From Alphaproteobacteria bacterium (GTDB lineage: Bacteria > Pseudomonadota > Alphaproteobacteria > Caulobacterales > Parvularculaceae): DNA of 40,256 bases. The DNA lies in contig JAUIMC010000023.1 in NCBI GenBank assembly GCA_030433215.1, forward strand, positions 1 through 40,256. Direction: 5' to 3'. The notes under the pieces were generated by a model. It searched no databases and had not been told where the DNA came from. It saw only the letters and a list, made by a program, of their open reading frames with translations. Shown here piece after piece: positions 1 to 40,256 of this stretch. The stretch's first letter is position 1. Each line of letters starts with the position of its first letter. Both the position numbers and the translations under genes were made by a program.

Positions 1-392
1 ACGCCGGTCCAGCCATTTTCATTGTGGCTTGCCGTCACCATGGCGACGCAAGGGATGTCGAGATCGAACTGCGCGAAATAGGCGACCGGCGACAAGGCGA
101 GGCCGATATCGTTGACCTCAATGCCGGCGCTCATCAGCCCGACGGTCAGCGCCTGTTTGATCGATGCGGAGTAGCTGCGGAAATCATGGCCGACGACGAT
201 GCGCGGCTCCTTGTCCATCTCACGGATCAGGGTGCCGAGGCCCATGCCGAGGGCCTGGATGCCGAGGAGATTGATCTCCTTTTCGAGGATCCAGCGGGCG
301 TCATATTCCCGGAACCCCGTGGGCTTGACGAGCGGTGTGATCTCATACTCGAAAGTGTTGGGTTTCAGATCGGCGCGCGGCATAGGCAGCAT
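1..392 (-). CDS. Phosphomannomutase/phosphoglucomutase, N-terminal part (cut by window edge)
   Basis: The minus-strand reading frame begins at an ATG at 392 and runs off the window start, giving the first 130 residues. The segment TASHNENGWTG places the phosphorylated catalytic serine of the alpha-D-phosphohexomutase family at about residue 122. Upstream lie the PTGFREYDARW segment and a domain-1 Rossmann-like core (RIVVGHDFRSYS). Such enzymes interconvert mannose-6-P/mannose-1-P or glucose-6-P/glucose-1-P in the cytoplasm for polysaccharide and LPS precursors. A second in-frame ATG lies at 383, but the purine-rich stretch GGGAAC sits better for 392. It is divergent from the transporter gene at 576. 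The family call is firm; mannose versus glucose preference cannot be told from this part. Confidence 0.88.
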   Translation of the reverse strand, partial: MLPMPRADLKPNTFEYEITPLVKPTGFREYDARWILEKEINLLGIQALGMGLGTLIREMDKEPRIVVGHDFRSYSASIKQALTVGLMSAGIEVNDIGLALSPVAYFAQFDLDIPCVAMVTASHNENGWTG

Positions 393-575
393 GTGGCAGG
401 TTCCCGGCTAGACGTCATTTCGGGGCACCATAGTCAGCCGGGCGGACCGCGCAAGCCATAAAGAAGATTAACAGAATCAGTGACAAATTCGTCATGCTGC
501 CTCATAGTTGCGGCTGTCGTAAAAGGGTCTTGAAACACCGGGGGCGGCGGCCACCGAGGGGTCTTGCGGGAATTC

Positions 576-1862
576 ATGGATTTGCCATTTGATCTGGCCG
601 ATGTGGGTCTGCGCGGCCAGAGCGCGGCCGGACTCGTTGCTTTCATTTTCATCGCCTGGCTGTTCTCCAGCCAGAAAATGCGCTTCCCCTTTTTCGCGGC
701 TGTCTGGACGGTTCTGGCCCAGATCCTGATCGCCGCCTTTCTGCTCTATCAGCCCGGGGCGCGGCGCGCGCTGGCCTCTCTTCAGACTGTCGTGGAGGTG
801 CTGCAGGCTGCGACCCGGGAAGGCACGACCTTCGTCTTCGGCTATCTCGGCGGCGGCGAGGCGCCGTTCGAAGTGGTCAATGAAGGCGCTATGTTCAGTT
901 TCGCTTTCGGCGCGCTTCCCCTGGTGATCTTCTTTTCCGGCCTCTCCGCCGTGATGTGGCACTGGGGCATCTTGAAGGTCTTCGTGCGCGGCTTTGCTTT
1001 TCTGCTGGAAAAAGTTTTCCGGGTCGGCGGCGCCGTGGCGCTGTCTTCGGCGGCGAACACTTTCCTCGGTCAGACCGAGGCGCCGCTTCTGATCCGGCCC
1101 TATCTGTCGAAGATTTCGCGTCCTGAAATGCTGATCGTCATTACCGGCGGCTTCGCCACGGTCGCCGGATCGGTGATGGCGGTATTTGCGACAATCCTGT
1201 CGAATGTCGATCCGTCGATCCTTGGTCATATAATTGTCGCGTCGATCATTTCGGTGCCTGCGGCGATCCTGATGGCGCAGGTGATGATGCCGGAGGATAA
1301 GGGCGTAACGCCGACCCCGGTCGAGGCGGCCGACGATTTCGGTTATGGCGGCACCATGGACGCTTTCATGCGCGGCGTCACCGACGGGCTTGGCCTTTAC
1401 CTCAACATCCTTGCTTCGCTCATCGCCTTCATCGCGGCGGTGGCCTTGATCAACATGATGCTCGCCGCGGCGCCGGATATCGCCGGCGAACCGCTGACGC
1501 TCGAACGCATATTGGGCTACGTCTTCGCTCCCTTGATGTGGCTTGCGGGCGTGCCCTGGTCGGAGGCCACGGCGGCGGGGGAATTCATGGGGCTAAAAAC
1601 TGCGCTCAACGAATTTGTCGCCTATCTGCGCCTTGCGCAGGTGGAGCCGGGCGTTTTCAGCGAGCGGTCGATCCTCATCGTTGTTTATTCGCTGTGCGGC
1701 TTTGCAAACTTCTCTAGCCTCGGCATCGTCATTGGCGGGCTGACGGCGCTGGCGCCGGACCGGCGCAAGGACGTCATTGACCTTGCGCCGCGCGCGCTGG
1801 TCGCGGGCACGCTGGCGACGCTGATGACCGGCGCCGTCATCGGCCTGATCTGGGTGGGATAA
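576..1862 (+). CDS. Concentrative nucleoside transporter (CNT/NupC family)
   Basis: This 428-residue polytopic membrane protein matches the CNT family in length and motifs. A gate-type segment (GALPLVIFFSGLSAVMWHWG) is followed by the highly conserved SSAANTFLGQTEAPLLIRPY region, which binds nucleoside and sodium or proton in this family, and then by further helices ending LMTGAVIGLIWVG. It should import nucleosides across the inner membrane, driven by a cation gradient. An in-frame TTG at 564 would add four residues; the ATG at 576 is preferred because GCGGGA lies just upstream. The stop overlaps the start of the next gene (TAATG), so the two are probably co-transcribed. The exact nucleoside range is unknown. 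Confidence 0.88.
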   Translation: MDLPFDLADVGLRGQSAAGLVAFIFIAWLFSSQKMRFPFFAAVWTVLAQILIAAFLLYQPGARRALASLQTVVEVLQAATREGTTFVFGYLGGGEAPFEVVNEGAMFSFAFGALPLVIFFSGLSAVMWHWGILKVFVRGFAFLLEKVFRVGGAVALSSAANTFLGQTEAPLLIRPYLSKISRPEMLIVITGGFATVAGSVMAVFATILSNVDPSILGHIIVASIISVPAAILMAQVMMPEDKGVTPTPVEAADDFGYGGTMDAFMRGVTDGLGLYLNILASLIAFIAAVALINMMLAAAPDIAGEPLTLERILGYVFAPLMWLAGVPWSEATAAGEFMGLKTALNEFVAYLRLAQVEPGVFSERSILIVVYSLCGFANFSSLGIVIGGLTALAPDRRKDVIDLAPRALVAGTLATLMTGAVIGLIWVG

Positions 1863-2254
1863 TGTCGGCGTCTGTGAAAAAAGGCGGATGCCATTGCGGC
1901 GCCGTCGCCTGGGAGGCGGAGCTTCCCGACGAAATTATCGCCGATGAATGCAATTGCTCGATCTGCGCCATGATCGGTTTCCTGCATGTGATTGTCCCGC
2001 GCTCGAAATTCCGGCTTCTGAGCGGCGAGGAGAAACTTGCCGAATATCTGTTCAACACCGGCGTGGCGAAACACTGGTTCTGCAAGATCTGCGGCGTGAA
2101 GTCCTTCTATATTCCGCGCTCGAACCCGGACGGTTATGCGCTGAATTTGCGCTGCATGGATCGCGCGCAGTTTTCGAACGTGACCATCCGGCCCTTTGAC
2201 GGCCAACACTGGGAAGCCAATGCCGGCCGCCTGGCGCATCTCTCGAAAGAGTAG
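1862..2254 (+). CDS. GFA/CENP-V-fold zinc-binding protein
   Basis: This 130-residue protein has the GFA (glutathione-dependent formaldehyde-activating enzyme-like) cysteine pattern: GGCHCG (Cys10, Cys12), ECNCSIC (Cys30, Cys32, Cys35) and WFCKICGVKSF near residues 74-80. These cysteines bind two zinc ions in family members. The start overlaps the stop of the nucleoside transporter by one base, so it is translationally coupled. Most members have no proven reaction; a true formaldehyde-glutathione activity should not be assumed. The family call is confident and the role unknown. Confidence 0.82.
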   Translation: MSASVKKGGCHCGAVAWEAELPDEIIADECNCSICAMIGFLHVIVPRSKFRLLSGEEKLAEYLFNTGVAKHWFCKICGVKSFYIPRSNPDGYALNLRCMDRAQFSNVTIRPFDGQHWEANAGRLAHLSKE

Positions 2255-2278
2255 GGGGCGCTCGCAAAAGGCGCAGCA

Positions 2279-2773
2279 TTAGCCGGCGGGCGGCCATGCC
2301 TTGGTGTCGTGGTCGGGATGCTGGCGGTTCGAAGACGTCACCGACCGCACCCATGTTTTATCGGCGTTGGCGCTGGTTTCGCCTCCTTCCGGGAGTTTCT
2401 GCAAACCGGCAAACCAGGGGACCCGGGCCTCGAGCCCGATCTGATTGATGGGCGGAAATTTTTCCGGTTCGTCTAGCGAGCCGATGGTGAGATTGATGCG
2501 GTCGTTATCGAGGCTGTTGTAGAAAAGCGGCGTGCCGCACCTGGCGCAAAAGCCGCGTTCGGCGTGGTCGGAACTTTTGAATACGGCCGGGCGCCCGCGG
2601 GTCCATTTAAGTTTGTCGTTTGGGGCCGCAACCAGTGCGGCGAAAATGTTCCCAACCGCTTTCTGACACATGCGGCAATGGCAAAGATGCGCATTATCGA
2701 GCATCTCACTGGCGTGATAGCGCACGGCGCCGCACTGACAACCGCCGCTGACTTCGATTTGAATGCGTTTCAT
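2279..2773 (-). CDS. GFA/CENP-V-fold zinc-binding protein, second copy
   Basis: This 164-residue protein has the GFA zinc-ligand pattern: GGCQCG (Cys12, Cys14), CHCRMC (Cys31, Cys33, Cys36) and GFCARCGTPL. It runs convergently to the GFA gene at 1862-2254, with only about 24 bases between the stops. The two are clearly different in sequence (this one keeps the usual FCxxCGTPL segment and a longer C-terminal tail), so they are old paralogues or independent arrivals, not a recent duplication. No specific substrate can be named. Confidence 0.85.
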   Translation of the reverse strand: MKRIQIEVSGGCQCGAVRYHASEMLDNAHLCHCRMCQKAVGNIFAALVAAPNDKLKWTRGRPAVFKSSDHAERGFCARCGTPLFYNSLDNDRINLTIGSLDEPEKFPPINQIGLEARVPWFAGLQKLPEGGETSANADKTWVRSVTSSNRQHPDHDTKAWPPAG

Positions 2774-2848
2774 GGCTTCACACTTATTTGAGTTTCACGC
2801 ACAGGCGCGCGCGGATGACATCCGCTGAAAACGCGATATAGGAGCACG

Positions 2849-3460
2849 ATGGCTGTGCAAAAACAAAGCCTTCCGTCTTTGCTCAAGGAAATCCACGCCT
2901 GCCGCCTGTGTGTGGAGGCGCCGAAGGGCGCGCCTTTGCCCCATGAGCCGCGGCCCGTCCTGCGCGCGTCGAAAACGGCGAAAATCGCCGTGTTCGGACA
3001 GGCGCCGGGCAATCTCGTTCATCAGACGGGTAAGCCGTTCAATGACCCATCCGGCGTCAGGCTGCGCGAATGGATGGGCGTGACCGACGCTGAGTTCTAC
3101 GATGAGAGTAAGGTCGCCATCATTCCCATGGGCTTTTGTTTTCCGGGTTATGACGCCAAGGGCGGCGACAGGCCGCCGCGTAAGGAATGCGCGCCGCAAT
3201 GGCGCGAAAGGCTGATGGCCGCATTGCCGAATATCGAAACCACGATCCTCGTCGGCGCCTATGCGCAGAAATGGCACCTTGGCAAAGACGCTGAAAAAAC
3301 GCTGACCGAAACCGTACGGAACTGGCGTGCCTATGCGCCGCGCTATTTCGCGACGCCGCATCCGTCCTGGCGCAACAATAGCTGGTTGAAGAAGCATCCC
3401 TGGTTCGAGGAAGAGTTGCTTCCCGTTCTGCGCAAGCGCGTGCGTGCGCTCTTGCGCTGA
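2849..3460 (+). CDS. Uracil-DNA glycosylase superfamily protein
   Basis: The 203-residue protein carries the two signature loops of the UDG superfamily: GQAPG (residues 50-54) for the catalytic-water loop, and PHPSWRNN near residue 171 for the minor-groove loop. Between them IIPMGFCFPG and ILVGAYAQ fit the beta-strands of the fold. The N-terminal CRLC pair recalls iron-sulfur UDGs, but only two cysteines sit there, so a complete 4Fe-4S site is doubtful. It resembles the uncharacterised uracil-DNA glycosylase family set in Proteobacteria, not family 1 Ung. The likely role is base excision or nucleic-acid handling; activity is unproven. It is convergent with the lysozyme gene, eight bases apart. 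Confidence 0.8.
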   Translation: MAVQKQSLPSLLKEIHACRLCVEAPKGAPLPHEPRPVLRASKTAKIAVFGQAPGNLVHQTGKPFNDPSGVRLREWMGVTDAEFYDESKVAIIPMGFCFPGYDAKGGDRPPRKECAPQWRERLMAALPNIETTILVGAYAQKWHLGKDAEKTLTETVRNWRAYAPRYFATPHPSWRNNSWLKKHPWFEEELLPVLRKRVRALLR

Positions 3461-3468
3461 CAGAAGAC

Positions 3469-4566
3469 CTAACGACGGTAATTCATCCAGTCGTCGATGC
3501 GCGCGAAGATGATGAAAAGCACCGCCAGGACGATGAGAATAAGAAGCGCAAACTGAATCTGTGTTTCAGCCGTATGGACTTCGTGCTTGGAGGGCCGCTC
3601 GGGCATCTCGATGGTGCGGGTCGTGGCGTCGGCGGGCTGCTCGCCGGCGGCAGCTCCGGCGCCGATATCCTCGGCGGCGGTTTGGCCTTCACCCGGGGAG
3701 GCGTCGCCGGTCTCGGCCCCGGTCTGCGCGTCTTCGCCCGCCTGATCGCCGGTCTCTTCGCCGGAGTCGCCTTGGGTTTCGCCAGCGGTTTCCTCGCCCG
3801 CGGCGGGGGTGGTGGTTGCGCCTTCGGCTCCGGCGTCCGTTTCGCTTTGGGCGTCGCCGGCGGTCTCGGGCGGCGTTGTTCCTTCGCCGGCGCTGGCGCT
3901 TTCCGTCAGGCCCTGTCCTGTCTCGATATTGGTTTCGAGCTGGTCGAGCTCCTCGGCGCTGTCGCGGCCCATGGTCGAGGCGGCGACCCCGGCGCCGCCA
4001 GCAACGGCGGCCCCTTGAACCGTTCGACTCTCAGCGGGATTGCCGCGGCGGGGCGCGTCTTCGACCGGCGTCGCGCGCGTGTTTTCGTTGATCTGTTTCG
4101 GATCGCGGACGTCGGGCGCCTGCGTAGGCGTCAGGAACAGCGCGCGCTCGGCGGCGCGCCGCCGGGTGAGGCCCGTCACTTCGCGCAACACGCCGCCGAC
4201 TGTCGCCTTGTTCCACCAGGTCAGCGCGTCCGCGGCGCCGACTCGGTTGCCTTTGTTGAGCCGCTTCAGGGCGGTCGAACTGCGCAGGGCGCCTATCCCC
4301 ACATTGTAGACGAAGCTGACCAGGGCATCGAATTCGTTCTGGTTCAGGGGAACTCTCACGGCGCTGTCGACCGCCTGTTCCCGTGGTTTTAGATCGCGGC
4401 GCAACAGCTCCTCTGCGTCGCGCTCGCTGATCTTCATGCCGGGTTCTACGTCGGGGCCGGTGTGGCCGTAGCCGATGGTCCAGATTCCGGCGATATCCTG
4501 ATAGGCCTCGAGCTCCAGCCCTTCGAACCTTTTGATCAGTTCAATGCCGCTTTCAGACGTCTTCAC
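3469..4566 (-). CDS. GH24 (T4-type) lysozyme with acidic linker and C-terminal membrane anchor
   Basis: The product is about 365 residues. Residues 1-150 form a GH24 muramidase: IKRFEGLELEAYQD and GIWTIGYGHT hold the Glu-Asp-Thr triad of T4 lysozyme, followed by LVSFVYNVG and the WNKA segment. Then comes a roughly 150-residue low-complexity linker rich in Gly, Ala, Glu and Thr, and a single hydrophobic helix near the end (FALLILIVLAVLFIIFA) with a short basic tail (MNYRR). There is no N-terminal signal peptide. The GTG at 4566 gives the typical GH24 beginning (KTSESGIELIKRFEG) behind a GGGAG; a GTG at 4584 would add six residues. It should cleave peptidoglycan; how the catalytic domain reaches the periplasm is unclear. 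The tail anchor is unusual for the family, and no phage genes are nearby. Confidence 0.82.
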   Translation of the reverse strand: MKTSESGIELIKRFEGLELEAYQDIAGIWTIGYGHTGPDVEPGMKISERDAEELLRRDLKPREQAVDSAVRVPLNQNEFDALVSFVYNVGIGALRSSTALKRLNKGNRVGAADALTWWNKATVGGVLREVTGLTRRRAAERALFLTPTQAPDVRDPKQINENTRATPVEDAPRRGNPAESRTVQGAAVAGGAGVAASTMGRDSAEELDQLETNIETGQGLTESASAGEGTTPPETAGDAQSETDAGAEGATTTPAAGEETAGETQGDSGEETGDQAGEDAQTGAETGDASPGEGQTAAEDIGAGAAAGEQPADATTRTIEMPERPSKHEVHTAETQIQFALLILIVLAVLFIIFARIDDWMNYRR

Positions 4567-4811
4567 GGAAAAACGCTCCCACACCCCGCTTCGACGTCAC
4601 CTTAACCCTAAAATGGGCCAAAATGTAGAACGGGCTAGGCGGAAATGAGGATTTCTCTTGCGGCCGTGACTGTGGCGCGGTGCGAAAGCTCAACCGCAGG
4701 CTGAGGAAAGGGCGGGAAAAGCCGAAAAAAGAATGGCTTAGGAAGGGCTACGCAGTAAACGCCGGAAAGCTGAGTGTTGGAGTTCCTCTATAGCCGGGGC
4801 AAATTCAGCTT

Positions 4812-5174
4812 CTAGGACGCTGCGGCGGCCTTGCCGGTCGAAGGGGCGGCGCGTTCGAGAAGGGTTTTCTGGCGGGCCGCGCGGGCTTCAAAACCTTCGG
4901 TCGCATCGCGCAGCCGGGAGAGCAGGCTCGCCTCGACACTGGCGACGCCGGCCCGATCCGCAGCGACGGCGCGGATCGACTGGGCGTAGGCGGCGGCCAG
5001 GCGCGCTTTTTCCCCCTGAAGAGGGGCGAGATCGTCCGGGCGATCATTCGCGAGCGCGAGATTTTCCTCCTCGAAGATGCGGGCCAGATCCTCCGTAAGG
5101 CTGATCAGCGCGCGCACGCTGTCCGCCGCGGCCTGACCGCTTGCGCCGGTCTGCGTCGAGGAAGATGCGGTCAT
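4812..5174 (-). CDS. FlgN-like flagellar export chaperone (tentative)
   Basis: The ATG at 5174 follows AAGGGAG by six bases and gives a 120-residue, almost wholly helical protein. The core (ALISLTEDLARIFEEENLAL, then a K-R-x-L-A-x-x-Y stretch and a LLSRLRDATEGFEARAARQ helix) looks like FlgN/FlbY-type chaperones, which are short coiled-coil proteins binding hook-junction subunits FlgK and FlgL. As I recall, alphaproteobacteria such as Caulobacter keep a gene of this type close to dksA, and dksA is the divergent neighbour here. No other flagellar gene is visible. A longer in-frame start exists at 5474, but the added 100 residues look non-coding. The call is structural and contextual. Confidence 0.5.
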   Translation of the reverse strand: MTASSSTQTGASGQAAADSVRALISLTEDLARIFEEENLALANDRPDDLAPLQGEKARLAAAYAQSIRAVAADRAGVASVEASLLSRLRDATEGFEARAARQKTLLERAAPSTGKAAAAS

Positions 5175-5650
5175 GGCTGGCTCCCTTGGAGGCGGCTCGC
5201 CCCCGGCATGCTCGTCTGTAGACGGAGCAAAATGGCTGGTGGCCGAAGCTCCGTTTCTGTCTCGATCCGCTATACACAGCCGCGAAAAACAAAGGATTGC
5301 GCATTTAATTGAAATTGTAGGGGCCTTGGACCCGGGCCGGCCGCAGCATGGCGCGAAAGAGGCGCCATCGGCCCGGTCCGCATGTTGCAGCGCAGCGAGA
5401 AGGCCCGGATTTACTGCGGTTGCGATGGGGCAGGGCCTGTAGGAGCCCTGTCGCTGCGATCCGGGCGCGTGCAACCGAAAATCAAGATTTCATTTTTATG
5501 AAATTGCGCCGGGAGAACCCTCGAAGCTCGAAAAGGCTGCTTGAGCCGCCGGGGCGGCGCCGTTATAGAGAGCCGCGGCTCGGGGGAGGAAATCGGGCCG
5601 CATGAGAGCCATGACCAGGCTTGAGAGAATGTGTCAGTTGGGAGAAGGCC
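5175..5650. other. Intergenic divergent control region between flgN-like gene and dksA
   Basis: This 476-base stretch separates two divergent genes. I see no convincing protein gene or RNA gene in it; open frames crossing it lack ribosome sites and read like low-quality GC-rich shadow. It holds the ribosome sites of both genes (AAGGGAG on minus at its left end, GGAGAAGG on plus at its right end). An AT-richer patch near 5290-5320 and another near 5480-5505 could be promoter zones, but no clear -35/-10 pair stands out. Confidence 0.45.
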
Positions 5651-6067
5651 ATGTCGGCGTCCGAGATTGATGAGTATCGTCCGTCGGAAGACGAACCCTT
5701 CATGAATGACCGTCAAAAGGAGTACTTCAAGAAGAAGCTGCTCACCTGGAAACAGGACATCCTGAAAGAAAGTCAGGGTACGCTGACGAACCTTCAGGAA
5801 GACGACAATCATCTGCCTGATATCGCCGACCGGGCGTCAAGCGAAACCGAAAAGGCGCTTGAGTTGAGAACCCGTGACCGCCAGCGCAAGCTGATCTCGA
5901 AAATCGACGCCGCGTTGCGCCGGCTCGAGACCGGTGAATATGGCTATTGCGAAGAAACCGGCGAACCGATCGGCGTGCGCCGGCTGGACGCCCGTCCGAT
6001 TGCGACGCTCTCGCTTGAAGCGCAGGAACGCCATGAGCGGGAAGAAAAAGTCTACCGCGACGACTGA
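5651..6067 (+). CDS. dksA: RNA polymerase-binding transcription factor DksA, one-cysteine type
   Basis: This 138-residue protein has the DksA layout: a coiled-coil pair (FMNDRQKEYFKKKLLTW, then the acidic tip DIADRASSETEKALELRTRDR) followed by the C-terminal domain GYCEETGEPIGVRRLDARP. The tip aspartates reach into the RNA polymerase secondary channel and work with ppGpp in the stringent response. The usual four-cysteine zinc finger is reduced to one cysteine (in GYCEETG), with Thr, Ser and Ala in the other places. This is the arrangement known from alphaproteobacterial DksA, such as Rhodobacter. The ATG at 5651 directly follows GGAGAAGG; an in-frame ATG at 5621 would add ten residues without a comparable site. 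Confidence 0.93.
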   Translation: MSASEIDEYRPSEDEPFMNDRQKEYFKKKLLTWKQDILKESQGTLTNLQEDDNHLPDIADRASSETEKALELRTRDRQRKLISKIDAALRRLETGEYGYCEETGEPIGVRRLDARPIATLSLEAQERHEREEKVYRDD

Positions 6068-6093
6068 GACGCTCCGCACCGTGATCAAAATCC

Positions 6094-6421
6094 GTGACTG
6101 ACGATTGCGTGATCCGGCCCTGTCGCCCGGAGACTTGCCGCGGCTGCAAGAGATCCGAAAAGCTGCGTTTGCGCAGTGACCCTCGACAACCCTTCCGGCA
6201 TTGGCGAAATCGGTCTTAACGCTGTCCATCCTGATCACCAGGGCGCCGGGCTCGGCGCGCTTATGTACGGCTTTGCGCTTCGGCGCATGAAAGAAGCGGG
6301 CATGAAGCTGGCGACGGTTGGGACCGGCGGCGACGACCGTCATGCGCCCGCGCGCCGCGCTTATGAGAAAGCCGGTTTCGGTCCGGGCCTTCCCAGCATG
6401 CATCTTTACAGGCCGCTTTAA
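6094..6421 (+). pseudogene. Decayed GNAT N-acetyltransferase
   Basis: From a GTG at 6094 the frame reads MTDDCVIRPCRP, a typical GNAT beginning. The natural continuation GDLPRLQEIRKAAF is in another frame from 6129, consistent with loss of one base, and ends at a TGA near 6177. From a GTG at 6176 a third frame gives 81 residues with the acetyl-CoA-binding motif A (VHPDHQGAGLGALMYGFAL) and the closing GNAT helix (ARRAYEKAGF). About 50-60 residues usually found between these parts are missing. One frameshift plus an internal deletion therefore explains the pattern. The C-terminal fragment could still be translated, but it lacks half of the fold. A sequencing error could explain the shift but not the deletion. 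Confidence 0.62.
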
Positions 6422-6576
6422 CCGGTCGGCGCGGTTGCGAAGAGGTCAGTTGCAGGCGCTGCCCGGGATCGCTATATTCCTTCCCGCAATTTCTGTTTTG
6501 GGCCGCAGCCGAACCGCGGCCGACACTACTGTCTGCTAAGCTTTCGACCTTTCCAAGACACGGGTTGCAACGAACC

Positions 6577-6602
6577 GGCCGGCGTTTTTTAAAACACCGG
6601 CC
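6577..6602 (+). other. Inverted repeat in the leader of the cold-shock gene
   Basis: The arms GGCCGGCGTTTT and AAAACACCGGCC pair with a single C-A mismatch around a two-base centre, about 55 bases before the cold-shock start codon. It could be an intrinsic terminator for the region upstream, or part of a structured cold-shock leader. I cannot tell these apart from sequence. Confidence 0.45.
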
Positions 6603-6657
6603 ACCTGTCTCGCCGGGATACGCGGTGGGGCGCGCCTAATGTCAAAGGAGACGAAAG

Positions 6658-6861
6658 ATGGCGACTGGTACAGTGAAATGGTTTAACGGCCAAAAAGGCT
6701 ATGGCTTTATCCAGCCGGACGATGGCGGCAAGGACGTGTTCGTCCATGCGACCGCTGTCGAGCAGGCTGGTCTGCCGCCGCTGGTCGAAGGCCAGAAAAT
6801 CAGCTTTGAGATTGTTACGGACCGCGGCAAAAGCGCGGCTGGCAATCTGCAAAAAGTCTAA
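6658..6861 (+). CDS. Cold-shock protein, CspA family
   Basis: This 67-residue single cold-shock domain starts MATGTVKWFN and carries both RNA-binding motifs, KGYGFI (RNP1) and VFVHAT (RNP2), as well as the EGQKISFEI strand. Family members bind single-stranded RNA and DNA and melt secondary structure, acting as RNA chaperones in the cytoplasm. The start is preceded by AAAGGAGACGAAAG. A long leader upstream (about 200 bases without a gene) is usual for cold-inducible members, and a strong terminator follows at 6887. It is a monocistronic unit. Whether this copy is cold-induced is not decided by sequence. Confidence 0.95.
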   Translation: MATGTVKWFNGQKGYGFIQPDDGGKDVFVHATAVEQAGLPPLVEGQKISFEIVTDRGKSAAGNLQKV

Positions 6862-6886
6862 GCTGAACTGACAGTCTTATGACGGG

Positions 6887-6916
6887 AAACGGCGCCTCTT
6901 CGGGGCGCCGTTTTTC
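6887..6916 (+). terminator. Rho-independent terminator after the cold-shock gene
   Basis: AACGGCGCC and GGCGCCGTT form a perfect stem around the seven-base loop TCTTCGG, directly followed by TTTTT. It lies about 25 bases after the cold-shock stop codon and just before the end of the minus-strand gene at 6918, so it may also help stop that transcript. Confidence 0.88.
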
Positions 6917-6917
6917 T

Positions 6918-7529
6918 TTACGCTGCAAGGGAGGCGGACTCGCGGCCGGCCGGCCGGCGGAAAAGCGTCGCCATTTTCGCGAAGGGCCGGGACCAGAAAG
7001 GCGGCCGGAAGACCCAGTCGCGCATTTTGGGCATGAAGCTTGGATCCGCATTGTCCAGAAGGGCGGCCTCGGACATCAACACGCCGATGGTCTGCTCGAC
7101 TGTCAGATTGAGCTCGCCCTTGGTTTCGGAAAGCGCGCGAATGGCGGCGACGGCGCACACGCCCAGAAAAGCCCGCGCTCGTCTCTCATCGGTCCCGGCG
7201 AGACTTTCGACGGCGCGGACGGCGCGCGGGGCGTGCCGGCCCATGACTTTCAGAACCAGCGCCTCACCGCGCGCTTTCACGTCCGAGGCGCCGAGCCGGC
7301 CGGTCTTGAAGACATCCTCCCGGCAGCGGTTGAGGGCGTAGCGAAGACCGGGACGCAGGCCGGTAAGCAGGAAAGGCGAGGTGGAATTGCGTCCGAGCGC
7401 ATAAAGGACGAGCCAGAGCGCCACGGGCGCGGCGCGCATGGCCCGGGTTTCCTCGATTCCCATGCCGCGGGCGGCCTGGAGCGCCGCCTTCCTGGCGGCC
7501 TGGCGCATATGCAGGGTTGAAAGGGCCAT
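6918..7529 (-). CDS. Conserved-looking hypothetical protein, helical
   Basis: A 203-residue protein I do not recognise. It is mostly helical and rich in Ala and Arg, with one hydrophobic stretch near residues 32-46 (RAAPVALWLVLYALG) and a middle part (SDVKARGEALVLKVMGRHA) ending in an aromatic segment (MRDWVFRPPFWSRPF). No signal peptide or catalytic motif is visible. The frame is open throughout and fills the space between the cold-shock terminator and rlmE, which supports a real gene, but the competing frames here are also open, so this is not certain. It is divergent from rlmE, with 136 bases between. Confidence 0.5.
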   Translation of the reverse strand: MALSTLHMRQAARKAALQAARGMGIEETRAMRAAPVALWLVLYALGRNSTSPFLLTGLRPGLRYALNRCREDVFKTGRLGASDVKARGEALVLKVMGRHAPRAVRAVESLAGTDERRARAFLGVCAVAAIRALSETKGELNLTVEQTIGVLMSEAALLDNADPSFMPKMRDWVFRPPFWSRPFAKMATLFRRPAGRESASLAA

Positions 7530-7665
7530 CGTGTTTCCGGCTTTTGGTTATCGGTTTTGCGACGCACCCCACGCTTGCCGGAATAACAGTCCGGGGGCCC
7601 CGGCGTTCCCGAAGGCCGGCCTGAAAAACCGGTTGAAACAGCATGAGACTCCGCTATGAAGGCCC

Positions 7666-8480
7666 ATGGAGCGACGCAATTCCTCAGCAAAACCGCCTGC
7701 GAAACGGCGCGGGGCCGCGAAGGCCCCCAAGCGCGCGAAAAAAACCGATATCGCGACGACGGCGCTTGGCGCGGAGCCTGAAAAACGCTCGCGCAAAAAG
7801 GACGCCACTAGCCGCGGCGAAGCCGCCCAGCGCGATCTCAATGTCCATGTCAAAACCGCCAAGCGGCGCGATTACGCTTCGACCCTCTGGCTGAAGCGCC
7901 AGCTGAATGACCCTTATGTGCGGAAGGCCAAGGCCGAGGGCTGGCGCTCCCGCGCCGCCTTCAAGCTCCTCGAAATGGACGAAAAGCACCGGCTGTTGAA
8001 GCCAGGCGCCAAGGTCGCCGATCTCGGTTGCGCGCCCGGCGGCTGGCTTCAGGTCGCGGTGAAGGCCGTCGGCAAGACCGGCAAGGTGGCGGGGATCGAT
8101 TATCTCCATGTGCCGCCCGTGGCTGGGGCCGACATTCTCGAGATGGATTTCCTTGACGAGGCCGCGCCCGAAAAACTGAAAGAGCTGCTCGGCGGCGGCG
8201 CGGATGTCGTCCTTTCCGACATGGCGGCCCCGACGACGGGCCATAGATCGACGGACCATTTGCGCATTGTCGCACTCGCCGAGGCCGCGCTCAATTACGC
8301 CGAGGACGTGCTGGCGCCCGGCGGGGCCTTCGTCTGCAAGGTTTTCGCTGGCGGCGCCGAAGGCGATATCCTGACGCGGCTCAAGCAGAATTTTGAAACC
8401 GTGAAACACGTCAAGCCGAAAGCCTCGCGCTCCGATTCGGCCGAAAAATATGTCGTCGCCATTGGCTTCAGGGGGCGGGC

Positions 8481-8484
<4 letters not shown>
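7666..8484 (+). CDS. rlmE: 23S rRNA (uridine-2'-O)-methyltransferase RlmE
   Basis: This 272-residue protein has a basic, low-complexity N-terminal extension of about 60 residues, then the RrmJ/FtsJ fold. The K-D-K-E catalytic set is visible: Lys in RAAFKLLE, Asp in [10 protein letters not shown], Lys in VCKVFAGG and Glu in SAEKYVVA. The SAM-binding motif is DLGCAPGGW. RlmE 2'-O-methylates U2552 of the ribosomal A-loop late in 50S assembly. The extension is longer than in E. coli (209 residues), though basic extensions are common in alphaproteobacterial forms. The stop overlaps the next start (ATGA), linking it to the Ntn-hydrolase gene. Confidence 0.94.
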
Positions 8485-10536
<2,052 letters not shown>

Positions 10537-10576
10537 GGCTTTGGTCTGAGCCTTTCCAATCCAACGCGGAATTAAT

Positions 10577-10591
10577 GTTCCCATAGGGAAC
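10577..10591. promoter_or_regulatory. Perfect inverted repeat GTTCCC-ATA-GGGAAC
   Basis: A 15-base dyad with six perfect pairs lies between guaB and the first small periplasmic protein gene, about 150 bases before its start. No T-run follows, so it is more operator-like than terminator-like. The half-site resembles LexA half-sites of alphaproteobacteria, but those are direct repeats (GTTC-N7-GTTC), so I do not assign it. Confidence 0.35.
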
Positions 10592-10737
10592 TTGGCGGGG
10601 CCTGGCTTATCGCAAGCGTTGAAGCAAACGGGAATTACAGTAGACTCTCTTCCGGGCGCGCTTCACGGGGTGGCGTATTCGGACGGCGAAGCCCGGGCTG
10701 GGACATCACCATTACGAACTCAAGGGGAGTTTACGTC

Positions 10738-10992
10738 ATGAGAAAGACTATTATCGCCGGCGCTTTTGTTGCGGCGCTCGGATGCGGCGCCGCCAATGCA
10801 GGCGATGCAAAAGCCAATTGCGAGGAATTTTCGGCCAATAACGGCATCGATCCGGGGCCTTGCGCCTGTATCGCCGACTCCGTTGAGGGCGACGCCGACC
10901 TGATGGCGGAACTCGAAGCGCTCGAAACCATGGCGGACTATGAAAACGCTTCCGCCGCGCTGCACAACGCGATGGATCATTGCATCGAATAA
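10738..10992 (+). CDS. Small secreted four-cysteine protein, copy 1
   Basis: This 84-residue protein has a signal peptide (MRKTIIAGAFVAALGCGAANA) with likely cleavage after ANA at residue 21. The mature 63 residues are acidic, with four cysteines at 28, 42, 44 and 82, which suggests two disulfides in the periplasm. An extra cysteine (16) sits in the signal but the AALGC context is not a good lipobox. A strong ribosome site (AAGGGGAG) precedes the ATG. It is a tandem paralogue of the gene at 11075, with the same cysteine spacing. I know no characterised homologue; the function is unknown. Confidence 0.85.
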   Translation: MRKTIIAGAFVAALGCGAANAGDAKANCEEFSANNGIDPGPCACIADSVEGDADLMAELEALETMADYENASAALHNAMDHCIE

Positions 10993-11074
10993 GTGTCCGG
11001 CGCCCGCGTCGCGCCGGAACGTTGCGTAGGACGCGAACAGGTCATTAACAACAATCTCTACGGGAGCAGACGTC

Positions 11075-11332
11075 ATGAGAAAAATTCTGATTGCGGGCGC
11101 CATGGTTGCGGCGCTTGGATGCGGGGCGGCCTTCGCCGGCGATTCGCAAGCCGCTTGTGAAGAGTTCGCGGCCAATAACGGCGTTCCGGCTGAGCCTTGC
11201 GCCTGCATTGCCGAGTCCGTTGCGGACAAGCCTGACCTTCAGGCCGAGCAGATGGCGCTCGTCACCATGGAAGAGTACGAAAACGCCTCCGCGGAACTCC
11301 ACGACGCCATCGATCACTGCATCGAGGAATAG
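11075..11332 (+). CDS. Small secreted four-cysteine protein, copy 2
   Basis: This 85-residue paralogue of the gene at 10738 has signal peptide MRKILIAGAMVAALGCGAAFA, then AGDSQAACEEFAANNG, PCACIAESV and a C-terminal HCIEE. The cysteines fall at 28, 42, 44 and 82, exactly as in copy 1, and about 60 percent of positions look identical by eye. The duplication also covers the leader, since both genes read ACGTCATGAGAAA at the start. A separate 82-base spacer and a terminator at 11346 suggest the pair is expressed together or from nearby promoters. The function is unknown; secretion and disulfide bonding are inferred. Confidence 0.85.
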   Translation: MRKILIAGAMVAALGCGAAFAGDSQAACEEFAANNGVPAEPCACIAESVADKPDLQAEQMALVTMEEYENASAELHDAIDHCIEE

Positions 11333-11345
11333 GCGCGTTTCTTTC

Positions 11346-11388
11346 AAACGCCGCGATTTGTCCTTAAAGGGATGAATCGCGGCGTTTT
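11346..11388 (+). terminator. Rho-independent terminator after the small secreted protein pair
   Basis: The arms AAACGCCGCGATT and AATCGCGGCGTTT pair perfectly around a 16-base loop that holds a smaller CCTTAAAGG element. The 3' arm runs into TTTTC. It lies 14 bases after the stop of copy 2 and ends just before the rRNA methyltransferase gene. Confidence 0.85.
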
Positions 11389-11409
11389 CTATTTAAGGAT
11401 TTGCAGCTC

Positions 11410-12705
11410 ATGCGTCTGTCCGGGCGGATTTCCGCCGCTATTGAAATTCTCGAAGACTTTGAAACAAGGCGCGTGCCCCTGAAAACCGCGATTGCCGACT
11501 GGTCCCGCGTGAATCGCTATGCCGGGGCCAAGGACCGGGCGTTTATTTCGGGTCTCGTTCTTGACGTCTTGCGGCGGCGCAAGGCGCTCGCGGCGGCCAT
11601 GAATGACGCTTCGGCGCGGGCGGGCGTTCTCGGCGCCTTGCGGTTTTTGTGGAATATCGGCGCCGTGGAGCTTTCCGAAGCTGCTGTGGAAGAGCACGGG
11701 CCCGGCGCGTTAGGAGAGTCGGAAGAGACTGCGTTAAAAACCGGCGCATTCCCAAAAAGCGGCGATTACCCCGACTGGCTCGCGCCGCAGATCGCCCGTG
11801 TTTTTGGCGAGAGGGCTGACGAGGTGATGGCCGCCTTCTGCGAGCGCGCCGACATCGACCTGCGCCTCAACACGCTGAAGACCGCGCCAGAAAAAGCGCT
11901 GGCGGCGTTGAAGACCGTGAGGGCCGAGGCGGTTCCGCTCCTCACGACTGCCGCGCGCATCGCTGCGCCCGATCCCAGCGAAAAAGCGCCGGGCGTCACG
12001 GTGATCCCCGCCTTCAACAAGGGCTGGGTCGAGGTGCAGGATCTGGGCTCGCAGATCGCCGCCAGCGCGGCGGGCGCCATCAAGGGCGCGCAGGTTCTCG
12101 ACTATTGCGCCGGCGGCGGCGGCAAGACCCTGGCGCTCGCCGCGTTGATGGAGAACACCGGCCAGCTTTACGCTTATGACCGTGACCCGCGCCGGTTGAA
12201 GCCGCTGTTTCATCGCGCCAAGCGCGCGGGCGTCCGTAATCTTCAGATTCGCTCGCCCGCCGGCGGGGAAGGGCTCGAGGATATCGAAGGCAAGATGGAT
12301 GTCGTCTTTGTCGATGCGCCCTGCACCGGAGCGGGCACATGGCGCCGCCATCCCGATACGAAATGGCGCTTGACGGAAAAGCAGCTTGAGACGCGGATTT
12401 CTGAACAGGACGCCGTCCTGAAAGAGGCGGCGCGTTATGTCAAACCCGGCGGACGGCTGGTCTGGGTGACCTGTTCATTCCTGATGGAGGAAAACGAGGA
12501 CCGGCTTGCGTCGTTTCTCGCAAGCCATGAAAATTTCACCCGCGCGCCGGCGCTCGACGCCATGAAAGCCTCGGGCCTTCTCACCGAAGAGGGCGAGGCG
12601 GCGCTGCGCTCTTGCGTCACGCAAGAGGGCGCGATCCGCCTGACGCCGGACAAAATCCGCTCTGACGGGTTTTTCACGGCGGTGTTGGCGGCCAGCGGCG
12701 CGTAG
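11410..12705 (+). CDS. RsmB/NOP-family rRNA (cytosine-5)-methyltransferase
   Basis: The 431-residue protein has an N-terminal NusB-like helical region (about 1-110) and a C-terminal SAM methyltransferase domain. Visible motifs are VLDYCAGGGGKTLALAA (motif I), DVVFVDAPCTGAGTWRRHPD (motif IV with the release cysteine) and RLVWVTCSFLMEENE (motif VI with the nucleophilic cysteine). These mark m5C RNA methyltransferases such as RsmB, acting on 16S rRNA. An in-frame TTG at 11401 exists, but the ATG at 11410 gives a natural start (MRLSGRISAAIEIL). Assignment to RsmB (C967) over another family member is likely but not proven. Confidence 0.87.
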   Translation: MRLSGRISAAIEILEDFETRRVPLKTAIADWSRVNRYAGAKDRAFISGLVLDVLRRRKALAAAMNDASARAGVLGALRFLWNIGAVELSEAAVEEHGPGALGESEETALKTGAFPKSGDYPDWLAPQIARVFGERADEVMAAFCERADIDLRLNTLKTAPEKALAALKTVRAEAVPLLTTAARIAAPDPSEKAPGVTVIPAFNKGWVEVQDLGSQIAASAAGAIKGAQVLDYCAGGGGKTLALAALMENTGQLYAYDRDPRRLKPLFHRAKRAGVRNLQIRSPAGGEGLEDIEGKMDVVFVDAPCTGAGTWRRHPDTKWRLTEKQLETRISEQDAVLKEAARYVKPGGRLVWVTCSFLMEENEDRLASFLASHENFTRAPALDAMKASGLLTEEGEAALRSCVTQEGAIRLTPDKIRSDGFFTAVLAASGA

Positions 12706-12706
12706 A

Positions 12707-13111
12707 CTAGATTTCGCGGACCTTGCCTGACTTCTTCTTGTGAGCCAGCACGTGCATCATTTCACCCGGACGAAGCTCGTCATGGGATGCGTTCCCGCTC
12801 AATTCCAGCGTGGTTTTTGCATAGGCGTTTACGGCCGGGTCCGGATACCAGAGCTCAAGCTCGGTATCGCGCATCAGCCGATAATCTTTGTATCTGGGAT
12901 GGGCTTCTTTCATCGCTGCGGCGATGTTGCATTCCATGGGGTCTGTGAAATAGGTCTTATTGCCCTCGTCTTTTTCGAGATAGCAGGTCTGGTTGACGGC
13001 AAGGATTTCCGCCTCGACATCTACATAATTCATCTTCTTGTCGACGGCGCTGACGATGATGGCGACGCCGATAAACGCCCCGACGGCGCCCGTCTGAAGC
13101 AATTTGGTCAT
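12707..13111 (-). CDS. Hypothetical membrane-anchored protein
   Basis: A 134-residue protein I do not recognise. It has an N-terminal hydrophobic helix (residues 5-22, TGAVGAFIGVAIIVSAV) and then a soluble part with two cysteines (QTCYLEKDEG and PMECNIAA) and a mixed strand and helix pattern, probably periplasmic. A good ribosome site (GGGAGAAAG) precedes the ATG. It is convergent with the rRNA methyltransferase, one base apart. The coding quality looks real; no function can be offered. Confidence 0.68.
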   Translation of the reverse strand: MTKLLQTGAVGAFIGVAIIVSAVDKKMNYVDVEAEILAVNQTCYLEKDEGNKTYFTDPMECNIAAAMKEAHPRYKDYRLMRDTELELWYPDPAVNAYAKTTLELSGNASHDELRPGEMMHVLAHKKKSGKVREI

Positions 13112-13312
13112 GTGCTTTCTCCCGCCCGATGAGTGAGAAAGACTCCGGTCTAAAGGTGAGCATTTGGTTGCGCAGTTTGGTTAACGCCCAAATGCAGATT
13201 AGGGCGGGACAGTAAAAAATAGCGCACTCATTGCGAGGATGAGCTTCCGCAGAACTCATTCGCTTACGACAACTCAGGCGGGCGGCTCGATCGTGTAGAT
13301 GCGCTGCCGCGC

Positions 13313-14197
13313 TTATTCCTCCCAGCGCGGCTCCTCGCCCATGGCGACCTTGGAGGAGTTCACGAGAAGGAAGCCATTGAGAACGTCGATGCTGTCCGGG
13401 TAGGCCGCTTCGACCATGGCGCGCAGCTCTTCGCTGTTCTTGGCTTTCCTGGCGGCGTCGAGCCAGAAGTCGATAAAGCCGCCCGTATAGGCGAGGCTCG
13501 ACGCATCGTTGGGCATGCCGGGTTTGGCGTGGCCCGGAACGACGATTTCGGGATTGAGTGCTGCGAGATCGTCAACCGCTTCGCCCCATGCGCGCGTTTC
13601 CTTTCGTCCGTGCTCGCCAAGCCAGAGATACATTTCGTTGAAGAGAAGATCGCCCGCGAAGAGCGCGCCGATAGAAGGCGCGTACAGCGCCGTCGCATGA
13701 TGATGATCGCCCTGCATGGGCCCCAAGACCTTCAGTTCATGGCCTTCGAGCATGATTGTATCGCCCTCCATGGCGGTGGGCGCGGTCGGCGTCTTCGGCC
13801 CGTTGTCGCCGAGCATGGGGCTCCAACGTTTCACCTTGAAGGGGAGTGACCGCCAGATGTCTTCAACGACGGTGGGATGGGCCACGACCTTCGCATTCGG
13901 AAAAGCGTCGGTGAGCACTTCCATGGCGAAAAAATGGTCCGGATGGTCATGGGTGACGAAGATCGTTTCGAGTTCCTTGCCGCTGTCGAGGACCATGGCG
14001 GCGGCGCGATGGGCGTCCGCCATGGTGAAGGGGGGATCGACGAGGACGGCTTTTTTCTCGCCCTTGATCAGGACGACATTGGAATAGAGCGAGCCAGCGC
14101 TTGTTTGCAGGACTTCGAGGTCGAGCGGCGTGTCCTGGGCAATGGCTGGCGGTGCGACAAACAACAGCGCGGCGAGCGCGCGGGCCAACAGTTTCAT
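13313..14197 (-). CDS. Exported metallo-beta-lactamase-fold hydrolase
   Basis: The 294-residue protein has a signal peptide (MKLLARALAALLFVAPPAIAQ) and the MBL zinc motif THDHPDH near residue 83, then GDHHHATALY, LFAGDLLFNE and VVPGHAKPG as the later metal ligands. It is most like the periplasmic MBL hydrolases of uncertain substrate and is not obviously a beta-lactamase. It is the last gene of an eight-gene minus-strand operon, 51 bases after the SDR at 14249. In that setting it may hydrolyse an ester or lactone made in the pathway, but this is inference. Confidence 0.85.
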   Translation of the reverse strand: MKLLARALAALLFVAPPAIAQDTPLDLEVLQTSAGSLYSNVVLIKGEKKAVLVDPPFTMADAHRAAAMVLDSGKELETIFVTHDHPDHFFAMEVLTDAFPNAKVVAHPTVVEDIWRSLPFKVKRWSPMLGDNGPKTPTAPTAMEGDTIMLEGHELKVLGPMQGDHHHATALYAPSIGALFAGDLLFNEMYLWLGEHGRKETRAWGEAVDDLAALNPEIVVPGHAKPGMPNDASSLAYTGGFIDFWLDAARKAKNSEELRAMVEAAYPDSIDVLNGFLLVNSSKVAMGEEPRWEE

Positions 14198-14248
14198 CTT
14201 TCCCTCCCAATCTGCGGTTTCGCCCGCAGTCCTCTTGACGATTCTGGT

Positions 14249-14998
14249 TTAGATCGCGGTCTGGCCTCCGTCGGCGACGATGACCGCGCCGTTGGTGAAG
14301 CTGGCTTCATCGGAACAAAGATGCAGGACCGTTCCCGCCATTTCCTCCGGCGCCGCGGGGCGGCCGATGGGCGAGGTGGGGAGGAACGCTTCGAGAAAGC
14401 CTTCCCGGTGAAACCATGGCTCGGTCATGGGCGTGCGGACAAAACCGGGGCAGAGCGCGTTCACGCGCACGCCCTGTTTTACATATTCAATCGCCGCCGT
14501 GCGGGTGAGGCCGATGACGCCGTGTTTGGAAGCGATGTAAGGGGTCATGCCCGGATTGGCGATGACGCCGCCCACGGACGAGGTGTTGAGGATCGCGCCT
14601 TTTCCCTGTTTCGCCATCACCGGCAGTTCGGCTTTCATGCACAAAAACACGCCTTTGAGGTTTATGGCGATGGTGCGGTCGAAAGTTTCCTCGTCGAAGT
14701 CGGCGAACATCTTTTCCGGCGGAAAAACGCCTGCATTGTTAAAAGCGGCGTCGAGCCCGCCATGGTTTTTTACTGCGGCGGCGACCAGCGCCTCCACTTC
14801 GCTGGCTTTGGAGACGTCGCAATGAAGGAAAGCGGCGGTTCCGCCTTCTCCTCTGATCTCGGAAACGACCTCTTCGGCGTCATCATTATAGTCGCCGATC
14901 ATCACCTTGGCGCCTTCGCGGGCAAAAGCGAGGGCGGCGGCGCGGCCGATGCCCGTCGCGGCGCCGGTGACGAGAACGGACTTGCCTTCATAGCGCAT
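14249..14998 (-). CDS. Short-chain dehydrogenase/reductase (classical SDR)
   Basis: This 249-residue SDR shows TGAATGIG for cofactor binding, an acidic residue after the second strand (VMIGDYND) favouring NAD, NNAG, the catalytic serine in NTSSVGG and Tyr-x3-Lys in YIASK. The C-terminal ADGGQTAI is typical. It would interconvert an alcohol and a ketone with NAD(H). Its neighbours are a zinc alcohol dehydrogenase 15 bases upstream and the MBL hydrolase downstream, so it belongs to the catabolic operon. The substrate is unknown. Confidence 0.9.
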   Translation of the reverse strand: MRYEGKSVLVTGAATGIGRAAALAFAREGAKVMIGDYNDDAEEVVSEIRGEGGTAAFLHCDVSKASEVEALVAAAVKNHGGLDAAFNNAGVFPPEKMFADFDEETFDRTIAINLKGVFLCMKAELPVMAKQGKGAILNTSSVGGVIANPGMTPYIASKHGVIGLTRTAAIEYVKQGVRVNALCPGFVRTPMTEPWFHREGFLEAFLPTSPIGRPAAPEEMAGTVLHLCSDEASFTNGAVIVADGGQTAI

Positions 14999-15013
14999 GG
15001 GCCGGCCTTTCTC

Positions 15014-16021
15014 TTAGCCTTTCGGCGCGATCATCACCTTGCACTGGTGGGTGCGCTTTTTGAGCGATTCAAAAACATCCGGCACGGCGTCGAGATTGAT
15101 GGTGTCGGAGATGAGCGCGCGGGGCTCGGCAGCGCCGGCGTCGAGCGCATCAAGGGCCGCTTCATATTCCTGGCGCTTGAAGAAGGCCGAGGTCTGGATG
15201 CGCACTTCTTTAGAGAGTGCGACGAACGGCACGAAGGTCTCGGGGCGCGTGCAAAGGCCGAGGACGAGCACCGTACCCTTGATGCGGGTCTGGTCGACCG
15301 CCTGCGAGATGAGGCCCGGCACGCCGACGCATTCATAGACAATGTCCGCCTTGCCGCCGAGCGCGCGTTCCGCGGCGCCGACGGGGTCTTCGAGGTCGAC
15401 GATGAAATCCGTCGCGCCCATCTGGCGCGCGCGGTCTTCCTGGTAATTGTTGATGTCCTGCACGACGACTTTCGACGCCCCGAAGCGGCGGGCCCAGAAG
15501 GCGACGCCAAGGCCGATAGGTCCCGCGCCGAGGATCAGCACCTTGTCGCCGGGCTTTTGCTCGCCCGTCATGACGCCGTGCAGCGCCACGGCCAGCGGCT
15601 CGATGATCGCGCCGTCCGCCATGCTCGCGCTCTTGGGCAGCGGCACGCACTGGTTTTCATTGGTGACGGCGAACTCGCTATAGCCGCCGCCCTGCAAATG
15701 CATCTTCTCGCACCAGGCGGGCTCGCCGGCGAGGCAGCTCGGGCACTTGCCGCAGCTTGCAATCGGCACGACGGAGACAAAATCGCCGAGTTTGAAGCGC
15801 TCGACGCCCTTGCCGAGGCCGACAATCTCGCCGGCGAATTCATGGCCGAGCACGTCCCCGGCGCCGGCGCCGAAAGCTTCATCTTCCGTCATGTGAAGGT
15901 CGGAGCCGCAAATGCCGCAGCGCTCGACGGAAAGCAGAACCTCGCCTTCTTTCGGGGATGGGTCGGCGATGGTTTCGAGAGCGAGCTTCTTGTGAAGCCC
16001 CTGGTGGACGACGGCGCGCAT
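15014..16021 (-). CDS. Zinc-dependent alcohol dehydrogenase (sorbitol/threonine dehydrogenase-like MDR)
   Basis: This 335-residue medium-chain dehydrogenase has catalytic-zinc residues in CGICGSDLH and GHEFAGE, the four-cysteine structural zinc lobe (SCGKCPSCLAGEPAWC) and a Rossmann site ILGAGPIGLG. IIEPLAVALHG is typical of the family. It oxidises a secondary or primary alcohol with NAD(P). Only three bases separate it from the next upstream gene, so it is coupled to it. The substrate is not determined by sequence. Confidence 0.9.
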   Translation of the reverse strand: MRAVVHQGLHKKLALETIADPSPKEGEVLLSVERCGICGSDLHMTEDEAFGAGAGDVLGHEFAGEIVGLGKGVERFKLGDFVSVVPIASCGKCPSCLAGEPAWCEKMHLQGGGYSEFAVTNENQCVPLPKSASMADGAIIEPLAVALHGVMTGEQKPGDKVLILGAGPIGLGVAFWARRFGASKVVVQDINNYQEDRARQMGATDFIVDLEDPVGAAERALGGKADIVYECVGVPGLISQAVDQTRIKGTVLVLGLCTRPETFVPFVALSKEVRIQTSAFFKRQEYEAALDALDAGAAEPRALISDTINLDAVPDVFESLKKRTHQCKVMIAPKG

Positions 16022-16024
16022 GGG

Positions 16025-17146
16025 TCAGGTCTCCGCAGTAATTCGCAGCACCGGTTTGATGACGGAACCGTCTTCGCTCGCCGCGATAGCTTCATTGATT
16101 TGATCGAAGTCGAAATAACCGATCAGTTTTTCGAAAGGGAATTGGCCTTTCAGGTGATAATCGATGAGCTCCGGCAGAAAGGCGTCGAGATCGCTGTCCC
16201 CGCCGAGAATGCCCATCACCCGGCGGCCGCCGCCCATGAAAGACGCTTCATTGAAGGTGAGCATGTCCGCCGGATCGGATGCTCCCACAATCCCGCATAC
16301 GCCCATAGGCGCGAGCAGGCTCCATGCGTCTTCGATCAATTTATTGATCCCGGTCGTGTCGAAGGCATAGCCGAGACCCGCCGGACACAAGTCGCGGATC
16401 TTGGCGACCGCATCGTCCTTGCCGTTGAAAGCGTGGGTCGCGCCGAGTTCTTTCGCCATGGCGAGGCGCTCGTCATTGAGGTCGACGGCGATGATCGGAT
16501 CGGCGCCGGCGATTTTCGCGGCCATGATTGCCGCCATGCCTACGGTGCCGGCGCCGAACACGGCGATGGGCAGGCCGGCGCGCACTTTCATACTGCGCAG
16601 GACCGCGCCGGCGCCGGTCATCAGTCCGCAGCCAAGCGGCGAAAGCCGTTCCAGCGGAATGTCAGCGGCGGCATCCGGCACGCGGACGGTATTGCGTTCA
16701 TGAGCAATGGCGTGGGTGGCGAAGCTCGACTGGCCGAAGAAATTGGCGTTAAGCTTTTCGCCGTTCTGCGTGAGTGTCGCGGAACCGTCAGGGCGCGCGC
16801 CCGACCAGTTATACGGGAAAAAATTGTAACAATAGGTCGGCGCGTCGATGTCACAGCTCGGGCAGGCGCCGCAGCTATTGAAGCTGAGGATCACCCGGTC
16901 GCCGGGCCTGGCCGTGGTCACATCGGCGCCGACTTCCTCGACGATGCCGGCGCCTTCATGGCCGAGCACGGCGGGAAGGGGAACCGGCAACTGCTCGTCC
17001 CGCACCGCCATGTCCGTGTGGCAGACGCCGCAGGCGACAATGCGGACTCGCAATTCGTCGGGGCGCAGCGTGTCCAGGGTCACCTCCTCGATGGCGAAGG
17101 GTTCGCTGTTTCCCCGGCAGATGGCGGCCTTTGCTGTTACGGACAT
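16025..17146 (-). CDS. Zinc-dependent aryl-alcohol dehydrogenase-type oxidoreductase
   Basis: The 373-residue protein matches class III-like and benzyl-alcohol (XylB-type) dehydrogenases in length and motifs: CGVCHTDMAVRD, GHEGAGIV, the structural zinc lobe SCGACPSCDIDAPTYC, GLMTGAGAVL and the cofactor site VFGAGTVGMA, followed by an acidic residue (IIAVDLND) favouring NAD. Members oxidise aromatic primary alcohols to aldehydes. Together with the two cupins in the same operon this supports aromatic catabolism. The benzyl-alcohol role is likely by family, not shown. Confidence 0.88.
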   Translation of the reverse strand: MSVTAKAAICRGNSEPFAIEEVTLDTLRPDELRVRIVACGVCHTDMAVRDEQLPVPLPAVLGHEGAGIVEEVGADVTTARPGDRVILSFNSCGACPSCDIDAPTYCYNFFPYNWSGARPDGSATLTQNGEKLNANFFGQSSFATHAIAHERNTVRVPDAAADIPLERLSPLGCGLMTGAGAVLRSMKVRAGLPIAVFGAGTVGMAAIMAAKIAGADPIIAVDLNDERLAMAKELGATHAFNGKDDAVAKIRDLCPAGLGYAFDTTGINKLIEDAWSLLAPMGVCGIVGASDPADMLTFNEASFMGGGRRVMGILGGDSDLDAFLPELIDYHLKGQFPFEKLIGYFDFDQINEAIAASEDGSVIKPVLRITAET

Positions 17147-17170
17147 TCTTACCCGACCCTTGAGAACATT

Positions 17171-17992
17171 TTACTTGAAGCCGCCAAGCGCCATGCCGCC
17201 ATCGATCAGCACTTGCGATCCCGTCACATAGTTCGACGCGTCGGAGGCGAGATAAAGCGCCAGCGGCTTCATTTGATCGGTTTCGGCGATGCGGCCGAGC
17301 GGCACGACCGAATCCCAGGCTTCGCGCACGACGGGATCTTGCAGCCAGCCGCCGCCGATATTGGTGACGAAGGGGCCGGGTGCGATGGAATTCACGCGGA
17401 TGCGGAACTCCGCGAGCTCCATGGCGAGATAGCGCACCATGTGAGACACGCCTGCTTTCGCCGGGTGATAGGGCATGCCGACAATCGGTTCGATGACGAC
17501 GCCTGCGTTGGACGAGGTGGCGATGATCGAGCCAGGCTTGCCGCCGGCTTTCATGACTCGCGCCGCCTCGCGCATGGTGTTGTAAACGCCGGTGAGATTG
17601 ATAGCGATGCAGCGGTCCCAGGCGGCGACGTCGTAAGCGTCGACCTGACCTTCCGGATTGCGCCCGCCTTCGGGCGCGGCGAATCCGGCGCCGGGATCGA
17701 TGCCGGCGTTGGCGAAGGCGATGTCGAGGCCGCCGTAAGCTTTGACGTGATCGTCGAAGACTTTGGTCATCTCCTCGCGGTCGACGACATCGAGATGCGC
17801 GGCGCGCGCATTATAGCCTTCGCCCTGAAGTCGCTTGGCTTCGCGTTCGGCGCCTTCCAAGTCGATATCAGTCAGGGTCACGCCGGCGCCGGCTTCCGCC
17901 ATGGCTTCGGCGTAGCAAAGGCCGATCCCCGAGGCCGCGCCGGTGACGATCGCGGAGCGGCCTTTGATGTCAAACTGTTCGAGTGCTTTCAT
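17171..17992 (-). CDS. Short-chain dehydrogenase/reductase (SDR)
   Basis: This 273-residue SDR has TGAASGIG, an Asp after the second strand (VTLTDIDL) for NAD, FANAG in place of NNAG, the active-site serine in ATSSNAG and Tyr-x3-Lys as YHPAK. A proline inside the YxxxK segment is uncommon. An insert rich in Gly and Pro (AGFAAPEGGRNPEGQ) follows FANAG. It is three bases from the cupin upstream and 24 bases from the aryl-alcohol dehydrogenase downstream. The likely role is dehydrogenation of an alcohol intermediate of the operon's pathway. Confidence 0.88.
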   Translation of the reverse strand: MKALEQFDIKGRSAIVTGAASGIGLCYAEAMAEAGAGVTLTDIDLEGAEREAKRLQGEGYNARAAHLDVVDREEMTKVFDDHVKAYGGLDIAFANAGIDPGAGFAAPEGGRNPEGQVDAYDVAAWDRCIAINLTGVYNTMREAARVMKAGGKPGSIIATSSNAGVVIEPIVGMPYHPAKAGVSHMVRYLAMELAEFRIRVNSIAPGPFVTNIGGGWLQDPVVREAWDSVVPLGRIAETDQMKPLALYLASDASNYVTGSQVLIDGGMALGGFK

Positions 17993-17995
17993 GGC

Positions 17996-18529
17996 TTAAA
18001 TATAGAGTTGCTTGTTGATGCGCAGGCCGTGTTCCTTGCAGTAGCTCTCATAGTGATTCATGAACCACCAGACATCGAGCGTTTCGACGAAATTTCCGTT
18101 CTCGTCGTAAAACTCGTTCGCCCCTTGCATCCAGAAAAGCGCCTTCATGCCGTTCGGATCGTCGGTGACGAGCGTATGCGCCGTGCCGGGGGTTTCGGTG
18201 ATGAACTCGCCCGGCCCGCACACCCAGTCATATTCGAGATAGCGGAAAGACCCTTCAAGCCCGACCGCCCAGACGGGGCCGCGATGCTTGTGCGTGCCGA
18301 TGACGCCCGGCGATTTGATCCAGAGAATGTTGCAATAGATGTTCTGGCGCACGTCGAAAGCGAGATGGCGGATGGCGGCGTTGTCGCCGAACGGCACCCA
18401 GGGGCTTTCTTCTTCGGATTTGCCGACATAGGTGCCTTCAAGCCCGCGTTCCTTGATGAGATCGCCGTAAAGCTCCTCGACATTGACGATTTTATAGGCG
18501 CCGGAAGGCGGCGCTTTCATGCCAGACAT
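17996..18529 (-). CDS. 2,4'-dihydroxyacetophenone dioxygenase-like cupin, copy A
   Basis: This 177-residue single-domain cupin has the HxH...H metal triad in GTHKHRGPVWAV and TPGTAHTL, with GSFRYLEYDWVCGPGEFI between. It belongs to the family of 2,4'-dihydroxyacetophenone dioxygenase (DAD), which splits the bond between the carbonyl and hydroxymethyl carbons of an aryl ketone to give an aryl carboxylate and formate. The paralogue at 18953 is two genes upstream, with the VOC gene between. The natural substrate here could be an alpha-hydroxy-acetophenone from lignin, but that is inference. Confidence 0.75.
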   Translation of the reverse strand: MSGMKAPPSGAYKIVNVEELYGDLIKERGLEGTYVGKSEEESPWVPFGDNAAIRHLAFDVRQNIYCNILWIKSPGVIGTHKHRGPVWAVGLEGSFRYLEYDWVCGPGEFITETPGTAHTLVTDDPNGMKALFWMQGANEFYDENGNFVETLDVWWFMNHYESYCKEHGLRINKQLYI

Positions 18530-18541
18530 TGTGTTTGCTCC

Positions 18542-18949
18542 CTAATGATTTCCAGGAAAGTAGTTAAGTTCCAAAAGCACGCCATTCGGATCGCGCACAA
18601 AGATCTGCTTCAGATCGATGGCGGTCACATGGTTGAGGCGGTGCTCGAGCCCCAGTGAAGCAAGGCGCTCCGCCATGGCGTCATGACCAGTGCAGCTCAA
18701 GGCCACATGATGCACAGGGCCGGTCTCGCGCGGCAGTTCTGCGATCTTCTCGTCGCCAGTGAGCGATCCGGGCGTTGTCAGGTGAAAGATCGCGCGCCCC
18801 TCCGCGTCGAACATCCATTGCACGAGCTTCGGATCAAGGGGCGGCGGCGGATCGCGCGCCTCGAGATCGAGCACATCGGCGTAGAAATCGACAGTCGCTT
18901 TCAGGTCGAGCGTCTGGATATTGACGTGATCGAGCGCGTTGACTTTCAT
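18542..18949 (-). CDS. VOC-fold (glyoxalase/extradiol dioxygenase-like) protein
   Basis: This 135-residue vicinal-oxygen-chelate protein has paired beta-alpha-beta-beta-beta modules. Likely metal ligands are His8 (ALDHVNI), His in PVHHVALSC and Glu in GVLLELNYF. Such proteins are glyoxalases, epimerases or dioxygenases. It sits between two DAD-like cupins with spacers of 12 and 3 bases, so it is likely to act on the same compound. No specific reaction can be named. Confidence 0.82.
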   Translation of the reverse strand: MKVNALDHVNIQTLDLKATVDFYADVLDLEARDPPPPLDPKLVQWMFDAEGRAIFHLTTPGSLTGDEKIAELPRETGPVHHVALSCTGHDAMAERLASLGLEHRLNHVTAIDLKQIFVRDPNGVLLELNYFPGNH

Positions 18950-18952
18950 GGC

Positions 18953-19486
18953 TTACCTGAACAGCGTCTTCACATAATCCGCGCCGATGCCGACCTTGTC
19001 GTAATGCTCGCGCGCGGCGGCGATATAATCGTGCACGTCGTAATGGCCGACGCCGTTGCCTTCGTCGTCGAGCCAGATCAGCGGTCCGGTGACGACAAAG
19101 AAAACCTTCATCGGATCGGGGCTGTCATAGGCGACGAGGGTGTGGCCTTCGCCTGGTGATTCATAAACGAAATCGCCCGCGGTAGCGGTCCAGTCATGTT
19201 CGAGATAGCCCCATTTGCCGGAGATCGTATAGGCGAAGATTTGCTGCGGGTGATAATGGCGGTTCACGAGGCCCGCCTCTTTGGACATCAGGACATCGGC
19301 CCACATGTTTCGCTGCGGTGAAATCCAGACCGGCTTCGAGGACACCGTTTCCGAGATCGGCACCCAGTAGCGTTCGTCGCCTTCGGCGATGTTCGACATG
19401 TAAGCGTCGCCCATCGATTCCGGTTTGAAGACGTTTTCAATCGGCTTGATGTCTTTCCAGAATTCCGTGGTTGCTGCTTCAGCCAT
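18953..19486 (-). CDS. 2,4'-dihydroxyacetophenone dioxygenase-like cupin, copy B
   Basis: This 177-residue cupin is the first gene of the operon and has metal ligands in NRHYHPQQIFAY and SPGEGHTL, with the same KWGYLEHDWTATAGDFVYE arrangement as copy A. Both copies are 177 residues long and align along their length, but they are clearly diverged. They may form a hetero-oligomer or have split substrates. The start has a strong purine run (GGAAAGGAAAG). DAD-family membership is likely; the actual substrate is unknown. Confidence 0.75.
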   Translation of the reverse strand: MAEAATTEFWKDIKPIENVFKPESMGDAYMSNIAEGDERYWVPISETVSSKPVWISPQRNMWADVLMSKEAGLVNRHYHPQQIFAYTISGKWGYLEHDWTATAGDFVYESPGEGHTLVAYDSPDPMKVFFVVTGPLIWLDDEGNGVGHYDVHDYIAAAREHYDKVGIGADYVKTLFR

Positions 19487-19574
19487 TTTCTTTCCTTTCC
19501 TAACGCGCGGCGGGCTTGCTGTTCTTAGGTGTTATGCGCTCCGCCTTTGTCGACGCCGCAGTGCGGCTTTCTGC

Positions 19575-20300
19575 TCAGGGTTGATAATCGAAAAGCTCGA
19601 AATCCTTTTCGTAAACCTTTTCAATGATCCGGCGCACATCGGGGGCGAGCTCAAGGCGTTCCTTAGACGGCGGCCTCGCATTGTACTTTTCAAGCGGCTC
19701 GCCGATGCCGGTGGTCTTGCGGATATGCTCGTAATCGTCCGCGAGCGTTTCAAAGCGGCCGACATAGTCGATTCCCAGCTTGCCGCGGATGGTGACAAAA
19801 TCGTGCTGAGGAACGAAGTGAACATAGGTGTAGGCGTTCGCCGGCGTCAGCCAGTTCCGCACGAAACTTGAAAAGTCGTCATAAGGCGCAAGCTGGGCTT
19901 CGGAGAAATCACGGTCGTAAGGCGTGACGCCGCCGCCTTTCAGGAAATGGAAGGCGGAGATCAGCCGGTCCGTTGGGTGCCGCACGAAGGCGAACTTATA
20001 GAAACTGTCGAACTCCTCTTCCGTGAAAAGAAGGCGGAACATGCGAAGGCGCGTATGGGACATGCTCATCTTGCCGCCATAAAGCGAGAGCACGACGGAT
20101 ATGCCGGCGGTCTTCGGAATATGGATGAAGATGGTTTTCGTCTTGAAGAAGGGCGCGATATTCATGTCGCTTGTCGGGGACAGCGAGCGGCTCTCCTCGA
20201 TCATCCGATAGCGGTCGGGACGCGCGAACTTGTAGACATTGCGTGTAACAGTCCCGCGGGGGACGTAATCGAAGAATTTATTAAGGTAAGAGGCTTTCAT
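19575..20300 (-). CDS. Sulfotransferase family 2 protein
   Basis: With the ATG at 20300 the product has 241 residues. IFIHIPKTAGISVV is the PAPS 5'-phosphosulfate loop and FAFVRHPTDRLISAFHF the 3'-phosphate-binding segment of Golgi-type (family 2) sulfotransferases. Bacterial members transfer sulfate from PAPS to sugars of cell-surface polysaccharides. A longer frame from 20480 exists, but the extra 60 residues look non-coding and only the ATG at 20300 has GGAAG in place. It lies between the catabolic operon and the TonB receptor in the same direction, and has no evident link to aromatics. Confidence 0.8.
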   Translation of the reverse strand: MKASYLNKFFDYVPRGTVTRNVYKFARPDRYRMIEESRSLSPTSDMNIAPFFKTKTIFIHIPKTAGISVVLSLYGGKMSMSHTRLRMFRLLFTEEEFDSFYKFAFVRHPTDRLISAFHFLKGGGVTPYDRDFSEAQLAPYDDFSSFVRNWLTPANAYTYVHFVPQHDFVTIRGKLGIDYVGRFETLADDYEHIRKTTGIGEPLEKYNARPPSKERLELAPDVRRIIEKVYEKDFELFDYQP

Positions 20301-20505
20301 CGTCTTCCGGAACAGGCGGCCTGTGGAAACTATACCGCCCCCGGACCTCAGGCAATGCGGCGTCATGGCCGCGTTCGCCAGTTTGGTAAACGATGCGCCC
20401 GGCCGCGTTGTCGGCGGCGCGGGCGGCGCCGAAGCATGATGATTGAAATCACATATGGTCATGACGCTCCGGCGAAGCACGAAACGGGGAGGCTTGGCTG
20501 CCTTG

Positions 20506-20536
20506 AAAAAAAGGGCGGGACATTGCGCCCCGCCCC
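20506..20536 (-). terminator. Rho-independent terminator after the TonB-dependent receptor gene
   Basis: Read on the minus strand, GGGCGGG and CCCGCCC pair around a nine-base loop (GCGCAATGT), directly followed by TTTTTTT. It lies about 20 bases after the receptor stop codon and separates the receptor from the sulfotransferase transcript. Confidence 0.88.
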
Positions 20537-20553
20537 CTCAACCTAAGGGCAGG

Positions 20554-23043
20554 TTAGAAATTGACCCCCAAGCGGGCGTACCACTCCGCCGGGCGGCTGT
20601 AGGTGCCGTAAATCTGGCCGCCGGCGATCTGCGCCTGACCGGTGGTCAGGTAGCGTTCGTCGGTGATGTTGGTGCCGCCGACCGTGACGTTCCAGCGGCC
20701 GTTCGGCTCCTCATAAGAGGCGCTGAGATTGAGGATGTCGGTGGACGGACGTTGCAGGAGGAAGGTTCGTTCCGTGTCGTTCCACATCGACGAGGTGTGG
20801 GTGTAATCGGCAAGGAGCGTCACGATCGCGCCGTTGCCCATGTTGAACTCGTAACGCGGGCTCACATTGAACTTGAAGTCCGGCGTTTTCGGCAGGTCCG
20901 CGCCGGGGATGACGCCGGCCTGTAATGGATTCGGCGCCACCTGGGCGGGGCCGAGGACGTCGATATATTCGGCGTCGATAAGGCCGACAGAGGCGTTGAT
21001 GGAAAGCCCGCCGCCCGGCGCATAGACGGTTTCGACTTCAAGGCCCTTGATGCGCGCGTCGCCGGCGTTCTGAATGGTCGGTGAAACGCCCTGCTGGAAG
21101 TTCAGCTGGATGCCTTCATATTTCGTGGTGAAAGCCGCGACATTGAAGAGCACGCTGTTGTCGAACAGGGTCGACTTCAATCCGCCTTCCCAGCTGGTCG
21201 CTGTTTCTTCGTCGAAGTCAGGCGCGACGGGAAGCGGGTTGGAAAGACGTGTCGTCCAGCCGCCCGTGCGATAGCCTTCGGAGTAGCTGCCATAGACCAT
21301 CACGCCGTCGGCGGGAAAGACCTGTATGCTGACCTTCGGCGAGAAGTTGTTGAACTTCTTGGTCTGGATGCCTTCGATATAATAGCGCAGCGGCTGGCCC
21401 GGCACCGGGAACCCCTGCGCGATGCGGCAGTCTTCGGAAATGGTGGGCGCAATGCTCATGCAGTCGGGATCGCCGAATTGCTGAGCGATCTTGTAATTGA
21501 GGCCGTTGCGGTCGGACTGCGCGCCTTCGAATAGCTTTTTCTCATGCGTGTAGCGTCCGCCGGCGGTGACTGTCAGCCAGTCCGTCACCTTGAAGTCGAT
21601 CTGACCGAAGCCGGCATAGTTAGTCGTCTTCAGATAATTCGGACCGTCGACCTGCAGGAGGCCTTCGGCAAAAGTGACGTAGTCATGAAGGTCGCCTTCC
21701 TCGACGAAGTAATAGCCGCCGAAGACATAGTTAATGCGCCCGTCGAGAGCCGAGCCCGTAAGCTGGACCTCCTGACTGAACTGCCACTGATCGGTTGTGA
21801 AGCTCGTATGCAGGAAGTTCAGCGGTGAGTTGTCGAGATCCATGCCCACATCCCAGTCGAGATGGCGATAGGCGGAAATCGACTTCAGCGCCGCATTGTC
21901 TGAAAGCTCGAAGTCGAGCATCAGATGCACGCCGTAATTTTCAAGGCGCGCGACATTATTGCCGTTGGCGTATGTCGTATCGATGTCGTCGGTGACGAAA
22001 CGGTCGTCATAGGGCAGGCGGTCGTTATAAGGGTCGGAATCGATATTGACGCCGAAAATCGGCGGGTTGTCGGCCACCCAGTCGAGACCGCCGATGCCGC
22101 CGGCGTAAGCAATCGGCGGAGGCCCGCCGCCGCAGGACATGTCGCCGGCCGGCGGCTGAATGCCTTCGATGGCGCAGTTGTAGCTGCCGGCGAAAACAGC
22201 GTCGCTTGTGGCGATAACCTTGTTCGCGAGCTGGCTCTGTTTGGAGAAGGCGTAATCGCCGGAAAGCGTCGCCTTGAACGGCCCGCCATCATCGTAGACC
22301 AGCTTGACGCGGGCGTTTTTGGCGTCCGTGCCGCCTTCGTAATCGCCCTGATTGCCGTAGATCGCAGCGCGCATGCTCTGGATGGGCTCGACATTATAGT
22401 CTTCGAAGCCCGGATAGGGGAGGCGCTTCATATAGCCCCGGCGGTCTTTCATAGAGACGCTGACCGAGGATTTTAGGCTGTCTGTCAGCGGAATGTCCGC
22501 CGTGGCGCGGATTTGCAGCAGTTCAAAGCTGCCCGTCGTGACGTCGCCGGAAAAGGCGAACTCGTCGCCCGGCTCATGGGTGACGATGGAAATAGCGCCG
22601 CCGATAGTATTCCGGCCGAACAGCGTTCCTTGCGGGCCTTTCAAGACTTCGATCCGCTCGACATCGAGAAGGTCCTGGTTGGCGCCGATGGAGCGGGCGA
22701 GATAAACGCCGTCGAGATAGACGCCGACGCCGGGATCGATGTTGAAAGCGAAGTCGTTCGCGCCGATGCCCCGGATATAAGCGGAGATGACGGCGGTGTC
22801 GCCGGAGAAGGGCGTGCCGGCGTCAAGCGATACATTGGGCGTGATGTTCGAGAGCCCCGCAACGCTGGTGACGGCGCGTTCCTGAAGCGCGTCTCCGTCG
22901 AAAGCCGAGACGGCGATCGGCACGTCCTGGACGTTTTCTTCGCGTTTCTGCGCCGTGACGGTGATGGTGTCGACCTGTGCGTAAGCGAAACCCGACAAGG
23001 CGACGGCCATGGCCCCTAAGCTGGTCGTTATTTTCAATTTCAT
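20554..23043 (-). CDS. TonB-dependent outer-membrane receptor
   Basis: The 829-residue protein has a signal peptide (ending GFAYAQ near residue 23), a TonB-box-like stretch DTITVTAQKREEN, the plug domain (DVPIAVSAFDG, LDGVYLARS, VERIEVLKGPQGTLFGRNTIGGAI) and a long beta-barrel ending in an aromatic residue (RLGVNF). This is the form abundant in Sphingomonadales and Caulobacterales, where such receptors take up oligosaccharides, siderophores and also aromatic compounds. It has a good ribosome site (AGGAGGAAC) and its own terminator. Location near aromatic catabolic genes and an AraC regulator makes lignin-fragment uptake plausible; the substrate is unknown. Confidence 0.93.
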   Translation of the reverse strand: MKLKITTSLGAMAVALSGFAYAQVDTITVTAQKREENVQDVPIAVSAFDGDALQERAVTSVAGLSNITPNVSLDAGTPFSGDTAVISAYIRGIGANDFAFNIDPGVGVYLDGVYLARSIGANQDLLDVERIEVLKGPQGTLFGRNTIGGAISIVTHEPGDEFAFSGDVTTGSFELLQIRATADIPLTDSLKSSVSVSMKDRRGYMKRLPYPGFEDYNVEPIQSMRAAIYGNQGDYEGGTDAKNARVKLVYDDGGPFKATLSGDYAFSKQSQLANKVIATSDAVFAGSYNCAIEGIQPPAGDMSCGGGPPPIAYAGGIGGLDWVADNPPIFGVNIDSDPYNDRLPYDDRFVTDDIDTTYANGNNVARLENYGVHLMLDFELSDNAALKSISAYRHLDWDVGMDLDNSPLNFLHTSFTTDQWQFSQEVQLTGSALDGRINYVFGGYYFVEEGDLHDYVTFAEGLLQVDGPNYLKTTNYAGFGQIDFKVTDWLTVTAGGRYTHEKKLFEGAQSDRNGLNYKIAQQFGDPDCMSIAPTISEDCRIAQGFPVPGQPLRYYIEGIQTKKFNNFSPKVSIQVFPADGVMVYGSYSEGYRTGGWTTRLSNPLPVAPDFDEETATSWEGGLKSTLFDNSVLFNVAAFTTKYEGIQLNFQQGVSPTIQNAGDARIKGLEVETVYAPGGGLSINASVGLIDAEYIDVLGPAQVAPNPLQAGVIPGADLPKTPDFKFNVSPRYEFNMGNGAIVTLLADYTHTSSMWNDTERTFLLQRPSTDILNLSASYEEPNGRWNVTVGGTNITDERYLTTGQAQIAGGQIYGTYSRPAEWYARLGVNF

Positions 23044-23486
23044 GTTTGTTCCTCCTGGCGATAGTGCTCAACGCCTCCGCTCAAGGGAGCGAAGGGATTC
23101 TGGACGGCTTTGTTTATTGTTTTGGAGCGCTTGGGCTGCCGGCGGTTTGTCTGTTACGGCTGTTTCAATGTGAGCGCAGGGCGCAATCGTGCGACCTGCC
23201 GCAGACGTCCGCGCTTGCATGAATGCAGCTTTGCCGCCCTCACTCACAATAATCCTCCCGCCGCGCCGGCGCCCGTTTTTGCAACGGGCTGCTGCGCGCT
23301 AATGCGCCGTCGGGTTGCGTTGGTTTCTATGAAGCGCAGACGAAAGCCGGCTTCAGCCCAAGCTTGTTATCGGGAAAGTCTGCCTATTTGGATGAGGCGT
23401 CTTGGACAGACGCGAAAGCGGGACGGATAGACGCGCAACACACGTGTCTGTGATCCTGATGCAACATGGCGCCGGTGTGGAGAAGC
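23044..23486. other. Intergenic region between AraC-family gene and TonB receptor
   Basis: These 443 bases hold the ribosome site of the receptor gene at the left end and must contain its minus-strand promoter, since the regulator gene also runs on the minus strand and ends at 23487. I see a CCCGTT-N5-AACGGG inverted repeat at 23272-23288 without a T-run, and an ACACGTGT palindrome near 23443. No credible coding frame is present; the open frames here are short and lack ribosome sites. Confidence 0.4.
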
Positions 23487-24422
23487 TTAGTGGTCTGCGC
23501 GGTAAGCCGACGGGGACACGCCGAATTTCTGTTTGAAGCAGCGCGTGAAGTAGCTGCAATCATTGAACCCGCATTCATAGGTGATGGCGGTGATGCTGAG
23601 TTGCGGCGCTGCAATAAGACGATCCGCGGCGAGGGCGAGCCGTTTCGACAGAATGTATGAAGACGGCGTGGAGCCGATGGTCGCAAACGCGTTCTGAACC
23701 GTGCGGATCGACACGCCCAACTGGTCGGCAAGATCGGATGGCCGCAAATCGGGATCGCAAAGGCGCGCCTTCACGAGCGCCTTTAGCCGGTTGATGAGAC
23801 GCGCGTCGCTATCGGCATTCACATTCCGGTCGCTGAGCGCCATCGCCAGCAGGTTATAAAAGACGTCGGTGACGCCCTTGACCATGACGGGATCTGCATT
23901 GCTCTGATCGCCTTGCCGCCAGAGCGAGAGAAGAAAATCGTGCAACAGGCGGCTGGACGGGGTTTCCCCGGCGATGCGGCAGGAGAGCAGCTCATTCAGA
24001 TTCGGCATGCGCTGAGCCAGCGCCAGGCGGGGCATCTCCACGACGAGCATGTCGTTGTCGCTGGAAAGGTCGACCCGGTAGTTTTCATTGCTGTCGGTGA
24101 GAATGACGTCGCCGGCGCGCAAATGATGAACTTGATTGGCCTGGGTATGGAGGCAGCTGCCCGTATGTTGAAGATGCAGCATGACCCGGTCGCCGCCATT
24201 GCGGGCGATGCGCGCATTACGCTGGACGGCGGCGTTGGGCGATTTGGGGCGGATCATGGTGAGATCGCCCATGGTCCAGCGCCACATCTCGGCGTCGAAG
24301 GATTCCAGTTCGGAATCGATGGTCAGGCCGCAGAAGGTCTCGCTTGCAATTCTGTTCCAGAATTCAAGCCGCTCAAGCTGCTCGACCTCTGTCGTGGCGA
24401 AATGTTCAATATTCTGGGCCAT
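23487..24422 (-). CDS. AraC-family transcriptional regulator
   Basis: With the ATG at 24422 the product has 311 residues. The N-terminal 200 residues resemble the cupin-like sensor domain of FeaR-type activators. The C-terminal about 100 residues hold two helix-turn-helix units: LADQLGVSIRTVQNAF and ITAITYECGFNDCSYFTRCFKQKFG, ending in the classic GVSPSAYR. Such regulators often sense aromatic aldehydes or acids. It is divergent from the hydratase-lyase cluster and upstream of the TonB receptor gene, so either may be its target. A start at 24452 would add ten residues; I prefer 24422 behind AAAGGA. Confidence 0.9.
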   Translation of the reverse strand: MAQNIEHFATTEVEQLERLEFWNRIASETFCGLTIDSELESFDAEMWRWTMGDLTMIRPKSPNAAVQRNARIARNGGDRVMLHLQHTGSCLHTQANQVHHLRAGDVILTDSNENYRVDLSSDNDMLVVEMPRLALAQRMPNLNELLSCRIAGETPSSRLLHDFLLSLWRQGDQSNADPVMVKGVTDVFYNLLAMALSDRNVNADSDARLINRLKALVKARLCDPDLRPSDLADQLGVSIRTVQNAFATIGSTPSSYILSKRLALAADRLIAAPQLSITAITYECGFNDCSYFTRCFKQKFGVSPSAYRADH

Positions 24423-24764
24423 GAAGGCCTGTCCTTTAACATGCGCCGGCAATGCGGCCGCGATGATCCTGGTGAGAACCGGTTTCGCGATCTGGGCCGC
24501 GAAAAATTAGTTCGGAAGACCATTTTCATCAAGGGAATCAAACCGCCTCATGCTGCGTCGCAGCATTGCCTGTCGTTGTGGCGAAGCCAGTCTTGTCGAG
24601 GGCTTCTCATTTTGACGCAATTTTTCGCAGCTTTAGGGCGCTGCGGTCCGGCGGAACGTGATACCGGAAATTAGTAATGTAATATAACAATGTCGCCGGC
24701 CCTCGGCGGCTGGGCGATTGCGAACCGGGCGCGGTGAAAGGCGCCGGTTAAAATGGAGACACAA
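24423..24764. promoter_or_regulatory. Divergent control region between araC-type regulator and hydratase-lyase cluster
   Basis: These 342 bases are AT-richer than the genes around them and hold no credible coding frame. They contain the perfect dyad at 24550-24566, a TTGACG hexamer at 24614 and an AT-rich patch with TAATAT near 24680 that could be a -10 for the plus-strand cluster. Exact promoters cannot be fixed from sequence. Confidence 0.5.
24550..24566. promoter_or_regulatory. Perfect 8-bp inverted repeat, candidate operator
   Basis: ATGCTGCG and CGCAGCAT flank a single T, giving a 17-base perfect dyad. It lies midway in the divergent region between the AraC-family gene and the hydratase-lyase gene. 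A one-base centre rules out a normal RNA hairpin loop, so protein binding is more likely. AraC proteins usually bind direct repeats, so the cluster's MarR proteins are also candidates. Confidence 0.45.
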
Positions 24765-25604
24765 ATGGCTGAAGAACGGGCCGAAGAAGACACCGTAGCC
24801 TATGAAATTACGGATGGCGTCGCTTGGGTGAAGTTCAATCGTCCGGAGAAGCGGAATTGCATGAGTCCGAAGCTCAATCGGCAAATGCTGCGGGTGATCG
24901 AAGAGCTTGAATTCGACGACAGGGTCGGCGTGCTGGTGCTCTCGGGCGAGGGGACGGCGTGGTCCGCCGGCATGGATCTGAAGGAATATTTCCGGGAAAC
25001 TGAAGCGCTCGGCCTGAAAGGCACGCGGCATGCCCAGCGTGAAGCCTATGCCTGGTGGGAGCGACTGCGCTGGTATCAAAAGCCCACGATCGCCATGGTG
25101 AACGGCTGGTGCTTCGGCGGCGGTTACGGTCCTCTCTTCGCCTGCGATCTGGCTTATGCGTCGGAAGACGCTCAGTTCGGTCTTTCGGAGGTCAATTGGG
25201 GCATTCTCCCCGGCGGGGGCGCGACGAAAGTGGCCCAGGTTCTCATGCCGTTCCGCAAGGCGATGTATCACGCCATGGTTGGCGAGAATCTGACCGGCAA
25301 GGAAGCCGCGGACGCGGGGCTCGTTAATGAAGCGCTGCCGGCGGACAAGCTGAAAGCGCGCGTCACTGAAGTCGCGAACAAGCTGCTTGAGAAAAACCCG
25401 TGGACGGTGAAAGCCACCAAGGACGCCATGCGCCGCGTGGGTGAGATGACATACGAAAATGCAGAGGATTATCTCATTCGTGCGCAGGAAGCGCTGAACT
25501 TTTTTGACAATGAAGCGCGCAAGGAAGGCATGCGTCAATTCCTTGACGACAAGACCTACAAGCCTGGACTCGGCGCCTACGATCTGTCTAAGCAGAAGAA
25601 ATAG
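24765..25604 (+). CDS. p-Hydroxycinnamoyl-CoA hydratase-lyase (feruloyl-CoA hydratase/lyase type)
   Basis: This 279-residue crotonase-fold protein follows HCHL/Ech closely: FNRPEKRNCMSPKLNR, GMDLKEYFRE with Tyr75, KPTIAMVNGWCFGGG for the oxyanion hole, FGLSEVNWGILPGG with the acidic residue Glu142, and the tail GMRQFLDDKTYKPGL. HCHL converts feruloyl-CoA to vanillin and acetyl-CoA. The serine that I recall at position 123 of the Pseudomonas enzyme is Gly here (GYGPL). The ATG at 24765 follows GGAGACACAA; an ATG at 24753 would add four residues. It heads a five-gene plus-strand cluster. The family is well supported; the exact cinnamoyl substrate is not. Confidence 0.87.
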   Translation: MAEERAEEDTVAYEITDGVAWVKFNRPEKRNCMSPKLNRQMLRVIEELEFDDRVGVLVLSGEGTAWSAGMDLKEYFRETEALGLKGTRHAQREAYAWWERLRWYQKPTIAMVNGWCFGGGYGPLFACDLAYASEDAQFGLSEVNWGILPGGGATKVAQVLMPFRKAMYHAMVGENLTGKEAADAGLVNEALPADKLKARVTEVANKLLEKNPWTVKATKDAMRRVGEMTYENAEDYLIRAQEALNFFDNEARKEGMRQFLDDKTYKPGLGAYDLSKQKK

Positions 25605-25627
25605 GCCCGAAGGAGAGGGCGGTTATC

Positions 25628-26329
25628 GTGAAGTCAAATCTCCTATTGTTGCCGGGGCTGTTATGCGACGAAACGGTCTGGCGGGAGCAGGTCGCATTCT
25701 TCTCCGGCCGAGCCAATGTGGCGACGGCGGATTATGGCGATGCGGACCGCATTACCGGGATGGCGGAGGTCGCGCTTGCTGACGCGCCGCCGCGTTTCGC
25801 CCTGGCCGGACATTCCATGGGCGCGCGCGTCGCGCTCGAGGTGGTGCGGCTTGCGCCGGAACGCGTCGAGCGCCTGGCGTTACTCGATACGGGCATTCAT
25901 CCGGTGAAACCTAATGAACGCGAAAAACGCATGGAGCTTGTCACCCTCGCGCGGGAAGAGGGCATGCAGGCTCTTTGCGACGCCTGGCTGCCGCCGATGC
26001 TGCATCCGGACCGCCGAAACGATGAGAGCTTCATGGCGCCGCTTGTCGCCATGGTGAAACGGTCTACGCCGGAACGCTTTGCCACCCAGATTGAAGCGTT
26101 GCTAAATCGTCCGGGTACTGAGGCTGTGCTTTCCTCGCTTGAGTGTCCGCTCCTGGTCGGGGTCGGGCGGCAGGATGAGTGGAGCCCGGTTGATCAGCAC
26201 AAGGATATTTTGAATAAGACCGGCCGGGGGCGGCTGGCGGTTTTCGAGGATGCCGGGCATATGGCTCCGTTCGAGGCGCCGGAGTCTGTTAATTCTGCGC
26301 TTCTGGAGTGGTTTGACGGGACGGCGTAA
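25628..26329 (+). CDS. Alpha/beta-fold hydrolase
   Basis: This 233-residue hydrolase starts at a GTG 23 bases after the hydratase-lyase and has the nucleophile elbow GHSMG (Ser63), the oxyanion region LLPGLLCDETVW and a late histidine in DAGHMAPFE, with an acid in VGVGRQDEWSP. It is shorter than many members but complete. Tight spacing suggests a shared transcript with the hydratase-lyase. It could cleave an ester or thioester made in the pathway; nothing more specific is visible. Confidence 0.85.
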   Translation: MKSNLLLLPGLLCDETVWREQVAFFSGRANVATADYGDADRITGMAEVALADAPPRFALAGHSMGARVALEVVRLAPERVERLALLDTGIHPVKPNEREKRMELVTLAREEGMQALCDAWLPPMLHPDRRNDESFMAPLVAMVKRSTPERFATQIEALLNRPGTEAVLSSLECPLLVGVGRQDEWSPVDQHKDILNKTGRGRLAVFEDAGHMAPFEAPESVNSALLEWFDGTA

Positions 26330-26391
26330 ACTTAGGCTCGGGGCGCTTGGCGGAGAGGGCGTCAGCGAATCTGAAAGCCGGGGGAAGGCTA

Positions 26392-26868
26392 ATGTCGGTC
26401 GCAACAGTGGATAAAGGGGCCGCCTCGCGCGCGCTAGGAGAGGCGCCGCCGGGCCTTGAAACCCGGTTTCTCGACGGGCTGGTGGGCTACAGGCTGCGCC
26501 AGGCCTCGAATTCCTTCATGTCGGAATTCGCCGCCTCCATGGCCGATACGGGCCTTCGGGCGGTGCATGTCTCCATTCTTTCCGTGGTGGAAGAAAATCC
26601 CGGCGTTCGTCAGGGTGCTGTCGGCCAGGTGCTCGGCGTGGCGCGGGCCAATATGGCCCCCTTGGTCGCGGAGCTTGAAGCCATTGGTTTGTTGCGGCGC
26701 ACCACCGACAAATCCGACCGCCGCGCTGTCGCTATTCATCTGACCAAGAGCGGTCAGGCCATGCTGCGCAATTGCAAGGCGCGAATCGAGGTTCATGAAC
26801 GGCACGCGCTTCAGGGGCTGACCCGCAGTGATAAGGAAACATTGCTGCGCCTGTTGAAAAAGATATAA
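26392..26868 (+). CDS. MarR-family transcriptional regulator
   Basis: The 158-residue protein has the winged helix-turn-helix of MarR: VRQGAVGQVLGVARANMAPLVAELEAIGLLRR followed by the wing TTDKSDRRAVAIHLTKSG. The start ATG at 26392 follows GGGGAAGG; a longer frame from 26347 is less likely. MarR proteins of this setting usually repress transport and catabolic genes and are released by an aromatic or CoA-thioester ligand. It lies within the cluster between the hydrolase and the AAHS transporter, so autoregulation is likely. Confidence 0.9.
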   Translation: MSVATVDKGAASRALGEAPPGLETRFLDGLVGYRLRQASNSFMSEFAASMADTGLRAVHVSILSVVEENPGVRQGAVGQVLGVARANMAPLVAELEAIGLLRRTTDKSDRRAVAIHLTKSGQAMLRNCKARIEVHERHALQGLTRSDKETLLRLLKKI

Positions 26869-26900
26869 GGGGTCAGACCTCTTTTAGGGATGAAAATACT

Positions 26901-28232
26901 ATGAGCTCCAAAGACCCGCGCGAGATTCTCGCTCAGTCCTCCATGGGCACGTTTCAGATTATCGCTGTCGGCTTGTGTGTTCTTCTGAACGCTCTTGATG
27001 GTTTCGATGTGCTTTCCATCAGTTTCGCCGCGCCCGGGATTGCCGAGGAGTGGGGGATTCAGCGCGGCGCGCTCGGCATTGTCCTGTCGATGGAGCTTAT
27101 CGGCATGGCCGTTGGATCGGTGGTTCTCGGCGGGGTGGCGGATGTCATTGGGCGCCGGCCCACCATTCTCGGCTGCCTTGTTGTGATGGCAGTCGGCATG
27201 GCGCTGGCGGCGACAGCGAACGGCATCACCGTGCTTTCGATTTACCGCTTTGCGACCGGGCTTGGCATTGGCGGCGTGCTCGCCGCGACCAACGCCATGG
27301 TGGCGGAATATTCGAACGCCAAGCGCAAAGGGCTTTGCGTCACGATCATGGCGGCGGGCTATCCCATCGGCGCGATCATCGGCGGCACGGTCGCCTCGGT
27401 GCTGCTCGCTTATTTCGACTGGCGTTCGGTATTCATTTTCGGCGCCGCTGTGACCTTCTTCTTCATTCCCTTCATCTGGAAGCTGCTGCCTGAATCGATC
27501 GAATTCCTTGCGCAGAAGCGCCCGGCTGGCGCGCTTGAAAAGATTAACGCGACCCTGAAACGCATGGGACACGAGACCGTCTCTGCGCTGCCGGCGATTG
27601 AGGGCGAACCGCAAAAGATCGGCGTCGGGCGCCTGTTCGGTCCGCAGCTTATCCGCACAACAGCCTTGCTCACCTTCGCCTATTTCGCACACATCATGAC
27701 CTTCTATTTCTATCTGAAATGGATTCCGAAAATCGTCGTCGATATGGGCTTTGCGCCGTCGCTCGCAGGCAGCGTGCTCGTCTGGGCGAATGTGGGCGGC
27801 GCCACCGGCGCCATCCTGCTGGGCCTTTTAACGCTGCGTTTCGGCATGAAGGGGCTCGTTATCGGCGCCATGCTTTTCGCCGGCGCCATGGTGACCCTGT
27901 TCGGTCAAGCCAGCGCCGATCTGGCGCAATTGTCGCTGATCGCCTGTGTGGCGGGCTTCTTTACGAATGCTGCGATTGTCGGGCTCTATGCGATCTTCGC
28001 GCTCGCTTTCCCGACCGAAGTGCGCGCCGGCGGCACCGGTTTCGTTATCGGCGTCGGCCGCGGCGGCGCCGCGCTGGGGCCGATTGTGGCGGGCTTTTTG
28101 TTCGAAAGCGGCTTCAGTCTTGAGATCGTGGCGATCTTCATGGCGATGGGGTCGATCTTTGCGGCGGCGGCGCTGTTCTTCCTGCCGAGCAAGAAGCCCG
28201 ATATTCCGGCTGCGGAATCAGCGGCGCTCTAG
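26901..28232 (+). CDS. MFS transporter, aromatic acid:H+ symporter (AAHS) family
   Basis: This 443-residue twelve-helix transporter carries the AAHS hallmark ALDGFDVLSISFAAP in helix 1 (Asp33 and Asp36) and the loop motif GVADVIGRRPTILG between helices 2 and 3. PcaK and VanK are known members and import aromatic acids such as 4-hydroxybenzoate, protocatechuate or vanillate. It sits in the cluster with the hydratase-lyase and a MarR regulator, which supports uptake of a hydroxycinnamate or related acid across the inner membrane. The substrate is unproven. Confidence 0.9.
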   Translation: MSSKDPREILAQSSMGTFQIIAVGLCVLLNALDGFDVLSISFAAPGIAEEWGIQRGALGIVLSMELIGMAVGSVVLGGVADVIGRRPTILGCLVVMAVGMALAATANGITVLSIYRFATGLGIGGVLAATNAMVAEYSNAKRKGLCVTIMAAGYPIGAIIGGTVASVLLAYFDWRSVFIFGAAVTFFFIPFIWKLLPESIEFLAQKRPAGALEKINATLKRMGHETVSALPAIEGEPQKIGVGRLFGPQLIRTTALLTFAYFAHIMTFYFYLKWIPKIVVDMGFAPSLAGSVLVWANVGGATGAILLGLLTLRFGMKGLVIGAMLFAGAMVTLFGQASADLAQLSLIACVAGFFTNAAIVGLYAIFALAFPTEVRAGGTGFVIGVGRGGAALGPIVAGFLFESGFSLEIVAIFMAMGSIFAAAALFFLPSKKPDIPAAESAAL

Positions 28233-28252
28233 AGCAAGGGCCGGGTCTCTCT

Positions 28253-28900
28253 ATGGCTGTCGATCTTTACATGTGGCCGACTGGAAACGGCTACAAGATC
28301 CTGATCATGCTCGAGGAGTGCGGGCTCGATTACGTCATCAACTGGGTGAACATCTTCGAGGGCGATCAGTTCAAGGAGGAATTCCTCAATATCTCGCCCA
28401 ACAACAAGATGCCCGCCATTGTCGATCACGAGGCGGAGGGCGGCGCGCCGCTTTCCGTTTTCGAATCCGGCGCCATCCTTCAATATCTCGGGCGCAAGGC
28501 TGGCAAATTCTATCCTCAAGGGGAGCGGGCCCGCGTTGAAACCGACCAATGGCTTTTCTGGCAGACATCCGGTTTCGGCCCCATGGCCGGGCAGGCGCAT
28601 CATTTCGTCCATTATATGGAAGAGAAAATTCCCTACGCCGTGGAGCGCTTCACGAAGGAAACGAACCGGCTCTACGGCGTCATGGACAAGCGTCTCGCTG
28701 ATCGCGACTTTCTCGCCGGCGAGTATTCCATCGCGGATATGGCCGCGTTTCCCTGGGCGCGCCGTCATGACTGGCAGGGAGTGACCCTGGACGACTATCC
28801 CAATGTCAAAGCCTGGTTCGACCGCATTGCGGCCCGCGAGGCCGTCCAGCGCGCGCTCGCCATCAACCCGGAGAACACGCCGTCCTCTGCGTCGAACTAA
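28253..28900 (+). CDS. Glutathione S-transferase, Nu-class-like
   Basis: The 215-residue protein has a thioredoxin-fold N-terminal domain with the Nu-class WPTGNGYKILIMLEE segment (Thr10, Asn12), SPNNKMPAIVD and ESGAILQYLGRK, and the helical C-terminal domain (FLAGEYSIADMAAFPWARRH). Nu-class enzymes such as YghU and YfcG bind two glutathiones. As I recall, a Nu-class member in Novosphingobium removes glutathione from beta-aryl-ether intermediates of lignin. The gene closes the plus-strand cluster, 20 bases after the transporter. A role in ether cleavage or detoxification is inference. Confidence 0.87.
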   Translation: MAVDLYMWPTGNGYKILIMLEECGLDYVINWVNIFEGDQFKEEFLNISPNNKMPAIVDHEAEGGAPLSVFESGAILQYLGRKAGKFYPQGERARVETDQWLFWQTSGFGPMAGQAHHFVHYMEEKIPYAVERFTKETNRLYGVMDKRLADRDFLAGEYSIADMAAFPWARRHDWQGVTLDDYPNVKAWFDRIAAREAVQRALAINPENTPSSASN

Positions 28901-28921
28901 TGATCACTGTCTGAGAAATGC

Positions 28922-28935
28922 GAAGCGGCCGCTTC
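28922..28935. terminator. Possible bidirectional hairpin between convergent genes
   Basis: GAAGCGG and CCGCTTC form a perfect 14-base palindrome between the GST stop and the end of the minus-strand MarR gene. As RNA it would give a five-pair stem with a GGCC loop. It lacks a proper T-run, so termination is only a guess from position. Confidence 0.3.
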
Positions 28936-28943
28936 TTCGCGCG

Positions 28944-29432
28944 TCAGTCGTGAATCCGCCGCAGATAGTCGATCAGGGTTTTCACTTCCTGCTTTGAGAA
29001 GCGGCTCTTCAGCCATGATTCATGTTCATGGATGGCTTTTTTCGCTTCCCCCAGAACCTTGGCGCCGGTTGTCGTCAGTTTGAGCGTTTGCTTGCGCCCG
29101 TCGCTGGCTGACTGGCCCCGACGCAAAAGCCGGCGGCCCTCGAGGCGGTTGATGATCGCCATCACCGTCGCCCGGTCCATCCGAAGCTGCTTGGCGAGGT
29201 CGGTCTGGGCGATCCCCGGATGGTCGTCCACCAGCCACAGCACCGAGACCTGCTTTTGCGTCATGTCGAGATCCGCGAAGGTGTCCATGAAATGACGATA
29301 AACGGACGTATAGGCCAAGCGGATGTGAAAGCCGACAATATCGTCGATCTCTCCAAGATCATCCAAGTCATCAGCCAGCTGCGGATCAAATTTGGACTGC
29401 GCTTTTTTTGTCGTTTGATTGCCTTTTGTCAC
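28944..29432 (-). CDS. MarR-family transcriptional regulator, second copy
   Basis: The 162-residue protein has an unusually acidic N-terminal segment ([12 protein letters not shown]) before the MarR fold. The winged helix is clear: [32 protein letters not shown], then [16 protein letters not shown]. It is divergent from the dioxygenase gene at 29493, with only 60 bases between, so both promoters and the operator must overlap there. The likely job is repression of the dioxygenase, and perhaps of other genes in the cluster, with release by an aromatic ligand. Confidence 0.9.
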
Positions 29433-29443
29433 GCCCCGGTCCC

Positions 29444-29471
29444 TTGGCTCCCTCAGGGCCTACCATATACA
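29444..29471 (+). promoter_or_regulatory. Likely promoter of the first lignostilbene-type dioxygenase gene
   Basis: TTGGCT (29444-29449) and TATACA (29466-29471) are 16 bases apart, and would give a short leader before the GGAGAAAG ribosome site and the ATG at 29493. A dyad TTCTC-N6-GAGAA (29473-29488) covers the expected start of transcription and the ribosome site, a good place for the divergent MarR protein to bind. Confidence 0.4.
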
Positions 29472-29492
29472 CTTCTCTCCACGGAGAAAGCC

Positions 29493-30962
29493 ATGGCCCA
29501 TTTTCCTGATACGCCGAGTTTTACGGGATTCAACACCCCGTCTCGTATAGAGGCCGATATCGTCGATCTCGACGTCGAGGGCGCTATCCCAAGGGAAATG
29601 CATGGCGCGTTTTTCAGAGTCCAGCCAGATCCGCAATTTCCGCCTCTTCTTGGAGATGATATCGCCTTTAACGGCGATGGCATGATCACCCAGTTTCGGT
29701 TCGCGGACGGAAAGGTCAGCTTTCGCCAGCGCTGGGCCAAAACCGACAAATGGAAGCTCGAGAATGAGGCAGGGCGGGCGCTTTTTGGGGCTTATCGCAA
29801 CCCCCTGACCGACGATTCTTCCGTGAAAGGACAGATTCGCGGCACCGCCAACACCAATGCCTGGCTATATGGCGGAAAGCTCTATGCGCTGAAGGAGGAC
29901 TCGCCTGCGCTCGTCATGAATCCGGTGACGCTGGAGACGGAAGGCTATACGAAATTCTGCGGCAAGATGACCGGCGAGACGTTCACGGCGCATCCGAAAG
30001 TCGATCCGAAAACCGGAAATATGTGCGCCTTCGGCTATGCCTCTAAGGGTATTTTGACTCTAGACATGACGTATTACGAGATCAGCCCCGAAGGAGAGCT
30101 GCTCTACGAAATCTGGTTCGAAAATCCTTATTACGCGATGATGCATGATTTCGCGATCACGGAGGATTACGCCCTCTTTCATGTGGTGCCGTCGACGTCG
30201 AACTGGGAGCGCCTCGAAAAAGGCCTGCCGCATTTCGGGTTCGACACGACCATGCCGGTCTTTTTCGGCGTGTTGCCGCGCCGCAAGGGCGCGACGAAAG
30301 ACGATGTGCGCTGGTTCAAGACCGACACCTGCTTCGCCAGCCATGTCATGAACGCTTATCAAGAGGGCGAGCGCATCCATTTCGACACGCCCCAGGCGAA
30401 GAACAATATGTTCCCGTTCTTTCCTGATGTGCATGGCGCGCCGTTCAATCCGCAGGAGGCGTCAAGTTATCTGACCCGCTGGACCGTCAATATGGCGTCC
30501 AATTCAGACGCCTTTGAAAGCCAGACCAGGCTAACAGACATGTTCGGGGAATTCCCGCGCATCGATGACCGCTTCACGGGGCGGAAATACCGTCATGGCT
30601 GGATGCTGGTCATCGACATGGCGAAGCCTTGCGAGCTTCAGGGCGGCAGCGCCGGCGGGTTCCTGATGAATACGCTGGGCAAGGTCGATCACGAGACCGG
30701 CGAAGAACAGAAATGGTGGTGCGGGCCGGTATCGACCCTGCAGGAGCCGTGTTTCATTCCGCGCTCGAAAGATGCGCCCGAAGGCGACGGCTGGATCGTC
30801 ATGGTCTGCAACCGGCTTGAAGAACATCGCAGCGATCTTCTCGTCTTCGACGCACTTGAGATCGAAAAAGGCCCGATTGCGACAGTGAAGATTCCGATCC
30901 GTCTTCGTTTCGGGCTGCACGGCAACTGGGCGAACGCCGAAGACATCGGCATGGCCGCCTAG
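29493..30962 (+). CDS. Carotenoid cleavage oxygenase family, lignostilbene-alpha,beta-dioxygenase type
   Basis: This 489-residue protein has the four iron-binding histidines of the family in [35 protein letters not shown] and RFGLHGNW. Phe59, Tyr101 (FGAYRNP) and Lys134 (YALKED) fall exactly where I recall the phenol-binding residues of lignostilbene dioxygenase LsdA, and the length agrees. Such enzymes split the central double bond of hydroxystilbenes to two aromatic aldehydes, such as vanillin. The ATG at 29493 follows GGAGAAAG; an open frame extends upstream to 29220 but runs through the MarR gene. A related, cut-off gene lies at 38964. Confidence 0.88.
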
Positions 30963-32623
30963 GCAGGCTCTCCGGCGTCGCGCGCCCGCTGCGACAGCGT
31001 GGCTTCGTCTTTGGGCATTCGCCAGATGAGCGCGATGAGAAGCGCCACGATCACCGGTGCGACCCAGTAGACGCTGAGGATGGCGTCCCCGAGATTGCCC
31101 TCATTGACGTCGCTTATCATGCCCACAGCATAAGGCCCCAGCCCCATGCCTGTGATGGTCATCATCAGGATGTAGTAACTCATCACCGCGCCGCGCATGC
31201 GCGGCAGGACGAGATCGAGCAGCGACGCATAGATCGGCGGGAGCCACATGGTGAGGACCAGCGAGTAAAAGACGAACCACCCGAAAAAGCCCGCGAGCGT
31301 GGCGGCGTTGAATACGAAGAAAGCAAGGAAGGGCGAAAGCCCTAGCGCGAAGAGCGCCATATAGATGCGCCCGCTTTTGAAGCGCTGGTTCATCCAGTCA
31401 GAGGCGGGACCGGCGATCAGAGGGCCGGCGATGCCCAGCAGCGTGATCAGAATGCTGAATTGCACGGCGATGGCGGTCTGCGAGCCCTCGAAGTTCTGGA
31501 TGGCGTAGACCGCCGACCACGACATGACTCCGTAATTGACGACCGATTGCAGGGCGGCGATGGCGATCACCAGCGCCAGCGAGGGCTGTTTGATAATCAC
31601 GGCGAAAGCGGGCCGGTCGCGCAGGGCGAGGGTCTGCATCCAGCAGATGACGATATAGGCGCCGAGGCCGCTGATCGACCATTGCAATGCGTTGCCGGTG
31701 AGTTCGAGGCCGCCGAGCCTGACGGCGACCGGGTTTTCAGGGCGCAGGCTGTCGGTCCAATGCGCGAGATAGACGGCGAGCGAAGCGATAAGCGCGGCGG
31801 CGATGATGTTGATGATCCAGAGTTTCACGGGCGCCTTGCGGCGCGCGAATTCGAGCCACACAAAGCCCGGTAGGATTCCGACCAGCGTTTCAAGGCTGGC
31901 GCGAAACGGCGCCGGGTCGGGTTTGGAAAGCGCACCGTCGGAAAGTCCGCGCAAGGGCTCCGGCAGTTTCAGTAAAAGAAAGCTGAGGAGAATGCCGGGC
32001 GAGGCGGCGACCAGAAACGCCGCCTGCCAGCCTTTGAGGCCGAGCGGCGCGCCGCCATCCGCGAAGGCGCGCTCCCACCCGTCGGCGATGAGCGCGCCAA
32101 GACCGATGGCGCCGCCAAGGCCCAACGCAACGGCGACAGCCATAGCCGAGGTCACCATGCCGCGCTGTTTTTTCGGGAAATAGTCGGAGAGCAGCGACAT
32201 GCCCGCCGGCTGGGAGCTCGCCTCGCCGATGCCGACCCCGAGGCGGGAAATGGCGAGCGTGGCGAAGCTGTTCGCAAAGCCCGCGAGGCCGGTCATCACC
32301 GACCAGCCGAGGATCGATATGCTAAGCAACCTCGTTCGCACCCAGCCGTCCGCGAGGCGACCGAGCGGCAGGGAAAAGACGGAGTAAAACAGGCCGAACA
32401 CTGCGCCGTAGAGAACGCCCAGCTCTGCGTCGCCGATACCGAGATCTTCTCTAATGCGCGGCGCTAATATTGAGAGTATCTGACGGTCCACCATAGACAT
32501 CGCCGTCGTCATGGTGACGAGAAACAGCGCATACCACGCCATGGGGCCGCCGAGTTTTACGGTTTGCGCGCTGCTGCCGCTTCCGGGGCTGTCACCGGAA
32601 GTCTCACCCTCTTTGACCGTCAT
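30959..32623 (-). CDS. MFS transporter, spinster-like, with extra helices
   Basis: The 554-residue protein shows the MFS pattern: helix 1 [15 protein letters not shown], the loop motif [15 protein letters not shown], then [22 protein letters not shown], typical of spinster-like carriers of aromatic catabolic clusters. Between helices 6 and 7 there is an insert of about 110 residues with two more hydrophobic stretches ([19 protein letters not shown] and [12 protein letters not shown]), giving about 14 helices. It is the last gene of the operon with the aldehyde dehydrogenase and LigW-like genes, 18 bases after the latter. Its stop overlaps the opposing dioxygenase stop. Uptake or export of a lignin dimer or product is likely. 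Confidence 0.86.
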
Positions 32624-32641
32624 GTCCGTTTCCCCGCCTGC

Positions 32642-33697
32642 TTATCGTTTCAGGTTGAAGACGTGTTCCGCGTTGGTCTGCATGAGTTTCTTTTTAGCTC
32701 CCGGAGAAATATCGAGAAGGTCATGGGTTCTGACTTCTTCGGCGACATATTCGTAAGGATAGTCCATCGCATACATGACGCGGTCTTCGCCGAGCACATC
32801 CACGCAAAACTTGATCGCGGGCTCCCACGCCATGCCGCTGGTCGTTACATAAACATTTGTGCGCATATATTCCGCAATCGTCTTTTTCAACGGTTTCATG
32901 CGTTCATAGCGTTTCGCGCGCACGCCGGCCTGGTGCATGAAGTCGAGACGGTAGAGCCAGTAAGGCAGGGCTTCGCCCATATGGCCGACAATCACTTGTA
33001 AATCGGGATAGCGGTCGAATATCCCGGCGGTCATCAGGCGCAGAAGGTGCATGCCCGTCTCGACGCCGAAGCCGAAAATCGCGCCGTCAAGGCCGGCCTC
33101 GAGCATCGGCTCGATCATGGAGTCCGGCGGCGTCTGGGGGTGAATGTATAGCGGCTGGCCGGTCTCGCTGAGCGCGCGGAAAATGGGATCAAATTCCGGC
33201 TCGTCGAGATAGCGCCCTTGCGTGTGCGAGTTCACCATGACGCCCTTGAAGCCGAGTTCGGCGCCGCGATGGATTTCCTTTGCGCTCCAGTCCGGGTCCT
33301 GGGGCGCGATCGAGGTCATGCCGACATAGCGCGTCGGATGGCGCGCTGCCGCCGCCGCGAGATGGTCGTTGGCGTGCGAGACGATTGCTTTCGCTTCTTC
33401 GGCCGGCAAGGGCTGCACGCCCGGCGAGGTCAACGACAGGATAGCGATGTCGACGCCCGTCTTGTCCATGTCGGCAAGGCGCCGGTCGTCGAGATCGAGC
33501 AGGCGCTCCATGATCTGCGTCGCGCGATCTGATGGCGAGGTTGCGTAGAACCCCCAAAGCGAGACCATGCCTTTATCGGCGGTTCCGTCCTTCACCATGC
33601 GCAGATAGGCGTCGATTTGTTCTTGCGTTGCGAAGGCTTCCTCTGTGGCGATGCGCAGATAACCGCGATCGCCGCCGGTTTTGAGGTCATGCGTCAT
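32642..33697 (-). CDS. LigW-like amidohydrolase, probable 5-carboxyvanillate decarboxylase
   Basis: The ATG at 33697 gives 351 residues starting MTHDLKTGGDRGYLRIATEEAFAT. This beginning, and VSLWGFYA, NSHTQGRYLDE, GFGVETGMHLLRL, GHMGEALPYWLYRLD and YAMDYPYEY, are what I recall of LigW. Metal ligands expected for this non-hydrolytic decarboxylase fall at Glu19, His186 and Asp312 (LigW: 19, 188, 314), and Arg58 is kept. LigW removes the 5-carboxyl of 5-carboxyvanillate to give vanillate with Mn2+, in biphenyl-type lignin dimer breakdown. A longer frame to 33811 overlaps the upstream gene and is less likely. It lies seven bases after the aldehyde dehydrogenase stop. Related gamma-resorcylate decarboxylases are the main alternative. 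Confidence 0.82.
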   Translation of the reverse strand: MTHDLKTGGDRGYLRIATEEAFATQEQIDAYLRMVKDGTADKGMVSLWGFYATSPSDRATQIMERLLDLDDRRLADMDKTGVDIAILSLTSPGVQPLPAEEAKAIVSHANDHLAAAAARHPTRYVGMTSIAPQDPDWSAKEIHRGAELGFKGVMVNSHTQGRYLDEPEFDPIFRALSETGQPLYIHPQTPPDSMIEPMLEAGLDGAIFGFGVETGMHLLRLMTAGIFDRYPDLQVIVGHMGEALPYWLYRLDFMHQAGVRAKRYERMKPLKKTIAEYMRTNVYVTTSGMAWEPAIKFCVDVLGEDRVMYAMDYPYEYVAEEVRTHDLLDISPGAKKKLMQTNAEHVFNLKR

Positions 33698-33704
33698 GAA
33701 TGGG

Positions 33705-35135
33705 TTATCCTTCGTGAACGGCTTTGGTGACGAGGCAGGCTTCGACGCCTTCGGGGCCGTCTTCCGACCCATGGCCGGACCATTTGACGCCGCCGAAGGG
33801 CGTGTCGGCACCGCCGATCATGGCGGTGTTGAGACCAAGCATGCCGGTTTCGATCTCGCGGGCGAGGCGTTTCTGGCGGGCCGGCTCTTGCGTCCAGGCA
33901 TAGGCGGCGAGACCGTAGGGCAGGCGGTTGGCTTCGGTGATGGCGTCCTCTTCCGTGCGGAAGGAATTACATAGCGCCACCGGGCCGAACGGTTCGGTGT
34001 TCATGATTTCCGCGTCCAGCGGCACGTCGGAGAGAACGCTCGGCGCATAGTAGAAGCCCTGATTGCCGATGCGCTCGCCGCCGCAATGGAGCCTGGCGCC
34101 TTTGTCTTTCGCGTCGCCGATCAGCTTTTCCATGGCGTCAGGGCGGCGTGGATTGGCCATAGGCCCCATCTGCACGCCCTCGTCGAGGCCGTTGCCGATC
34201 TTCAGCGCCTTGGCGCGTTCGGTAAAGCCGGAAACGAAATCGTCATAGATGTCTTCCTCGATCATGAAGCGCGTCGGCGAAACACAAACCTGCCCGGCAT
34301 TGCGGAATTTCTGCGGCACGACCGTATCGAGCACTTTTTCAAGGTTGCTGTCTTTGAAAACCAGCACCGGCCCGTGCCCGCCGAGTTCCATCGTTGTACG
34401 CTTCATATCCTCGGCCGCGAGCTTGGCGAGATGCTTGCCGACAACCGTTGAGCCTGTGAAAGACAGCTTGCGGATGATGGGCGAGGCGAGAAGATGGCGC
34501 GAGACTTCGTCGGGAACGCCATAGACGGCTTGCGCCACCTCCTTCGGCAGGCCGGCGTCGAGCAGCGCCTGCAAGACGCCGAGCGCCGAAGCCGGGGTTT
34601 CTTCCGCGGATTTCAGGATAACCGAGCAGCCCGCGGCGATCGGCGCCCCAAGCTTGCGGCCGGGATTGCCGATGGGAAAATTCCAGGGTGCGAATGCGGC
34701 GACGGGGCCGACAGGTTCTTTTGTGACTGTGGAGCGCATCCCTGCGGGGCGCACCAATGTGCGGCCGTAAATGCGCTGGCACTCGCCTGCATAGAAGTTG
34801 AACAGGCCCACATTCATCATCACTTCAATGCGCGCTTCATGGAAGGGCTTGCCTTCCTCCATGGTCGCAATGCGGGCAAGCGCGTCTGCGCGTTCGTTCA
34901 GGAGACGCGCCGCGCCCTGAAGAACGGCGGCCCGCTCAAGCGCTGGCGCATCGCGCCATATCCTGAAACCTTTCGCCGCCACGGCAAGCGCCCGATCGAG
35001 ATCGGCTGCGTTGGCGAGCGGCAATTCGCCGAGCGTTTCTTCGGTGGCGGGGTTGACCACGCGATGGGTCCTGCGGTCCCCGGCATAAATGCGCTCGCCG
35101 TCGATGATCATGTACAGTTCGGGATAATTGCTCAT
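33705..35135 (-). CDS. Aldehyde dehydrogenase, succinate-semialdehyde dehydrogenase-like
   Basis: This 476-residue ALDH has FAPWNFPIGNP (catalytic Asn), LSFTGSTVVGKHL, the general base in MELGGHGP, the nucleophile in NAGQVCVSPTRF and the late segment NTEPFGPVA. It groups with the SSADH/GabD-like ALDHs, a family that also supplies aromatic aldehyde dehydrogenases in catabolic clusters. It is the first gene of the operon with the LigW-like and MFS genes. Oxidising a formyl group, for example of 5-formylferulate or 5-carboxyvanillin, would feed the LigW-like enzyme; this substrate is inferred from context only. Confidence 0.93.
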   Translation of the reverse strand: MSNYPELYMIIDGERIYAGDRRTHRVVNPATEETLGELPLANAADLDRALAVAAKGFRIWRDAPALERAAVLQGAARLLNERADALARIATMEEGKPFHEARIEVMMNVGLFNFYAGECQRIYGRTLVRPAGMRSTVTKEPVGPVAAFAPWNFPIGNPGRKLGAPIAAGCSVILKSAEETPASALGVLQALLDAGLPKEVAQAVYGVPDEVSRHLLASPIIRKLSFTGSTVVGKHLAKLAAEDMKRTTMELGGHGPVLVFKDSNLEKVLDTVVPQKFRNAGQVCVSPTRFMIEEDIYDDFVSGFTERAKALKIGNGLDEGVQMGPMANPRRPDAMEKLIGDAKDKGARLHCGGERIGNQGFYYAPSVLSDVPLDAEIMNTEPFGPVALCNSFRTEEDAITEANRLPYGLAAYAWTQEPARQKRLAREIETGMLGLNTAMIGGADTPFGGVKWSGHGSEDGPEGVEACLVTKAVHEG

Positions 35136-35412
35136 CGTTCTTAGTCCTTGCTCTCAGGATCAAAGGCCGCGTGTCGGCGCCTGACGGAGGCTGGTTTATA
35201 AAACGCCGACCGATCCGGCGCGGTAGGCGGTAATTGTGTTCCGTCAGTGAAATCATTCCGAATATAGCTGAAAGACCAATGGGTTCTATGCCTATATGGC
35301 AGTCAGGTTGCCACCGGAGGTGAACCTCAAGAAGCGGCCGCCAAGGCCGCAGCGAAGAAATCTCTTGCGGGACGGCCTCTCAGTCGGCTCGGCTTGAAGT
35401 AGGGAGCCACTG

Positions 35413-36309
35413 ATGAAAGATTTTGCTGGGCGGACCGCCTTCATTACAGGCGGCGCGAACGGCATCGGGCTCGGGCTTGCGCGCGCGCTCATCGCAGAAG
35501 GGGCGAAAGTCGCCATCGCCGATATCCGTCAGGACGCGTTGGACCGGGCGCTCCAAACGCTCGACAGTCCGCAGGCGATTGGTCTGAAGCTGGACGTCTC
35601 GTCGCGCGAAGATTTCGCCGCCGCGGCTGATGAGGCCGAAGAAAGGCTCGGACCGGTTTCTCTGCTGTTCAACAATGCCGGAATCAATCTTTTTCAAACC
35701 ATCGACGAAAGCACCTATGACGATTGGGACTGGGTGCTCGGCGTTAATCTTCACGGCGTCATAAACGGGATACAGACGTTCATACCGCGCATGAAAGAGC
35801 GCGGTCAGGGCGGTCATGTGGTCAATACCGCCTCCATGGCCGCTTTTCTGGTCAGCCCGTCGCCGGGCCTTTACACAAGCGCGAAATTCGCCGTGCGCGG
35901 AATGTCGGAATCGCTGCGCTATTCCCTGACCTCATACGGCATTGGCGTCTCGCTCCTATGCCCCGGACTCGTAAAGAGCCACATCCATGCAAGCGATGAA
36001 CTTCGCCCGCAACATCTCGAAGCCAGAGGAAAACCTATCGACCGGGAGTTCAACGCCCAGCTCGCCAAGGTGCATGAGGCGGGGATGGAGCCGGATGAGC
36101 TCGCGGCCATCACCCTTGAGGCGATCCGCGCAAACAAGTTCTACATTTTCACGCATCCTGAATTCAAAGAGGAATTGAAGGAAGTGTTCAATGAAATCCT
36201 AGAAGAATTCCCTAAAGGCGAAGCGCCGGCGCACCGGATGGCCTTTGAACGCGGGCGCCGGGAAAATTACCGGCGCTTTCGGGAAGCTTCGCGCAAAGCG
36301 CAATCATGA
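35413..36309 (+). CDS. LigD/LigL-like SDR (C-alpha-dehydrogenase type)
   Basis: The 298-residue SDR has TGGANGIG, Asp after the second strand (VAIADIRQ) for NAD, NNAG, the active serine in VNTASMAAF and Tyr-x3-Lys in YTSAK. The stretch STYDDWDWVLGVNLHGVING, the later YGIGVSLLCPGLVKSHI and the C-terminal EAGMEPDELA and FYIFTHPEFKEEL strongly recall LigD, LigL and LigN, the Sphingobium enzymes that oxidise the benzylic alcohol of beta-aryl-ether lignin dimers. It is divergent from the aldehyde dehydrogenase gene. The subfamily is recalled, not computed; the substrate may be another diaryl compound. Confidence 0.8.
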   Translation: MKDFAGRTAFITGGANGIGLGLARALIAEGAKVAIADIRQDALDRALQTLDSPQAIGLKLDVSSREDFAAAADEAEERLGPVSLLFNNAGINLFQTIDESTYDDWDWVLGVNLHGVINGIQTFIPRMKERGQGGHVVNTASMAAFLVSPSPGLYTSAKFAVRGMSESLRYSLTSYGIGVSLLCPGLVKSHIHASDELRPQHLEARGKPIDREFNAQLAKVHEAGMEPDELAAITLEAIRANKFYIFTHPEFKEELKEVFNEILEEFPKGEAPAHRMAFERGRRENYRRFREASRKAQS

Positions 36310-36335
36310 GGCGTGGCGATTGATGGCGGGTTCAG

Positions 36336-36351
36336 GCGCGTGGAAACGCGC
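36336..36351 (+). other. Short perfect hairpin with GGAA tetraloop
   Basis: GCGCGT and ACGCGC pair around a GGAA loop, 26 bases after the LigD-like SDR stop. There is no T-run, so it could be an mRNA 3' end stabiliser or a weak terminator. It may also be chance in GC-rich DNA. Confidence 0.3.
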
Positions 36352-36441
36352 AACGTGTCGCATATAAAAAGCATTTCGCATCCGGCATTTTTGACGAAAA
36401 TCAGAAATTAGGTTGTCGAGAAAAGGCGAGGAGCGGGCATC

Positions 36442-37281
36442 ATGACAGATCAGGCTGTGGAAGACTGGAACGGCGAAGTCGGCGAGCGCTGGCTCAAAAA
36501 TCTCGATGCTTTCGAATCGATGATTTCGCCGGTGAATGCGGCGCTGATGAAGGCTGCGGCTTTCAAGCCGGGCGAGCGCGTCGTCGAAGTTGGGTGCGGC
36601 GGCGGCAAGAACGCTGTTGAGATTGCGCGCGCTGTGGCGCCGTCCGGCGAGTATCTCGGCGTCGACATATCTGAACTCCTCGTTGAGCATTGCAGAAAAC
36701 GCGCGGCCGAAGCCGGCGTCGAAAATGCATCTTTCCTTTGCGCCGATGCCGGGACCGCCAAACCCGACGCGCCGCGCGAGCGTGCTTTCTCGAGTTTCGG
36801 CGTGATGTTTTTTGAAAACCCGGAGAAGGCTTTCGGCAATATTCGCGGCTGGGTGAAGCCGGGCGGCGATTTCGTCTTTTCCTGCTGGGCGCCGCCGGAG
36901 ATGAACCCGTGGATCGGCATTGTCGGCGCGATCGCCGGCAAATATGTGGAGATGCTTGAACGCGATCCGGACGGGCCGGGGCCGTTCCGCATGGCCGATC
37001 CGGACGCTACGAAGGCGTTGCTCGAAAGCGCCGGCTGGAAAGATGTTGAGTGCACGCTCTGGCGCGGCGAGCAGCTTGTCGGCGGCGAAGGCGCGACGCC
37101 GGAGAGCGCCGCCGGGTTCGTGCTGGAGGCGTTGGCTATCGGCGAACCGGTGAAAGAGGCGGGCGGGCCTGAGCTTGTCGAAAAGGCGCGCGCTGACATC
37201 GTCGAGGCGCTGAAGCCGTTCCATAAAGACGGCTCCATTCGCATGGACGCCGCCTCCTGGATCGTGACTGCGAAAGCCTAA
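36442..37281 (+). CDS. Class I SAM-dependent methyltransferase
   Basis: This 279-residue methyltransferase has motif I VVEVGCGGGKNAVEIA, an acidic residue after the second strand (YLGVDISELLVEH), FSSFGVMFFENPEKAF and a post-motif VKPGGDFVFSCW followed by MNPWIG. It resembles many uncharacterised class I methyltransferases and is not obviously an O-demethylase or UbiE. It follows the LigD-like SDR and is convergent with the NTF2-like gene, seven bases away. A part in the aromatic pathway is suggested only by place. Confidence 0.82.
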   Translation: MTDQAVEDWNGEVGERWLKNLDAFESMISPVNAALMKAAAFKPGERVVEVGCGGGKNAVEIARAVAPSGEYLGVDISELLVEHCRKRAAEAGVENASFLCADAGTAKPDAPRERAFSSFGVMFFENPEKAFGNIRGWVKPGGDFVFSCWAPPEMNPWIGIVGAIAGKYVEMLERDPDGPGPFRMADPDATKALLESAGWKDVECTLWRGEQLVGGEGATPESAAGFVLEALAIGEPVKEAGGPELVEKARADIVEALKPFHKDGSIRMDAASWIVTAKA

Positions 37282-37288
37282 AGCGCTT

Positions 37289-37972
37289 TTATTTCATGTT
37301 CGCGCCCAGGACAGGATGCGCGCAGTGCAGCGGCATGTCCTGGCGATAGGGCCATGTCTGGCGCTGTTTCGGCAGGAGTTCGTCCGGACCGGTGGGGTTT
37401 TCCGGATAGGTTTTTTCCGCCGGTTGCAGATGCGCAATCGTATGCGCCCAGCCCTTGTCGTATTCGGCCTGCCATTGAACGACGTAATCGAGCCGCTTGA
37501 TCTTCCAGACCCCATCCTCGCGCACATAGTCGTTTTCATAGAGGCCGGCTTCGTAGAACTGATCCGGCAGGCCTTCGGGGTGATAGTCGCGGCTTTCGTG
37601 ATTGCCGCCGAGCAGCAGCGCCCGGAAGCGCGCCTTCGCGGTCTTGCGGTCGTCTGAGATCGTGACGATGTCCTGCATCTGGAAATGATCGAGCAGGAAG
37701 CCGTATTTCGGCCCCGGTTCGCCTTTCGTGAAAAAGTTCTGGAACCAGGTTTTGTAGAGGCGGGCGACGCCTTCATGGCCCTTGTAAATGCCGGAGAGGA
37801 AGATCGCTTCGCCGTCCTTGGCGAAGAGCTGGACCACCTCGTCATACTGGCAGAAATCCATGTAGTAGCCGTAAGCGTAATGGAGCTTGCGGATGGCGTT
37901 CACGTCCTCCAGCGCATCAACCCGATGCTGCAATGCGGCGAGTGCGGATTTCATCTCTTCGAGTTCACTCAT
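37289..37972 (-). CDS. NTF2-like (SnoaL-type) protein, candidate LdpA/LsdE-like diarylpropane lyase
   Basis: With the ATG at 37972 behind GGGAGGAATCC, the product has 227 residues: an N-terminal helix (MKSALAALQHRVDALEDV), then an NTF2 cone (IRKLHYAYGYYMDFCQYDEVVQLF, IYKGHEGVARLYKTWF, FLLDHFQMQDIV, ARFRALLLGG, GLYENDYVREDGVWKIKRLDY) and a disordered-looking tail. NTF2-fold enzymes of sphingomonads (LdpA/LsdE) release formaldehyde from diarylpropanediols, giving a stilbene that a lignostilbene dioxygenase then cuts. Here the gene is near a dioxygenase gene at 38964 and divergent from a LigD-like SDR. The fold is well supported; the lyase role is a hypothesis. Confidence 0.72.
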   Translation of the reverse strand: MSELEEMKSALAALQHRVDALEDVNAIRKLHYAYGYYMDFCQYDEVVQLFAKDGEAIFLSGIYKGHEGVARLYKTWFQNFFTKGEPGPKYGFLLDHFQMQDIVTISDDRKTAKARFRALLLGGNHESRDYHPEGLPDQFYEAGLYENDYVREDGVWKIKRLDYVVQWQAEYDKGWAHTIAHLQPAEKTYPENPTGPDELLPKQRQTWPYRQDMPLHCAHPVLGANMK

Positions 37973-38052
37973 GGATTCCTCCCGGATGGCGTTTATCCGC
38001 TTATTATGAATACCATCGACGCCAAGGCACACCACTGTGGAGGCGAGAGATC

Positions 38053-38967
38053 ATGGACTGGCAGGGAAAAACGGCCTTCATCACCGGCGGCGTTTCCGGC
38101 ATCGGGTTCGGCATTGCGCGCGCTTTCTCCGACGCCGGGATGCGCCTTGCGCTCAGCTACCGCAATGAAGCCTACAAGGAAGAGGCGGCGAAATGGTTCG
38201 CCGATCAGGGGCTAGAGGCGCCCTTGTTCCTCAAACTTGACGTGCAGGACCGTGCGCGTTTCGCGGAGGTCGCCGACGAAGTCGAGTCGTATTTCGGCAA
38301 GGTGCATGTGCTCGTCAACAATGCGGGCGTCAGCGTTTTCGGGCCGACTGATGAAGCGACCTATGACGATTACGACTGGATCATGGGCGTCAATTTCGGC
38401 GGCAACGTCAACGGGCTCGTGAATTTCATCCCCAAGATCAAATCCCATGACGAAGGCGGCCATATCGTCAATGTGGCGAGCATGGCGGCGTTTATTTCAG
38501 GGCCCCAGGCCGGGATCTACACCGCCAGCAAATTCGCCGTGCGGGGCCTGACCGAATGCCTGCGCTATAATCTCGCGCCCTATCATATCGGCGTGTCGCT
38601 GGTGTGCCCCGGGCTCACCAACACGAACGCCTGGGACTCGGCGCTGCGCCGTCCCGACGAGTTCAAGGAGAGCGGTCTCGGCGACGTCGACAAGGCGGAG
38701 CTTGAAAAATTCGGCGGCGCTTTCGAGCTCGGCATGGACCCGCGCGAAGTCGGCGACAAGGTGCTGAAAGGCATGACGGAAAATCGCGGGCTCATTCTCA
38801 CCCATCCCGAGCATGGGCCGGACTTCAAGGAAGTCTATGAAGACGCCATCGCAGCCTTGCCGGATGAGCCGGCGCCGGAAGGCCGTCTTGAAATCGAGAG
38901 ACTGCGCCGGGAAGCCAATCGCGCAGCCGCCGCCGGGAACAAGATCAATCTCGATGACCTGACTTAG
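38053..38967 (+). CDS. LigD-like SDR, second copy
   Basis: The 304-residue SDR has TGGVSGIG, a basic residue after the second strand (LALSYRNEA) that suggests NADP in place of NAD, NNAG, the active-site serine in VNVASMAAF and Tyr-x3-Lys in YTASK. ATYDDYDWIMGVNFGGNVNG and HIGVSLVCPGLTNT match the LigD-like SDR at 35413 in place and spacing, so the two are diverged paralogues. The ATG at 38053 follows GGAGGCGAGAG; the longer frame upstream from 37933 runs through the NTF2-like gene. It is divergent from the NTF2-like gene and its stop overlaps that of the second dioxygenase gene. Confidence 0.82.
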   Translation: MDWQGKTAFITGGVSGIGFGIARAFSDAGMRLALSYRNEAYKEEAAKWFADQGLEAPLFLKLDVQDRARFAEVADEVESYFGKVHVLVNNAGVSVFGPTDEATYDDYDWIMGVNFGGNVNGLVNFIPKIKSHDEGGHIVNVASMAAFISGPQAGIYTASKFAVRGLTECLRYNLAPYHIGVSLVCPGLTNTNAWDSALRRPDEFKESGLGDVDKAELEKFGGAFELGMDPREVGDKVLKGMTENRGLILTHPEHGPDFKEVYEDAIAALPDEPAPEGRLEIERLRREANRAAAAGNKINLDDLT

Positions 38968-40256
38968 GAGGCCGCCGCGTCCAGCTTGTCCTGCGAGACC
39001 CACCAGCCGTGAACCTGGGGGCGCAGGCGGTGCGGGATGGCGACCCGGGTGACCGGCCCGTCATTGATCGCGCCGGCGTTCAGGATCCAGGCCTCGTGCT
39101 CGAAGTCGTTCTCGCCGGTCTGGCGGTCAACGATCATGACAAGCCAGCCGGGATGTCCCTCTTCTGACGAGACCACATGAACCGGCTCGCTGAGGGAATG
39201 CGCCGGCGGCAGGGCCAGCGTATTCATGTCGCGGGTTTCCGGATTGATGCTGACCAGCATGTTGAACATGACGCCCACCGGGCCGCCGATGACGGGCGGG
39301 CCTTTCATCTCCGGATCGATGCTGAGATACCAGCCTTGCGTGTAAGGCCGTCCCTGATCGGCGTCGCGGAGGCGGCAGAGATCGCCTGAGGGGCCGAGCT
39401 TGGTTTCCTCGATCTCGTCGTCTTTGGGATCGAAAGACCAGCGCACGAACGCGCCCTTGATTTCCGATTGCGGGATGTCGATGCCGGAGGCCTGTCGGAT
39501 GAATCCGAATGCGTTGGTTTCGGTGATGTGCTGGTCGAGATGGATGCGGCCCGCTTCATCCTCGAAGCAATTCATGAAATGGAACGCCGATACGCCTGCC
39601 GGCCCCTTGATCCAGTGCATGTCCTTGACGTCGCCATAGCGGGGCATCACGCCGACCCAGCTTTCGCGGTCCTGTTCATGGACCCAGTGCACGCCGCCTT
39701 GTTTCAGGCGGTCAAGATCGCAGATTGTCGGAAAAACCGGAAAGACCGCGTAGTTCTCGGTGATGACAAAGTCGTGCATCAGCCCGCAATAGGGCGCGTC
39801 GAACCATTGTTCCTTGACGAGCTTGCCGTCCTTGTCGGCGATGCAATAGGCGACCTTGGTTGAGGCGAGCCCGTCCGCCTCATAGCCGAAGAAGAACATC
39901 TCGCCCGTATCGGGATCGATGCGCGCATGGGCGGTCATGGTTTCGGATTTCAGGACGCCTTCGAAATCGTAGGAGCCGATAGTGTCGAGCGTGATGGGAT
40001 CGACCCGGTAGGCGCGGCCGTCCTCCTTGGCCATGAGCAGCTTGCCGGCGTGCCAGATTGGCGTTGTGTTGGAGACGGTGCGGTCGACGCCCGCGACCGA
40101 CGGGTCGTCGGTGAACGGGTTCCTATAGCGGCCGAACAGGGCCTTGCCGGCCTTGACCTCTGCCTGATGGCGCGCCGTGTCCACATAGCGGATGTCGAAA
40201 TCAACCGAGCCGTCATCCTTGAACCACAGACGAGAGACCATGCCGTCGCCGGAGAT
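38964..40256 (-). CDS. Second lignostilbene-dioxygenase-type carotenoid oxygenase (5' end beyond window)
   Basis: The minus-strand frame is open from the window end to a TAA at 38964. It encodes about 430 residues from a point equal to residue 60 of the enzyme at 29493 (GDGMVSRLWF against [10 protein letters not shown]). The iron-binding histidines are in MTAHARIDPDTG, LMHDFVITENY, SAFHFMNCFEDE and RPQVHGWW. The pocket Tyr (FGRYRNPFTDD) and Lys (LLMAKEDG) are kept, which marks it as lignostilbene-dioxygenase-like. The start lies outside. It is convergent with the LigD-like SDR with overlapping stops and is separated from the NTF2-like gene on the same strand by that SDR. Confidence 0.85.
   Translation of the reverse strand: MSGDGMVSRLWFKDDGSVDFDIRYVDTARHQAEVKAGKALFGRYRNPFTDDPSVAGVDRTVSNTTPIWHAGKLLMAKEDGRAYRVDPITLDTIGSYDFEGVLKSETMTAHARIDPDTGEMFFFGYEADGLASTKVAYCIADKDGKLVKEQWFDAPYCGLMHDFVITENYAVFPVFPTICDLDRLKQGGVHWVHEQDRESWVGVMPRYGDVKDMHWIKGPAGVSAFHFMNCFEDEAGRIHLDQHITETNAFGFIRQASGIDIPQSEIKGAFVRWSFDPKDDEIEETKLGPSGDLCRLRDADQGRPYTQGWYLSIDPEMKGPPVIGGPVGVMFNMLVSINPETRDMNTLALPPAHSLSEPVHVVSSEEGHPGWLVMIVDRQTGENDFEHEAWILNAGAINDGPVTRVAIPHRLRPQVHGWWVSQDKLDAAAS

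Follow-up and report, generated by a model that had tools for sequence, protein, structure and literature searches.

The window analysed here, 40,256 nucleotides in length, is an entire contig (C31) of a bacterium that is not a sphingomonad but places beside Marinicaulis flavus in the Parvularculaceae, a family outside the sphingomonads' order. It carries a dense group of genes (Table 1) constituting a conserved catabolic cluster for lignin dimers (two-ring fragments), of a kind known from sphingomonads. All gene families named in the original prediction are present with strong profile or PDB matches, although that list omitted the methyltransferase, the PcaD-like hydrolase, the AraC regulator and the TonB receptor, all four of which have counterparts in the relative Parvularcula NAT21. 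The latter two lie partly or wholly beyond positions 24423..40256, to which the prediction was confined.

Table 1. Genes and features of the locus, with the matches on which each assignment rests
Feature	Position	Strand	Basis
TonB-dependent receptor	20554..23043	-	Pfam TonB_dep_Rec and Plug; NAT21 counterpart beside cluster, 89% identical
AraC-family regulator, start codon uncertain	23487..24452	-	Pfam HTH_18, AraC_binding_2; 79% in NAT21
Hydroxycinnamoyl/feruloyl-CoA hydratase-lyase (FerB function)	24753..25604	+	NF006588; PDB 7xwc
Alpha/beta hydrolase, PcaD-like	25628..26329	+	Pfam Abhydrolase_6; PcaD model 70 bits, cut-off 256 not reached
MarR-family regulator	26347..26868	+	Pfam MarR
AAHS-like MFS carrier, aromatic acids	26901..28232	+	TIGR00895 best match, below cut-off
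Glutathione S-transferase (GST), YfcG-like	28253..28900	+	PDB 4l8e and YfcG; NF010579 below cut-off
MarR-family regulator, divergent from lsdD	28944..29432	-	Pfam MarR_2
Short, divergent, conserved intergenic region; probable operator/promoter	29433..29492	.	Alignment
Lignostilbene dioxygenase, LsdD/NOV1 type	29493..30962	+	PDB 5j53, 6xm6; NF053778; catalytic residues
MFS carrier	30959..32623	-	Pfam MFS_1
LigW-type 5-carboxyvanillate/5-carboxyferulate decarboxylase	32642..33697	-	PDB 4inf, 4qs5
Aldehyde dehydrogenase (ALDH), FerD position	33705..35135	-	Pfam Aldedh, 495 bits
LigD/LigO-like short-chain dehydrogenase (SDR)	35413..36309	+	PDB 3ioy; C-alpha-dehydrogenases
Class I SAM methyltransferase	36442..37281	+	Pfam Methyltransf_25
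LdpA-type gamma-formaldehyde lyase (NTF2/SnoaL_4); ORF readable from 38035	37289..37972	-	PDB 8abt; LdpA clade
LigD-like SDR; from its place divergent to ldpA, probably LdpB	38053..38967	+	PDB 3ioy, 4ya6
Lignostilbene dioxygenase, LsdA/NOV2 type, truncated N-terminally by the contig end	38964..40256	-	NF053780

Enzymes of the locus

The two dioxygenases, predicted to be of lignostilbene type, fall within the LsdD and LsdA groups. By its matches the first is of the LsdD/NOV1 type (NF053778, 879 bits against a cut-off of 800; PDB 5j53 and 6xm6, 867 and 866 bits), with NOV1 its nearest solved relative, and it is predicted to cleave the DC-A stilbene. In the numbering of SYK-6 LSD4, for which four iron-binding histidines, Phe59, Tyr101 and Lys134 are described as catalytic (PMC8191317), it retains F59, Y101, K134, H167, H218, H284 and H476, so that every catalytic residue checked is present, as well as S283, a residue reportedly common to LSD2, LSD4 and NOV1 (PMC8191317). 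The second dioxygenase is assigned by sequence to the LsdA/NOV2 type (NF053780, 755 bits against a cut-off of 650, on the truncated protein). It keeps the four histidines, Y101 and K134, with Ile rather than Phe at residue 59, as in two relatives; a Phe, the residue expected at position 283 in this type, directly precedes the iron-binding His284, but the alignment sets a one-residue gap there.

NOV1 is described as cleaving resveratrol (PMC11323797, PMC8191317), and the locus might accordingly serve plant stilbenoids of the resveratrol, piceatannol and pinosylvin types, with both dioxygenases acting on free stilbenes and the remaining genes handling the aldehydes. This we consider quite improbable, as free stilbenes would leave LdpA, the LdpB-like SDR and LigW without a role, and SYK-6 LsdD, with which the window enzyme shares Ser283, reportedly has a ten-fold lower specificity for resveratrol than for lignostilbene and DCA-S (PMC8191317). 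Scarcely credible is an ordinary ferulate and vanillin pathway with unrelated carotenoid-type dioxygenases nearby: the hydratase-lyase, ALDH, AAHS-like carrier and MarR proteins are indeed typical of hydroxycinnamate clusters, but both dioxygenases exceed the lignostilbene cut-offs and score far lower on the apocarotenoid model, and LdpA and LigW are dimer enzymes.

The predicted NTF2-like protein can now be refined to the LdpA type. It groups with LdpA and separately from PcfL (clade support 100/99, the tree taking 43/95 sequences), is LdpA-like at 23 of 23 diagnostic positions and PcfL-like at none, and keeps 51 of 52 invariant LdpA-family positions. It scores 317 bits against PDB 8abt, named 'SnoaL-like' by its depositors, which we take to be LdpA. 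Identification as PcfL was considered and rejected, identity being 45% to the FerD-adjacent PcfL versus 65% to N. lentum LdpA. Both SDRs match LigD-type C-alpha-dehydrogenases, in agreement with the prediction: the first (PDB 3ioy 398 bits; 4ya6 253, 4y98 218, 4yae 213) carries both the YxxxK and GxxxGxG motifs, and the second (3ioy 242 bits; 4ya6 206) is probably LdpB by its position, a divergent LdpA-SDR pair being found in 59 of 70 loci of the named collection and SYK-6 ldpB and ldpA bearing adjacent tags, SLG_12640/12650 (Table 1 of PMC12997858).

The predicted decarboxylase and hydratase-lyase likewise stand. The former is of the LigW type, closer in sequence to characterised 5-carboxyvanillate decarboxylases (PDB 4inf 606 bits, 4qs5 603) than to other amidohydrolases (4icm 257, gamma-resorcylate decarboxylase 183), with no NCBIfam model matching at 1e-10; the latter exceeds its NF006588 cut-off (451 versus 276 bits) and matches the feruloyl-CoA hydratase/lyase 7xwc at 458 bits. 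Because the ALDH passes no NCBIfam equivalog cut-off (nearest curated models SSADH, 432 versus 646 bits), its FerD label rests on gene position and on 73–78% identity to full-length ALDHs beside LigW in four sphingomonad genomes (74% on two plasmids). No SYK-6-type FerA was found in the host genome, the one match to PF13607, the family to which FerA presumably belongs, being weak (37 bits, in a 346-aa frame). A role in biphenyl catabolism, also proposed originally, finds no counterpart in the gene content: no LigX, LigZ or LigY was found among the ORFs scanned in 23487–40241, LigW alone is common to the biphenyl pathway, and nothing in the locus is specific to biphenyls. Five LigB-family places occur in the host genome outside the locus.

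Of the accessory genes, the supposed AAHS transporter is AAHS-like in having that model as its best match, but stays below its cut-off (337 versus 419 bits), while the second MFS carrier, present with the two MarR regulators as predicted, is matched by a 49–56% identical carrier at the corresponding place in sphingomonads. The GST, thought to be Nu-class-like, is nearer to YfcG-type chains (4l8e and YfcG, 222–241 bits) than to PDB 5uun (139 bits), which we take to be a Nu-class enzyme, and reaches 233 of the 332 bits of NF010579. The MarR gene divergent from lsdD keeps its position and strand in the Novosphingobium and Sphingobium loci, and the adjoining intergenic stretch, alignable among the window, M. 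flavus, NAT21 and G048, would probably serve as operator and promoter; a perfect 7-base inverted repeat was not found there. The TonB receptor probably provides outer-membrane uptake. The methyltransferase is 89% identical in M. flavus and 77% in NAT21, and PDB comparison found no close solved relative.

Gene order, neighbours and origin

Contrary to the original supposition that these functions are scattered in SYK-6 (Sphingobium/Parasphingobium) but united here, Table 1 of PMC12997858 places seven SYK-6 counterparts, lsdA, ldpB, ldpA, ldpC, ferD, ligW2 and lsdD, in one region by locus tag, SLG_12580–12860, with ferB, ligW and ligD elsewhere; phenylcoumarans are opened in SYK-6 by PhcC/D/F/G. 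Several Novosphingobium carry the same cluster, and clustering itself is therefore not new. The beta-5 locus of N. aromaticivorans DSM12444 (Saro_0793–0802: ligO, ligN, pcfL, ferD, ligW, lsdD) likewise, by published description (PMC11323797, PMC12997858), groups LsdD, LigW, a FerD-position ALDH and a LigO/LigD-like SDR, but has PcfL beside FerD, a slot from which PcfL is absent in the window, where LdpA, the LdpB-like SDR, the LsdA-type gene and the methyltransferase are found instead.

The grouping is more than chance, since M. flavus and NAT21 preserve the relative gene order of the cluster, and five core genes, MarR(-) LsdD(+) MFS(-) LigW(-) ALDH(-), are found with unchanged arrangement and strands in N. 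lentum, N. profundi, N. organovorum, Novosphingobium RL4 and Sphingobium V4. M. flavus (Marinicaulis/Hyphococcus; NZ_PJCH01000011.1), kin at the genus level, encodes LsdD, LigW and LdpA 93%, 90% and 94% identical to those of the window. It differs in retaining just a C-terminal remnant of the LsdA-type gene and in bearing, as does NAT21, a BaeA/BaeB-like GST pair between the first SDR and the methyltransferase, where the window has 132 bases; the best match to this pair in the host genome is 37%. Such losses might suggest a decaying mosaic, a once complete beta-O-4/beta-1/beta-5 island now serving just monomers and stray stilbenes, which is unlikely given open reading frames and retained catalytic residues in the window, 51 of 52 invariant LdpA-family positions kept, and the 90–94% protein identity of LdpA, LsdD and LigW to M. 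flavus.

The island runs on into contig C14, because the end of C14 bears the missing N-terminus of the dioxygenase whose C-terminal part closes C31. This continuation encodes a DesA demethylase, a class III ring-opening dioxygenase and, ~19 kb past the contig end, a PcfL-like lyase, 52% identical to Novosphingobium PcfL and forming a clade sister to it. Of the beta-5 set, LsdD, LigW and the FerD-position ALDH thus lie in the window, with just this sister-clade protein for PcfL. Of 82 listed with PcfL, LsdD, FerD and LigW, 'Maricaulis flavus' is the sole non-sphingomonad (PMC11323797, 2024); judging by sequence, the PcfL counted was probably its PcfL-like paralogue, 53–55% identical to Novosphingobium PcfL. 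The host genome also encodes a lower pathway of DesA, LigM, gallate dioxygenase and LigB-type dioxygenases, all above cut-offs.

Horizontal transfer probably brought the island here, since Novosphingobium and a conjugative Sphingobium plasmid share the core order, and LsdD and LigW were found in 4 of 62 genomes of the family and 4 of 299 of the order, respectively, all of one genus. The plasmid (Sphingobium sp. V4, NZ_CP081002.1, 1.25 Mb, typed conjugative) encodes LsdD and LigW 79% and 82% identical to those of the window; it differs in having PcfL and BaeA/BaeB-like genes, and LdpA and the LsdA-type gene were not found within the 31 kb examined. LigW identity to four sphingomonad genomes is 73–77%, versus 67–70% for IMPDH. 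Against transfer, the core-gene figures (67–70% versus 71–77%) leave a small margin, and at a G+C content of 0.600 the locus does not stand apart from other genomic stretches (0.597–0.636).

Proposed pathway and implications

As the NTF2 protein is LdpA-type and accompanied by LsdD, an LsdA-type enzyme and LigW, the locus combines a beta-1 (diarylpropane) module with a lower beta-5 (phenylcoumaran) module and a feruloyl-CoA hydratase-lyase. We favour, with a probability of about 0.8, a lignin-dimer catabolic island for these two branches, probably laterally acquired. In the beta-1 branch, the LdpB-like and LigD-like SDRs would convert diarylpropanediols back and forth between their C-alpha alcohol and ketone states, LdpA would release the gamma-carbon of the erythro isomer in the form of formaldehyde, and the resulting stilbene would be split by LsdA or LsdD into two vanillins. 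In the lower beta-5 branch, LsdD would split the phenylcoumaran-derived stilbene into vanillin and 5-formylferulate, which the FerD-like ALDH may oxidise to 5-carboxyferulate and LigW decarboxylate to ferulate, the hydratase-lyase converting feruloyl-CoA to vanillin. This replaces the step order first proposed: in the published pathway, reconstituted in vitro with N. aromaticivorans counterparts, LsdD, FerD and LigW act in turn to yield ferulate and side-chain shortening comes last (PMC11323797). The carriers and TonB receptor would import substrates under MarR/AraC regulation. For the upper beta-5 step, in which the phenylcoumaran is opened, no gene is present at the usual place; if performed, this step would fall to the PcfL-like paralogue. 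A tentative and rather doubtful extension holds that a plasmid-derived island makes this non-Sphingomonadales bacterium a full degrader of lignin dimers and monomers, with the PcfL-like protein a third gamma-formaldehyde lyase clade having its own substrate (or opening phenylcoumarans).

Lignin-dimer pathways are known almost solely from sphingomonads, and this island sits outside them. A review calls for pathways that bear marks of earlier horizontal transfer, on the expectation that such pathways move more easily into production hosts (PMC12997858); this compact island, shared by two orders and with its core also present on a conjugative plasmid, is an example. Variants of the island in three Parvularculaceae, with or without BaeA/BaeB-like, LsdA-type and DesA genes, offer natural comparisons, together with the three lyase clades, for the specificity of LdpA, PcfL and PcfL-like enzymes.

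Gene content and the two dioxygenases

The host assembly amounts to 3.75 Mb in 37 contigs, of which the window is one entire contig (C31). The original prediction placed a catabolic locus for stilbene, diarylpropane and biphenyl lignin dimers at 24423..40256, and the gene families it named were all confirmed by Pfam, NCBIfam and PDB-sequence searches, although its list omitted the methyltransferase, the hydrolase, the AraC gene and the TonB receptor; the biphenyl label has LigW as its sole basis and was not otherwise supported. From left to right the genes are a TonB receptor (-), AraC (-), hydroxycinnamoyl-CoA hydratase-lyase (+), alpha/beta hydrolase (+), MarR (+), AAHS-like MFS carrier (+), GST (+) and MarR (-), followed by LsdD (+), MFS (-), LigW (-), an aldehyde dehydrogenase (ALDH, -), the short-chain dehydrogenase SDR1 (+), methyltransferase (+), NTF2 protein (-), SDR2 (+) and a second dioxygenase (-) cut by the contig end.

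Features of the window and of other contigs of the host genome
Feature	Location	Strand	Score or remark
Two GFA-domain genes	1862-2773
Phage-lysozyme domain protein	3469-4584	-	371 aa
Run of metabolic genes	13313-19486	-
Sulfotransferase	19575-20480		after the preceding run
MarR-lsdD divergent region	29403-29480
Lignostilbene dioxygenase, LsdD type	29493-30962	+	best matches NOV1 5j53 867 bits, SYK-6 LSD4/LsdD 6xm6 866 bits
SDR1, LigD/LigO-like	35413-36309	+
Methyltransferase	36442-37281	+
NTF2 protein, LdpA-type lyase	37289-37972	-
SDR2, LigD-like	38053-38967	+
Second dioxygenase, LsdA/NOV2 type	38964-40256	-	cut
DesA	C14		889 vs cut-off 800
Benzoylformate decarboxylase	C14		678 vs cut-off 493
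PQQ alcohol dehydrogenase	C14		663 vs cut-off 480
Class III dioxygenase beta subunit	C14		529 vs cut-off 317
PcfL-like NTF2 protein	C14:76610-77329 (fetched stretch L122:17610-18329)	-	clade sister to PcfL
NTF2/SnoaL_4-rich stretch	C6:97-123 kb (fetched stretches L085, L086)

The LsdD-type enzyme, whose closest structures are named here as in PMC8191317, scores 879 with the NCBIfam lignostilbene model (cut-off 800), and an alignment column check found F59, Y101, K134, the four iron-binding histidines and Ser283 all present. The second dioxygenase scores 755 with the NOV2 model (cut-off 650) and clusters with sphingomonad genes at the lsdA position in a quick tree, as a group of ten rows (SH-aLRT 100%; 94% for the LsdD group). 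It keeps the four histidines and Y101, and loss of Lys134 was ruled out by the same column check; position 59 is Ile, as in two Parvularculaceae-type relatives. A Phe immediately precedes its His284, where the alignment opens a gap of one residue; in SYK-6, enzymes carrying Phe at 283 are reported to prefer lignostilbene over the DC-A stilbene (PMC8191317).

The divergent region between MarR and lsdD is near-invariant in four genomes of the genus and has the look of a common operator or promoter. No perfect inverted repeat of 7 bases, sought as a MarR operator, occurs upstream of lsdD; only the stretch between AraC and the hydratase-lyase gene (HCHL) showed any. Further left in the window lies a run encoding a metallo-hydrolase, two SDRs, two zinc alcohol dehydrogenases, two cupins and a glyoxalase-fold protein, another, separate catabolic set, as well as the phage-lysozyme domain protein.

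The predicted diarylpropane and phenylcoumaran branches

Novosphingobium genomes are reported to encode two NTF2 lyases, LdpA acting on diarylpropanes and PcfL, beside ferD, acting on phenylcoumarans (PMC11323797). Identity of the window protein with PcfL was ruled out on three counts: it is 65% identical to an LdpA-type protein of N. lentum versus 45% to the PcfL that N. lentum encodes beside ferD, it falls within the LdpA clade (support 100/99, in a tree of 43 of 95 sequences with a long-branch warning outside the LdpA and PcfL groups), and it has the LdpA letter at 23/23 positions separating 70 LdpA-type from four PcfL sequences. The same divergent SDR neighbours the LdpA gene in 59 of the 70 loci that a named-collection scan for close relatives of one protein yielded, which is consistent with ldpB/ldpA (SLG_12640/12650) of SYK-6 as given in PMC12997858. 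SDR2 is thus a probable LdpB, named for its gene position; neither SDR gave an NCBIfam model above cut-off. Formaldehyde would be the product released by LdpA; two window genes have a glutathione-dependent formaldehyde-activating (GFA) domain, but they are 35 kb off and the domain is a broad one.

For the beta-5 (phenylcoumaran) branch, the reported pathway has LsdD yielding vanillin and 5-formylferulate, FerD converting the latter to 5-carboxyferulate and LigW forming ferulate (PMC11323797). LigW of the window matches 5-carboxyvanillate decarboxylase 4inf at 606 bits. The ALDH is 73-78% identical to full-length LigW-adjacent ALDHs of N. profundi, N. organovorum, N. lentum and Parasphingopyxis marina, and is given a name by no curated NCBIfam model. 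Ferulate would then be activated to its CoA ester and undergo the hydratase-lyase step; a SYK-6-type FerA was not found in the host genome, where a PF13607 search gave one weak match.

Between SDR1 and the methyltransferase, Marinicaulis flavus and the MAG Parvularcula NAT21 carry two GST-like genes, the first with Asn14 and Ser15 and the second with Ser14. These residues and this order are those reported for BaeA and BaeB (PMC6369299), and on that ground the pair is called BaeA/BaeB-like; it received no NCBIfam name at 1e-30. The window has 132 bases at this position, and the best match to the pair in the host genome is 37%. A BaeA-like gene (at least 60% identity) occurs in 22/70 LdpA loci. 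The adjoining methyltransferase is 89% identical in M. flavus and 77% in NAT21, a 53% counterpart adjoins a BaeA-like gene in Parasphingopyxis marina, and a solved-structure search gave distant relatives only.

Beyond the contig

Contig C14 ends in a coding stretch of 44 residues that matches the second-dioxygenase N-terminus of NAT21 and of another fetched stretch (L004); some 14 residues, a gap of about 42 bases, separate it from C31. C14 aligns with M. flavus in a single 13.4 kb block (85% nucleotide identity) directly beside the LdpA cluster of that genome, and with NAT21 in several pieces, the DesA-bearing stretch not among them. Since the dioxygenase gene is split and both relatives match C14, the two contigs adjoin. 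Of the LsdA-type gene, M. flavus retains just a C-terminal part.

The PcfL-like protein of C14 belongs to a seven-sequence clade of the NTF2 tree, to which M. flavus, NAT21, sphingomonad MAGs and one gammaproteobacterial MAG contribute as well; in M. flavus the counterpart shares 53-55% identity with three PcfL proteins of Novosphingobium. This paralogue probably accounts for the crediting of M. flavus with PcfL in PMC11323797. Elsewhere in the genome are LigM (812, cut-off 580) and gallate dioxygenase (714, cut-off 412). A genome search also found ten NTF2/SnoaL_4 matches on contig C6, about 29-39% identical to LdpA, one 444-aa frame there comprising two such domains, together with a lignostilbene-type dioxygenase (60% to LsdD), a TonB receptor and two amidohydrolases.

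Distribution and probable lateral transfer

This kind of locus is already known. Contrary to the expectation that such functions are scattered in SYK-6, SLG_12580 to SLG_12860 holds lsdA, ldpB, ldpA, ldpC, ferD, ligW2 and lsdD (PMC12997858, Table 1), with eight LSD genes reported across that genome (PMC8191317). One non-sphingomonad is already mentioned with the enzyme set, in a single sentence of PMC11323797. A literature search, most subscription papers being beyond its reach, found nothing else on the locus outside sphingomonads, and no description of this island, its joint beta-1 (diarylpropane)/beta-5 make-up, its within-genus spread or a conjugative-plasmid relative.

The nearest relatives are M. 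flavus (now Hyphococcus luteus, Parvularculaceae) and NAT21; the genome search assigns a genome with the contig coordinates of M. flavus to the host's genus. At strict thresholds that leave weaker homologues outside the counts, LsdD occurs in 4/62 genomes of the family and 4/28 of the genus, its own included (E 1e-150 or better), and LigW in 4/299 of the order (E 1e-140). The core MarR(-) LsdD(+) MFS(-) LigW(-) ALDH(-) is common in order and orientation to five sphingomonad loci (N. lentum, N. profundi, N. organovorum, Novosphingobium RL4 and Sphingobium V4), some with extra genes interspersed; four of them, V4 being the exception, also have an AAHS-like carrier close to MarR, encoded on the + strand except in N. 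lentum, where it is on the - strand.

The G+C content of the locus (0.600) lies inside the 0.597-0.636 of nine other genome stretches and was rejected as a foreign mark. In comparisons with four sphingomonad genomes, identity is 73-77% for LigW and about 71-72% for LsdD, versus 67-70% for the core enzyme IMP dehydrogenase, whereas against M. flavus the order is reversed (IMP dehydrogenase 97%, LigW 91%). Two of the five sphingomonad plasmids above 70% identity were examined; LsdD and LigW are 79-82% identical on one typed conjugative (Sphingobium sp. V4, NZ_CP081002.1). This 1.25 Mb plasmid (L148) also carries an LsdD-LigW-ALDH-PcfL set and a BaeA/BaeB-like pair. Taken together, the identity pattern, the patchy spread and the plasmid relative point to lateral transfer of the locus, in one direction or the other, between sphingomonads and this family.
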